Source: Tricholomella constricta
Lineage: Eukaryota > Basidiomycota > Agaricomycetes > Agaricales > Lyophyllaceae
Direction of reading: 5' to 3'
Assembly: GCA_013368375.1 (NCBI GenBank)
Contig: JAACJP010000016.1
Coordinates: forward strand, 372,001-436,000
DNA length: 64,000 nt
In this document: positions 1 through 64,000 of the stretch, piece after piece
Position numbering within the stretch: position 1 is the first letter of the stretch
Layout: every line of letters starts with the position of its first letter
The notes under the pieces: model-generated
Told to the model about the DNA's origin: nothing
Seen by the model: the letters and a program-made list of their open reading frames with translations, nothing else
Database searches by the model: none
Translations under genes and position numbers: made by a program

Positions 1-2988
1 CTGATCGACAGACTGAGCAAAGTCAGCGAGCCGAAAGCGTTCTGATTTGCGGGGATAGTGGCATCTAGGATTGTACTCGGTCGCGGGGACCGGGGGAGGG
101 ACCAAAGGTCGGCGGGGATTCTCTCTTGGTACGAGGACGACATGACCCAGGATGGGCCGGTGGTCCGTTCCAGGGATGAAATCTGTAAGTGTATGAACAT
201 ATGATGTCAGTACCCCAACATGGGAGACCGCGAGGCGGTCTAGTATCGCACGATGGCCGAACGTGCCCGAGAAGGACTTGAACGTCCAGTCGCGCTGCCA
301 TGACCTATCAGGCCGTATACTCCACGCGTCAAAGGCGTTAGAGTGATAGAGAAACTGAGCATAGATGGGCTGATTCAATATCGAAGGCGAGGAGGGCAGC
401 GACGATGACGACTCCTCTGCACAAGAAACAGCATTGAAGTCACCGATGAGTGAAAACCCGAAGGGTGCTTCACGACAGAGCTCAGAGATAGCGTTCCAAA
501 ATAGGGCAGGACTGTCGAAATCACTACCTCCAGGGTCCCAAGGGGCATAGAGTGCTATGACCCTATGTTGGATAACATGGCCATACGAGTCAGGGAGAAG
601 GACATCACAAACGAGCACCCGCCCCACTAAATGTGGAGGGGTAAAGGTGCGCAGGATGGTCAAGGTGGACCGTCTAACTCCAACAAGCAAACCCCACTTG
701 CCTCGATGCCGCGCTCCCGTGGAAACACCGGGCGCATCAAGGAGCTGGTAGTCAGGAACTGAGAACTCCCCTGAGACGGGAGCGGAGGACTTGGTTTCCC
801 CAAGTACAAATATGTGGGGCGCTTCCCGGAGTATGGCGCCACGGACAGCGCTGATCTTAATCGGATTGGCGAAGCCATTGATATTGGCAGCGAACATGCG
901 GAAATTGGAAGGAGACGGGCTATGGTGCGGCGTAACCGCGAGCACCGGAGGGAAAAGTAGTAGGAAAGAAAGGAAAAGGAGGACGCATAGAGGCCGAGAG
1001 TGGAGGAGAAACAGGAAACATCTGGTGATACAAGTACAAAAGAGACATAAGGAGGACAGAAGGCACGTAAGGGGGTACGAATTTTGACTTAAACAGGAAA
1101 AGGAATAGTGATATAGAGGTGGGCCCCAGCCTAGGAAAAGCTGGAAGATTTCGACCCCCAAGTTGACAGCGCGCCTTAGTCCTAGGAGAAGATGAAGAGG
1201 AAAAGGTAAGGAGGCAGTGTAGAAACATACCTGCGAGCGAGGACCATCATCATCATCTACATCCATAGATTCGCGCCTATCAGCGAGGACGCGAGCACGC
1301 TTGGGGTCCGACTCTGGGCCACCAGCTTGCATGGGATGTTTGACGTTGGACTTGCGTTTTGGCTTGCTTGATGTTGCAGCCGTGACCGGGGTTTGACCGG
1401 ATTGGCCTTGGGGAGAACTGGCACCAGGGGAGCGCCGGGTGGGTGGTGGAGCCAGGCCCGGCGGCGTGAGGGGCCCGACCGGCTGACCTTGGGAACTCTG
1501 AGGATGCCCGGGAGCCGGGGACGTCTGGCCGTCAACCCCTGACCCTCCATGAGAGTCGTCGAAGGTTCGGCTGGGGACGCCAGCTTCCTGAACGAGGGTA
1601 GCGGCGGGAAGCAGCTGAGGCCCACTTTGGATCTGTAGAGCGGCCAGGTTCTGGCGGGCAACAGCTACACGCTGCTCCGAGGCCGTGAGTTCTTGTCGAA
1701 CGCCATCAGCATATCCTCGCATCTCAACGGCGAAATCGTCAGAGTTAGAAAGCCGCGCCATCATATGCGTCGCGGTGTAGGTCAGCTTGAGACTGGTGAG
1801 CTCCGCTTGCGCAGAGGAGAGCTGACTCTGGTAGGAAACATTGGAGATCATGTTCCCAAACATAGTCCCCATCTCGCGTTGCGCGCCGAGGAAGTCTTGG
1901 AACATGTCCTGCTGCCGGTTTGCAAGGGTGGTGAGCGTATCCTGGAAGGACGTCTGCTGCGTTCGGAAGGAGTCAAGCTGTGTCTGGACATGGAGGTCCG
2001 TGGAAGGGGAGCTGCCGGATGCGCGCTGCCATTGGGTGGGGAAGCCCCGCTGGTTCAGGATGTACAGGTATTCCGGCTTACTGGGCTGGACATCGAGGCC
2101 CTCAAAGGCAGCGAACGGCTCTTGCACGAACCTCGCCGTAATCTCGGGCGTTTCCAACACAACGCAATAGACCACCTCGTCGAGGACAAGTCGCGAAGAC
2201 CGGATGAGCTTTGTCTGCGCCATTTGACCGTACTTTGCTTGTAAGTAGCGATCAATGATCATCTGGGGGTCGTTGTAGGAGGCTACCCCGACGACAGCGA
2301 CCTCGAGCGCATAGAGCGGCTCGACGTAGCGAGGGGTCCGGGGAACGACAGAATGACCTTTGATCACTGGGGGCTGTCTCATAAGCCGGTCAATGTGGTC
2401 CTTTTTGATGAACTGGAATGTGACGCGCGGCGGGGACGTAGCTGTATTGGCAGTGCAGACCTGGAAGTCGTAGTGATTCTGTTTCAGGATTGCTTCAAGG
2501 CCACGCTTCAATTCACCAATCCCGATGCCGTGGTCATCCCGAAACCAGGCCGTCCTCAGCTTGTCATACCCAGGGGCGATATTCCATCCGACGCTGATTC
2601 CCTCGCCCAGGCCACGGATCATCTCACCCACGGCAGACATGTAGTCCGGCCGAGGGTTTGCCCTATATTCGCCGTGGAAGGTGACGACTGCGTAGTCCAG
2701 GCAGTGTGTGGGAGCGGCGTCGCGCATAGGTTGTACAACGCTCAAGTTCGGCAGCTTGCTCCGTTTCCCGAGGTCGTCCAGGAGGCGCTGTAAGTGCTGA
2801 ACGGCCGAGTACGGGGAAGTTCGGTCTAATCCTCGTACTATGAGTTCCACCCCCTTTGACAAATGCGCCTGAGGGGGTAGGACGGAGAGTTCCTGCTGAT
2901 ACCCTTCATCTGCTGCAGCCCCCATCAAAGGAGGGGGGCTATAGGCGGCATCAAGCTCAAAGGTAGGCCCTGAGACCTCGCTGGCCAT
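1..2988 (-). CDS. LINE (non-LTR retrotransposon) ORF1 plus APE-type endonuclease, 3' part beyond window
   Basis: Starting from the ATG at 2988 I translated the minus strand and found no stop down to base 1 (996 codons, open at the left edge). Residues 1-586 are an ORF1/gag-like protein: an N-terminal globular part, a Gln-rich probably coiled-coil stretch around residues 330-430, and a Pro/Ser/Gln tail ending in KPKRKS and an acidic DVDDDDG. A second protein module begins at the ATG at 897 and has the hallmarks of the endonuclease/exonuclease/phosphatase fold used by LINEs: NINGF near its start, a glutamate in LGETKS, GDFNAV (about residue 850) and TDHRPI (about residue 941). The reverse transcriptase expected next lies outside the window. 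Bases 898-1230 are open but pyrimidine-rich and look non-coding. A good 5' splice site (CAG|GTATGT) sits at 1230, so this may be an intron or an inter-ORF spacer. Confidence 0.8.
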   Translation of the reverse strand, partial: MASEVSGPTFELDAAYSPPPLMGAAADEGYQQELSVLPPQAHLSKGVELIVRGLDRTSPYSAVQHLQRLLDDLGKRSKLPNLSVVQPMRDAAPTHCLDYAVVTFHGEYRANPRPDYMSAVGEMIRGLGEGISVGWNIAPGYDKLRTAWFRDDHGIGIGELKRGLEAILKQNHYDFQVCTANTATSPPRVTFQFIKKDHIDRLMRQPPVIKGHSVVPRTPRYVEPLYALEVAVVGVASYNDPQMIIDRYLQAKYGQMAQTKLIRSSRLVLDEVVYCVVLETPEITARFVQEPFAAFEGLDVQPSKPEYLYILNQRGFPTQWQRASGSSPSTDLHVQTQLDSFRTQQTSFQDTLTTLANRQQDMFQDFLGAQREMGTMFGNMISNVSYQSQLSSAQAELTSLKLTYTATHMMARLSNSDDFAVEMRGYADGVRQELTASEQRVAVARQNLAALQIQSGPQLLPAATLVQEAGVPSRTFDDSHGGSGVDGQTSPAPGHPQSSQGQPVGPLTPPGLAPPPTRRSPGASSPQGQSGQTPVTAATSSKPKRKSNVKHPMQAGGPESDPKRARVLADRRESMDVDDDDGPRSQVCFYTASLPFPLHLLLGLRRAVNLGVEIFQLFLGWGPPLYHYSFSCLSQNSYPLTCLLSSLCLFCTCITRCFLFLLHSRPLCVLLFLSFLLLFPPVLAVTPHHSPSPSNFRMFAANINGFANPIKISAVRGAILREAPHIFVLGETKSSAPVSGEFSVPDYQLLDAPGVSTGARHRGKWGLLVGVRRSTLTILRTFTPPHLVGRVLVCDVLLPDSYGHVIQHRVIALYAPWDPGGSDFDSPALFWNAISELCREAPFGFSLIGDFNAVSCAEESSSSLPSSPSILNQPIYAQFLYHSNAFDAWSIRPDRSWQRDWTFKSFSGTFGHRAILDRLAVSHVGVLTSYVHTLTDFIPGTDHRPILGHVVLVPRENPRRPLVPPPVPATEYNPRCHYPRKSERFRLADFAQSVDQ
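898..1230 (-). other. Probable intron or ORF1/ORF2 spacer of the LINE
   Basis: The stretch is free of stop codons in the LINE frame but encodes only a Leu/Phe/Ser/Cys-rich string unlike either neighbouring module. It begins with a consensus donor GTATGT after CAG. I could not find an acceptor in matching phase, so the boundary on the endonuclease side is unresolved. Confidence 0.4.
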
Positions 2989-3407
2989 GGTGTCTCAGAT
3001 CTAGTTGTGCAGCCGCAAGACGGATTGATTAACAAGAAGTAGGTAAGGTTACAAGTTATGGCCCTGACTATGCGTCAGAGCTGGGGTCGTGGTCGTGGTC
3101 AAGGTAGTGATAGCGGTAGCGGTGGTGGTGGTGGTGGTGAACTTCCGCCTCCCAAAGCCGCATGCCACGCATTACATAAGCATTCACAGACGAGGGGTTA
3201 AATTCCCGAGATGAGATTCAGCTCCTATCGGACATTTCTCTTTCTCCTCTCACCTTCGGGCAAGTCGTCGAACTCTCTGGGAATCGATTCCCCCTTCACA
3301 GGGCTTTGGTACTTCTCAGTTACTTACAGACTTCGTCATCGTCCCTCGCTTTCTCTCGGTACTCATTATACTTTGGAATTGATAACATTTTTCAACTCCT
3401 ATTTGGT
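2989..3407. other. Spacer between LINE 5' end and DIRS-like gag
   Basis: No gene seen. It holds a GGT/GGC-rich simple repeat (about 3103-3139) just upstream of the LINE start, then about 200 bases of TC-rich leader before the DIRS gag ATG. Confidence 0.5.
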
Positions 3408-4760
3408 ATGACAGAGTATGGGTCATCTGGAGGAAATGGAGGACCTTCCTCCGATCAACCAACACTCTCATCCACCTCCCAGACCCTCACTTCTCAAGAG
3501 AATAGTGAATCCAACACTGCCCCTTTTAGACCGCATTTCGTCCTCGAAATCGAGCAAGACATTATTAGAGAGGCTGAACAATTCATGGAGGCCTTCAGAC
3601 GTAGAGAACAGTCCAAAACCGTCACCCTCGTTAACATTATTCGAGCGCTTGACAAGTCCGGGAATCCTGAGGCGGGTCGCCAAGAAGCCATACTCCGGTA
3701 CATCAGGCTCATCGAGAACATCGAATCCCACTATCACTTGCAATCCGCCAGATCACCCCCCGAACGACACGAGGGAACACCTGGAACCGGAGGTGAACAA
3801 CATACCCCTAATGAGGGGACAGAGCCAGCTTCAAACGACGCTACTCAATCGAATAATGCTTCCGGGTCTGGAGTGATCAACGCTTCCATCAATGACCTCA
3901 TCGAATCACTCAAATCAGGGTCGCTCAGATCAGGGTCCGAGAAATCTGCTTCCGACTCTGGTTCCGAGTCCGAGCAAGAAAGGACTCGAGGACGGAAGAG
4001 GAAGCGGTCCATTGACGAGCGGAAACTACCATGGTACCGACGTGAAAAGATCGCCAGAGCCCAGTGCAACCCCACTGCTATCAAGACTCGGGAAATCCTT
4101 GACTACTTCAGTCACGATGTCGCCCAAATCAAACGACTTATCAGCGTCTCCCATTCAGCGCCCTCGGGTTTTCCCTCATCCGAATGGGACAACATCATTA
4201 GAGGCAACGCCGTCAACCCCGACATTGTCCTTAGCTCACTCCACCATGTCAACGCCCCTAAAGAGAATAGAGGGCGTATTGGAGACAGTGAAATCAGCCT
4301 TGGACGCAGTGAGCCTACTCGAAAGGTCGAAACAAGTGGCCAATGGATATCCGCCTGGAACGCCGCCTCTAAAGCGATCAGATTTGCGTTCGAGCACCGA
4401 GAGGACGAGTTACGCGACTACGCCGACTACATTGAAAGTCTCTTCTCCTCCCGTCTATCCTCGTCCCACTCCAAGGTCATCCTTTTCGACAAGGCCGTCC
4501 GCGCACAAGTCGGAAGGGGGCAAAGCATCCTCCTCACGGACACCGAGAAATTTGCACGTCTCACCGCCGCCATCCTCATGCCCGACGGTATCGAATCCTC
4601 CTCTTCCTCGAGGAAACCCAAAGCCAACGCCAAATCCCTCTGCAACCGGTTCAACTCAGCACAAGGCTGCCCTAGAACAACCGATTGCAAATACCGTCAC
4701 CAGTGCCGCAAGTGTAACGCTAACAACCATGGAGGACACGCCTGCACAGAGAGCGTCTAA
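3408..4760 (+). CDS. DIRS-like Gag protein
   Basis: 450 residues from the ATG at 3408; upstream codons in frame are open but the first ATG is here. The N terminus is Ser/Gly/Thr-rich and is followed by helical sequence, an acidic/Ser-rich repeat (SLKSGSLRSGSEKSAS) and a basic patch (RGRKRKR). The C terminus carries a Cys/His finger: CNRFNSAQGCPRTTDCKYRH, then CRKCNANNHGGHAC. This combination fits a nucleic-acid-binding capsid protein of the DIRS group. Its stop (4758-4760) lies 32 bases past the start of the reverse transcriptase gene. A second frame is almost fully open across the whole gene (see findings). Confidence 0.75.
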   Translation: MTEYGSSGGNGGPSSDQPTLSSTSQTLTSQENSESNTAPFRPHFVLEIEQDIIREAEQFMEAFRRREQSKTVTLVNIIRALDKSGNPEAGRQEAILRYIRLIENIESHYHLQSARSPPERHEGTPGTGGEQHTPNEGTEPASNDATQSNNASGSGVINASINDLIESLKSGSLRSGSEKSASDSGSESEQERTRGRKRKRSIDERKLPWYRREKIARAQCNPTAIKTREILDYFSHDVAQIKRLISVSHSAPSGFPSSEWDNIIRGNAVNPDIVLSSLHHVNAPKENRGRIGDSEISLGRSEPTRKVETSGQWISAWNAASKAIRFAFEHREDELRDYADYIESLFSSRLSSSHSKVILFDKAVRAQVGRGQSILLTDTEKFARLTAAILMPDGIESSSSSRKPKANAKSLCNRFNSAQGCPRTTDCKYRHQCRKCNANNHGGHACTESV

Positions 4761-6802
4761 GCACGTAGCGACTTTCGGGTTGCGTCCCAAGTATCTCCGT
4801 TACAATAACTGGGATGTCGACGCACCCACCGCACGCACCACGGCACAGTGGTCCGAAGTCGCTTCACTTTTTCCCTCGCCTCCTTACCACTCGTTACATG
4901 ACCCGATCCCTATTCAAACAATTCGTGATCACCCAGACCTCTTCAAGATTGTAACTCCTATTAAAGTCGATGTCTTCGAAGCTATGCTGCGTTCACACCC
5001 TAACCAACCTTTGGTTCGCTCTGTGTGTCACGGGTTGCGCCATGGCTTTTGGCCCTTTGCCGATACCCACCCTGGCGAATATCCTGACACATACGACATG
5101 TCCCTCGGCACCCCTAGGGATCCTGTCGAAGCCGATTTCTTGCGATCCCAACGCAATGTCAAAATCTCAAAACAACGCTTCTCGCCTAGTTTCGGGACTG
5201 AACTGCTTGGTGGTATGTATTCCATGCCGATTCACGCCGTCCCCAAAGACAAGGGGGCAGGTTTTCGGATGGTCACCAATCAATCCGCCGGGCAATTCTC
5301 GTTAAATTCGATGATCCTCCACAAAGATATTGCTGGGATGCCGCTCGATAACATGTCCCACCTCGGTGCACACCTCCTCGCCATTAGGGCCAAATCTGAC
5401 CGCCCACTCATCTTATTTAAATCTGACGTCGCTGAGGCTTATCGCCTCATCCCTCTGCACCCCCTTTTCCAAATTAAACAAGTCAACACCATCGATGGTC
5501 AACGCCACATTGACCGTAACAACGCGTTCGGCGGCCGTGCGTCCTTCAACAACTGGGGTGCTGTCAACAGTCTTGTTACATGGATCGCTATCGAGATTGA
5601 AGAAATCTGGGACCTTCTTGCGTTCAACGACGACTCCTTTGGAACAGACGACCCGGATAACTTGGTGCTGTATGAACCGTACGACATGCTCGTCCCACAG
5701 AAACAGTTCCGTCTTCTTTCTCTCTGGGATAAAATCGGTATCCCCCACAAGAAATCCAAACAAGTCTCCGGCGCTCCTCTCACCATCATTGGAATTCTCG
5801 TTGATCCTAACGCCATGACACTTACTTTACCTGACGAATCTCGTCTCGACCTTGTTGCTGAACTTCGTCGTTTCGCTGACAGGCAAGGCAAGAAATCGCG
5901 TTATTTTACCCTCAGAGATTGGCAGCGCCTCGCGGGATGGGTTAATTGGTCTTTCAATGTCTTTCCCCTCCTGCGCCCTTGCCTTGCAAACGTCTACCCC
6001 AAGATCACTGCTCATGCCGATAAACCCACCGCTCATATCTGGTGCAATCAGGCTATTCGTTCTGACTTACTGTGGGCAGCAAATCACATTGAGAAGTCTT
6101 CGGGGGTTCACTTGATTCATTCTCTCGCCTGGGCTGAGGACGAAGCTGACCTCGTCGTCTTTTGCGATGCGTGCCTCACCGGTAAGGCTTATTGGTATCC
6201 CTCCACCAAGACATCCTTCCACGCCGACCTCCCTCTGGACACCGACCAGAGTCTTATTTCCTTCTTCGAAGCTCTGTGTGTTGTGTCTGCCATTCTGGAC
6301 GCTTGTTACATGCTCTCGTCCCCTTCCAAGATCATCGTTTACACCGACAACGACAACACGGTGGAGATGGCCAAGTTGACGCTTTCGCCGAGACTTGGTT
6401 GAGGATGCAGACGGCGGTGTAAATCTGAATATATTCTTCTCTGTCTACTCGTCGAATATACCGCAAGCATTACTAAGCACCAAAGCCTTTGCCAATCAAG
6501 GCCAAACAACCATTTCCCTGCTCCTCTCGAGTACTGGAGTGTCCCTGGGCGACACTCCAACGGTCAAGATCTTTAACTCATTGCACGCAAAACCGATGTA
6601 CAATATGCTTTTATGCACCGTCGCCGATGCAATGATCAAATACGATCACCAAATCCGTGTTCTCCACGTTCCTGGTGATCTCAACACTATTGCCGATCTC
6701 CTCTCCCGTAGTCGTTTTGACGAAGCATTGGATCTCGAGCCTGGACTTGTGATCGTCCCTTTTGAACCCCCTCAAGAGTTGCTGGGGGCAGTCAAAAAAT
6801 GA
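4729..6802 (+). pseudogene. DIRS-like reverse transcriptase-RNase H, broken in RNase H
   Basis: Starting at the ATG at 4729 (32-base overlap with gag), the frame encodes a DIRS-type reverse transcriptase: MVTNQSAGQFSLN, SDVAEAYRLIPLH, NNAFGGRASFNNWG and the catalytic FNDDSFG. A DIRS-type RNase H follows (VVFCDACLTG, IVYTDNDNTVEMA). The frame ends early at 6402. The rest of RNase H (IFNSLHAKPMYN through LHVPGDLNTIADLLSRSRF) continues in another frame and stops at 6800-6802. About 190 bases between roughly 6368 and 6562 do not belong to the domain. The stop TGA overlaps the ATG of the recombinase gene (ATGA), which suggests coupled translation in the intact element. Confidence 0.8.
6368..6562. 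other. Small foreign insertion in the RNase H domain
   Basis: The family sequence continues directly from the NTVEM region to FNSLHAKP, yet about 190 unrelated bases separate them and shift the frame. Near its right end lies a perfect 9-base inverted repeat (TGGAGTGTC / GACACTCCA). I found no clear target duplication and no consensus splice sites, so its exact borders are uncertain. Confidence 0.5.
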
Positions 6803-7800
6803 TCTCATCCGCAACTCGTTCACGTCAGCCCCGACGGGAGGCGTGGACTCGCGAACGCTTAGTTCGCGAACGTTCTTTGGCTCTGGGTTGTGCTATCGAT
6901 ACCCGGACGTGGAAAAACTACAGCTCGGCACTCAACTCGTATCTTGAATTTATTCGACTCCACAGCTTCCCCCTCGAACCCACCCCGGGCACTTTGAGTC
7001 TTTTCACCGTCTATATGTGTCACCATATTAAACCCAGCTCCGTCACCACCTACCTCTCCGGTATATGCAACCAACTAGAACCTTATTTCCCGAGCGTGCG
7101 CGAATGTCGCAAATCTGGACTCGTCTCCAAAACTCTTGCTGGATGCCTCCGCTTACGCGCCTTGCCCACTACTCGCAAATCCCCCTTAAACCGCGATGAC
7201 CTTGTTCGTGTTGTCAATCACTACTCTGCATCTACTCTACACGATGACCTCCTCTTTGTATCCCAACTTCTTATGGGCTTTTACGCTCTTCTTCGTCTTG
7301 GGGAACTCACTGTACCTGACGACCCTTCTATTCAAGATGATCGGAAGATACCTAAGATCTTGACGACGACTGTTTCTCCAGATCGCTACGAGTTCAGCCT
7401 TCCAAGCCACAAGGCAGACCGTTTTTTCGAGGGAAACAGAATTGTCGTCCGGAAGATCGACCATGGTTCCGACCCACATCATCATTTCTGTGCGTACCTC
7501 GCGTCCCGTAATCGATCGCTTTCTAGGGAGTTATGGCTATGTAGTGATGGCACTTCGCCTACCCGTTCCTTCTTTATGAAACGCTTGCGCTTCTTCTTCA
7601 GCAAGAACATCGCTGGTCAATCCATGAGGGCGGGTGGCGCAACTTACCTCGCTGAATGTGGCGCGGCCCCTCACCTCATCCAAGCTATTGGTCGTTGGTC
7701 CTCCAACACTTTCCAGATCTACATTCGGAAAAATCCCGTCCTTATCCAGGCCTTACTGTTCTCCAATACGGACACGACTGTTTACCATCACCATCAATAA
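6799..7800 (+). CDS. DIRS-like tyrosine recombinase
   Basis: 333 residues from the ATG at 6799. The N-terminal half is a SAM-like core-binding domain (WKNYSSALNSYLEFI). The catalytic half shows the first arginine in GFYALLRLGELTVPD, the second in GQSMRAGGATYLAECG, and the nucleophilic tyrosine in RWSSNTFQIYIRKNP. The usual HxxR box reads QSMR, so glutamine replaces histidine. Position directly behind an RT-RNase H gene marks it as the integrating enzyme of a DIRS element rather than a Crypton or Starship captain. The frame is intact. Confidence 0.85.
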   Translation: MISSATRSRQPRREAWTRERLVRERSLALGCAIDTRTWKNYSSALNSYLEFIRLHSFPLEPTPGTLSLFTVYMCHHIKPSSVTTYLSGICNQLEPYFPSVRECRKSGLVSKTLAGCLRLRALPTTRKSPLNRDDLVRVVNHYSASTLHDDLLFVSQLLMGFYALLRLGELTVPDDPSIQDDRKIPKILTTTVSPDRYEFSLPSHKADRFFEGNRIVVRKIDHGSDPHHHFCAYLASRNRSLSRELWLCSDGTSPTRSFFMKRLRFFFSKNIAGQSMRAGGATYLAECGAAPHLIQAIGRWSSNTFQIYIRKNPVLIQALLFSNTDTTVYHHHQ

Positions 7801-9201
7801 ACTTCTTCCGGACACTTCACCTTGCGGACTCGGACTCTTGTTGCCTGTTTCTCGACTTTTCTTTCCTTGGACTATGCCTTCCTTGTTTCTCTCGGACAAC
7901 TCCCTTTCATCAAACCTACCTATGGACTCACGTTTATTTTTGCACCTCTATCTAGCTTCGGACTCCTCCCCCTCCCCCCCCCCTCCCCCCCCTTTTTTTT
8001 GTTGTACTTATCACCTGGACTTCCTTGCTATTGGACTTTTCCTTCATGGACCCTCAAGGCCGTCTTCAATGGACCTTTACGCTACGCACCTCCCCTTTTT
8101 ATTCATGTTTTCTATTACTTATTTCCTACTCCTCCTCAACATCGTAACCTCAATCTTCTTAATAGGGATAGCCGTACCTGATTAGGAAATACATCACCCG
8201 GACCCGGGGGCCGGCTTAATCAGCCCCCCCCCCCCATTGGAGGGTCCGGTATTCGGCTATAACTTGTGTGCCTCTGGCTCACCGCGCGAACAATCATTGG
8301 AGAATGTGCTTTTGACGAGGCATCGCCTGAACTTAAAACTGAGCTCGTTAGCGAGCTGCTTTCCTTTCGGGAAACACTCAGTCTGACCGTGCTGCATAAA
8401 CTTTGGTGAGCGTCCCAAATCCGACTTGAGCTTTCCTTTGGCTACCTCGTGGTTTCATATCAAGCCATTAAAACATGTTTCCTCAGTTTTCATCATAAGC
8501 TCTTAATCACGTCAAGCTATGACAGGGAGCGAACACGACAGGCACGCGGGCAACAGCATGCGGTGCACATCTGAATCGCTTCACTACCAGTGCGGAACCG
8601 CATCCTCGGTGCAGACGCGACTTTCCTGAAAGTACATATAGGCAAAGGGGTGCTCATGGCTGCCTTTTATGAGGCAATGTCATGTAAAAAAACCTAGTGG
8701 CTTACACTTGAGTATCGAAATCTGAGTCTTCTTTAGATCAGGCAAACAACATGCGGGACCAGACGGACCCCCTTTTCCGGTGCGAAGCGTTATCAGCAGA
8801 CTCAAACGCGGAAGATACGCGAACCTAAGCACGGCTTCAATTGAACTCTGCACTTTCATCACCCGATGTGGCTCTGCAGGCTCTGCTTTGGAGTATTACT
8901 ACCAAACGATGATCGATCGAGACTTACGCAGGTATGTAGGTCATTGGTATAAGGCTTCATCGAGGGCCGTTTGTGTTCGATTAGCTGGTCCTTCAGAACT
9001 TGATGAATATCGATTTTTTGACTAAGGATGTTCCGTTCTTTTCTGGGTGTTTACAAGGCCATGCGAAGGCCGCAAAGACTTTCTACGCCCATGTTGCAGA
9101 AGTCTATTCAATCAATTGGGATACTTGATGGTGGCTGAATGGAAGGATGAATTCAGTTCGATAAAACGGAGGTACTAGGCCCGGATCAATCCATCACGAT
9201 C
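7801..9201. other. DIRS 3' region and intergenic sequence without a recognised gene
   Basis: Contains pyrimidine tracts (C/T runs at about 7970-8000, a C14 run near 8226) that probably belong to the 3' end of the DIRS-like element. From about 8280 to 9200 I see only short reading frames without recognisable motifs and no RNA gene. Confidence 0.4.
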
Positions 9202-10665
9202 ATGCATGTCGATGAAATCAAACACAACACAAACAACGCCTGTTTCTCTTTGTCCAACTCAGTTCAGGCTTGTCACGCCATGGGTTCAGTCGGCATAAAT
9301 CGCCAAGATACTCTCATTTTGCTCGATTGCATGGGAGTTAAGCTTCCCAAAAACACGAAAATTCCCGACGAAGATCTCGACAAGCGTCTCCACCAAACCC
9401 TCGATAGTGCACAAAGGTTCCCCGACATTGTCGCGCCCATATCCCCAGTAAATCCGTCGAACCTGGCTAAATGGACTTCCTCGAAGCCTTTACTTGACGC
9501 CGTTTCACGAGGAAACTTCGCGGAGGCGTATGAGAACGTTATAAAAGGATACAACGTGGCTGCACGGCCAACGTCGATGGCCAAGGAGGACACGTTCCGG
9601 GAAGTTAGGCAGATTTTTCTCGCGTTTGCAACGCACTGGGATCAGGGGCATAAAACATTTGCTCTCAAAGACAAAGCAGAGGAGTGGTGCATCATTGTTC
9701 GGGCGAGTTTTCTAATTTTGTTCCATCTGATGGATCATGATTTTCATCGACATATCTCCTTTTTCTCTAAAGGTCGTCGAAGTTTTCTCTCTCGGAGAGG
9801 ACCTGCCACTTTTCACTATCCTATACAGGGTGGTGAATCGTCCAGCCAATATGTCATTGCATGAATATTTGGGACGGCTGTTTGGGGTGTTTCCCATCGT
9901 CGCGGTTTCGACTACTGACCTGGAGCGAAAGTGCATGCTAAAACTTTTCACAATGAACTCCAAACGTATCTCGTCGGGATACAAGCTGCGCCGTGAAAAA
10001 CACGAAGCCGGCCATACTACCACCTTCCTTCTTCCTCTCGGGCCCTTAAACATGCGGGATCTCGGGAAATTGAATAGCAATCCTGGCTGCGAGATCTGTG
10101 GAAAGAAGGATATTTCGAGGTGCACGCAATGTCTTGCAGCCTCCTACTGCAGTAAAGGTACATGCACTGACTCTTGTCTAACTGAAATCGACTGAACAAA
10201 ACCGCCACAGAATGCCAGCGGGAGGATTGGAAGGAACATAAGAAAACATGCCTTTCGTTAAAGGGCGGAACCTGGCGCACTTTGACTTTCAGCCGATTGA
10301 ACAATCCAACAGGGAAGGGATATCGCGCCATCATCAATCGTTTTGACTCGGCGCATGACATGCAGAAAAATATTCAGCCAGCGGAGCTCGTCGGCCCACC
10401 GCCCAACATTCACGACGAAAAAGCGTTCCTCGTCAAATTTCAGGTTTCTTTAACACGGCTCCGCGCAGATGCTTCTATGCTGCTGTATGATAGGCAGAGG
10501 AGCTTTCAGGTGAACTGGGTGAAGGCCGAAGATCATGAGGTGTTCATGGTTGGCGAAAAGGCGATGGCTGGTAATTTGAAAATCTACCGGTGGGCTCGAC
10601 GCGTCGGCGACTATCAGCTCTCCGTCTGTTTCGACAGGGCGCCCGAAACAGACCCAGTTTGGTAG
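9202..10665 (+). CDS. MYND-type zinc-finger protein (host gene, possible frameshift)
   Basis: Exon 1 starts at the ATG at 9202 and reads about 165 residues. The frame then changes near 9690-9770, either through an intron with a weak donor (GTTCGG) or through a frameshift. The next exon (to 10157) carries the first half of a MYND finger (CEICGKKDISRCTQCLAASYC). A clear 53-bp intron (10158-10210, GTACAT...CACAG) splits the finger, and the final exon resumes with ECQREDWKEHKKTC and runs to the stop at 10665. MYND fingers bind proline-rich partners; the remaining sequence is the uncharacterised helical type common in fungal MYND proteins. Target and pathway are unknown. It ends 134 bases from the end of the convergent SNM1-like gene. 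Confidence 0.7.
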
Positions 10666-10799
10666 AATCCCCGACTACTCTCGGAAACATGCGAGGGGCT
10701 TCTTGCATGATGAATACAGCTTGTGTCAACTTATTTTTGGAGTGCGTGCAACCGGGGTATTACATGATGCTTTGTATCCTAGTGTCAACCTGGTATTAT

Positions 10800-13700
10800 C
10801 TACGCGTCTAGCGACTGATTTTGACTCTCTGCGCAAAGTAAGGGCGGTAACATCGGTCTCCTCCCGTTCCGAACATCCGCCCTTAACGCCTCCGCCAGCT
10901 CCCTGCTTCGATTCCAGTCCATGCCACCATCGTCGTCTTCAACAGTTTCAAACGAAAGGATAGTGGACGCGCCGTGCAGTATCGGGATTGTCAGCGGCGG
11001 CTTTGCCACCGTCTCGGCTGATGAATGGCCCTCACCGCCACAGTCAAGTCGAGGCTGAGGCCGAGCTATGCCTGTAGACCGTCCAAGGAGCTTGATCCGT
11101 TTTACTGCATACGACGAAACCACGAGATCTGGACGCGCTGCCGCCAGGCGCTCCGCAATACGGAGCCTCTGAGTCTGGAGTTGTTGTCTGCGTCGCTCAG
11201 GCGACTCACCTCCAGGCGCCCGCCGCAATGGAGATTTAGTAAGACAGGTGCGTGCAGGACTGTTGGGTTTGGGAGAGGGGTATTTGCGGCGTTTGTGCAA
11301 AGGGGTGCTTGAAGTTGGGGAGCCGTGTGAGATCAGTTTCTTGCCTGATGCGTTCGTGCCGCCGCAAAGATCGGGGAGAGGACTGAGATTCTGGCCTTCC
11401 GTCAGCGCGCTGTTAGATGGTTTATCAGAGGTCGCTATGGGTTTCTCTTTGGAGGCGGAATCATGAATGTTTGAGATGAATGGCGAATCAGTCTGTCTCG
11501 TCAGATTATTAACGTCAACGAGAGGGCAACAGGACAGTGCCAAAATAGGCGGTGAAGAAGGTGGGAGTCGGCTGGTAGATGCGATTGGAGTATGCGGACC
11601 ATGACGAAACTCGACACGGGATGCAGACGGATGAACTGTTGTCAGTATTTGTAACTCTGCGAGTCGGCTTCCGGAGGCCATGGCTGTCGAACGCGGCGCG
11701 ATATTACTTTCCTTGGGGGTGGAACGACGATGGGGGCGTCCTCTTAGAATCTCCGCGGCACCAACTGGTGACGACGATAGGCAGATAGGCGAAGCAAGAC
11801 TGTCGCCTTTTGTTTCATGAGCAGGACGTTTCGATGGTCGAGATGTGGGCGTGAGAGGGGGAGACTTGTCTAGTGTCATTCGCCTTTTACCTGGAGTATT
11901 GTAGCGCAGTACGGTCGCAATTCCTTGTCGTTTCAGCCGTACAGGGGACGATGCCGGCGTCAATCGTGTCATCCATGGTACAGAAGGTCCAGCTTTATGA
12001 CCCGACGTTGAGGTAGGTGGCTTCTCTGCCTCCGCATCCATTTGTTCCAGTATCCCTCGCTCATCTTCGCCATTCTGCGATGGCGCTGGTGAGGAGACCC
12101 ACCACTCATACTGCTTGCTCCCTTCTATTCCGGCGAGTCCGGCGAACAGTCGATGTGCGGTTTTCCCCTGCTCATCGTCGCTCCACCCATTGTCCGTCTC
12201 GTCTTCGCTATCAACAACCCTTTCTTTCCCCTTCTTGGTAGGAGGCGAAGGGGCTCCTTTCTCCGCGGCACCAGAAGGTGCTAGCCGGATAGAATGCTGC
12301 GGAAGACCGAATACGCGTGCCATCGTATCGGTCTCAGCAGGATCCAGGTAATGGCTCAGAATCTCAAGTTTCTTCTTCAGGTGCGGGTTCTCCGCCCAGC
12401 GTTCGGCGGCATCAGCTGCACCTTCACCAACCAAGTTCCTAAGGGTAACGTCCTCTCCTGCCAAGTCCTCGTCGACAAAATTGTCTATATCAAGTTGGGG
12501 ACCAGGTAGAATAACTCCTCTGGTCCCAAGGTCAGGATTGAGACAGTCGGCGAACATGCGATCAATGGCAGCCCAGTCAAACCCGTGCAGGCGAGGATCA
12601 AGGGTATTAGGAATTACTCGATGAGGCTGAAAGAGAGCGACGAAATCGCGTAGCTCGTTCAGTGGAGAGTGTCGAGAGAGAGGGACAAGCTAGAGAACAC
12701 GGAGTGTCAATAACTTCCCGCTGAATAAATAGAGAAGTCGTTACTAAGTTGTGGATTTCCTCTCCCCTGGACAGTCTAGCCTGTGTATCCTTGACATACA
12801 GGTCCCAACTCTGACTACCCATGTTGACCGGATTGATGTACACTACCCGCTTTCCCAAGTGGCTTATGGGATTATACTGCGACTGACCTGGCTCGTCATC
12901 GACAGCGACATATTCGCATCGGTGGAACCGTTCGCACGCGTGAAATCGGGTAGAAGATGGGTCCTGGGTTATGATGGATCGAAGGAACGGGTCAGAGGTG
13001 TGTTGATACACGGAATATTTGTATCTATCGACATGGATCTAGGACGTCTGCTAAGTTGACTGATTCCAGACAAAAGCGGGAACGACGCACCGGGCAGCTG
13101 AATTCGCGAGATATCGCCTTCAGGACGTCTTCATAGCCCCAAGTCCAAGAATTGATAAAGAAATAGACTGCATCTGCGAACATTCTCATTAGGATCACAA
13201 GGCCGGATGTCGCTTTCTCCTGGAAGTGAGTAATGTGAAGATTATAAAAGATATTCGACATGTAAGGGACTTGTGGCCTGATTACCTTTGTTGGGACAGA
13301 TAGAGTTGAAAGGACATTAGCTGTATCTAGGTAGATAGCTTCCAAAGTCTTGACGATGTTGCAATTGCTTGTCCTCGATCCACCGGAGGTCCGAGGAGCA
13401 AGATATGGTTGTAAGATGGGATTCCGCGTCAAAGATTCAAGAAACCAAGGTTCTGCTCTAAAATCGCCTGTGTGGAGAACTGCGCCTTGAGAGCCTTCGA
13501 TCAAAAACCTGAGATGGAAAATCAGATACAGACTTCAATCCATGGTCGTAATTGCGTACATGACTGCCCCAGGACAGTGATTGGCATCGAGCAGAGTTAT
13601 GGTGACACATTCTCCGTCTGATAGTTCGTACTCTTTCGGTGTGTGCATCGGAAGTGTTTCCTGCAGCGAAGGTCAGTTCCGTGTAGTACCCGCTGTAATA

Positions 13701-14051
13701 ATATTGACGCACCAATAGATCGCGGCTTCCGAAATGATATAGATTACCATCCGATGCTCGGATTGGATCTACCTTCAAATGAGAATACGTCCTCGTCTTC
13801 TGCGACCTCAGCTGTAGCTGAAGAAGCTCCCGTTCTGCATAAACCTCGTGTCGTAACAGCATTTCCTTCGCATCCTTCGAGCAAACGACTTTGTACCCGA
13901 ATGACTGGGCTGATAGTCCAACAATATGGTCCGAATGCGTATGTGTGAGCAGGTGTAGGGCCGCGGCATTGTCGTCGGTAATAGATGTAAAGTTATCAAC
14001 CCGGATGCGATAGGGGAGCGCAAAAGAATTGAAAGGTGTTCCAGACGGCAT
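10800..14051 (-). CDS. SNM1/Artemis (Pso2-type) DNA repair nuclease, metallo-beta-lactamase plus DRMBL
   Basis: Six exons, all introns GT-AG and 51-66 bp: 14051-13713, 13660-13560, 13508-13286, 13219-13091, 13038-12745, 12689-10800. Phases agree and give 991 residues. Catalytic motifs of the family are present: HTHSDH (H37, H39, D41, H42), DANHCPGA (H141), HTGDFR (D162), and the DRMBL segment VPLSRHSPLNELRDF at about residues 364-378. Proteins of this family are 5' exonucleases/endonucleases acting in interstrand-crosslink repair or end processing. After the catalytic core there is a 600-residue Ser/Pro-rich, probably disordered tail, much longer than the core. The start is the ATG closest to the conserved N terminus; another in-frame ATG lies at 14114. 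Confidence 0.9.
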
Positions 14052-15190
14052 AATAGATAATAAAGAGCGAGATTCAGCTGAGTTTATGAAGGAAAGGTCG
14101 TCGCATGGAGTCAAGAGCTGTCATGGCCACAGCGAAAGGCGTCGGATGCCAGATCGGTAAACGGAGTGACGAGTCATTGTGACAATCATCACGTGTCGTT
14201 GTCACCGATGCGCGTTGTCGCGTCGCGCCCATTCATCAGCAAAAGGGGAAAAATTAAACCTTGGTAAACTATTGAGAGTATAGACCACCTTGCTCACCTG
14301 GAAACCCCTGCTTTGTATAGCCTACATTTCAATACATCCACACTCGGAGACGACATTGTTCTGAAAAAGCTTGCAACGAAGCGTGATCATTGTATACATA
14401 GTAAGGTTTACAGGTCCCGGTGAAACTTGTATGCACTCAACAAGCTGGTATTACCTTGCAATGTAATTTAATCTCATCTCACAGTGTATTGCCTACCAAT
14501 CCATTGTACACTTATGAGCTCATTGTATCTTATATATTTTCACAATCCAAATTGAATTGACAGTTCATGTTATGCGACAAGCAATGGGGGACATTACATA
14601 AAGCAAGCACATAGTATCGAAGCATAGAAGATAATCCGATCATGTCAAAGACACAAAGAACCTCGAAATTATTGACACGGTTAGCATGATAAAAGACGTA
14701 AAATAGATAGTGTATCTAAGTCTTTTGACTTCGGCAAGGATTCTTTGCTGCTACACCTCTGCCATAAAGCTGCTGGGCAGCGAGGCAGCGGGACTGCTGC
14801 GAAAGGATGAGAAGTCGAGAAGGCGAGGGGGCGAGAAGTCGAGAAGGCGAGAGGGTGAGATAGCGGAGAATTGGGGCCTGCCGAGGAAGACTCCCAACTA
14901 TATATTTTTGTGACTGTTGAGAGGTGGCGAGGAGCAAAGAGGGCTACACGATGACTACGAACAATGAATGAGCAACACGGCAGGCAGGTCAACAAAATAC
15001 AGCGAGAGTGAGGAGATTGAGATTGTTTGTCGAGATCGACGAAGACAAGCTGTCGTGGACCGGATGTCAGTGTGAAGCATGACGGGCAAGCAGGGCCTGT
15101 AAACATACCGGGATTCAGTAACACAAGTCTGAAGGGGCTAAGACGAGAGGCGGGGCCTAACGAGTGTTGCTTGAAAGTCAGGGGTGAGCT
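14052..15190. other. Intergenic region upstream of the SNM1-like gene
   Basis: AT-richer sequence with no recognised gene. It should hold the promoter of the SNM1-like gene, but I cannot point to specific sites. A GAGAAG-type purine repeat occurs around 14810-14855. Confidence 0.4.
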
Positions 15191-15199
15191 GGAGGGCAG

Positions 15200-16200
15200 C
15201 TGAAATGGGTGTGAAGCACTTACCTGGGCCAGAAGCATCGAAGATGAAGGAGAAGGAAAAACATGGTCCAGGATATTAAGAAAGCAGGTTGGGCCCTCGA
15301 AAAACTTCCCCTCGCACTGGCTGGATAAGATGACTACAGATGGCAGGCTGGTGTAAAAGTGTGACATGAAATATGAGGATACTCACCATTTTGATTGGTA
15401 CGAATGCTGAATCTGCGAGAGATACATACCCAGCTGCTCAAGTTTATCTCCGTGACCTTTGAGCTCAGCCATCATCATCGTCAAACCCAGAATTCTTGGT
15501 TTGCGTGACACATATATTCTGAGAAAATGGTCAACAGAGCATCTAAGAATCAAAAGCCTTGATAATAGAAAATTCAGAACTTACAGAGTGCTTTCTTGAT
15601 GCCGATATTTGAGAGGGCCACACCACATCTGGGAATCTGAGGAGTTAGATCCTCGTTGTCAGAAAACTCAAGTGCACCGAAGAGAGCATACAGCTGCAGA
15701 TAGTTGTGGTCAATTTTCATCTAGATGGGAAAGCAAAGATGATATTCTCAATGTTGTGATCAGAGTCGAAGGAGACCGAAATTATCTATGGGGAGCTGTA
15801 GGTATTGGGGCGGTACATACTGAAACTGTTGTGGTAGGAAAGAAGAGACAATTGAGCGCGCGAGCCAAAGATTGGGTATGGGCAATGGCGCCAACCAAAA
15901 TTGTTAGCTGACTAATCCATCAAATCCCAAATTCTGCCGCACTCACCACCGTCTCGTTGTTCTGTCGCTATTTCACCCCTCACCTGGTCTCAAACAATTC
16001 GGGATATCGATTTTACATTTTGAAAGTACAGTAGGCAACAAATTAGATCTAATTCCTGGTAATAATCTCCTCTGAGTCAACTTCCTCGTTGTATGCCTCA
16101 AGATCATCCACTGTCAAGCATTCCTCATCAGAATACTCGTCTTCTGGTGCATCTGTGGAGCCTTCTAGAGCTGGTACAGGGCCTCTGTCATCAGGGCTTT
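15200..16200 (-). pseudogene. Exon-like fragments of an unidentified gene, 5' side cut by Ty3-A
   Basis: Minus-strand segments look like exons: about 15722-15594 (MKIDHNYLQLYALFGALE..., followed by a GTAAGT donor), about 15525-15400 (RKPRILGLTMMMAELKGHG..., followed by GTGAGT), and an acidic tail at about 16190-16049 (EDEYSDEECLTVDD..., stop TAG). A donor-like CAG|GTAAGT also occurs near 15228. I could not join them in phase and recognise no family. They may be a decayed host or transposon gene. Confidence 0.25.
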
Positions 16201-16239
16201 AGGTAGTTTTCAGTAATTACATTCAGCAGCCTCTACTAC

Positions 16240-16598
16240 TGTCACGACCGCCCCTAACAACCACCCCTAAAATCACATCCCACTACGCTTTCCCACGCCT
16301 ACCCACTGTATATAACATGACACCACTTCTTTCCAGACTCTTCACCTCGATATTACCATTTGTTAAGACCAGTTCCTGTTCTCGTTCCCGTTTCTATCTC
16401 TCTTTCTCAATATACTTGGCTTCACACTCGTATCACCTGAGCTCGTTCGATCGAATTAGCTCCGGTGAACTCCTTCGTCAACGCTCACGACCTCCAAATA
16501 TCCTTTCGAAGGCCGTTTTCCTTGACGAACGTCAGGCCTGTCCGCTTCGGTGGTTCCAGAGTACATCTGTAACCGACGTGCTACGCAGAGTCCTAACA
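16240..16598 (+). repeat. Ty3-A 5' LTR
   Basis: Matches 59735-60093 over its full length with two substitutions. A TATA box (TATATAAC, about 16308) lies about 35 bases upstream of the segment complementary to the primer-binding site, which is where the transcript should begin. Confidence 0.95.
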
Positions 16599-16610
16599 TA
16601 ATATCGAGGT
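16599..16610 (+). promoter_or_regulatory. Self-priming primer-binding site of Ty3-A
   Basis: The 12 bases directly after the LTR (TAATATCGAGGT) are the exact reverse complement of LTR bases 16344-16355, at the predicted 5' end of the mRNA. This is the arrangement known from the Tf1/sushi group of chromoviruses, in which the folded transcript primes itself. There is no TGG-type tRNA binding site here. Confidence 0.75.
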
Positions 16611-16627
16611 CTCCCCACCCACCGGAC

Positions 16628-19494
16628 ATGTCCTCGACGATAGTGGAGCCCAACACCACAGTCCGCTATCAAAACTTCGAAGGTCCCTCTTTCACACAAA
16701 GAAGACCTTCACCACCACCTTTCGAAACCTCCCCTGCCTCAACAGGACACATGATGCAAGGGACCTTCGGAACCAACAGGTCCAGGCTGGAACACAACAT
16801 TTTCCAACCAGGCCAACACGAGGGGGACTTTTCCTCAGCCAGTCAGGACCCTCGACGACCCCTACCCCGGACCCCCTCAAACGTATTCAACCCGTCCTAC
16901 CAACTCACCACCTCCAACTATCCCCCCTTACCACCATCCGCAACGGCCTCCGGACCTCCGCCTTCAAGTAACCAGACTCCCGGGTCATACTACGAAAGGT
17001 TGAGGCACCCGGAGATGTTCCAGAGGAGGGATAGGGCTCGGGAGGAGGGACAGGGACACTTCGCTCGTCAACAAAACCCCTTCCTACACGGTTCAGACCA
17101 CGAAAGGATACTCTACGAGCTCCGCATGACACGGGAAGAGTTTTCGCGACAAGCGCACGAGCTCCTAGTCGAAACCATGGGGATGGATCATCAACCCCGA
17201 ACACCGGAACAGCCAACCTCGTGTTGTCGACCATACAACTGCACGAAGCCCATCGATTACCCCCACAACTGACGGTGTTGCTACAAATGGGGGGAAACGA
17301 AAAAAGGTTACGCGCCCTGGCTGGAGAAATCCAGACGTCCAACGAGGGAAGAAGATTCTCCGACCCCCAAAGCGCGGGACGTTCCTTCCACATGCCAATT
17401 CAGGAGCCCATTCCCTCCAGAATTGAAACTAGATCCGAAGAACCTCCACGAGCGACAAGCACTGTCAATACGCAGACAGCTTCGGCTCTACTCAGGAGGA
17501 TGAACCAAGGGAACGCACCCCCCAGCCAAGAAGGGTTCGAACCCACCGTCACACCAGGGACAGACGCTCGAAGAGCTCCGACGTTCGGATTCTGGGGAGC
17601 CCAAAATTTGCAAAGGATCCCCGAAGAGAACCCCTCTTTCGAAGGACCATTCTCCAGGCCAAACTCGGGTTTTCAAGGCCCACAAAGGACCTCCGCAAGG
17701 GAAGAAGGAGCTCCTCAGAGGGAACCCGAGAATATTCCCCTACCTCCGTCGGAACAAGGAATCCCAACGCCGCTGTCGTACGCTCATAGCTACGAATTAC
17801 GCGAAGAAAACCGAGAAGAAAGAGGAGCACCCCCAAGGACACGAGAAGACTGGTGCCAAACACCACCTCACCTGGCGAACCAGAACAGGAGGTCACCGCA
17901 AGGCCCACGCCCAATCTCCCCAAGAGAACGCCGTGGAATCGGAGCGGACCCCGGCCCCGGTCAAAACGTAAACATCCTCGACGGAAGGCAAGGGACCCAA
18001 CAACAATTCCCCCAGTTCGAACAATACAGAACTGGCTACAACCCCGGACCAGCCCCACCCATACCCAGCGGACGACCGAACCCCCAGTACAACGGACCAC
18101 CTCCACAGCCCCAACCACCTCCGGGATCTTCGGGACCACCTACCCCGAGAGGAACTCAATGGGGAAACGGCCCCGGAGGACCAGGAGGGGGAGGAGGAGG
18201 TTATTGGGGAAACGGCCCCGGAGGAACAGGAGGTCCTGGAGGAGGGGGAGGTCACGGAGGATACGGACCACCACAAGGACCAGGAGGCCCGGGAGGCCCG
18301 GGAGGCCCCGGAGGTCCCGGACGGGGAGGAGGAGGCCACGGAGGAGGAGGAGGAGGAGGCCCACCCGGAAATCCGGGAGGAGGCCAATTCGCAAACCCTC
18401 AACGACCCCCACCTCCACCACAACAATTCTTAGGCCCAAATCAAAACCTGACCCCGGAACAGTACCGACACCTCCTAAACCTGGAATCGAAAATCGACAT
18501 CAGGAAACCGGACCCCTTCACTGGAAAAGAACCGAGGAGATGGAAGACCTTCGTCACGGAATGCCTAGTAACGTTTCAAGCCAAGGCGATTACCTACGAA
18601 CAGGACCACCTGAAAGTATCATTCGCGAGCTCCTACTTAAAGGACGGAGCCATGGACTACTTCCGCCTGCAACTCACGTACAACCCGCAACACCCAATGT
18701 TCACAAACTGGGAAGGGTTCGTACACGAATTGGGATCACGCTTTGGCATACCGAACTCCAGGGTGGAAGCCGAGAATAACATCTCACGACTGAAAATGAA
18801 GGAATGGGCAAAGTTCACAGCTTTCATCATCAAGTTCGAACACGAAGCATACGAAACAGGCTGGAACTGGGTAGCGCTACAATTCACACTGCAAAAAGCG
18901 CTCCCCCAACGAATCCTCAACGTCCTAGCCATCGCACCAAGCCCTGAAACCTACGAAGGTTACCGAGATCTGATCACTCAAATCGACCGGAGGTACTGGG
19001 AACATCGTATAGAAAATCCAGAGTCCTACAAACCCCTCTGGGCGAATAACACGAATACCTCCAACACCTCCGCACGACCTCCGATTGGACCTTCGGCCGG
19101 ACCCGCAAACCGCACGACGCCGCAAACGACTCAAGGGAGCAGGAATGCACGCTTGAACGCCGAAAGTCACGACCAGGACCCGGACACAGGTAAGGAAGGT
19201 AAGGCGCAAGACCAGGAAATAGCATGGGACGACGAGGAGGCCCTACAAGCCAACAACTTCGGGTTCAAGAAGTCAACACGCCCCTGGGTGAAGATCGACG
19301 AAGACGTAAAACAACAACGAATTCGAGACAAGGCCTGCATCCTATGCGGTGATCTGGAACACTGGATGCGCGACTGCCCAACAGCAAACACCATGGGCAG
19401 AGCCACCTATCTCATCGGCGACGACATCTTCGAATTCCATCACAAGACAGAAGAGGGAAACGCGGGGGCGATTCAGGACTTGCCCGGGCTCTGA
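16628..19494 (+). pseudogene. Ty3-A Gag with a frame change
   Basis: Starts at the ATG at 16628 and reads a Pro/Ser-rich N terminus to about residue 190. Between roughly 17165 and 17220 the sensible reading changes frame by one base and continues to the stop at 19492-19494. No splice signals flank the change, so a one-base indel is the simplest explanation. The second part has a long Pro/Gly tract (about 18020-18420), the Ty3-type capsid domain (DPFTGKEPRRWKTFV... FGIPNSRVEAENNI) and one zinc knuckle CILCGDLEHWMRDC. The polymerase frame overlaps its end in the -1 frame. Confidence 0.75.
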
Positions 19495-22400
19495 ATCGCG
19501 AAGATCTAAAACCGGACCTTGACACTAAACTACGCGCAACGGCATTATCGACAACGGACACCCGCACAGTAACTCTCTCCTCCCATTCGTCACTGGCATT
19601 TCTAATACACCTCACGCCAAACGGAGGAGGAGAAGACCCCGAAAACACGCTCATCGACAGCGGAGCTACCGACAATTTCATGGACTCCGACATGGCGACA
19701 TCACGCGGGCTCCACCTTGAGGAGCTCAAACCCCCAATAAACCTTTGCCTATTTGATGGGGAACCCTCCGCATCAGGCAAAATCACACACTATACCACCA
19801 ACGACGTCAAATTCAGTGACGGCACCACTCAGAGGATAAGATTCCTCTTAACGAGACTCCACGAGACAGCGACGATAGTGCTGGGACTATCATGGCTGAA
19901 GGAGGTCAATCCCTGCATAAATTGGAAAGACCTCTGCATCACGCTACGACGGGGGTCAAACGGCAAAATTGAAGGATCACTACCGGACCTCCGAAGGAAA
20001 AAGGAAGTCGTCCCAACGACAACAGGCACAGGAAATCAACGCTTACCCTCGCGGTCAGCTCGCTCCTTCACGATCGAAGTACAGTTAGAAGGATCCTCAA
20101 CGCGACTACGGGCACTTATCGATAGTGGAGCGGCGGGAAATTTCATAGCACAATCCTCGTGTACGAAACCGGAACCTCTCGCCAACCCCATGACCCTACA
20201 ACTGTTCGACGGAAACCCCAGCGGAGGTGGAGCCATTTCACACCATAGTCCCGAAACAATCAAACTTGAGAACGGACTAGAGTATAAGGTCGACCTCCTC
20301 ATAACACAGTTACACCCGGCCACGCCACTAGTGCTCGGATTACCTTGGTTACGGGAAGCAAATCCGGACATCGACTGGCGGGAAATGTCCATGACCATGG
20401 AACAAGGGGCAGGACTAGCCGCGATATCGCTTTCCCAGAAGACGCAATGGAGAACTGTGACCCTTGAGGAGGAGGAAGACGTCGAAGCTCCGAAACCAGC
20501 CAACCCCCTTTCGGAAAAACAACCCCTCCTCAGGGACCTCCTGGACGACGACAACGATCAGAACGACACCTCCAGCGACAACATGAAGGAGGAAGACACC
20601 CGCCCAAACACCAACGAATCCCAAGAGGAAGTACCAACACCGACAACCGAGTCGCCAGAGGAGGTAACGGGACGGAAACGCACCCGAAAACCACCTCCAC
20701 CCAACTACTTCCCTCCAAACGTTCCGAGGTCCAAATTCAAACCCCACCCCAAACGGAAACCCGCAACGTCCCCAACGACAGAAACACAGGAAGAAGAGGA
20801 AACCAACCCAGAAACGGAGGTCGAAGACGAAACCGGAGAGGGAGAAGAGGATGTCGAAACACAAAGCATCCGCCTGATCGGAGCGGCGCCATTCGCGAAC
20901 CTCATCAGGGACGGAGCCACAGCGTTCCAACTACACATCTCCCCCACTGAACAAGAGGAACACCTCCATGCCAATAACACCTCCGACGATGAACCCAAGC
21001 AACCAAAGACAGAAAAGGAAATCTTTGAGGAAGTCGTACCTCCGGAGTACAGGGACTTCGAAGACGTATTCTCAGCGGGCGAAGCGAAAACCGTCCCCCC
21101 ACACCGACCTTACGATCACACAGTGGAACTCGACGAAAACACTACCCCTCCCTTCGGAAAGATATACAACATGTCCGAACTGGAGTTGAAAGCATTGAAA
21201 GATTACATCGACGAGATGCTCGGTAAAGGGTTCATCCGACCTTCGAGTTCGTCAGCGGGAGCTCCGGTACTGTTCGCAAAGAAGAAGGACAGATCACTCC
21301 GGCTATGCGTGGACTATAGAGGATTAAATCGGATCACCAAGAAGAACCGTTACCCTCTACCTCTGATCGGAGACCTCATAGACCGACTTCAAAAAGCGAA
21401 AGTATACTCGAAGATCGACCTCCGAGTGGGCTACAACAACGTCCGCATAGCTCCGGGACACGAATGGAAGACAGCCTTCCGCACTCGTTATGGACTTTTC
21501 GAATACCTGGTAATGCCTTTCGGCATGACAAACTCACCCGCGACATTCCAACACTTCATGAACGACATCTTTCACGACATGAACGACGTGTTCGTAGTGA
21601 TCTATCTCGACGACATTCTGGTTTTCTCGGAGACCTTAGAGGAACATCACGGACACGTTCGGAAGGTCCTCGAGAGGCTCCGGAAACACAACCTTCATGC
21701 GAAACCGGAGAAATGCACGTTTCACACTACGGAGATCGAATACCTAGGCGTCATCGTATCCCCCGGCGGAGTAAAGATGGACCCAGGAAAAGTCGACGCG
21801 ATTCGGAAGTGGCCTAGGCCGACGAAGGTCAAGGAACTCCAATCTTTCCTAGGCTTTGCAAACTTCTATCGGCGGTTTATCGACAATTACTCGGGCATAA
21901 CGAAGAGGTTAAACAAACTCACGCAAAAGGACACAATCTGGAAATGGGATTCCGAATGCGAAGGAGTCTTCGAGCTATTGAAGAAAGCATTCTCCTCCGC
22001 ACCCATCCTACGACACTTCGATCCTCAACTACCGGTGATATTAGAGTGCGACGCTTCCGACTTCGCCATAGCGGGGATCATCTCCCAATTTGACGAGACA
22101 TCACAAGACTTACGTCCTGTCGCCTTCTACGCGAGAACTATGATAGACGCGGAGCTCAACTACGACATCTATGACAAGGAGCTCCTAGCAATCGTGGAAG
22201 CGTTTAAGCAATGGAGGGCCTACCTAGAGGGATCTCCCCACCGCATTCAAGTGTACTCCGACCACAACAACCTACAGTATTTCTCTACGACCAAGCAACT
22301 CAGTCGCAGACAAGCACGATGGTCGGAATGCCTGGCGAACTTCGACTTCCAAATAAATTACAGACCCAGAAGGTTAGGAGCGAAACCAGATGCCCTCACG

Positions 22401-22775
22401 CGACGGCCAGACGTGTATCCCAAGAAAGGGTTCGAACAGGATCATAATTCGTTCAACAACCGCATCATCAAACCCCCCGAACGATTGAACGCGGCCCTAA
22501 TACTGAACGAGGAGCTCCTACTAAACAACATCCGGAACACACCCCGAGACGAATTCTTCGAGAGACACGCACCCAAACCCGGAGATGAGACCTCCGCGTT
22601 CTCCTTATCCGATGATGGCAAACTACTCCTTCGCGACGGAAGAATCTACGTACCGGACCATCCCAGATTACGCCTCGACATCCTACAGCAACATCACGAC
22701 CACAAACTGCGCGGACATCCAGGGATCAGAAAGACCACACAACTCATCATGACACATACAGGCACTACAATGTAG
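19491..22775 (+). pseudogene. Ty3-A Pol, 5' part: two protease domains, RT, RNase H, start of integrase
   Basis: Open in the -1 frame relative to gag; the frame is already open before the gag stop, so expression by frameshift is likely. Two aspartic protease units lie in tandem (LIDSGATDNF with GLSWLKEVNP; LIDSGAAGNF with GLPWLREANP). After an acidic/Pro-rich linker comes the RT (LCVDYRGLNRITKKNRYPLP, VIYLDDILVF), RNase H (LECDASDFAIAGIIS, YDKELLAIVEAF) and the first half of the integrase HHCC finger (HHDHKLRGHPG). The frame then runs into the KDZ terminal repeat and stops at 22773-22775. It continues at 56087. Confidence 0.9.
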
Positions 22776-23001
22776 CGTGTCCTACTGTCCAGCGGGGCCA
22801 TACATGTAGCCGTATTGACGGCACCAGCGGGGCCGCTGGAGCGCCAGCGGGGCCACTACATGTAGCCGTGTTGCACGGTACCAGCGGGGTCTCTACATGT
22901 AGTCGTCTGGCACGGTTCCAGCGGCCCCGCTGGTGCTACAGCAGGGCTAATATGCAGCGGGGTAGGGGGCCAGCGGGGGATTGCCCACGTCTGCGGACCT
23001 C
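22753..23001 (+). repeat. KDZ left terminal inverted repeat
   Basis: Reverse complement of 55838-56086. The first ten bases agree only in part (CACATACAGG versus CAGGTAGGGG), while the rest is nearly identical, with one mismatch noticed in the part I aligned base by base. Inside are repeated CCAGCGGGG boxes in both orientations and four copies of TACATGTAG, giving many short palindromes. Confidence 0.9.
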
Positions 23002-23285
23002 CGCGGGTCTTGTTTTTGGGGGCTGGTATGGGAGATGCCCAGATCTGCGGACCTCCGCGGGTCTTGTCTTTGGGGGCTGGTATGGGGGATGCCCAGATCT
23101 GCGGACCTCCGCGGGTCTCGTTGTTGGGGGCTGGTATGGGGGATGCCCAGATCTGCGGACCTCCGCAGGTCTTGTTTTTGGGGGCTGGTATGGGGGATGC
23201 CCAGATCTGCGGACCTCCGCGGGTCTTGTTGTTGGGGGCTGGTATTGCCCACATCTGCGGACCTCCGCGGGTCGCCTTTTTGGGG
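22991..23285. repeat. KDZ left subterminal array, six units of 54 bp
   Basis: Units start with CTGCGGACCTCCGC at 22991, 23045, 23099, 23153, 23207 and 23255 (spacing 54, last 48). Each contains the CCTCCGCGGGT core (one unit reads CCGCAG) followed by a GGGGGCTGGTAT block. The same unit occurs inverted at the right end. Open frames across this array are composition artefacts. Confidence 0.9.
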
Positions 23286-23686
23286 GCTAATACAGCGGGC
23301 CTATATGGTGCTGTCAGCGGCGGCAGGGTGAGGGTTTGCGGGTCATTCTCTAGAGGCACCCCCGGCACCGCAGCGGGCCTGGCCGGGCCATTACCGACGT
23401 CCGCAGTTCAATACATGTCGTAGTTTGTGGTGCACTCCCAGCACTGCAGCGGGCCTGGGCAGGCACGTCCGCGGTGACATACATGTCCGCGGGTCGTTGT
23501 CTCTGGAGGCACCCGCAGCACCGCAGCGGGCCTCAGGCCATACCAACATCCGCGGATCAATACATGTCCGCGGGCCTCCGTCTATGGGGATTACTAATCA
23601 CAGTAATGTAATTAATTGCATGTAATCACACATTGTTGCACAAGTACTTAATGACAGAAGTGCAGAAGTGTACCAAACTATGTCCT
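23286..23686. other. KDZ left subterminal region, no gene
   Basis: GC-rich sequence with further CCGCGG boxes, often in the form CATGTCCGCGG (for example around 23480, 23505, 23565), which resembles the TACATGTAG and CCGCGG elements of the ends. It leads into the 3' end of acc1. Confidence 0.6.
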
Positions 23687-24295
23687 CTACGTATCACCCA
23701 TTTGAGGCCCATCAATTTCATTGCGGATGGTACGGAAGGCACCGAGAGCAACTTGCAGGCTGTTAAGTTTGGCGACCTCTGCCAGATACAGCTGACGAGC
23801 CGCGGAAGCATAGGATACGTTGTGAAGTTGCTGGAAAGCTTTGATTTCAGCGTGGAGACCAAGGAGCTCTCGCTGTGTCATTGGCTAATAAATGACTGTT
23901 AGTTTTGTAAACAAGGTGTGCATAAAAAGACTTACGGGGTCCGCGGGGATTATAACAGAACCAGAGGCTAGAGTCAGAAACCCTCCGTCTTTGTGCTTCA
24001 CTGGCTACTCAATTTATGTTAGCTATCCCTTCAATGAATGAGCAGCAATTCCATCACTTACTCCAGGATCAGCCTTGGCCTTCTTCAGCTCTTTTTCCTT
24101 CAAAGCTTCAGTTAGGAGCTTCTGCTCCGTTATGGCAGCCAGATGTTGTGGCACAAGGTACTCCCGGCCATTGGAATTGATCACAACATATCCGCGGAGC
24201 GGAGTAGGTCGCATGTCCGCGGTGTCTGCGGAGTTACTTTCCGATGGGTTGATGGCGCTCATTTGTATGGGTCTGTGTCTGTTGAAGAAGGCCAT
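23687..24295 (-). CDS. KDZ accessory gene acc1 (small protein, unknown function)
   Basis: Three exons with GT-AG introns of 57 and 50 bp: 24295-24062, 24004-23936, 23884-23687. Phases are all zero and give about 166 residues. Exon 1 has GYVVINSNGREYLVPQHLAA followed by a Lys/Glu-rich helix; exon 3 is helical (LLGLHAEIKAFQQLHNVSY). I recognise no domain. An upstream in-frame ATG exists at 24319. It is divergently arranged with acc2 (205 bp between starts) and contains CCGCGG in exons and at its promoter side, as the other genes of this element do. Confidence 0.6.
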
Positions 24296-24500
24296 CTTTA
24301 TGGTCTGGTTGATCTTCAATCAGAGCACGTGATAAGAATCTTTTGGAACAACGGAGAACAATTAGTAAGAGAGATATAATTGGATGTTGCACGTGACCAT
24401 GTTGAGAATTTTCAACTCCTGCGGAACTCTTCTGCCCTCCCATATCTGCCCGCCACCACTCCCAAATCTAAGTCCGCAACACCGCCCTCCGCGCATCAAA
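24296..24500. promoter_or_regulatory. Divergent promoter region acc1/acc2
   Basis: The only sequence between two head-to-head starts, so it should drive both genes. No TATA box or other consensus element stands out. Confidence 0.45.
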
Positions 24501-25436
24501 ATGTCCGACATCACGGCTCTGAACGCGATCGACAACGACATTGTCAAGGCCGTCGAAAACGGCGATGTCCCGGCGCTGACTGCGCTGTACAAAAAAACAG
24601 CGGTACATTTTTTTTTCTCTATCTTAACCAATCACTGACCATTAGAAAATAAGAAAAAATTATGGCCGCGGGTCAAGGCCAGCACCACCCCGGAGGTTAT
24701 GCGGGCCAGGCACGCCTCCCTCCTTGCTGCCACAATCCGGCTAATCCAGGACATCTCGCATGGGGAAAACACGAAGGAGCTAATGGGTAAACTTCTGGAC
24801 ATTGTGCGTGCTCACCAGGGCCAACAGCAGACAACGGGGTCCGCGGGGCCGGCAGCAGGTGCCGCGGGGTCAGCAGCGGGTGCCGCGGAGCCGGCAGCGA
24901 GTGCCGCGGAGGCGGAGTCGTCAAGGGCCGCCACAGAGTGGGCAGCAAGGGTCGCGGAGGCCGAGGAGGCAAGGAAACGGGCGATGGAACTGGCAAGGAG
25001 AAAGGCCGCGGAAATGGCAGAGGAGATGAAGGCCGCGGAGGCAAGGCGGGAGAAGAGGAAGGCCAAATGGGCTGAGGAGCAGAGGTTAGAGGAAGAAATA
25101 GAGAGGGAGGAAAAGGAGAAGAGGGAGAGGGAGGAGATGGAGAGAGCGAGAGCAGAGAAGGCCGCCCGGAGGAGGGCTGCCAAAGAGAGAGAGGCGGAGG
25201 CAAGGGCCGCAGAGGTGAGGGCTGTGGAAGCGGAAGCGAGGGCCGTGGCGTTGAAGGCGGAGAAGGAGAGGGCGGAGAAGGCAGAGAGGAGAAGAAAGGA
25301 GAAGGGAAAGCAGAGGGAAGTGGATGGGTCCGCGGGGGTCAAGGCCGCGGGCGTTCAACCCGGTGAGTTTTTCATTTTTGCATTACCTAGTCTGACACTG
25401 ATCTTTCCCAACACAACAGAACAGCACCGTATCCGC

Positions 25437-26473
25437 TGATAGTGCTAGAAGGCCTGTAGGTGCTGTGCACAACAACAAAACAACTAACAACTATGGGGGG
25501 GCGAGAAGTGTTAAAAGTTCCCAAACACGCGAGTGTGCAGGGTTTGAAAGTGGTGGTTGGATGAAAGTAAAGACGATCCGACTCGTAATTAGTCGAACCG
25601 ACGGCGATGCGATAGAATACGATCGTTCCCAGGCGGAACGGGTCGGTAACACGACTTTTGTGTTGGTTGTGCGGCAACGAGACGAACGAGACGAATACGA
25701 AGAACTCACGAGTTCGGGCGATGTTTACGAGACGACAGAGACGACGGTTACGAGGTTTTACGACGGTGGCGACGGGTTATACGATGAGAACGATACGGAG
25801 ACGACAGAGACGACGGTTTTGAGCTATTAACTCTTGAGAGTGAGGGAAAATACGGGCTGTAATTCACTAAGGGAAGTAGGTAGTACATGGGTACATTTTA
25901 TACTATGCGACCGACTCGCCTCTCGCAAGCCGGTGAGGCAGGTGTTTTACTAGTTTATTGGGAGAAGCGCCGCCAAGCTTAGTACCGCGCGACGCTTTTC
26001 AGAGAGTGTGGCGCTCTCTGGCTCGGCAAAGGGGCTTTTGATCGGCTCGCGGTGTCGGGTCGGACGTATGATCGGTGGTGGATTTGCGATCGGTAGTGGC
26101 TCTTGGGTGCGGAACTCCGTGGTACGGCCGGATCCTCTCTGCGAATAGCTGGGCAAAGGTGTTTTCAATGATAATTTCAAATCGGGTTTGGTTGTCGCCG
26201 GGTTGAGACCTTGGCATGCCAACGTGCGCGGTCGTTGACAGGTTATACGGCGTTCCGTGCTCCGTGCACCTAGAGAGGAGAACTGGCGTTTCAAGTTACT
26301 CTGTCTCTTGGTCGGTGCGTCGGTCATTTGGTCGTATTGTCGGTCGGTCGGTCGCATTGTCGGTCGGTCGGTTCGGCGCTTTGGTCGCATCCAGGACCGT
26401 GTTCGTCGTGGCGCAGCGGTTGATGTCCGTATTATGGGCGGGTTCGGTGTACAACGCGGGACGGTGCTCATCA
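25437..26473 (-). repeat. Ty3-B 3' LTR
   Basis: 1037 bp, apparently identical to 37068-38104. Contains a GGTCGGTCGGTCG-type short tandem repeat near 26340-26370. Open frames in both LTR copies are incidental. Confidence 0.93.
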
Positions 26474-26489
26474 TCTCCTCCTTACTTGA
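26474..26489 (-). promoter_or_regulatory. Ty3-B polypurine tract
   Basis: On the element's own strand the bases next to the 3' LTR read TCAAGTAAGGAGGAGA. Exact copies of these 16 bases occur at 28197-28212 and, inside pol, at 32101-32116. Confidence 0.7.
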
Positions 26490-26633
26490 AATACCGACTG
26501 TCCTCAGTCGGTCCCGTGCATCGGTCAGGGGGCGTACGCCTTGGAAAAAAGGGGCAGGGATAGGAGGAAGTGGCGGTGCTGACGCGCTGGCGACATATAT
26601 ATACCCAGGTTCTTGTTTGGTTTACCCATCGTT

Positions 26634-27936
26634 ATGTCGAGGCCTCCTGTCGATCTTCAGCGCACTCTCCGCTTCTTGGAACGAGACTGGGACGAATGGC
26701 AATCGCTGTCGGCCGACTCCCCTCGTTACGCGCGCACCCGTGTGCTACAATACTTGTCGAACAGCCTCGGAGTGCTTAGGTCACCGGTGGCCAGTCCCTG
26801 GCGTTGGATGTGGAGCGGCGAGGAAGAGGCATTGTCTAACATATGGTCTACGATCGCGTCCGACCCCGAATGGTCCGAGCGGTTCGCGGATCTAGAACCG
26901 AGTGTGCGTTCGCTCGCTGGTTATTTGGTCGTTTTTGTAGCGTACTAACGCGCTAGTTGGTAGTCCGATTACCCTTATCGAGAGCCGGTCGCCCGGGAGC
27001 GTATGCGCGCCGCCTTTGCTGAAGAAGAGGCAGGGTCTGTCGTTCGGGAGCGTTCGTGCGCTTCCTCTGTTGGGGACGGGGACGAAGAGGCGTCTGTCGT
27101 CGAGATCTCCGGGGAGTCGGTATTGGCGGCACAAGGGATGCGACACCGCTTGTGGCTGGAGCGTCTCGAGGAATTCAAGAAGGAGTACCCTGAGCATTAC
27201 ACTCGTAGCGAAGCGGTAAGTCGTCGGTCCTCCTGCGTCCTTGTTCTTCTGTTCATCTATTGGCTAGTGCGATCGTTGTGTGAGCTACGGCTTGGACTGC
27301 GTTCAGCGCAGCGACATTGAGGTTTGCGCGGTTTGCGAGATTCAATCTAGGCGATGCGAGACGAACGAAGTGGGGTCGTTTCGGCCAGCTCCGCACCAGT
27401 TCGTGTCGTGTTCAGTAGAGGGCCACTTTTGCGACGCGTGTACGCCCCCTCCGCTGTTCGACGAGGTCCGTTCACCCGACCTGGCAAGGGCCGCTCAGCG
27501 CCTTGTCGTAGCTCGTTCTGCGGGTTCGGTAGACCGGGGTGCGGGTCTCCTTTATCAGGGTCCGGTGTTTCGCCCTGAGGACTTCCTTCGTAACGAAGAT
27601 TTGCGTGGTTTGGGCTTCACCCCGCCGTTGTCGGTTATTTCGCGGTTCGGTCTTGCAGATGTAGATCGGGCGCTATCGGCGCGCACCGTTTTCTTGCGTA
27701 CTTTGGTCCAGGAAATTCAAGTCCTTGAATCGCGCCAAGAGATCATGCGTTCGTCGTCCCGTCAGCTTTACGAGCAGGTCGTGTCTACGTCGTCGGCCCT
27801 TGACTTGCTTCAGGCCCGGCGCGCAGAGTTAGTTGGTGCGTCTGCGATGGGTAATTTGAGCAGTGGAGGCAGCGGTAGTGGGAGCGGTGCCGACGGTGGC
27901 GTACGCGACGATGGTGGCGAGGGTTCGTCGCCTTGA
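26634..27936 (+). CDS. as1: antisense cargo gene of Ty3-B with Zn2Cys6-type motif
   Basis: Three exons, 26634-26903, 26964-27215, 27268-27936 (introns 60 and 52 bp), all phase zero, 396 residues. A TATA box (TATATATA, 26596) lies 38 bp upstream of the ATG. Exon 1 has a helical domain ending EEEALSNIWSTIASDPEW. Exon 3 opens with CDRCVSYGLDC, eight residues, CAVCEIQSRRC (C-x2-C-x6-C-x8-C-x2-C-x6-C) and then a helical part (YQGPVFRPEDFLRNEDLRG, LVQEIQVLESRQEI) with a Gly/Ser tail. It is paralogous to as2 along its length. The gene has its own promoter and introns on the strand opposite to gag-pol, so its introns would survive retrotransposition. Function unknown; nucleic-acid binding is inferred. 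Confidence 0.8.
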
Positions 27937-28063
27937 CTTCGGGTTTGTCGTGTTTTGCGGTCGGGTTGCGTTCGTTATCGGTCGCGTATTCTGTATATAG
28001 ATATTCTGTTGTTCGGGCCCTAAAATTGGGTCGTTCTTTATAATTCAAACTTTTTGTGTTTTA

Positions 28064-28161
28064 AGTGGCGCAGGTCGGTTCGGTCGGTTTTGTCGGCGGT
28101 GTCGGTTTCGTGTTCTGAGTGGCGCAGGTCGGTTCGGTCGGTTTTGTCGGCGGTGTCGGTT
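28064..28161. repeat. Tandem repeat between as1 and as2
   Basis: A segment GTGGCGCAGGTCGGTTCGG with its continuation (GGTTTTGTCGGCGGTGTCGG) occurs twice in direct orientation about 55 bp apart, just 3' of as1. Confidence 0.75.
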
Positions 28162-28196
28162 GCTATCGTCGGCTGCCGCTTTGTCTGTAGGTCATG

Positions 28197-28238
28197 TCTC
28201 CTCCTTACTTGAAATGCCGACTGCCCTCAGTCGGTCCG
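28197..28238. repeat. Copy of the polypurine-tract box upstream of as2
   Basis: About 40 bp nearly identical to 26474-26513 (TCTCCTCCTTACTTGAAAT then CCGACTG...CAGTCGG, an inverted repeat). Each copy lies upstream of one of the paralogous genes as1 and as2, so box and gene were probably duplicated together. Confidence 0.75.
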
Positions 28239-28386
28239 GAGCCCGGTTGAGAAAATTCTAGACTGGCGCGTGTGTGGCGTGGGATGGCGGTGGCGGTGCA
28301 ACTGAATTTGACGGCGCGTCGACCTTATAAGGGCCCTCTGTCTTTCTCGGTTCCCTCCCTTTTTCTTTGTTTCTGCTTCTCACACC

Positions 28387-30159
28387 ATGACGGCGCTTGC
28401 GACCGACTTCCCCACCGTGGTCAGCAACCTGGCCGCTGACTACGTCCTTTGGTGCCAGCTTCCAGATGACGCCACCCGCGACGACCGCGCTCTCATCCTG
28501 GAGGACTTACATGAAGGCATCGTCGCGTTAAGAAGACAGGGAACGGGCCCGGAACGTTGCGTATGGCAGGGGGAGGACGACGCGCTGGCGGCAGTGTGGG
28601 CAACTATTGGGGAGGACAAGGAGTGGAAGGCGCGGTTCGCGAACCTGTGTCCTGAGGTACGGCCTGTCCGTCGGACAGCTCCTTCCTAGACTGACGACCA
28701 CCTCCCCATTCCCGCCGCAGGACGAGTACACCCGTCGGCGTCGCGAACGTCGCCTGCAATTGGCCACCAGCGGCCGCGCGTCGCAGTCGGTCGTTCCAGC
28801 GGGTTCTGTAGGCGAGTTGTCCAGCGGTGGGGCCGGGGCGCGGGGCGACGTGGCGCGCAGCGATGGCGGTACCATCCCGACGCCAGCTCCAGTGACGGCG
28901 TCGAGGTCGATGGAGCCCGGGTCTAGTGTGGCGGCCTCCTCGACCGCGGAAGGGAAGGGTAAAGCCGTTGATCCCGCCGAGGTAAGAGGGCGTGTCGTCG
29001 CGTTTTTCGGGACATTGCTGATTCTGGGGACAGAGAGCCCGACCGACACCCCGACTCCGTAGTGCGGGTGCGTCCTTGGGCGTCGTTTTCGATCCGGCGA
29101 GTGGCTCGCCTCTGACGAATATCGCAGGCACCACGCCGGCCACCGCGGTCAAGAGCGAGTCGGCGCCTTCAGGTCGAAAGCGCAAGCGGGAGGCCGCCGC
29201 CGACGACGAGGACGAGTCCATTGTGGAGATCCCTGAAGAGGAAGTGGTCGTGGGGCGGAAAAGGCGGCGCGGGACCGGTGAGGGGTGGCGGGTCCGCTAT
29301 GACAAGTTTAAGGTGGACGTTCCGAACTACTTGGTGCGTGAGGAACCGGTGAGTCGTATGCCTTCGCTGGGTCCGTTACACCTGGGCTCAGTTCTTCTTT
29401 TCGGAGTGCGATCGCTGTACCAGCGCCGGCGTCGCCTGTATTCAGAAGCCCGGGGTCGGCACTTGCGCTCTGTGCAAGATCCATGCAAAGAAGTGCGAGA
29501 CGGTTCGTCGGGCGCGGTCGGAGGCTACTCCCAGGGCGTCGGGTTCGCGTTTGCGTCGTTGGGTCGCGTCGCGCCCCACGATCGAGGACAGTGAGGCAGA
29601 GGAGCCCGAGGTCGAGTCGCACCCGGCGATGCGCGTGTCGCCCCCGGCGCGGTCCCCTCGCGAGCGGGCGGCCACCGTTCGTCGCCTCGCTAATCATCAC
29701 GTCGCCGGCGTCGGGGGCATGGGCGTTGATTTTGTGTACCAGGGGGCGCTTTCGAACGCGAACAGCCTCCTTCGCAACGGGGACTTGGCCGGATTGGGGT
29801 ATACTGCACCGGCGACGGTTGTTGCCGATTTCAGTCTCGAGGACGTGGACCGCGCGCTCTTCGCGCGCAATTCGTTCCTGCGTGCGCTTGTGCAAGAGGC
29901 GCAGCTCCTCGAGTCCCGCCAGGAGATTACGCAGTGGACACTGCAACAACTGTATCAGCAGGTGGGAGGCACGGCGGATGTCCTGGCGGCGTTGCAGACG
30001 CGACGCGAGGAGTTACTCGAGAGTGGGATGGGTGCCGACGGCTCCAGTGAGGGCAGCGCCGTAAGTACGGAGGATGAGGGTGCCGAAGGTGAAGGCGATG
30101 ACGATGAGGCGGAGGAAGGCGGCGACGGTGTCGAGGAAGGTGACGTCGTGATGGGTTGA
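28387..30159 (+). CDS. as2: antisense cargo gene of Ty3-B, paralogue of as1
   Basis: Exon 1 28387-28656 is 270 bp, the same length as exon 1 of as1, with the matching motif WQGEDDALAAVWATIGEDKEW. Exon 2 is 28721-28981. The next exon ends at 29348; its 5' border (about 29063-29130) is uncertain because the phase does not fit the obvious acceptors. The last exon 29407-30159 starts CDRCTSAGVAC, eight residues, CALCKIHAKKC and continues with YQGALSNANSLLRNGDLAG and LVQEAQLLESRQEI as in as1, then a strongly acidic tail. A TATA-like TTATAAG lies at 28325. The third exon also has basic patches (GRKRKRE, GRKRRRG) that could act as nuclear localisation signals. Confidence 0.78.
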
Positions 30160-30535
30160 ACGAGCGTCGTGGGGTGTCGGTCGGTCGGAGCGCGCTTGGT
30201 GTCTTGGTCGCGCGCTCGGCCCTTGTTATATTTTATCTTGGTGTGGTCTGCGTCTGGGCGGTTCCTAAATGGGACCGCCATATAATATATATTAGTATTC
30301 GGTTCTGCGCTCTTCTGTTGTTGTTAAGTCGCGGCAGAGTCGGAGAGAGCGATTGAGTGGAGTGTTGTTAAGTCCGAACATAATGAATCGAGAACCCGAT
30401 GGATGGTCGGTAATAGGTCGGAACTGAGGAAAAAGGGGGGCCCATGCCGTTGGTATATTCGGTCGGTAGAACAATGTGTGTCGGTGAGAAAGGAGTTGGT
30501 TAAAAGAAAGGGTATACGGTTTCACAGGATGGCGA
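30160..30535. other. Convergent spacer between as2 and Ty3-B pol
   Basis: No gene. It separates the 3' ends of two convergent genes and should hold both terminators. Confidence 0.5.
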
Positions 30536-33500
30536 TTAGTTCTGCTCTTCTTCCGACTCCGAGTCGTCGCCTACGACTTCGGGTCGGTCTTCGTCGTCGG
30601 TAATCGTCGTCGCCTCTAGTTCTCTGAGTCGTTTGGTATCTATGTCCAGAGCGCTACCGGGTAGGAGGATATTGTTGCGCGCGAAGTAGGGGGTGAGCCG
30701 GAACGCTGCTACGGGCCGGTGTAAGACAGTGCCATCCAGTTCGCAGAGAATGTATGCGCCTCCGCGGTTGCGTGAGATCACGACGAGCGGTCCTAGGTAT
30801 CTAGATCGCATTTTACGGTTGAGCGACTTCTCGATTTTCGTGTTGCGCATGAGGACGAGGTCCCCGCGTTTAAAGTTATAGTCGCGTAAGGTTCTGGCGT
30901 GTTTAAGTTCAAAGCGAATCGCCGCTTGTCGTCGCGCCGCGTATACGTCTGAATGCAGTCGCTCTAGGTCGGTCGCTCGTTTTTGTAAGGCGATCGCGCG
31001 ACGTGTCAAGAGATCGGTGGAGGACAAGATAGAGTCGGGTGGCGGTTGGAGGTACGTGGCTTCGACGATATCGAGCGGCAGGAGGGGTTGAGTCCCTGTC
31101 GCGGCATAGTAGGGGGAACATCCCATTCGTTTGCGGATTGTGACGCGTTCGGCCCAGAAAACCGAATAAGCTGATTGCGACCATTTGCTTTCGTTACCGT
31201 CGGCGGCTTTGAAAAGGGATTGTCGGACGTCGAAATGGGATCGCTCGACGAGTCCGTTGGCTCTAGAGTTATAGCCCGAGATTCGAATATTGTGGATGTG
31301 GTATTTTTTTGTGAGGTGTTCGGCGGCTTTGATGAAGGCTGGGCCATTGTCGGTTACGATTTCGCGTAGTCCGCCCCACCGGCAGATGATGTCTTCGTAC
31401 ATCCAATCGCCGAGTGTGCGACTGTTTTCCTTTCGGAGTGCGCGCCATTCGGGAAAGTGAATCAAGGAGCAACGACCTTGGACAATATATTTGAAACCGT
31501 TCGATGGCGGTAAGTGCATAGTGTCGATGTACATCTTTGCGAACAGTGGCGCAGGTGTCGCAACGACCGGGGGAATCAGAACCTTGGTCGTTTGTTGGAT
31601 TTGGCATATGTGACATGTCTGTACGAACCACACGACGTCGGCCCGAACATTAGGCCACCAAAAGCGCTCGAGTAGGGTCGCGCGTGTCGCGTAGAAGCGC
31701 TTGTGTCCGAGGTTGTCGTGGACCGATCGCAGGATCTCTAATCGCGCGCTGGGGCGGGCGACTAGTTTATGTGCGCCTTGGCTGTCTCTTCTCCAGAGTC
31801 GTGTTCCGTCTAGGAAAAACCCGGTGGCGTATCGAATGAATGTGGCGTACTGGTCGTCGGACATGCCTTCTGGTCGTTCGAGGTCGGCCAACCATTGTCT
31901 AACAGCATCTATACGGTGGTCTTGGGCTTTAGCGGCGTCGGTCCTGGGCACGTCGTCGTATGACATGTCGGTCGAGTTCGCGTTTGGATCGGTTATTCCT
32001 GTATCATCGTCGGTACGGATTCTGGGTTGTCGCGGGGAGTCGGTTGCGAGTTCGTGAGTCGCTGAGTCTGGTGGTACCGCGTCGGTGTATACTGCCACCA
32101 TCTCCTCCTTACTTGAGATCTGCGCCATAGCAAAGATCTGGCGCACATGCAATAGCGACGGTGGCTGTGGCAGTGGTTGAATAATGTGCATGAGTCCTTG
32201 CATCCGGTCGACCCAATCCTCAAAGTCGGCTTCTTCTGCGTCCCAGTTGTCGGTCGGGTCGTCGGGCTGACGAGGGCGACGGGATAAGCCGTCGGGTCCG
32301 TGGAACGTGCCTTTAACATGAACGAGCTCGAAGTGGAACATGAGGACAGATACGATCCACCTGTTTATGGAAGCTGACGGTTGGATATCGGGGTTGGAGA
32401 GCATGCCTTTAATGTAGCGTGCGTCGACTTCGACGACTAGGTTGCGAACGCCTATAACGTACAGTCGTAAAGCGCCAAGCGCCCGAAACAGGCCGTAAAA
32501 TTCGAGTTTCGGTTGAGAGAATCGGGATTCGCGGTCGTTCAGCGTGATGGAACCGAACCGATTGTATCTGCGTCGTTTCCGATCGACAGGGTCGGCCTGA
32601 CAGAGGTAGAATCCGACTGCTATGTGTGAAGTGTCGACGGCTAGGATGACGGGGTCGTCGGAGGCGTAGTCGATGGGTACGAGGGGTTTCGCTTCTGCGA
32701 TCGCCTCAACGATGTCGCGTTGCGCTGCGACCTGGTCGGGGCCGAACTCGAAGACTGCATCCTTGCGGGTTAGCTTCACGAGGTGGTGTGCGCGATGAGC
32801 AAAGTTTTTGACGAATATCCTGAGCACTCCGACTGTTCCTAAGAACGCGCGTAACTCCGATAGCGTGGCGCACGACTTCCAATTACGCAGTAAGGCTAGT
32901 CGGTCCACGTCGGGTATGCGACCGTCGGGCGTGCAGACGTGTCCGAGAACTTTGAATTGTGGCGCGCATAAGACTAGCTTCTTGCCAGAGAAGGTGCCGC
33001 CGCAGTACTTCATGCGCTGGAGGATGCGATTGACGTCGTTGAAGAATTCCCAGATCGCGAATCGCACATCGGCCTTGTTGGGGTGCGTTTTCGGCAACCC
33101 TGTGACCGGGTCGGGGTACCAAGTTGCAGGTCCCTTTATAGCAGCGTCGTCGATATAAGGTAGCGTATAGTCCGGGATTTCCGGTTGCAGTATGTGAGTG
33201 ACATCGTCGTGGAAGATTGGGACGGAGTTGGTCCAGCCCATAGGTAAGGTGACTAGGCGCAACGCGCCGAAAGGTGTTTGGAAGGTGGTAAGATCGCGCG
33301 ACGATGGTGCGATTAGCCGTTCGTCGTAGCCGACAAACAGGTCTAACATTGCGCCACAAATGCGACCGGCGAATTGTTCAGCGACGTGGTCTGGTATCGG
33401 GGTGACACCCGAGTGTCGGATTGTTACACGGTTGAGCGGTTCGAGGCTGTGGACGAGGCGGAACTTGCCGTTCTTCTTTAGAGTGCAAAACCAACGTGAT

Positions 33501-34310
33501 CGGTAGCTGGAGTTGGATGGTTCGTAAACGCCGGCGGCGAGTTTAGTTTTGATAATGTCGCAAACTTCGTCGTAGATGCCAGGTGGTATGGGGATATTGC
33601 GTTCGATCCAAGGTGTGTGCGCGACGACGGGGATATCGATGGGGGGAAAGAAGTCCGACCGAAAACTACCGCGTTCGGAGTCGTCCCATGCGAAAGCAAG
33701 GTTCTGCTTACACATGAGGTCGTGCATAATAGCGCGTTCGCCGGGCGTTAGGAAATCCGGGTGTTCGCGGTCTAGGTCTTCTTTTCGCTCCAGAGTGTAG
33801 CGGCCGGTGGGTTGGAAAGGTGGCGGGTTGGGGAGCAGAGTCGGCATGTCGGCGAGAGGGTCGCCCAATATTTTGCGCTCGATGCGGAAGTGGTCGGGAC
33901 AACTTGCTATAATCGATCGCACTTTTTGCGCTACTGGTTTGTACTTCTTTTTGGTTTGTACGCCTTTGATTTTCACCACGAAGGCGTCGGTGGCGGCGTT
34001 GGTCAGGGATTGGGTGTGGCGTCCACTATGGCGCTCGTTGTTCGGTAAAATAGTGCAGAGGGTCGTTCGTTTTTGAGGGTTAGAGTTGGTATTAACGGAT
34101 TGGGCGGCGATTGCTGGTGCGGTTAGTTCGGATGCCGCGACGTAGAGTGCGGCTAGTTGCGCGTCGTAGGTGGCGTCGCTATTAAATTCGGTCGGTAGTT
34201 CACAGAAAGAAAGGACGGTCGGGGTATAGCTTAGTGGGTCGTACTCGAGGAGGAGTGCAAGATCGCCGTGATCTCGACTTATTTCCTCGAGAGTATACGA
34301 AAATTTACGT
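30536..34310 (-). CDS. Ty3-B Pol: RT, RNase H, integrase
   Basis: The frame is open across the gag-PR stop at 34279, in the -1 frame relative to gag, so it is probably made by frameshifting; the first residues given are approximate. Motifs: RT with PMGWTNSVPIFHDD and the active site YIDDAAIKGP (YIDD rather than YLDD), RNase H (ILAVDTSHIAVGFYLC, KLEFYGLFRALGAL, GPDGLSRRP), integrase HHCC finger (LGHKRFYATR... CHICQ), and the DDE core (MYIDTMH, VTDNGPAF, ANGLVERSHF). There is no chromodomain. All domains appear intact, consistent with the identical LTRs. Confidence 0.88.
32101..32116 (-). promoter_or_regulatory. Candidate central polypurine tract in Ty3-B pol
   Basis: The exact 16-base TCAAGTAAGGAGGAGA of the 3' polypurine tract occurs here inside the coding sequence (reading SSKEEM), on the strand that would prime plus-strand DNA. 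Confidence 0.45.
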
Positions 34311-36582
34311 CGGTCTTGGGGCGGCGACGTTGTCCGCGCGCGAAGGTCGGTATCGCGATGACCTCTCGAGTGTTCGGGTCGGTGATGGTTATGATCGTAT
34401 CGTCGGCGGATCTCGTTTTCACGTTAGAGCAAGTAAGTACGTCGAACGGGCGGCCGAGGAGTATATCGTATGCGGGATTGCGAATGACGTGCATTTGGAG
34501 GTAGAGCGTGACCTCTCCTATCGTACAAGGTACGTTTCGTGCTAGACCGAGCGACGGGTCGGTTGTTCCATTCGCTGATTGCATCTGCAGCACTATAGTT
34601 GGGTCGTATTTGACCCCTAGTCCATGGCACACTTCTTCCGACATGGCTATGATCTGGCACCCGCTGTCGACGATGCTTTCTATCTGTTCTCTCGCGTCGA
34701 CCATTATCATGATCGACCTCAGTGCGTGCAATTCCATTGCGACGATCAGTCGGTCCGGATGCTCGCCAGGTAGTAGTGTCTGGTAATACGTGTCGTAGAT
34801 GTCGCCGGTGACTAGCGCTCCGGGCGGTGGCGTCGCGTTGTCGCTGTTGGATTCGCAAGGTAGTGCGTCGAGTTCCTCAATGAACGCCGACGTGGGGACT
34901 TCTTGGTATACCGTTGTGAGGTTGCCGGCGACGATACGCTTCGGTGTATTAGCTTCCCTAAACTTTCTGCGAACCTCTGGCGCTACCCCGCAGAGTTCTC
35001 GAACTGTGACCGGTATGGTGGCGTCGAGTGCGCGTTCGAATAGAGTCGTTGATTTGGTTGGATCTGTAATGGGCGCTTGTGTGCGATACGCACTGTCGGC
35101 TTTTGCCTTCTCCGTGGCGGCTAAGTTTCGCGTGGTAGGGGGGATGTATCGGTTCTCAGGAATGTTAGAGAAAGGGTGTACTGGAGTCTGGTCGTGGGCA
35201 TTGCCTGTGGCGTCGGTCTTGGTACTGGGGATCAGAGGTATGTTGGCCGGTGGCGGGGGAGCCTTGGCTTGGCTTTTCGTCGCGTCCGAGACGGGCTGCG
35301 ACGCGGGCGCTGATTTGTTGACTGGTGCGATCCTTGGTTGGTCGGCGTCTTGAACGGTTTCGACCGTGACGGGTCGCTTTTGCGGTGCACGACTAATAAG
35401 CTCCACGCCGTCAAACACTTCTTTCCGCGCGCGGAGCGTGTTGAGCTCTCGTTCTAACACAAGCATGCGGTCTTCGATTTTTAGGCCATGGTCAGTGACG
35501 TCGTTAAATTGTAGTATCTCCAACATCATGCTTTCGGTCGGGTTCGCGTTTGCCGATAGCTGTCCTGTCGCCAGTTGGCCGGGGTTGCGCCTGTGCCATT
35601 CGTCCAGTTTGTCTTTTATGTATCGACCTGGAGTCCCCGCTGGTATGCGCGCACCACTTGGCAGGCCTATCTTGTTGTCGTCGGTCCTGCGGCAGCGTCC
35701 TTCTCCCGCGTATGCTTGATGTACGGGACAGCTGGAGATATAATGTCCTTCGCCACCGCAAAAGAGGCAGTTGTCGTTAGGTGACTGGTTCGGTCGGCCG
35801 CCGTCGCCTCCTTTGTCTTGTCCTAGACGTAGGATATGTTGTTCCAAGAGGTGAATTCTTTCATGGAGTTCCTCTAGTTTGAGAGGTTGTCCTGTGTTAG
35901 GCGACTTGGTCGCGCCCGTTACCGACCCGCTCGGTGCTATCGTAACTTGTGGGGGTGCGCGCGGCGGCTCTTCCTGTCGCTGGACGGCGCTTGTCCCGTG
36001 TAAAATATGTTCGGCTGCGGCACGAACCGTTTCGGTGGCGTAGGGGTCATCGGGATGGTGGTTCGGGTTTAGGATTTCGAGTCTACGATGGATCTTTGCC
36101 CATAGGTCGGGCTGGAACGCGCGACGGAATTGACGGTCGCGTTCGTTTATCGAAAGTCGGTTTTTGCTGACAAGGAATTGGGTAACCGAAAGGAACTGTC
36201 GGTAATATTCCCCGAGATCGCTATTCGACTGGATCCCGAGTCGGTGTCGTTCCCTGAGCAGGTGGTCGAGGTCGGCCATTGAATATTTCCTTTCTTCGCT
36301 CGCGCCTGGATAGAGCGCCATTATCGCTTTTCGCCAATCGTCATATGTGGTACCAACTGCGAACTCGTCAAGTTGCTCCCACAGGTCAGCGGTATCGATG
36401 TCGGTGTATCGCGTAGCGTGCATTTTCTTCTCCTGTTCGTCTACGACGTTACACTCAATGAAGAGATGATTCAAGTCCGAGAAATATCGTCGCAGCTCGC
36501 GCGCGCGTTCGGGCACGAACGTCGGTGCCGAGCTTTGTCCGCGCGAGGGCATCGGTTTTGCAATAATCGGTGGTTGTGCCAT
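34279..36582 (-). CDS. Ty3-B Gag-protease
   Basis: 767 residues from the first ATG at 36582 (the frame is open upstream into the LTR but has no ATG there). Capsid-type helical sequence (AIMALYPGASEERKYSMADL), a coiled coil (EELHERIHLLEQHILRLG), a zinc knuckle CLFCGGEGHYISSC and, near the C terminus, an aspartic protease with IVDSGCQIIAMSE and YDILLGRPFDVLT. Protease is fused to Gag and separated from RT by the frame change, unlike Ty3-A and Ty3-C, where it is in the pol frame. Confidence 0.88.
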   Translation of the reverse strand: MAQPPIIAKPMPSRGQSSAPTFVPERARELRRYFSDLNHLFIECNVVDEQEKKMHATRYTDIDTADLWEQLDEFAVGTTYDDWRKAIMALYPGASEERKYSMADLDHLLRERHRLGIQSNSDLGEYYRQFLSVTQFLVSKNRLSINERDRQFRRAFQPDLWAKIHRRLEILNPNHHPDDPYATETVRAAAEHILHGTSAVQRQEEPPRAPPQVTIAPSGSVTGATKSPNTGQPLKLEELHERIHLLEQHILRLGQDKGGDGGRPNQSPNDNCLFCGGEGHYISSCPVHQAYAGEGRCRRTDDNKIGLPSGARIPAGTPGRYIKDKLDEWHRRNPGQLATGQLSANANPTESMMLEILQFNDVTDHGLKIEDRMLVLERELNTLRARKEVFDGVELISRAPQKRPVTVETVQDADQPRIAPVNKSAPASQPVSDATKSQAKAPPPPANIPLIPSTKTDATGNAHDQTPVHPFSNIPENRYIPPTTRNLAATEKAKADSAYRTQAPITDPTKSTTLFERALDATIPVTVRELCGVAPEVRRKFREANTPKRIVAGNLTTVYQEVPTSAFIEELDALPCESNSDNATPPPGALVTGDIYDTYYQTLLPGEHPDRLIVAMELHALRSIMIMVDAREQIESIVDSGCQIIAMSEEVCHGLGVKYDPTIVLQMQSANGTTDPSLGLARNVPCTIGEVTLYLQMHVIRNPAYDILLGRPFDVLTCSNVKTRSADDTIITITDPNTREVIAIPTFARGQRRRPKTDVNFRILSRK

Positions 36583-37043
36583 GATTGATGGTGTTGTTTT
36601 TGGGAGAGGGGTCGGAGAGGGGGAATATGACGGCGAATAAGAATCTGAGGTTTCTGGAGTCGCGGGCGATAGAGATGGGAGTCTAAATTCTACTCCTGGA
36701 TCGGTAGTAGGCGGTTCCGACGCAAAGGGGTCGAAATCTAGGTCGGTTTGAGCGGTCGGTTCGGAGAACGGTGGTTGATCGGTCGGGGTAGGTGACGGTA
36801 GCGTTGACGAAGGGATATAGAAGAGCGGGCTGAGGTTGTTATGGATTGCGCGGTGTGGTGTTACTGAGCGGAAGAGCGGGGAGAGCGATTCTGAGTCGGT
36901 GTCGGCTTGTCCGAAGGCAGCGCGAATTTCGGCACGGAGGGTTCGGGCTTTAGCTTCTTGTCGGGTTGCGGGCGGAATGGTCGACGAGTCGTAGGTTTTT
37001 ATGAACAAGAGGAATGAAGCTGCGTGTTCGGCGGTAGCTTTTA

Positions 37044-37065
37044 AAACCCTCGCGGTGGGCTCCAG
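37044..37065 (-). promoter_or_regulatory. Probable tRNA primer-binding site of Ty3-B
   Basis: Two bases after the 5' LTR (on the element's strand) the sequence reads TGGAGCCCACCGCGAGG, i.e. it starts with TGG as expected for pairing with the CCA end of a tRNA. I did not find a complementary segment in the LTR, so self-priming as in Ty3-A and Ty3-C is not indicated. The tRNA is not identified. Confidence 0.5.
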
Positions 37066-37067
37066 AA

Positions 37068-38104
37068 TGATAGTGCTAGAAGGCCTGTAGGTGCTGTGCA
37101 CAACAACAAAACAACTAACAACTATGGGGGGGCGAGAAGTGTTAAAAGTTCCCAAACACGCGAGTGTGCAGGGTTTGAAAGTGGTGGTTGGATGAAAGTA
37201 AAGACGATCCGACTCGTAATTAGTCGAACCGACGGCGATGCGATAGAATACGATCGTTCCCAGGCGGAACGGGTCGGTAACACGACTTTTGTGTTGGTTG
37301 TGCGGCAACGAGACGAACGAGACGAATACGAAGAACTCACGAGTTCGGGCGATGTTTACGAGACGACAGAGACGACGGTTACGAGGTTTTACGACGGTGG
37401 CGACGGGTTATACGATGAGAACGATACGGAGACGACAGAGACGACGGTTTTGAGCTATTAACTCTTGAGAGTGAGGGAAAATACGGGCTGTAATTCACTA
37501 AGGGAAGTAGGTAGTACATGGGTACATTTTATACTATGCGACCGACTCGCCTCTCGCAAGCCGGTGAGGCAGGTGTTTTACTAGTTTATTGGGAGAAGCG
37601 CCGCCAAGCTTAGTACCGCGCGACGCTTTTCAGAGAGTGTGGCGCTCTCTGGCTCGGCAAAGGGGCTTTTGATCGGCTCGCGGTGTCGGGTCGGACGTAT
37701 GATCGGTGGTGGATTTGCGATCGGTAGTGGCTCTTGGGTGCGGAACTCCGTGGTACGGCCGGATCCTCTCTGCGAATAGCTGGGCAAAGGTGTTTTCAAT
37801 GATAATTTCAAATCGGGTTTGGTTGTCGCCGGGTTGAGACCTTGGCATGCCAACGTGCGCGGTCGTTGACAGGTTATACGGCGTTCCGTGCTCCGTGCAC
37901 CTAGAGAGGAGAACTGGCGTTTCAAGTTACTCTGTCTCTTGGTCGGTGCGTCGGTCATTTGGTCGTATTGTCGGTCGGTCGGTCGCATTGTCGGTCGGTC
38001 GGTTCGGCGCTTTGGTCGCATCCAGGACCGTGTTCGTCGTGGCGCAGCGGTTGATGTCCGTATTATGGGCGGGTTCGGTGTACAACGCGGGACGGTGCTC
38101 ATCA
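37068..38104 (-). repeat. Ty3-B 5' LTR
   Basis: 1037 bp, same sequence as 25437-26473 as far as I compared. Its distal end abuts CCGC of acc2. Confidence 0.93.
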
Positions 38105-38468
38105 CCGCGCGGCGGACCCCTTGCCTTCCGCCGCAGACAAGGGAAAGGGCAAGGTGGTGCAGTCGTTCCAGGACTTGGACCGGGATGACAGCGACAACGA
38201 ATTCCGAGCGATGTCCGCGGTCGACCACGGAAACTATGACCCCGCCTGTGTACGATGCACAATGAGGAATCTCGCGTGCAGGATACAGGGTGGGAAGGCA
38301 ACAGCCTGCTTTCCATGCAAGTTTGCAAAGCAGAGTTGTGTTTTCTCACCAGGCATTCCGAGGAAGGGGCCAAAGCCAACGAAGGTCAAGCGGGCAAAGG
38401 AGAACATCGCGGGTCCCTGTAAGTTCCCATCCATTTTTTTATCACTTTGCTAATAAATATACTTGTAG

Positions 38469-38629
38469 CCACTCACCCCAGGTCCGCTGCCGCGCCCTCC
38501 GCGGACTTCAACCCCGCGGGGCCTTGTAAGTCTTTTTTCTTCTCTTCATCACTTTGCTAAAGAAGACCATTGTAGCCACCCACTTCCCGTCCGCTGCCGC
38601 GCTCCCCGCGGACTTTGACCCCGCGGCGA
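38469..38629 (+). repeat. Duplicated exon in acc2
   Basis: The 57-bp exon 38469-38525 (THPRSAAAPSADFNPAG) resembles the beginning of the next exon at 38576 (THFPSAAALPADFDPAA), and the two preceding introns are alike (both contain ATCACTTTGCTAA). Exon 38469-38525 is phase 1 at both ends, so the duplication keeps the frame. Confidence 0.75.
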
Positions 38630-39640
38630 TCCTGACCAGGCTTGCGACCTTGACCGCAGAAAATACCACTTTGCGGGAGCGGATGTCAGACCTGGAGGTC
38701 AGCGTGCAATTGGTGCTGAAGCGGGACAAGAGGCGGTCAATGCAGTGCGAGCTCATCAACCTTAGGGCTGCAGAGCTTGTACTTGCACAGCGGGAGCTGG
38801 AGTTGGCAGGGAGGGAGGTATTGGGTGAGGCGCAACGTCAGGGAGTCGAGGTGCAGGGCCTGCAGAAGCGTGTGCGGATGCTAGAGGCGCAAGCACCTCT
38901 TCCCACGGAGCTGGCCGCGGAGCTGTTTGCGGACATGGCCGCCCTCAACATAGAGAACATGGATTTGCAAGCACCTCCGCAAGCAACTCCGCCTCCTCCG
39001 CGCAGGCCCGCAGAGTCCGCTCAAGATCCGCCTTTGCCTCCGTCTTCACCCCAGTCAGCGGCTGAGGGAACTCCGCCTCCCTCCACCCCTCTGCCCCCCT
39101 TGCCCACCACCCCTCCACCTCCAGCCACCCCTCCACCTCCACCTCCAGCCACCCCTGTGCCCACCACCCCTGTGCCCACCCCCGCTCTCGCCACCCCTTC
39201 ACCACCGGCCTGGAGCCCGACTGTGCCTGCGTCGACCCCAGCTGGACCCACCCTCCAGGTGACTCCGCCCACCCCACAAGGATCCGCGGGCCCCGCGGGC
39301 CCTGCCACTCCGTCTCCGCGGCTCAGTCCTGAGGGGTCACCTGCTCCAGAGGAAGGTTTGCGAGGCACAAAACGCAAGGCGGCGGATGAGGGTGGAGGGC
39401 CTTCCAAAAAGCACAATTCAGCCTAGGTGGCTTGGACTTTCCGAACACCCCGCGGACTTCCTTCAAATATCTGTTTTCTTTACTGAACAAATATGTATGA
39501 TAGCAAAGCACTGGCAACTTGTAGTGTATATACTGCCACATTATTGAAAAGTATATACAATAAAACAATTTTTTTGAACATTGTGATCAATGAATTACCA
39601 ATGAGCTGTCAACAATTATAACTGATGAGAAAACAGTAAA

Positions 39641-41914
39641 CTAGCGGCGCCTTGTGCTTCTTTTAGACCTGTTGCTAGGCCCCGCAGACTTGGATGTTGC
39701 AGCTCGGGTCATGGTTTGATTGCGTGTGCGGCTACCCCTGGTGGTACTGACACCAAAGTCCGCGGCCTCCGCAAGCAGTAAATCCTGCTTTGATTTCTTT
39801 CGCTTAGTCATCTGTCCTTCAACCTGCTTGCGCTTGCGTGTAACCGGAGGTGTGGGCGGAGTTGGTGTATTCGGCGGAGAGGGAGTAGGAGTGTTGGGCG
39901 GCGGAGTTACCTCGTTGAGGAGCTGCATTGCAGTTGCCAGCACCATGTACTCTGGCAGCCCTTCACCAGGCCCATTGATGGGTGCCTGTGTCGGAAGTCC
40001 GCGGGCATTCAAGCGGTGCATTGTTGCTTCGTCAATTCTGACCAGGCTTTGATTAGTCATGGGGTCTGGTTCAAGACGGTCATGGGGACCATATTCGTCA
40101 GTCTGTTCTCCAGGTTCGTTGGATTCGTTGGGTGCTCCGCAGGGTTCGTTGGGTGCTCCGCGGGGTTTGATGGGTGCTCCGCGGGGTGTGTTGGGTAGTC
40201 CGTGAGGGTCATTATCTTGTGATTGATTCTGATAGTGCTCTGCGAGTTCATCGGGTGGTCCGCGGGGTTCGTTATCCGGTAATGGATTGAATCTCAGGGG
40301 TGTCGGATGTTGGTTTTCATCTGGTGCTGGACTGCTGTGTTTGCCGTCACTGCCTTCCAGGTCCGACATTGGAATAAGGCTTTCTAAGGGGTCCGGAGCT
40401 GGTGCTTTTTTTTTGCCCCTCTTCCGCCTTGCTTTCTTTGCTGCTGCCGCGGCAGCCAAAGCTTCCTCGTCCTTGCGCGCCCCGTAGACCGCCTCCGTTC
40501 TCTCCTTTTTCTTGTTCAAGTAACTGGACCAGCGAAAGGTCTCTGAGGGTCCAAGCCTCTTCTGGCGCTCTCGCCAGAAGTCGAGCAACTCCCGGAGTTC
40601 ATGTAGTCGGAGGTTCCGTGGGTCTTGAATTTGGATGTCCGTGGGAACGTACTCCGCGGGGATGAACATTCTATTGTCCGCTTTGATGGAAGTGAATGGA
40701 GGGGATGAGTAGAGGTGTCCCGATGCTAGTTCTGTAAGGAAGTTAGGATAGGTCTGATATGATATCAAAGAATTATCACGTACTGTAATGATGTTTCAGG
40801 AATGCGCGGACCAGAAGCTCAAGGTCATCTTTGCTCTGTTGCACACCTTCTACCAACTCCGGTAGAATTGGAAAACCATCATTTTGTTGATCCAGCTGTA
40901 GATCTGGACGTGGCTGAATTACTGTATCAGTCTGATGCAGGGGGTCTGGTGCAATGGATTCTTGGAGTGAAAGGACATAGTCCATAAGCTTTCTTTTGAA
41001 GTCCTTTACCATGTGCGGAAAGGTATCAATGAAAGTTTTGCTGATTGCTCCTGCATTTGCTGCAATGCTGTCATGACTGCTCCGCGGCGGACATCAGCAC
41101 AAGCCCGCGGAGTCGATGAACAACTCACGACCGGACACTCAGTTGCCCATCTTGCCCTCTCCATACCACAAAGGTAAGGGACAGCATGCCCATCTCTCGC
41201 CACCTGTTGGCATCCTCATTCTCCACTCGTTGAAAGCCCCGCTTATCCGCATTCCTGAGATAAGAAGGTATCAACTCCGAGATGTCCGCGGACCCCGCGG
41301 AGTCACTCACTTGCGCTGCTCCTCAGCAGGAAAGCCCTTGGTGCTCCACTCACGGGCAGTGGCCTCTGCCTCCTGGAGTTGTTGCGGAGTGAGTTTGTTC
41401 ATCACCCGTGCCAAAGCCTTGTTGTGTTGCTGGAAGGCCGCGGTGGGAGATTCATCGACCTCCTCCAGTATCTCTTTCAACTCTTCGGTAATCAAGCCGC
41501 GCATTGTCCGATTGACTACCTGGCGCACAGTAACTTTCAAATTACCCGATGACTGGTTATATGCTGGGTAGGGCCTCCAGTTGTTCCTCACCCAATCTGC
41601 CAGTTTCTGTATGCTGATCAGTGTGATGACACAGAGATACACACTCTAGCCTGACGGACCATAGTAGCTGACGCAGACTTCTTTGCGGTCTTGGGCTCTG
41701 TTCCCTTTGCCTTCCAGAAGTTATAAATATCAACCAAGACTTTGTCCTTGAAAATGGCCGCCCTTTTTTTCTGGTCCGACTCTGACCGGTACTCCTCTCG
41801 GTACTTGTTGAGGACGGCGCGCTCGTCAGCCGGGTAACGGGGCCCCTTACTTGTCTTCTTCAGGGCCGCGGGGGCATGTGTGACTGTTTCCGGTGTGAAA
41901 ATATTTTCGGACAT
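39641..41914 (-). CDS. KDZ accessory gene acc3 (unknown function)
   Basis: Five exons: 41914-41660, 41606-41311, 41254-41132, 41076-40784, 40731-39641, introns 52-56 bp, phases consistent, 685 residues. The N-terminal third is charged and helical (KYREEYRSESDQKKRAA, ITEELKEILEEVDESPTAAF). A basic cluster KKARRKRGKKKAP looks like a nuclear localisation signal. A short repeat of the RGAPNEP type (around 40120-40210) and a Pro/Thr tract precede a basic C terminus (RSKRSTRRR). No known domain. It is read away from the transposase gene from a shared 256-bp region. Confidence 0.7.
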
Positions 41915-42170
41915 GGTGGAGCTCCGTTACAAAATTTCCTATTTGGGTCTAAAAGTGTTGAACTCCACGCTTGACAGTTGTCCCACAGTACCCGCATTTG
42001 GCAAGGAAGTTTCCAGTTTGGGTAATATGAGGCACGGGTACATCAATGGCCCCGATTATGAGTGCAGCTGACCTTTGCACAACCATGAGGACATGTCCGA
42101 GAGTAATCAGTGATACATCAGTAGACAGGTTCTGATTTTTCCACCAAATCAGATCTCATCCTTACCCACC
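41915..42170. promoter_or_regulatory. Divergent promoter region acc3/transposase
   Basis: Lies between the start codons of acc3 (-) and the transposase (+). No CCGCGG box was seen in it, in contrast to the surrounding genes, and no clear TATA box. Confidence 0.45.
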
Positions 42171-45100
42171 ATGTTGCGTGCAGTAAAGCGCACACGTCGC
42201 AAGAAGGATGAAGTCCTTAAGGAAAGTTCTCGCTCATATGCCATGGATGTCGAGACAACAGTCAGCATACCCAGAGGGGTGACATCGTGGAATCCAGGAG
42301 TGTCCCCTTGCGCAAGAGGTCACCGGACCCTGCTACATCTGTCCCTCAGGGTGTGCAGACCCATGTCCAACCCTTTGAGCATTCGGACATTCACTCAGCA
42401 GACCTGAATGACACCACTGATGAGGTGGCCCCCAAACGGGGCAAGGTGAATTGTTCTTTGAAGTAGTGTGTACATGTAACTGAATCACAGCACAGACACA
42501 AGGTGATTACCTTCAAGAATTTGTGAACCACGTTCCAGAACTGTTGGAGGGACTACTTGGGAGAGAGTACATTGAGAATCAAACTCAATGTTCTGATTGT
42601 CCCAAGGGCAACTATGGATGTTGGCGTTGTCGAGACTGTCTCAGTGACAGGATACTCTGCCGGGGTTGCATGCGGACAACTCACAGGGACAATCCTCTCC
42701 ATCGCATTGAGTTCTGGACAGGTCAATACTTCCAGGCAGCTCAGCTGCAGGAGGTTGGTACCTACTTGCTGGTCCCCCACCACTCCTCCGAGAAAGCACT
42801 CTGTGATACACTACAGCTACAACAGGAGCAGTTGGAGAATTACCAGGTGAAATACGACGATGAAGAACAGAAGAACCACTGCACAGAGCAGCGAAACGAC
42901 CCTGCGGGTCGACACAGCGACCCCGCGGACCCCGCGGACATGACTGATCAGACTTCCTATGATGCAGCGGACAATGATTATATGGCGCGCTTGAGCCGTG
43001 CTTATGGTCAACAGCCAGAATTTCATCCGATTGCTGAGGCAGGGTCTAATCTGGACACAGTTGAAGTCGAAGTGGACGAGGAAGATGACGATGACACTGG
43101 TGTTGATGATGACCTTCCGGCGAGAATGCCACGGCACGACGCATTCAACAATCGTTATGTGCGCATTGTACATGTCAATGGAATTCACTACATTCCACTT
43201 GTCTTCTGTTCATGCCGCGGAGTCAGCCAGGTCAATACAGACCTGATGCACAAACGATTGGTGCCTGCTAGCTTCACACGATACAATACGCTCTTCACCA
43301 CTGCAGTCCTCGATGATTATCGTCTTGCGAACCTGGAATGCAAGGCATCTGCATTTCAGTATTGGCACAAACTCAGCCGGACTACCGCTGCAGCAACGAG
43401 CTCCGCGGACATCGACAACTTTTATCGCGAACTCCGCCGGCTCTCGCGTTCATGGAGATGGCTGAAGAAGCTCAAATGGGGTGGATTTGGCAGCAATAAC
43501 AGAGATCCAATGCAGACCACTGCAGGGGAGCTCGCCATTTTTTGTCCCACATGTCCACAGCCAGGTGTCAATCTCCCCGCGGGGTGGTCCGCGGACCCAA
43601 ATAAGTGAGTGCATTTGGTGACGATTGATCATTGTTATTAACATTATATGCAGAAAAGTATACATGAGGTCTTTTGTCGCAGATGGCAATTTCAAAGCGG
43701 ATCATGTTCGCCAAAAGAACAATGCCATGGATGTTTGGCTGTCGGAAGGGTCAGGTATGATGGCTAACCGGGCCAATTATAATGAGTTCCTGAAGGAAGC
43801 ATTCAATGTGATGACAGTGAGTCAAGTCCGATCACCTCTGCGGCGTAGTCCGCGGGGTTCATCAACCCCGCGGCGTTCTGTGCTAACCTGTATTTTAGAA
43901 AGCCCCTTGCGAGAATCAGTTCCGCGCTGTTGAGCAGGCAATGCTTGTGTCCAAAGCCTGTGATGTTAAAGGAATTGTAGCCATTGCATGTGCGCGGCAT
44001 GGTTGTTTTGCCCCCAACAGCCTGTCGGACCTCCACGCGGGTGAGCAGCAAAAGAATGTGGACTGGGCATTCCTCCAGGCGCTTAAAACAACAAATGTGG
44101 AAGACATTGACCAGGTGTTATTGATCTATGATATTGCCTGCCAATACATGGTACACTTTCTGAAGCGCATCGGCCACCTACTCCCCCCAGGAATGACTAT
44201 TGCTCAGGCCATCGGACTACTCCATGTTCACGATCACAAAGATGATTGCTTTAACCGCTTTGCAACTTCATTCATTCCAGGCGCTGCTATAGTTGCGGGT
44301 GAAATTCTGGAGAGTTTGTGGGCCGTGTTGAACACTGTGTCACCAATGACCAGAACCGCAACATTGGCACACCGAGCGGAGATCCTGGACGATCATATGA
44401 ATGATTCTAACTGGAAGAAACTCCTGCAGATGCGTTAGTAAAATTTCATCTATTCCGTTATGATAACTGACCATGTCCGCGGCCGCGGAGTAGCGGTCAC
44501 ATTGTGTCGGACATACGAAAAGGCGACAGAGATGTTGGAGACTGCTCAAGAATATTTCAAAGGTGTCGCTTCAGGCATAAGCCGCACACAAACCACAACT
44601 TGGGAGGCGGAGATCCAGGAGGCCGAGCGGAGGAGGGTTCATGATGTCAAGGCTATGGACATCCTCAAAGCGCGCACCGCGGACATTGGGCAGCTGAGAG
44701 ATTCCAATGGACCTGTGCAACACTCAACAGCTGAAGAGGAGTGGATACAATCAGGCCTTGATCTTGAGGAGCGCCAGTAAGACATTTTATCTCTATTTGT
44801 CTTCCGGAGCTGAACAGTTTCCATCTAGAATTGGCCTTCAAGACAAAGTCCGCCAACTTGTGCGCGAGCCGCGGGAAGATGTCCGCAAGGCCGTCGAAAC
44901 TGAAAGGCAAAGCCTACGTGCACAAATTGATGTGTTCACATCAAAACAGCTGAGCATAAACTTCATTCCTTCGGCCTCCGCGGAGGATGTGCCAGTGAAC
45001 GTCGAAGCCTTTGACAACCTAGACGAGAACCCCGCGGACCTGCCACCCTCCGGAGACGCCGCGGTGCCAGCACAAACACGCTCCCGTCCTGTCAGTGCAA

Positions 45101-45899
45101 CAGACGGACCCCTACCACCAGAGCAGACACCTATTTGCCTGCCATCCTCAGCTGGGGAAACTGAGACACATCTGGCTAAACTTGAGCTTGCATTGCGCAA
45201 GGTTCAAGCAGAGCGCCATCTGCAGAACCTCCGCAATGCAATTGCGGAGAAATCATTTTTGTACTCACACGTCATCCGAGTTGCTCCGCGGAAGGGTGTG
45301 GTGACGCGCGCGCGGGGTAACATCACCGCCCTCAATTACACAATCACCACCCTTTGTCGGGTGTATGACAAATGCAGAGCAAAGCTTGTCCGTCTGGGTG
45401 CGGATGAAGGCACACTGGAAAGGTACAAAATTCTTGACAAGAAGCATGTGAAATCGAGCACCGCCATACTGGATCCCAACACTCCGGGCTCAACTGATAT
45501 CCGAAGTACCAGTCTTTCTTGGATTTGGCAAATACCTGGTCAAGCGACAGATAGTCCGGAGGCTGTGCTGGAGTGTATGTTCTTTGGCGTCAACCCCGCG
45601 GAGTTGTTACTGACATGATACCAATAGTTCAACGTGTTCATTTCTTGAGGGCAAGGGCACAAAAGGATCGATGGACAGAAGAATTCACTCTTGTTCAATA
45701 TGAAATGACTTGGACCACCCGATATTTCCTTCATCAGGCCCAGATCTGGATAGAGCGCGGTGCGGAGGCCGCGGCTGCAGGACAACTGGGCCCGACAGCA
45801 TATGCACGGCGGAAGACAGCCATGTGGAAGGAACTTGCTTGGTTGGCGGAGCAACGATTTAAAGAAGTAAATCAATCATATGTAGCATTGCTTGCATAG
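42171..45899 (+). CDS. KDZ transposase with CxC2-type cysteine cluster
   Basis: Exons: 42171-42445, 42496-43604, 43654-43816, 43899-44433, 44494-44776, 44829-45574, 45628-45899, about 1,130 residues. Exon 2 has the CxC2 cluster (QCSDCPKGNYGCWRCRDC, LCRGCM) and HRIEFWTGQYF. The catalytic RNase H-like core is recognisable: FVADGNFKADH, CARHGCFAPNSLSDLHAGEQ, YDIACQY, LHVHDHKDDCFNRFATSF and GEILESLWAVLN. A helical C-terminal region follows (RARAQKDRWTEEFTLVQYEM). The enzyme should cut and join the element's TIRs. Within exon 1 the reading must change frame near 42260-42285 (MLRAVKRTRR... versus DIVESRSVPLRKRSP) without an intron signal, so this copy may have a one-base frameshift at its N terminus. 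Confidence 0.9.
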
Positions 45900-46161
45900 A
45901 ATGGAATGATCATCAATGCCGTGCAGAATGGAATGGAATGATCAATGATTGTGTCCGCGGGGTGACAACAACCAAGTCCGCGGATGACATGACCCGTTGA
46001 ACATGATGTGCTTTGCCTAATGATGTCCGTGGATGTTGCAGGATGCACGTGTGCAGTCAAATCACATGATGGTGGGAAAGCAACTGTCAATTATGTAACT
46101 ATGGCAACTACTCTTTTCTCTCCCTTATCCGATCTCTTATCGACTCTCCAAGGCAAACACA
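45900..46161. other. Spacer between transposase and acc4
   Basis: Contains a short direct repeat of GAATGGAATGATCA and CCGCGG boxes around 45957 and 45978. It should include the acc4 promoter. Confidence 0.5.
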
Positions 46162-46694
46162 ATGGCTTCCCCCGCGTTTCCCGCGCTCTTGTCCATAGAT
46201 GCCGAAACTTTCTTACTCCCGACGTTTGGCAGAGCCGCAATCCATTTGCAAGAGGTCCTCTTTTACTGCGAATCAAGGTTGCATATCTCTCTGGTCAAAT
46301 ATGCGGCAGTGAATGATCCAAAAATTCGAGCTTCCATGCAGAAGCACTTGTCCGCAGAGCTTGTAAGTACCCGCGGTGAAATCAATATCAGATTGCAGCT
46401 CAGTTTCTTTTGTGACAGGATTTTGCATTGGCCCATGTAGGTGCTGCAACCAGCATGATGGCCCCCTGTGAGGTTCCAAACCTCCTCCGACTTCTTGCAT
46501 GCCACTTCTATGGACAGACATCTCACGGCCCACTGGTGCTCTCGGATGCCCTGATCCTTGCTCTGGACGCCGCCCTTCCGCTTGAACACCCCGCGGCACC
46601 CGTCACAAAATATGCATGTGACTGGTGGCTAGAGCATAAAGATAATGAGCCCCGGGAGCCGCTCAGTCATTCTACCCTGAAGGAATGCCTTGCC

Positions 46695-47168
46695 TGTTAG
46701 GGGAACACCCGTTCACGCCCTCCGACGCTCACCAACTGTTCCCCGACACGTGCGCTCGCTCCTGATCAATCGCGATCCCGACCCCGACGCTCTGACCCAA
46801 GCGTCGGTGTATATATTTACCTTACTCACTTCCTGTCATTCCCCTCATTTCCCTGTTCATATTCCTGATCACCTGACATCCCGACGACGGTTACCATCAG
46901 ACAGCATCCGGAACCCGCTCATCATTATCACCTGTCATGGTTATCACATGTCGTTATTATCACATGTGCAGTACACTATGGAGAGCCTGCCCTCATGTAT
47001 CACATTTGTATATAGCCGGCCCCCTGGCAACTGGGAATCCTTTACACTATTCTCTTTGGATTCCCCTTTGCCAGGTAAGCCTTATTTACCTCATTACAGT
47101 ACAACAATATAACTTTGGATTCCCCTTTGCCAGTACGACTAAGCTCTGCTCTAAAGGTCGCCCTAACA
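46695..47168 (+). repeat. Ty3-C 5' LTR
   Basis: Same as 52571-53044. A TATA box (TATATA, 47009) lies about 35 bases before the segment complementary to the priming site. Inside, the 21-base CTTTGGATTCCCCTTTGCCAG occurs twice (47054-47074, 47113-47133), the first followed by GTAAGCC and the second preceded by an intron-like CATTACAG. Confidence 0.93.
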
Positions 47169-47170
47169 GC

Positions 47171-47180
47171 AGAATAGTGT
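47171..47180 (+). promoter_or_regulatory. Self-priming primer-binding site of Ty3-C
   Basis: AGAATAGTGT, two bases after the LTR, is the reverse complement of LTR bases 47044-47053 (ACACTATTCT), located where the transcript should start. As in Ty3-A this points to Tf1-type self-priming. Confidence 0.6.
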
Positions 47181-47294
47181 CTCTTAGAAACCCGACGAAG
47201 CTGACCGACCAGCTTCCGCGCCGAAACACGCGTCTGCTACACGCGACCGTCCAACGCGCGCTCGCTCTGATCGCCCGCCCAGTCCCGTTTCGAG

Positions 47295-48539
47295 ATGTCC
47301 GAATTTGGTGACATGCCGCTCGAACGACCGTTCTCTCCCTTCCTCACGACGGAGGAGCGGTTGGCGAATATGGAAGCCACGATTTCGGCTCTCTCCGCCT
47401 CCAACACATCCAACTCGGCCTCTATGGACCGCCTCTCCGCTCTTTTCGAAAAACTCATGTCGGGGACACCCCCCAATCCCACCCCCGCTGCTCCCGAAGC
47501 AGACACGACCCCTCCGCCGCCTGAGACGATCCCTCCGTCGCCTGCGACGACCCCTCTGCTGCCAGGCGCTCCGCAATCAGGATCGCACCACCTCCGACCG
47601 TCGCCCCCTCCCATTTACGACGGCGCCCGGTCAGGCGGTCGCGCGTTCTGGAACGCCTGCAACCTCTACTTCTCCTTGTGCGGGGGAAGCTTCGCCGACG
47701 ACCACGCCCGAATCGTATGGGTGCTGTCGTACATGCAGCACGGACGAGCCGCCGACTTCGTCAGTCGGGTGTTCCAGTTCGGAACCGCCAAGGACGTCTT
47801 TCCTGCCTGGAAGGACTTCGAAGACACCTTCCGCGGCGAGTTCTTCCTCTTCGACGAAGTCGCTGACGCCGCGCTCATCTTGGAGTCGACGGCGTACTTC
47901 CAGAACGGTCGGTCGATCGACGAGTACATCGACTCGTTCCGATCCCTGTGGGTCAAGGCAGGCTACCCCGATGGGCGCCACCTGGTCCTCAAATTCCGTC
48001 GGGGCATGGACCCAAAGCTTTCGAGGCGACTTGGAAGCATCACCACGGGTCGCCCGCACGACGAGAAGATTGAGGAGTGGCTGAGGATCGCCCGTTCTCA
48101 AGACTTCATCATGAGGTCGGAGGACGACTTCCACCGTCGGATGGTCCCGGCAAAGGCGCCGGATGGCCGCCCAACCACCGCCGTAGCCGCACGATGGGCG
48201 TTCGCTACTGCCCCCACTCCCATTCCCACTCCCGCTTCTGCCCCTCCCGCCCCTCGCGCTCCCATCGCACCAGCCCCTAGGCCGCTCCCCCAGGGCGTCC
48301 CAATGGATGTCGATCGGATGCGCGACCGGGTCGCACCTGCCGACGACCACTGCTTCCGGTGCAAGAAGAAGGGTCACTACTCGCGTGACTGTCCCTTGCG
48401 CTGGGACGTGCGCCACATGCTCGACGACGAGCTGGAGGCGCTCATCATGGAGCGTCTAGCCCGCAAAGACGCAGTTCCCGCCGACCAGACTCCATCGTCG
48501 GCCGACGCGGGCACCTCCGACGCCGAGGAGGGTTTTTAA
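47295..48539 (+). CDS. Ty3-C Gag
   Basis: 414 residues from the ATG at 47295. A short N-terminal coiled coil (EERLANMEATISALSAS), a Pro-rich linker, the capsid domain (ARIVWVLSYMQHGRAADFV, YIDSFRSLWVKAGYPDG) and a zinc knuckle CFRCKKKGHYSRDC. The last sense codons GGT TTT precede the stop TAA; see the frameshift site. Confidence 0.9.
   Translation: MSEFGDMPLERPFSPFLTTEERLANMEATISALSASNTSNSASMDRLSALFEKLMSGTPPNPTPAAPEADTTPPPPETIPPSPATTPLLPGAPQSGSHHLRPSPPPIYDGARSGGRAFWNACNLYFSLCGGSFADDHARIVWVLSYMQHGRAADFVSRVFQFGTAKDVFPAWKDFEDTFRGEFFLFDEVADAALILESTAYFQNGRSIDEYIDSFRSLWVKAGYPDGRHLVLKFRRGMDPKLSRRLGSITTGRPHDEKIEEWLRIARSQDFIMRSEDDFHRRMVPAKAPDGRPTTAVAARWAFATAPTPIPTPASAPPAPRAPIAPAPRPLPQGVPMDVDRMRDRVAPADDHCFRCKKKGHYSRDCPLRWDVRHMLDDELEALIMERLARKDAVPADQTPSSADAGTSDAEEGF
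48530..48536 (+). promoter_or_regulatory. Candidate -1 frameshift site between Ty3-C gag and pol
   Basis: G GGT TTT in the gag frame matches the X XXY YYZ slippery pattern and is followed at once by the gag stop TAA. The pol frame is -1 and open across it (GGG TTT TTA ATC). A downstream RNA fold was not assessed. Confidence 0.6.
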
Positions 48540-51500
48540 TCGCACAACGGGTGGAACGTACGCCCCCGTTGTCTAGTCGTAATCGGTTCGCTCCACTGTC
48601 CATAGAAGATGCCAATACACCTATTATTGCTGCTATTCCTACGAGTGAACCGACCGACAAAGACGTACAAAACCCCTCCGACCCGACGACACCGATTGCA
48701 GTCGCAAAACTGATCGCTCCGTCGCGTCGTGGCCTACCCCGCTGGGAAAAGCGACTTCCTAGTCGCTTCATCGCCGCTGCCTCCCCCTGCCCCAGATCCC
48801 TGTGGCTCAACGTTGAACTGGAGACCACCGACACCCAGGAGTTGCACGCCGTCACTGCGCTAGTGGACAGCGGAGCGACCGGCAGCTTTCTCAATATCGC
48901 TTTCGTCGAGAAACACAAACTCACGACCAAGGTGCTGAGTCGGCCATCCCCAGTTTACAACGTAGACGGCACCCTCAACGAAGGCGGTTCGGTCTCTTGC
49001 ATCGTAGAAGCTGTCTTGCGATACAATGGTCATACCGAACGAGCCGTCTTCGGGGTCACCCAGTTAGGCAAGCACGACATGATCCTCGGGTTCAACTGGC
49101 TTAAAAACCACAACCCTGAGATCGACTGGGAGACCAAAGAGGTGAAGATGAGTCGCTGTCCGATGCAGTGCGACACCTGCAAGGATGAGGTCAAAGCCGA
49201 TCGGCGCGCACGTACCAAAGTGCGCGCAGCAATCCGTGCCTGTCGAGCCGATGGCATCCCGACGATTGAGCCTGACCTGCGGGCCCCGACCAATCCGTAC
49301 GTGGAGGACGACTCTGATGACGACGAGTTCCTCCCCTACACTCCGATCCTGGAGGAACCCGACCCAGAGTCCGACGACTTCCTGACGGAGACCTTCCTGA
49401 ATGGCGATCGCATCTTCGCGACCGCGATCCATCCGACCCCGACCGCCGAACATATTCGGGCCAGCCAAACGACATCACAGCGACTTGCGGAAGCGCACGC
49501 TGCTAACTCCGTGCCCAAAACGTTCCGCGACGCCGTACCCACCCACCTCCACGACTTTGAAGATGTCTTCTCCAAAGTTGCGTTCGATGAGCTCCCAGAG
49601 CGCAAGCAATGGGACCATGCGATCGAACTGGAGCCGGGCGCGTCACCAACCGGCACGAAGGTCTACCCGCTGTCACCGGCGGAACAGGTGGAACTCGACG
49701 CGTTCCTCAAAGAGAATCTCGAGACGGGTCGTATCCGACCGTCCAAGTCGCCCATGGCATCACCGGTCTTCTTCATCAAGAAGAAGGACGGGTCGCTCCG
49801 CCTGGTACAGGACTATCGGACGCTCAATGCGCTCACGGTGAAGAACCGATACCCGCTGCCCCTCATTAGCGAACTGGTGAATAACCTTCGCGGCGCACGG
49901 TACTTCACCAAGCTGGACGTCCGATGGGGGTACAACAATGTTCGGATCAAGGAAGGCGACGAGTGGAAGGCAGCGTTTCGGACGAACCGCGGTCTCTTCG
50001 AGCCGCTCGTCATGTTCTTCGGCCTCACGAACAGCCCCGCCACATTTCAGACCATGATGAATGATATTTTCCGCGATCTGATCGCCGAAGGTGTTGTTTG
50101 CGTGTACCTCGACGACATCTTGATTTATACCAAGACTCTAGAGGAACACCGTCGGGTCGCGCGATTAGTACTGGACCGACTCCGCGAACATCAGTTGTTC
50201 TTAAAGCCCGAGAAATGCGAATTCGAACAGACCAAGATCGAGTATCTGGGGCTGATCATTTCGCAAGGGCAAGCGGAGATGGACCCTGTTAAGGTCGCTG
50301 GAGTGTTGGAATGGCCAGCGCCGAAGAACAAGAAGGAAGTGCAAGCATTCCTAGGCTTCACTAACTTCTACCGACGGTTCATCCAGGACTTCTCGCATCA
50401 CGCCCGACCCCTGTTCGATCTGACGGGCAAGGACGTCGCCTGGCGATGGGGAGAGTCGGAGCAGTCAGCCTTTGGCCTTCTGAAGTCGGCGATCACATCG
50501 GGGCCCGTTCTCATGTTCCCTGACGACGACCGACCGTACCGCATCGAAGCCGATTCATCTGACTTCGCAACGGGTGCAGTCCTGTCGCAAGAGTCGCCGT
50601 CCGACGGTAAATGGCACCCCATCGCGTTCTACTCAAAGAGCTTGAACGCCGTCGAGCGGAACTACGAGATCCATGACAAGGAGATGCTAGCGATCATCCG
50701 GTCTCTGGAGGAGTGGCGACACTTCGTAGAAGGCGCAAAGCACAAGGTGGAGATCTGGACCGACCACAAGAACCTTGAGTACTTCCTCACCGCGAAGAAA
50801 CTCAATCGGCGTCAAGCCCGATGGTCGCTCTACCTCGCTAACTTCGACTTCGCCCTCCACCACCGTCCTGGCCGTAGCATGGGCAAGCCCGATGCGTTAT
50901 CGCGCCGCTCCGACCATGGCGACGGAAGTGCTGACAACGCCGACATCGTACTGCTCAAACCCGAGTTCTTCGCGGTTCGTGCGACTGAAGGTCTTGTATT
51001 GGTCGGAGAAGAGGATGACGTGCTGAAGGCAATTCGCAAGGGCAACCGCGATGGCGCACAGGAGGATGCGGTCGCGAAAGCGGCGCAACTGGTCAGGGCA
51101 TCTAAAATCGCCGGTCGCTCCCTTCGCTTTGGCGAGTGGGGAGAGGAAGGCGGTCTGCTCACGTTCCGTGGACGGATCTATGTCCCGAACGTTCCTGACC
51201 TCCGCCGACGCATCGTGGAGCACCACCACGACTCCAAGGTCGCCGGTCACCCAGGTCGCTGGAAGACGTTAGAGCTGGTGTCGCGCAACTACTGGTGGCC
51301 CCAGATGTCGCGCTTCATCGGCTCCTACACCAGCACCTGCGACATGTGCTTGCGCACGAAACCCCGCCGCCAACTCCCCGTCGGACAGCTGCAGCCGCTC
51401 CCTATTCCAGAAGGCCGATGGAATGTCGTGTCGGTCGACTTCATCACCGAACTCCCCGAGTCCAATGGCCACGACGCGATCATGAACGTCGTGGATTCGG

Positions 51501-52570
51501 TCGGAAAACGCGCGCACTTCATCGCGTCGCACACGACTTGTTCAGCTTTGGGGGCTGCGAACCTCTACCGGCGCCACGTCTGGAAGCTCCACGGTCTCCC
51601 AGATGCCTTTGTCTCCGATCGAGGTCCACAGTTCGTCGCCGAATTCACGCGCGAACTGTACCGACTCCTGGGTATCAAGCTGTCGGCTTCGACGGCGTAC
51701 CACCCGCAGACCGACGGACAGACTGAACGCGTCAACCAGGAGCTGGAACAGTTCTTGCGGGTCTTCTGCAATGAGCGTCAGAACGACTGGGAGGACCTCT
51801 TGCCCGACGCCGAATTCAGTTACAACAACCATGTACATTCGGCGACGCAGCAGACCCCCTTCCTGCTCGACACTGGTCGGCATCCACGCATGGGCTTTGA
51901 GCCACGTCGGGGCGCTTCCAAGAACGAGTCGGCCGACGAGTTTGTGGAGCGCATGAAGGAAGCACAGGAAGAAGCCAAGGCAGCGCTCTCAAAGGCCAAA
52001 GACGACATGGAGCGGTACTACAACCAGCGACACGCCCCAACGCCCGACTACCAGCCTGGCGACAAGGTGTACTTGGACGCGACCGACATTTCTACGACCC
52101 GACCATCTAAGAAATTGTCGCATCGCTACCTTGGCCCTTTTGTCGTGCAAAGGCGAGTCGGCCCGCTCGCATACCGCCTCCTGCTGCCTCAGTCCATGAA
52201 GCGCATCCACCCAGTCTTCCACGTCGTGAAACTCATCCCCGCCGTCACTGATCCGATCGAAGGTCGTCGGTCCAATCCTCCTCCTCCCCCCGACATAATC
52301 GACGACGAACCCCATTACGAAGTTGAAAAGATCCTCGATAGCCGAACCTTCCGCAAAAAACTACAGTACAAGGTCCTGTGGAAAGGCTATGGTTACGAAG
52401 AAGCTTCATGGGAACCTCGCGAAAATGTCACCGCCCCCGATCTGGTACGCAAGTTCCACCGCGACAACCCCGACGCTGCCCGCCACATTCGTGGCATGTT
52501 CACATTATCCCCGGCCATCTTCGCCACCGCTACCCCGCACCGAGTCGTTGCGATTCAAAAGGGGGGGTGA
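48530..52570 (+). CDS. Ty3-C Pol: PR, RT, RNase H, integrase, chromodomain
   Basis: About 1,345 residues in the -1 frame. Protease ALVDSGATGSFLN with LGFNWLKNHNPEIDW; RT with LVQDYRTLNALTVKNRYPLP and VYLDDILIYTK; RNase H (IEADSSDFATGAVLS, IHDKEMLAII); integrase HHCC (HHHDSKVAGHPGRW, CDMCLRTKP) and DDE core (VDFITELPES, VSDRGPQF, TDGQTERVNQ); C-terminal chromodomain (HYEVEKILDSRTF, YKVLWKGYGYEEASWEP), which directs integration to marked chromatin in this group. The stop codon directly touches the 3' LTR, and the polypurine tract is inside the last codons. In RT the usual MPFG motif reads MFFG. Confidence 0.92.
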   Translation, partial: GFLIAQRVERTPPLSSRNRFAPLSIEDANTPIIAAIPTSEPTDKDVQNPSDPTTPIAVAKLIAPSRRGLPRWEKRLPSRFIAAASPCPRSLWLNVELETTDTQELHAVTALVDSGATGSFLNIAFVEKHKLTTKVLSRPSPVYNVDGTLNEGGSVSCIVEAVLRYNGHTERAVFGVTQLGKHDMILGFNWLKNHNPEIDWETKEVKMSRCPMQCDTCKDEVKADRRARTKVRAAIRACRADGIPTIEPDLRAPTNPYVEDDSDDDEFLPYTPILEEPDPESDDFLTETFLNGDRIFATAIHPTPTAEHIRASQTTSQRLAEAHAANSVPKTFRDAVPTHLHDFEDVFSKVAFDELPERKQWDHAIELEPGASPTGTKVYPLSPAEQVELDAFLKENLETGRIRPSKSPMASPVFFIKKKDGSLRLVQDYRTLNALTVKNRYPLPLISELVNNLRGARYFTKLDVRWGYNNVRIKEGDEWKAAFRTNRGLFEPLVMFFGLTNSPATFQTMMNDIFRDLIAEGVVCVYLDDILIYTKTLEEHRRVARLVLDRLREHQLFLKPEKCEFEQTKIEYLGLIISQGQAEMDPVKVAGVLEWPAPKNKKEVQAFLGFTNFYRRFIQDFSHHARPLFDLTGKDVAWRWGESEQSAFGLLKSAITSGPVLMFPDDDRPYRIEADSSDFATGAVLSQESPSDGKWHPIAFYSKSLNAVERNYEIHDKEMLAIIRSLEEWRHFVEGAKHKVEIWTDHKNLEYFLTAKKLNRRQARWSLYLANFDFALHHRPGRSMGKPDALSRRSDHGDGSADNADIVLLKPEFFAVRATEGLVLVGEEDDVLKAIRKGNRDGAQEDAVAKAAQLVRASKIAGRSLRFGEWGEEGGLLTFRGRIYVPNVPDLRRRIVEHHHDSKVAGHPGRWKTLELVSRNYWWPQMSRFIGSYTSTCDMCLRTKPRRQLPVGQLQPLPIPEGRWNVVSVDFITELPESNGHDAIMNVVDSVGKRAHFIASHTTCSALGAANLYRRHVWKLHGLPDAFVSDRGPQFVAEFTRELYRLLGIKLSASTAYHPQTDGQTERVNQELEQFLRVFCNERQNDWEDLLPDAEFSYNNHVHSATQQTPFLLDTGRHPRMGFEPRRGASKNESADEFVERMKEAQEEAKAALSKAKDDMERYYNQRHAPTPDYQPGDKVYLDATDISTTRPSKKLSHRYLGPFVVQRRVGPLAYRLLLPQSMKRIHPVFHVVKLIPAVTDPIEGRRSNPPPPPDIIDDEPHYEVEKILDSRTFRKKLQYKVLWKGYGYEEASWEPRENVTAPDLVRKFHRDNPDAARHIRGMFTLSPAIFATATPHRVVAIQKGG
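52557..52570 (+). promoter_or_regulatory. Ty3-C polypurine tract
   Basis: AAAAGGGGGGGTGA directly before the 3' LTR; it also encodes the last residues and stop of pol. Confidence 0.75.
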
Positions 52571-53044
52571 TGTTAGGGGAACACCCGTTCACGCCCTCCG
52601 ACGCTCACCAACTGTTCCCCGACACGTGCGCTCGCTCCTGATCAATCGCGATCCCGACCCCGACGCTCTGACCCAAGCGTCGGTGTATATATTTACCTTA
52701 CTCACTTCCTGTCATTCCCCTCATTTCCCTGTTCATATTCCTGATCACCTGACATCCCGACGACGGTTACCATCAGACAGCATCCGGAACCCGCTCATCA
52801 TTATCACCTGTCATGGTTATCACATGTCGTTATTATCACATGTGCAGTACACTATGGAGAGCCTGCCCTCATGTATCACATTTGTATATAGCCGGCCCCC
52901 TGGCAACTGGGAATCCTTTACACTATTCTCTTTGGATTCCCCTTTGCCAGGTAAGCCTTATTTACCTCATTACAGTACAACAATATAACTTTGGATTCCC
53001 CTTTGCCAGTACGACTAAGCTCTGCTCTAAAGGTCGCCCTAACA
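52571..53044 (+). repeat. Ty3-C 3' LTR
   Basis: 474 bp, no difference from 46695-47168 noticed. Confidence 0.93.
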
Positions 53045-53729
53045 TTGCCCTCCATCGTCATCAGCGGAAGGAAGCACCTCCGCTTTGGGTCCCGCGGACA
53101 CAAGCAAGTCCGCAAGCCCTGCAGCAGTGCCGGACACGTGTGCAAGGCTTTGCATCCATTTTAGAAGCACAGGCCTTCGAGTCCACCCGCCGTGCCGCAA
53201 CCTTCAACACCATCTTTGAGGCTTCGGCTCTAAAGGCGGAGGAGGAGATCACAGCTCAAAAGGCGGGGGCCGCGGAGAAAATCTCCCCGGACAATCAGAT
53301 CAAACCCGCGGATATGCAAGGGAGGGGAGAAATGCTTCCTCGGGAGCTCTTCAGAATCTTTGACCCCCAGGCAACTGCAGGGCCACTGGGATCCGACTTT
53401 GGTGGGGATCTTCCATCAGGGAAGGCAAAGGGGGTCGACTCCGACTCACACAGTGCAAGTCCCAGTCCATCAGACAGGTATGATGCACTCGGAGATGATG
53501 TCCGCTGGCCCAGGGAACTCCTGCCTTCTGAGTATCCTGACCACTTTTGCAGGCCACCGCTCCGAGCTGATGATGGTGGGGAATATGTGAGTTACTACCA
53601 AAGCAATGTCTTAGCCATGGATGCCGCGGGCCCCGCCGCGGACAGCCCTGTAGATCTGGAGGCAATCATTGCAACGGGTGGTAAGCACTGGATTTGCATG
53701 TTTCCTCATATTTCCTGACTGTGAAATAG

Positions 53730-54283
53730 CACCCCGTTATCCAACCCCGGAGTATATTGCTTCCGATGATGAGGCGGACCCTGCGGAGATGATGGGTAAG
53801 CTGCATCCTCTACAGTCTCTGTATATTTTCTGACTGTTTGAACCCAAATAGCACCGCGTTATCCAACCCCGGAATATATTGCTTCCGATGATGAGGCGGA
53901 CCCCGTGGAGATGAAGGGTAAGCTGCATCCTCTACAGTCTCTATATATTTTCTGACTGTTTGAACCCAAATAGCACCGCGTTATCCAACCCCGGAATATA
54001 TTGCTTCCGATGATGAGGCGGACCCCGTGGAGATGAAGGGTAAGCTGCATCCTCTACAGTCTCTATATATTTTCTGACTGTTTGAACCCAAATAGCACCG
54101 CGTTATCCAACCCCAGAGTATATTCCTTCCGATGATGAGGTGGACCCCGCGGCGATGACGGGTAAGCTGCATCCTCTACAGTCTCTGTATATTTTCTGAC
54201 TGTTTGAACCCAAATAGCACCGCGTTATCCAACCCCGGACTATGTTCCTTCCGATGCTGAGCCCAGGTCCGCGGAGATGAGCG
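53730..54283 (+). repeat. Tandem exon-intron array in acc4, five 122-bp units
   Basis: Each unit is a 66-bp exon (phase 1 at both ends, 22 codons) plus a 56-bp intron GTAAGCTGCATCC...CCAAATAG. Exons start at 53730, 53852, 53974, 54096 and 54218. The units are nearly identical; a sixth, diverged relative of the motif (SPDYVPSDDE) begins the last exon at 54326. Confidence 0.92.
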
Positions 54284-54711
54284 GTAAATTGCATTCTTAA
54301 TCATTTCTACTGTCTGAGCTCACAGGCTCACCAGATTATGTGCCATCTGACGACGAAGTCAGCTCCGCGGGCCATCGGGTTGAGGAAAGTGAAGATCTCC
54401 ATGACCCTGATCTCGAGTTTTCAGACGATGACAGCCCCGCGGAGGTGGGCGCGCAAGACCCGGATGAGCAAGGGGCAGACATCCTCTCACTGTCCGAGGA
54501 CTCAGGTGAGGAGGGGCAACTTAGGGTTACACGGCGCACTGGCCGCAGGCAGCGGGCTCGTCGTAATGCCAGACCGCCAATTGAAATGCTTGAAGGCTTA
54601 CTTCAGTTTTCAGACGATGAGTTCAATGAGCAGCTTGCAGTCCAAGTACCCCGCGGACGATACACCGCCGCCTCATTTGCGCACATTCCGGCCAACATTT
54701 TGGATGATTAG

Positions 54712-55212
54712 TGGTAGAAGATCAGTGACAGATTTGTACAACATTTGCCTTGTTTTCAATATATACACCACATTTGTTTTGATTGTATTTTACCGGTGTG
54801 ACTCCGCGGCCACACCGCGGACATGTATTGGCAGAAAGTGTATGCTTGTATTGGCCGCTGCCTAAGACAACTCACTTGGTGGTGAGAAATGAGCCCGTTA
54901 TGCATTGGTCCGCGGACGCGTGAAGAAAGCCTCCACTGCCTCAGACAGCAGCATATAGGCCCCTTGCCAGAAGGCTTGTTGGACATGCTACATGTAACAT
55001 GCCCCACAGACAATGAGCTGCGGACATGGGCTGCGGACATGGCGTAATTCCCCGCTGTCAGAGCGTGCACAACCCACGGGCAATGAGGAATGCCCCACTA
55101 GCCTTTACCTTAGCCCTTATAGGCCACAGACAACAACCCGCGGACATATATTTATCTGCGGACGTGGGTAATGCCCCGCAAACCCTCTGCCGCTGCCGAC
55201 AGCACGTATAGG
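54712..55212. other. KDZ right subterminal region, no gene
   Basis: Non-coding, with CCGCGG boxes and repeated GCGGACATG / TGCGGACAT words (for example around 55020-55045 and 55140). It leads into the right array. Confidence 0.55.
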
Positions 55213-55850
55213 CCCGCTGTATTAGCCCCCAAAAAGGCGACCCGCGGAGGTCCGCAGACGTGGGGAATCCCCCGCTGGCCCATATAGGCCCGCTGTATTA
55301 GCCCCCAAGAAGGTGACCCGCGGAGGTCCGCAGACGTGGGCAATCCCCCATGCCAGCCCCCAGAAAGGCGACCCGCGGAGGTCCGCAGATGTGGGCAATC
55401 CCCCATACCAGCCCCCAAAAAGGTGACCCACGGAGGTCCGCAGACGTGGGTATCCCCCATACCAGCCCCCAAAAAGGCGACCCGCGGAGGTCCGCAGACG
55501 TGGGCAATACCAGCCCCCAACAACGAGACCCGCGGAGGTCCGCAGATGTGGGCCCCATACCAGCCCCCAAAAAGGCGACCCGCGGAGGTCCACAGACGTG
55601 GGCAATCCCCCGCTGGCTCATATAGGCCCGCTGTATTAGCCCCCAAAAAGGCGACCCGCGGAGGTCCGCAGATGTGGGCAATACCCCATACCAGCCCCCA
55701 CAAAGGAGACCTGCAGAGGTCCGCAGATGTGGGCAATCAGCCCCCAGAAAGGCGACCCGCGGAGGTCCACAGACGTGGGCAATCCCCCGCTGGCTCATAT
55801 AGGCCCGCTGTATTAGCCCCCAAAAAGGCAACCCGCAGAGGTCCGCAGAC
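55213..55850. repeat. KDZ right subterminal array, eleven units
   Basis: Eleven copies of GAGGTCCGCAGA(C/T)GTGG or close variants, each preceded by a CCCGCGG-type core and a CAGCCCCCA(A/C)AAAGGCGA block, spacing mostly about 54 with longer units that include TATAGGCCCGCTGTATTAG. This is the left array in inverted orientation with more copies. Confidence 0.9.
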
Positions 55851-56086
55851 GTGGGCAATCCCCCGCTGGCCCCCTACCCCGCTGCATATTAGCCCTGCTG
55901 TAGCACCAGCGGGGCCGCTGGAACCGTGCCAGATGACTACATGTAGAGACCCCGCTGGTACCGTGCAACACGGCTACATGTAGTGGCCCCGCTGGCGCTC
56001 CAGCGGCCCCGCTGGTGCCGTCAATACGGCTACATGTATGGCCCCGCTGGACAGTAGGACACGCTACATTGTAGTGCCCCTACCTG
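55838..56086 (-). repeat. KDZ right terminal inverted repeat
   Basis: Inverted copy of 22753-23001, same length (249 bp); followed by the target duplication ATCATGA and the continuation of Ty3-A integrase. Confidence 0.9.
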
Positions 56087-57301
56087 ATCATGAGGACTTA
56101 TTTCTGGCCCGGATTACGGAAGGAGGTCACTCGATACGTCCGAAGCTGTCATACCTGTAAAAGAGCGAAGGTCCCACGCCATAGCCCATACGGACTATTG
56201 AAACCACTCCAGATTGGGCGAAGGGCGTGGGCCTCCATATCCATGGACCACATTGTAGAACTACCGGAATCGGATGGGTACGACGCCATACTGGTCGTAG
56301 TATGCCGCCTCACCAAGCAAGGCATCTTCATACCCTGTCACACAACGGACACAGCAAAGGAACTTGCTCAACTATTCTTGGAACATGTCTTCTCCAAGCA
56401 CGGACTGCCCGATGACATCATCTCCGACAGAGGCACCCTCTTCGTCTCCCGTTTCTGGAGCTCGCTATGTAAAGCCCTGGACATCAAATCGAACCTTTCG
56501 ACCGCGTATCACCCGGAGACCGACGGCCAGACGGAACGAGTAAATCAGACACTGGAACAGTACCTCCGGATATACGTGAACTACCTCCAGACCAACTGGC
56601 GAACACAGCTCCCACTGGCGGAATTCACGTATAACAATACGACCCATTCGACCACGGGAGTCTCTCCTTTCTTTGCGAACAAGGGTTATCACCCCCGCCT
56701 GACAATCTGTATAAAAGACATACCGGCAAAGGAAGCCCAGGAGGTAGCCGTAGACCTCCGGACCCTCCAGGACTACCTCCGCCAAGAGATAGAGATCGCA
56801 AACGAAGCCTACAAACGATTCGCGGACAAGAAACGGGACCCTACACCAGACTGGGCTGTAGGAACGGAGGTATGGCTCGACTGCCGGAACATCAAAACGA
56901 AATGCCCCTCCAAAAAGCTAGACCACCGGAGACTGGGCCCCTTCAAAATCCTGCAGAAGATTTCCAGCCATGCGTATCGACTGGAACTACCTCCGACACT
57001 GAAGGGAATTCACAATGTGTTCCACGTCAAGTTACTCGAAAAACACGAACACGAGAACTTCCCAGGACGATCAAAGCCACCTCCGCAGACAATCGAAATC
57101 GAGGGCGAGGAGCACTACAAAGTAGAACGAATCCTAGACTCCCGAACACGAGGGAAACACGTGCTCTACTTGGTACGATGGGAAGGATATGGCCCTGAGG
57201 ACGACACATGGGAACCAGCAGGAAACATAGAGGGAGCAAAAGACATGGCCCTCGAATTCCATCGTCTATTCCCAAGGAAACCACGAGACCCCACAATCTA
57301 G
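56087..57301 (+). pseudogene. Ty3-A Pol, 3' part: integrase and chromodomain
   Basis: Continues the frame broken at 22752: RTYFWPG, second half of the HHCC finger (CHTCKRAK), DDE core (SMDHIVELPES, ISDRGTLF, TDGQTERVNQ), then a chromodomain (HYKVERILDSRTRG, YLVRWEGYGPEDDTWEP), stop at 57301. The sequence itself is intact; only the KDZ insertion separates it from the rest of pol. Confidence 0.92.
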
Positions 57302-57506
57302 AATCCGACGAAATTCACGCACTTCACGAAATTTATGAAAAGCCCCTTCAAGAAAACGATTTTTATCACAAAATGTATTTCGAACACCGGGACAACGACA
57401 GTACAAGAAAAAGAAAACACCAAGGAAAAAGAATTAACGAACTTCAGATGTAAATATTCAACAAAAAGAAAGCAAAGAAGGTCCTAGACACCACCAAGAA
57501 GACCGA

Positions 57507-59407
57507 CTAGTCAATGCGACGACGTTTGGATGGACCCGCGCTCGGAGTGGAACCCTCCCCGCGACCAAACCCGACCTCCCCATCCAACTCCCCCTCCAAC
57601 GGACGCATCGAAGCAATATCCTGCTCATTGTCGGCGATTAATTGGGATCGAGACACGAAGTCCGCAAGGGCGTCTTCACGAGTGAGCGAAGTGCGGTGCA
57701 AAGCAAGGAAATGATCGAACACAGGGAAGAGTACCTCGGGGTCGACGGGAGGGGGGAAGAGCTCGAGGAGCGAATGCCGCTCCAGGACCTTATGGGCAGC
57801 GTCGACAATATCCCAGGCCGGCGACACCTCCATCTCGACAAGGGCCCGACGCAAGGCACCGTCGGCGACAAACATGTCCGACGCAAAAGCGGTACGCGCA
57901 AGTTCAAGGGCTATGACAAACTCAGACAACGAGAGAGGAACGACACGAATCAAAAAACTCACCGTCGACACGAACGCGAAGGTCCAAGGCATGACCACGC
58001 CAATGGTCCCGGACCTCCTGAAGATGGACGACGTGCCCCTGAAGACCCGCTACCTCATCCTCGAGACCCGCAACCTGCATCCGCAGATCCTCAACCTCAG
58101 CGTCACGATCGACGTCGACGACCTCCACGGCACGCGATGTCTGCGCCTGCAGATGAAGAAGGCGTTCACGCTCGTCAGCGAGTTGGGATAGGACTCCGTG
58201 AAAACGACCTTTGTGGCGTTCACCCTCGACCTCGAGACGCTCGACCTGGGAGGAAAGGGCCTGAGCACGCGCGACCTCCTGGTCGTAGAGACGCTGGAGA
58301 CGGAGGAACGCCTCCGGCGAAGGAACGGAAGGAGCAGGGGTAGCGAGGGGGGACGACAGCAACATGGAGGGAGGGCAGGACTGCAGGGCTGGCGATGGCG
58401 AAACTGAATTGGACGAGCTCTTTAAAAAGAGAGGTTCGTCAGGGGTCGTATCGGGGGACACCGCACGCGTAGCGCCCGACAAAGGAGGAACCAAAAGAGG
58501 AGAAGTCGGCGCCGCGGGAGAAAGGGAGGGGGAACGAGGCAAAGGACGCCCCCTAGACCCCTGCAGACCAGACCGCATACCCCCACGACCAACAGACGCT
58601 AATTTTCGACCCTGTCCTCGGGTACCACGAAAGATAGCACGCGCAGGCGGAGCACGGCTAAGGCGAACGGCGGCCTCGTCCCCAGAAGAAGAGGAAAGGG
58701 AAAGGACCTCCGTAGAAGGCACGGAGACAAGAGAGGAGTCGAAGGAGGGGGACGCCACACGCAAGATACGACGGATAGCGGAAAAGGACATAGCGACGCC
58801 GGTGCGGGAGAAGGAAAAACCTTCGGTACAGGTCCGCAACCGCGCCAAGGGGATCGCCAATTCCCTAGATGCCACCTCTAGACCATGGTCAAGCGACAGG
58901 GAGCACAAGGCGTGCGCCGCGCGGCAATCGACGCAGGGCAAGGTCCCACGAAGACGAACCTCCTGAAAACGGCAAGACTGATGACGACCCCGACACCGAT
59001 CACACTAGCAAAGAGCCCAAAAAGAGAATCAGCGGAAGGATCCAGCCCGATCGCAAACGAAAGACGATACTTACCGGTCCGTGCGCCTCACACCAAGCCA
59101 AAGAAGGAGGAACCCGCACAGCGGTACGCATCACCTCCGCCAGAACCGCATCTGTCAAGAGGGGCCCCCAAGACAATGAAGTCGCCGCCGGACGCGACAC
59201 GGGATCACTGGAAGATTCGAAAAGGGCCTCCGGAGTGGTCGAACGGGGGCGACGGATCTGCTGAGCCCTGACCGGAAGACGAATAACCAGTCGAGGGAAG
59301 GAGGGCATAGGAGGAACGGGGGAAGAACTGGGGACGGCCCCGACGCTTCCATCTGGGAGAACGGCGATCCCAGGGAGAGAAGGAGTAGGGGAGACGGGTC
59401 GGGGCAT
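57507..59407 (-). CDS. as3: antisense cargo gene of Ty3-A with Zn2Cys6-type motif
   Basis: Exons 59407-59075, 59004-57963, 57910-57507 with introns of 70 and 52 bp; 592 residues from the ATG at 59407. Exon 2 begins CDRCRGRHQSC, twelve residues, CVDCRAAHALC (C-x2-C-x6-C-x12-C-x2-C-x6-C), followed by a Ser/Pro-rich part and a long coiled coil (LRLQRLYDQEVARAQALSSQ, VEDLRMQVAGLEDEV). The C-terminal exon is helical and ends PSKRRRID. Placement (antisense, between pol and 3' LTR) and the splice site just before CDRC are the same as in as1/as2 of Ty3-B. An upstream ATG at 59511 is in frame but cut by TAA at 59435-59437, so the original N terminus may be lost. Confidence 0.75.
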
Positions 59408-59734
59408 GTCCAAGGACGCGACGCGCGCCCTATCTTAACGCGCCAACTCTTGATCGCGCAAAATCTGGGCAGCGGAGGCAGACGGTGCAAAATCTCGATT
59501 GAAGACCGACATGGAGATGATAAAAAGAAATTAGAGGAGAAAAAACAACCAGAGCTCTCCTCTTTTTCGATCTCCGAGATCCTCCAAATCACCCACATGG
59601 ACCCACAATCGACCTAGACCCGCACGTGCCCCTCACGTGACCGCGCGCGACCCAGAAAGAAAAACAACCGCCACACTATCCGTATTCGAACATCTCCCCG
59701 CGTCTCAGTGGCTTGACGCTTGAGGAGGGGGTAA
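59408..59734. other. Upstream region of as3 and Ty3-A polypurine tract
   Basis: Holds the probable as3 promoter and the former first codons from 59511. The last bases before the LTR (TGAGGAGGGGGTAA, 59721-59734) are the polypurine tract of Ty3-A. Confidence 0.6.
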
Positions 59735-60093
59735 TGTCACGACCGCCCCTAACAACCACCCCTAAAATCACATCCCACTACGCTTTCCCACGCCTACCCA
59801 CTGTATATAACATGACACCACTTCTTTCCAGACTCTTCACCTCGATATTACCATTTGTTAAGACCAGTTCCTGTTCTCGTTCTCGTTTCTATCTCTCTTT
59901 CTCAATATACTTGGCTTCACACTCGTATCACCTGAGCTCGTTCGATCGAATTAGCTCCGGTGAACTCCTTCGTCAACGCTCACGACCTCCGAATATCCTT
60001 TCGAAGGCCGTTTTCCTTGACGAACGTCAGGCCTGTCCGCTTCGGTGGTTCCAGAGTACATCTGTAACCGACGTGCTACGCAGAGTCCTAACA
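59735..60093 (+). repeat. Ty3-A 3' LTR
   Basis: 359 bp, two differences from the 5' LTR; followed by ACTAC. Confidence 0.95.
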
Positions 60094-60232
60094 ACTACAC
60101 ATGTAGCTCAATGAAACTTTGTCTAAATACTCGATAAATGCTGTCCTCCTTGATGCAAATGATCAGTGTGCACTAGATCATGTGCCTCAACTAAGCCCCT
60201 AGTCACACATCAGTCACAGCACCTGACAGTGG

Positions 60233-61204
60233 ATGAGTATGAATTACCTCTACCTTATCCACAATGTATCTTATGACACATGGCACAAACACCTAGGACA
60301 TCCGTCCAAAGACCTGATCCGAAATGCTCCGGACAATGTCACTGGAATACCGCAGAGTCTCCAGATTCCTGCGAAATCACCCACGTGTCCTGGATGCGCT
60401 CTTGGGAAGATGCCTTTGAAATCTTACCCACAATCCCAATCGCGTGCATCAAAGCCATTCGAATTAATCCATTCGGACTTAAAGAGCTTCCCTGTCACTT
60501 CGTACCACAAGTACAAGTACATCATGACATTCCTTGATGACTACAATTCTCATGCCTGGACAATGAGCCTACGCGCAAAGTCTGATGCTATCAAAGCATT
60601 GAGACAATTTGTTGCAATGGTGAAAAACCAGTATGGAGCCAATATTGAATGATGGCGCTCCGATGCAGGGGGAGAATTCAAATTGGAAGAGTTCCTTGAT
60701 GAATTGTGCAATTTGGGAATCAAAATTGAGCAGGGCGCTCCTTACACACCACAACAAAATGGGCGTGCTGAACGCCTAAATCGGACCTTGATGGACAAGG
60801 CACAGGCTATTCGCTTCACTGCCTGTCTACCCGAGTCGTGGTGGGAATTTTGCATTGAACACGCGGTTCACCTTTACAACCGTACTCCTATGCGTCGGTT
60901 AGGGTGGAAAACTCCGGTTGAATCTCTGACAAAGAAGAAACCTTCTGTCGAGCATCTCCGAGTATTTGGATGTGGAGCTTATGTTTACCTCCCTGAGGAA
61001 AGACGTGCAAATAAACTTGCGCTGAAATCTGAGCTAATGATTTACATTGGCATTCCTGACGGGATCAAGGGACATCGCTTTATGCGACTCCACAACAACA
61101 CGGTCTTTGTTGCCACTACGGTGCCAGAGCAAATCGTGTGGGCGATCGAAGATCTGACCCGAACTTATGAAGGCAACTGTGCGAGGCAGAAAATATATGT
61201 ATGA
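60233..61204 (+). pseudogene. Ty1/Copia integrase fragment
   Basis: Pre-integrase zinc finger (WHKHLGHPSKDLI, CPGCALGKMP) and DDE core (LIHSDLKSF, WRSDAGGEF, NGRAERLNRTLMD) in one frame, broken by a single TGA at 60650-60652 and ending at 61204. Protease, RT and RNase H are absent on both sides, so this is a relic. Confidence 0.85.
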
Positions 61205-61312
61205 TTCGTTATCTAGGTGAAATAACGTTGATGTAACTGTCAAAAAGTCAAAAATATACATGCGCTTGGATGGTAATAAATGTGCGCTTGGATAGTGGTG
61301 GGTCTGCATGTT

Positions 61313-63526
61313 CTATAGTGACCACAATTGGTCAAATGGTATTATGCGCGTCATGTCATAAGAGATGTTGGGCGCCGGATTCAAATGCTGGAGAAGGGGC
61401 GGCGGGGGCTCAAAGCCGGGCACGTCATGAGAAAGACGACGAGGGACGATAGGTGCGTGGCGGAAGTGATTGAAGAAGGCCTGCGTATAATACTTTGCGA
61501 CAGCTTCCTCCAAACTTTGAACTTCATCGGCCTTCCATCGCCAACTGTCGATGTGGAGGATGGCTGGCTGTTTCCCGGGCCAAGTCCTCATGAGCCGCTG
61601 AAGTTCCAACAAGTAGTGACAGCGTTCTTCCTCATTGTAGCTTGCGATGCCGTGATTGGCTTCAGACAGCGGCGCGACGAGGAGTTGTCCTCCGGGAAAG
61701 CAATCGGCGACACGTTGTTGTTCTTGCCCAAGATCGAAGTTGGCAGCCCCACGACGGATGAAAATGTGCAACGCGAGAAGCTCCTGGCAAAAATTAAGCT
61801 CCGCCAGCTCCCACAAGATCTCCTCAAAGTCCTTGTCCTGAAGATCCCCGAATGGTTTGCCCTGCCAAGTTTTGTTACCATGGGCAACTTCGCCGATTGA
61901 GGTGTCCTCGGCGCTCAAGCAGTTCTGGAGAAAGTCAGACAACAGCTCCAGGCGCGTCGCGCTCTTCGTCTGACGATCCCCTCTCTTCCTATCAGCGCCG
62001 GATGAGCTATGTTCCAGCCAGTCGAGCCCAAGCAGATCTCTCCAAGCCTTCCCAGACATCGGCCGCGCATTCGAATCGTTGACACTGAGGCGATGGATAA
62101 GAACCACGCGATAGCGCAGCCAGGCACGGAGGGTCGATGCACGCCGGTCTCGTTTCTCATAGGCAATGAACGATGCCGGTTCCGGGAATGCGTACCCGAA
62201 ATCGGAGCCCAGAACATCTTGGTTGACGAAGTTGCTGGGCGATTGATCAATGCTGCGCAGCGCATCACGCCATGCCGGGATCGCGGGAGGAAGGATGGCG
62301 TCTGGGAGATCTTCGAACTTGCTACGACCCTGCGGCTCGTAGATGGCCTTGTTCTTCTTGCGCTGGGCATCTATAATGTCCTTGTCAGTTGTAAATAAGT
62401 AAATCATTGAGATAAGAACTTACATGGGCTGTACCGTTGCGTCCGAGCCTTACGATCAGTCATCGGCACATCGGGAGGTGGAACCATGGGTCGCTCCATC
62501 CGGTGAGCGTTGAACGCTTTGCAGGTTGTGTGGAAATATTGAGTGAAGCGCCGGATTGCCGTATATTTGGCCAGTTGCGTCGCAGACCCGCAATAGACGA
62601 CCTTGTAGGGGGGCTTGGATACAGCGAGCGGAATGAAACCTTTGGTGTGCTTTGCAGTCACCACTTCGTTGATGCACAGCATAAGGACATCCACACGGTG
62701 GTGAACAAGGAATACAGGAATTTTTGCCCTGAATAATTCCTCGCAGACACCGACATTGGTAGTGAATGCCCCCATTACTGGTGCGACTGGCGTCGCTGCA
62801 TCCACCTCTAATTGCTCACTAATACGCGGTTGGTAGATGTCTCGCCAGTCGAGCGCAGCTTGTAGCTCGGAGTACAGACGTTGAACCTCGCGTACGGCGA
62901 GTCGTGCACGACTGAACGTCATCGGTAAGGAGGTGAGTCGATCAAGGAAGGAATTGAGGATGGGAGGGATCTCCCGAGCTGGGGAGTAATTGTCGTAGAT
63001 GGCACTCCGCACTTTTTCCATCAGCCCAACGCAGGGTCTTCGAAGGCGGTTGAGCATATCATGAGAGAAGCGCCCGATCTGATAAAATAGACGGTCCTCG
63101 CACACAAACTCGGATTCTGCAGGGAGCCACCACATTATTACCACGGGGTCACTGTGATCGCGGGGTGGATAACGAATGACTGATAGGTAGGGGAGATCCG
63201 CGATGTAAGGCTGCGGCCACATAAGTGGGTCGTCATCTCCATAGCGTAGATCCTCGCGCAGGAACACCGGGCGATCTCCCCCCAGAGGCGGATCCCGTAG
63301 TCTCTTAGAATTCGGCGAAGTCACTACATAGTCCCCCTCCCCAACGATGGCAGCGACTAAGCCATCGGTCAGCCGAATATCTGACGAACTGTGAAAACAA
63401 TTATTAAACATAGAGGGAAAAGAACTTACTAGCTGGGTTGAACTGAACTTTCAGACGCAGGAGTTGTCCAGGGTTCGCCAACAGGTCTTTCGACCCTGGG
63501 GGGTAGAGTTGCTCACTCGACATCAT
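61313..63526 (-). CDS. Unrecognised three-exon gene, 703 residues
   Basis: Exons 63526-63430, 63380-62424, 62370-61313 with introns of 49 and 53 bp (GTAAGT donors); phases agree. Another in-frame ATG follows directly at 63523. Recurring aromatic and charged blocks are seen (PVVIMWWLPAESEFVCEDRL, SRARLAVREVQRLYSELQAA, MGAFTTNVGVCEELFRAKIP, LRAWLRYRVVLIHRLSV). I see no signal peptide, membrane segment or known catalytic motif. The uninterrupted long frames argue for a functional gene; a multicopy, transposon-linked family is possible but not shown. Confidence 0.6.
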
Positions 63527-63529
63527 GAA

Positions 63530-63990
63530 TCACTGCGTTGGTTGAAGAGGACCACAGATAGATATCAGCCGACGTCACGTCGAGCCGAAAGAGAATACCA
63601 CAGGTAAATCTCAAAGTGCAATCTGGGTAGAAGGAACGTCCGCAGGCTATGAAGATTAGTTGACAGTCAGTAGTTACAAAAATGAAATAAGCTTACCGTT
63701 GATTGTGATGACGAACTTTCGAACTCAAGGTGCGATGTGGGTAGATAGTCCCCAGGCTATCACGAATCGCCGCGTTGGTTAAAGAGGACCACAGAGAGAA
63801 ATCAGCCGACGTCACGTCGAGCCGAAAGAGAATACCAAAGGTATATCTCAAGGTGCAATCTGGGTAGAAGCAATGTCCGCAGGCTATGAAGATTAGTTGA
63901 CAGTAGGGGGGGGTTACATAGATGAAAAAAACTTACCGTTGATCGTGATTTCGAACTTTGGAGCTCAAGTTAAATGAGACGAGTGTATAC
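63530..63990. repeat. Tandem duplication with 237-bp period upstream of the 703-residue gene
   Basis: GCGTTGGTT(G/A)AAGAGGACCACAGA at 63535 recurs at 63772, and the following sequence (CAGCCGACGTCACGTCGAGC, TCCGCAGGCTATGAAGATTAG, AACTTACCGTTGAT) is repeated with few changes. The second copy is incomplete near the window edge. Each copy holds a minus-strand donor-like CGGTAAG, so it could be a duplicated 5' exon or promoter segment. Confidence 0.8.
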
Positions 63991-64000
63991 GAAAGTGTAA

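Follow-up and report, generated by a model that had tools for sequence, protein, structure and literature searches.

The window analysed here, a stretch of 64,000 nucleotides from a Tricholomella constricta contig, holds four genes, as1, as2, as3 and acc2, that share a pattern of six cysteines and lie in mobile elements of different kinds, which raises the question whether they form one cargo family and what they might do for their carriers. The strict motif C-x2-C-x6-C-x(8-12)-C-x2-C-x6-C occurs exactly four times in all six frames of the window and not once in 150 dinucleotide-preserving shuffles of it. All four occurrences lie in the genes for which an earlier note on this DNA had claimed them, with 8 (as1), 8 (as2), 9 (acc2) and 12 (as3) residues between the third and fourth cysteines. 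The features concerned are as follows.

25437-26473, minus strand: 3' LTR of Ty3-B, without a difference from 37068-38104 in 1037 bp
26634-27936, plus strand: as1, antisense gene of Ty3-B, from open reading frames with GT-AG joins in frame; exons 26634-26903, 26964-27215 and 27268-27936, 396 aa
27268-27357, plus strand: six-cysteine domain of as1
28387-30159, plus strand: as2, as1 paralogue and hypervariable cassette, from open reading frames with predicted joins; exons about 28387-28656, 28721-28981, 29128-29348 and 29407-30159
29407-29496, plus strand: six-cysteine domain of as2
30536-34423, minus strand: pol of Ty3-B, in whose tail Pfam finds no chromodomain
37068-38104, minus strand: 5' LTR of Ty3-B
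38105-39426, plus strand: acc2, accessory gene carried in sense orientation by a KDZ transposon, its 5' end cut by the Ty3-B insertion
38247-38339, plus strand: six-cysteine domain of acc2
42484-44438, plus strand: CxC2 and KDZ transposase frames (PF18803, PF18758) of the acc2-carrying KDZ element
56075-57301, plus strand: integrase and chromodomain end of Ty3-A pol (Pfam)
57507-59407, minus strand: as3, antisense gene of Ty3-A, joins in agreement with annotated protein P0001; exons 59407-59075, 59004-57963 and 57910-57507
59004-58903, minus strand: six-cysteine domain of as3

As that note had described, as1 and as2 in Ty3-B and as3 in Ty3-A lie antisense between pol and the 3' LTR, which in Ty3-A begins at 59735, with as3 between it and the integrase/chromodomain end; Pfam finds Chromo in Ty3-A and none in the Ty3-B tail, bearing out the description of one lineage with and one without a chromodomain. 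The reported CDRC start directly after a splice acceptor is likewise seen in all three genes, each with a predicted intron, its AG, and an exon that opens with the first cysteine codon, and AG stands immediately before the first cysteine at 54/54 loci checked (26 as2-type and 28 as3-type; 60 loci were fetched and six left out because their first two cysteine codons did not stand where expected). The Ty3-B LTRs are flanked by a 4-bp repeat, CCGC, and their identity over the full 1037 bp suggests that this element was recently mobile. No in-frame solution was found for the as2 exon 2/exon 3 junction, and the window copy of as3 has a TAA at 59437-59435 in a longer N-terminus that is open in close relatives.

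Across the genome, two Ty3 lineages carry the antisense genes regularly. Among the 150 of 174 as2-family matches used, 27 have no listed reverse transcriptase (RT) within 12 kb; of the remaining 123, 116 are antisense and 3' of the RT and seven do not fit that position relative to the nearest one. For the as3 family, 35/126 matches lack a listed RT within 8 kb, and the other 91 are all antisense and 3' of it. Seen from the RT side, an as1/as2-family match is present at 68/78 Ty3-B RTs (from a list of 92 of 150 rows, fragments and rows of about 29% identity being left out) and an antisense as3-family match at 78/87 Ty3-A-type RTs, compared with 0/63 (as3) and 2/63 (as1/as2) at Ty3-C-type RTs. 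One further genome search gave at least 150 matches, and LTRs beside the antisense genes were observed for the window elements and for a small number of other copies. On this geometry, and on that of acc2 described next, host transcription factors lying in the elements by chance are rejected.

The acc2 gene has its own arrangement, being linked to the KDZ transposase in fixed order and strand. It lies upstream of the transposase on the same strand in the window, and so do 28 of the 30 acc2-type matches that have a KDZ match no more than 25 kb away, the other 5 of the 35 having none within that distance; this count used 35 of 108 acc2 and 45 of 82 KDZ matches, the excluded acc2 matches falling mostly in the LTR-derived start and one (C5:143312) in the cysteine domain. 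That start exists because Ty3-B inserted there, so that the open frame of acc2 begins with LTR sequence. No splice acceptor precedes the acc2 motif, and the frame after the transposase (44698-45615) has no Pfam match. In 18/23 same-strand KDZ copies whose transposase piece is 95-100% identical, acc2 is 43-66% identical. Association of the matches with mobile elements, on which the earlier note had staked its interpretation, is thus clearly upheld by the RT and KDZ geometry, as is carriage by several kinds of element, namely two Ty3 lineages and a KDZ transposon.

The frames behave as protein-coding genes. All six cysteines are invariant in 12 aligned as1/as2 exons, and for pairs with dS above 0.2, dN/dS is 0.12-0.33 in as2 and 0.22-0.37 in as3; closer pairs, with dS of about 0.02 or less (as2 L009/L010 at 0.50; as3 L039/L050 at 1.98, L053/L059 at 1.10 and L053/L054 at 0.37), have too few changes to read. 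A protein search with as3 gave two matches, P0001 and P0002, both labelled Tricholomella constricta, and the as3 proteins in the public record are annotated as spliced. Invariant cysteines, low dN/dS and this annotation together argue that these are genes and not noise, and purifying selection with the conserved cysteines leads us to reject pseudogenes or chance reading frames. Searches with as1 and as2 found no proteins; no relatives in other species appeared in any of these searches, which scored 7,993, 7,998 and 5,698 candidates sharing short words, a negative limited to such candidates.

Within Ty3-B the two antisense genes differ greatly in how much they vary. Median identity to the window copy over 35 elements, the window's own included, is 98% for RT, 89% for as1 and 49% for as2 (38 RT, 53 as1 and 52 as2 rows selected), and the 53 matches of the last as1 exon, a few of them partial, are 76-100% identical. 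We therefore describe as2 as a hypervariable cassette, a feature new in this analysis. The as2 and pol trees conflict with strong support, and as2 dS does not always exceed that of pol (0.28 versus 0.36 for L021/L022; 0.60 versus 0.50 for L009/L011). The tree conflict suggests that elements exchanged as2 cassettes that were already old, and speaks less for rapid change of as2 where it stands.

Are the four genes then related? Judged by their sequences, as1 and as2 are one family of paralogues, similar outside the cysteines with z 7.5. The comparison of as2 with as3 gave a different result: similarity at non-cysteine positions is shuffle-like (z 0.4, p 0.31), and hhalign of the as2-type and as3 profiles gave a probability of 1.2% and E 0.045 over 33 columns, in the cysteine domain only, so that nothing beyond cysteine spacing is detected between the two by these tests, an outcome that the earlier note had itself named as refuting its view. 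The cargo family that it had proposed for both Ty3 lineages was thus not borne out, as3 and as1/as2 sharing, as far as could be measured, only cysteine spacing and splice position, and a single family for all four genes is rejected at this comparison. The resemblance of acc2 to the as1/as2 family is weak (raw p 0.06, 0.02 and 0.008 for three subsets). Overall, the observation in that note holds, its interpretation holds for the genes, their antisense position and their carriage by mobile elements, and the single shared family is not supported. Its remark that no fungal family of this kind had been described agrees with the listings of literature searches, not all aimed at this point, in which none appears; nor did these searches bring up a fungal case of antisense genes so placed.

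How close is the head to a Zn2Cys6 domain? The PF00172 spacing is C-x2-C-x6-C-x(5-12)-C-x2-C-x(6-8)-C, and the four window motifs have it. The Zn_clus cut-off of 21 bits was missed by the as3 exon (12.0; whole model 10.7) and by acc2 (12.2); as1 and as2 were not matched with E up to 10, most matches above 0.1 being filtered out; and none of the 43 PF00172 matches listed for the genome falls at the as1, as2, as3 or acc2 loci. Basic residues are expected between the second and third cysteines, as in Gal4. This loop has two to three Lys/Arg in as3 types and one to two in acc2 types, compared with none in the as1/as2 copies read, except for one to two in the three copies of the most divergent type, which makes classical CGG recognition by as1/as2 unlikely. 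Outside the cysteines no likeness of the heads to Gal4 was measurable (p 0.31-0.72), and model confidence for the head is low (pLDDT 62-68 in as2, 32-38 in as3). Beyond the head, as3 has a long coiled coil, with helices predicted at 230-292 and at 299-359 in its exon 2 (pLDDT 80-92 in blocks 231-290 and 301-330, down to 51 at the end), and as2 has predicted helices 144-170 and 176-207 and an acidic C-terminal tail; a Foldseek search with as2 against the PDB found nothing with an E of 0.001 or lower. The head is predicted to bind zinc, and the combination of such a head with a coiled coil or helices, and with the acidic tail of as2, suggests a regulator-like build.

If these are regulators, a site of action might be sought in the DNA before the antisense genes, where an 18-bp dyad, CCGACTG-N4-CAGTCGG, marks both predicted promoters.

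26310-26376, strand not assigned: TCGG-rich array before as1, in the 3' LTR at its U3 end
26494-26511, plus strand: the 18-bp dyad before as1, next to the polypurine tract
28217-28234, plus strand: the 18-bp dyad before as2, accompanied by a duplicate of the polypurine-tract segment

The genome has 133 such sites with up to one mismatch and none for the reversed control. Among the 100 of these sites that were listed and compared with exons, 88 by raw count are followed within 2.5 kb, on their own strand, by an as1/as2-family exon, and 12 have no antisense exon downstream. Changes affected both arms symmetrically nine times and the right arm only once. Lying beside the polypurine tract, the dyad may also have a role in reverse transcription. 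A TATA-like run is found 30-40 bp before the as1 ATG. GGTCGG/CCGACC occurs five times in 26280-26633 where 0.9 are expected, but we do not take the CGG-rich LTR as a proven binding site because gag and pol show the same enrichment of GGTCGG and the Ty3-A LTR shows none. The LTRs of the window element and of two elements with very different as2 are ~91% identical, so that as2 and LTR have not visibly diverged together in the two elements compared.

Our tentative reading, plausible to us though short of a firm belief, is that as1, as2 and as3, accessory genes with predicted introns, encode Zn2Cys6-like self-regulators of their elements. The antisense transcript would start from a promoter that adjoins the polypurine tract, immediately inside the 3' LTR; the protein, with a predicted zinc-binding head and a helical pairing region, would dimerise through the as3 coiled coil or an as1/as2 helical hairpin and bind the control DNA of the element, tuning its transcription or silencing. 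Action on the dyad upstream of as1 and as2 would amount to auto-regulation, from where the protein might also act on the U3 of the adjoining LTR, and the acidic tail of as2 would favour activation or anti-silencing over repression. By recombination, elements would exchange divergent as2 cassettes and so combine the same pol with different regulators, and in acc2 the KDZ transposon would have a comparable factor of its own. A more doubtful extension is that the two Ty3 lineages and the KDZ transposon, as unrelated kinds of element, each have a six-cysteine-headed regulator to themselves, and that elements with the same replication genes, by swapping divergent as2 cassettes, maintain varied regulatory specificities of one retrotransposon, much like the repressors of related phages.

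Other explanations deserve consideration. The products might disable host silencing proteins by contact, without reading DNA, the head being a protein-interaction module and as2 varying because its host target changes. The hypervariability of as2 beside the more conserved as1 and RT would suit such a counter-defence, as would the absence of basic residues from the first loop of most as1/as2 heads and of a Zn_clus match; we nevertheless consider it unlikely, since dN/dS is well below 1, the trees point to an exchange of old cassettes more than to rapid local change, and the associated dyad suggests a DNA site. A helper of replication or integration, used with Gag or integrase and perhaps replacing the missing chromodomain of Ty3-B, could account for that missing domain and for a dyad adjoining the polypurine tract. 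This seems to us improbable, however, because a chromodomain and as3 occur together in Ty3-A, acc2 belongs to a KDZ element, which moves without reverse transcription, and the antisense promoters would suggest timing apart from gag-pol.

Perhaps, instead, a single six-cysteine exon was passed among Ty3-A, Ty3-B and KDZ and then diverged past recognition. Such an origin would explain the same antisense position in both Ty3 lineages, the acceptor placed exactly before the first cysteine in both and the weak likeness of acc2 to as1/as2, and has a parallel in TET/JBP genes, which are reported in PMC12730594 to pass between fungal transposon lineages; against it stand the as2-as3 comparisons and the sense orientation of acc2 without an acceptor, and we give it little credence. 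That the antisense RNA itself regulates the element, the reading frames being incidental, is scarcely credible in view of purifying selection, invariant cysteines and an acceptor conserved at high divergence, even if transcription over pol could make double-stranded RNA, as proposed for plant elements in PMC7264820.

If self-regulation is correct, fungal Ty3 elements would possess a set of accessory regulators that bears comparison with the antisense genes of retroviruses and plants, and in which the protein head can be recognised and the promoter site counted; the contrast in identity between RT, as1 and as2 would make regulatory grouping by gene swapping directly testable; and it would become easier to re-annotate orphan mushroom proteins labelled 'Zn(2)-C6 domain', as P0001 is, as transposon parts rather than host transcription factors. 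With the Gal4-type PF00172 factors these proteins share the cysteine spacing, the order of head and coiled coil in as3 and the acidic tail in as2, unlike them being below the cut-off or unmatched, encoded antisense inside retroelements and, in most as1/as2 heads, basic in the second loop rather than the first. HBZ of HTLV is a nuclear regulator with a bZIP and a coiled coil; its antisense gene is likewise near the 3' LTR, but with a bZIP head and in a retrovirus, and no homology is implied. An HTLV antisense promoter in the 3' LTR is mentioned in the plant papers (PMC11963269, PMC7264820). TET/JBP is alike as an accessory gene in several kinds of Agaricomycetes transposon including KDZ, unlike as a different protein, the main text of PMC12730594 containing none of the words zinc, Zn2, cysteine or accessory.

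The layout is like that of the plant Ty3 antisense genes which the earlier note had mentioned: according to PMC11963269 and PMC7264820, aORF-3R of Retand, Grande (gene23) and RIRE2 runs opposite to gag-pol in the space that separates pol from the 3' LTR, is suspected to encode regulators, and is said to occur in many copies of a lineage or in all of them, with an upstream promoter reported in Grande and TRP28 (PF04195) in 97% of plant Retand clusters. TRP28 is not among the Pfam matches of the as1 and as3 whole models or the last as2 exon, and the six-cysteine head, the tandem as1/as2, the hypervariable as2 and the fungal host set the present genes apart from the plant ones as described there. 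In role they perhaps resemble VANC of Arabidopsis VANDAL, which, according to PMC5735166 and PMC10398659, recognises motifs in the noncoding DNA of its element and demethylates it. VANC belongs to a plant DNA transposon and is set beside our case by description, the LTRs here not having diverged with as2; in both, an element-encoded factor differs between related elements and repeated motifs stand in their noncoding DNA.

Antisense six-cysteine (Cys6) genes are real, widespread in this genome (44.1 Mb, 118 contigs) and unusual. In the window (contig C16, 372001-436000) elements are nested in one another, among them three Ty3 elements:

Ty3-A, forward strand: LTRs starting at 16240 and at 59735, which match at 99.2% across 362 bp
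Ty3-B, reverse strand: two identical LTRs of 1037 bp, with a 4-bp flank repeat
Ty3-C, the third Ty3 of the window: identical 474-bp LTR match, chromodomain present

Ty3-A is interrupted within pol, between inverted arms (22761-23024 and 55815-56078; 264 nt each, 98% complementary), and the stretch between them, which holds Ty3-B, Ty3-C and a KDZ transposase bearing a CxC2 domain, is apparently one insertion into Ty3-A pol. Tandem repeats of ~54 bp lie near the arms, and tandem 122-bp direct repeats (four overlapping 244-nt copies, 80-98% identical) occupy 53724-54333. Elsewhere in the window, Gag-like, RT-like (reverse transcriptase) and tyrosine-recombinase-like frames follow in series at 3180-7800 (+), DIRS-like in layout by eye, and the three pieces of them scanned against Pfam gave no match. 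A split gene lies at 10800-14120 (-), whose 13458-14120 piece has a weak, below cut-off metallo-beta-lactamase match (17.4 bits) and by eye resembles an SNM1-type DNA-repair nuclease. A Ty1/Copia-like integrase fragment at 60227-60649 (+) adjoins the Ty3-A 3' LTR; its matches to gag_pre-integrs and rve fall below cut-off.

Match positions of the Cys6 families were compared with RT match positions across the genome, the matches being exon pieces rather than counted genes. For the family of as3, the antisense gene of Ty3-A, 91 of 126 matches stood no more than 8 kb from a listed RT, every one of them antisense and 3' of it, at a median distance of ~3,620 bp. For the family of as1 and as2, the antisense genes of Ty3-B, a Ty3-B RT lay within 12 kb of 123 of the 150 listed matches (174 in total), with the antisense, 3' arrangement in 116/123. 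Seen from the RTs, an as3 match stood beside 78/87 of the Ty3-A type and an as1/as2 match beside 68/78 of Ty3-B, and beside 0/14 more distant Ty3-B-like RTs. Ty3-C-type RTs (n=63), separated from Ty3-A by RT match length as a proxy, had an as3 match in no case and an as1/as2-family match in two; in the window, Ty3-C has no space for an antisense gene because pol extends up to the LTR. Among 35 matches of the type of acc2, the sense Cys6 gene of the KDZ transposon, five had no transposase within 25 kb, and 28 of the other 30 lay upstream of it on the same strand. All four genes are parts of their elements.

The strict motif, C-x2-C-x6-C-x(8-12)-C-x2-C-x6-C, which the earlier note described in as1, as2, acc2 and as3, occurs in the window at exactly these four genes, and not once in 150 shuffles; the reading in that note that the motif directly follows a splice acceptor in the three antisense genes also holds, an AG immediately preceding it in as1, as2 and as3 and in 54/54 loci checked elsewhere (60 fetched). 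No such AG directly precedes the motif of acc2. The longer N-terminus of the window as3 contains an in-frame TAA (59437-59435, -), where 10 near-identical copies are open; the as3 copies L050 and L066 are also broken in this region, and intact copies are present elsewhere.

Whether these genes make up a single cargo family, as that note had also suggested for as1, as2 and as3, has a divided answer. As1 and as2 share 43% identity over the Cys exon, and they are tandem paralogues, with both the dyad and the polypurine-tract segment recurring ahead of each. The body of as3 is unlike theirs, with a long predicted coiled coil in place of the DVDRAL...QEI helical region, and profile comparison aligned 33 columns within the cysteine domain only (probability 1.2%, E 0.045). 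With cysteines removed and positions permuted, residual similarity to as3 gave p 0.31 for as2, 0.54 for as1 and 0.12 for divergent Ty3-B types; acc2 gave p 0.06 against as2, 0.02 against as1, 0.008 against the divergent types and 0.07 against as3. Likeness to Gal4 outside the cysteines (one sequence) had p 0.31-0.72 for every family. These comparisons establish common descent for as1 and as2, leave it possible for acc2 and do not establish it for as3; the strongest point left in favour of as3 sharing that descent is the common splice position.

Against Pfam, as3 and acc2 reached only weak Zn_clus scores, and as1/as2 had no such hit. Gal4 carries its basic residues in loop 1, whereas most as1/as2 heads show the reverse, with no Lys/Arg in loop 1 and 1-3 in loop 2; as3 has 2-3 in loop 1. 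AlphaFold models were of low overall confidence, with a short helix at each CxxC in as2 (mean pLDDT 51) and a coiled coil confident along one stretch in as3 (mean pLDDT 54), and the as2 model had no PDB fold match at E 0.001 or better. An acidic tail closes the last exon of as2.

The dyads of Ty3-B are 18 bp long:

26494: CCGACTG-YCCY-CAGTCGG, upstream of as1
28217: CCGACTG-YCCY-CAGTCGG, upstream of as2

With up to one mismatch to the version that has CTG in its left arm, the genome holds 133 dyad sites and none of the reversed control. They are often paired, ~1.5-1.7 kb apart, and 88 of the 100 listed (133 in total) are followed on the same strand by an as1/as2-family exon no more than 2.5 kb downstream. 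Arm variants, non-independent owing to related copies, comprised nine symmetric double changes (CTG...CAG), one right-arm-only change and 13 of the left-only form. The dyad may serve as a dimer site, form a hairpin or belong to the plus-strand priming region. Ty3-B also has the polypurine-tract segment a second time, internally and ahead of as2 (28196-28234); this copy may be a duplicate of the priming site or an internal one. Enrichment of GGTCGG was seen in the Ty3-B LTR and in the gaps flanking as1 and as2 (z 4.5-6.4), and likewise in gag (z 4.6) and pol (z 4.0); as1, as2 and Ty3-A showed none.

Within the element, as2 is a variable island. Across 35 elements with as1, as2 and RT all paired, the window's own included (44 pairs before a listed RT was demanded), median identity to the window copy was 89% for as1, 49% for as2 and 98% for RT. 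In eight copies (L013, L014, L017, L022, L024, L034, L035, L038) pol-tail windows were 80-95% and as2 windows 46-74% identical to it; L010 and L011 are nearer, and LTR identity with two tested elements was ~91%. Against L013, L014, L021, L022, L023, L024 and L035, as2 dS was 1.18-1.68 and pol-tail dS 0.27-0.41; the two were close against L011 (0.60 and 0.50) and L019 (1.15 and 0.94), and between L021 and L022 the order was reversed, as2 falling below pol. The as2 tree groups L021 with L022 (0.999) and the pol tree groups L021 with L035-L038 (0.985), a strongly supported conflict, and as2 and pol distances showed a weak correlation (Spearman 0.20 over 15 elements, whose pairs are non-independent). 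Swapping of 3' modules between elements, with template switching as one possible route, would account for this better than fast change in place. The KDZ copies suggest a parallel: in 18/23 same-strand copies with a transposase piece 95-100% identical, the acc2 match was 43-66%, and in the remaining five 78-100%.

For pairs at dS > 0.2, dN/dS (Nei-Gojobori; distant pairs near saturation) was 0.12-0.33 for as2, from the 11 of 15 as2-type loci tried that had enough exon and pol (30 fetched), and 0.22-0.37 for as3, from 10 of 30 as3-type loci, which indicates that both proteins are under constraint. What the antisense genes do is inferred.

In 'LTR Retrotransposons in Fungi' (PMC3248453) additional domains are mentioned, both inside pol and for complex elements that are nested; neither zinc nor opposite strand occurs there as a term. 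Titles and abstract openings of the literature searched, which covered few subscription papers, yielded no fungal antisense Cys6 gene. An antisense layout is already known in plant elements; the parts that are new relative to these are the head of the proteins, the occurrence in a fungus and the apparent swapping of a cassette.
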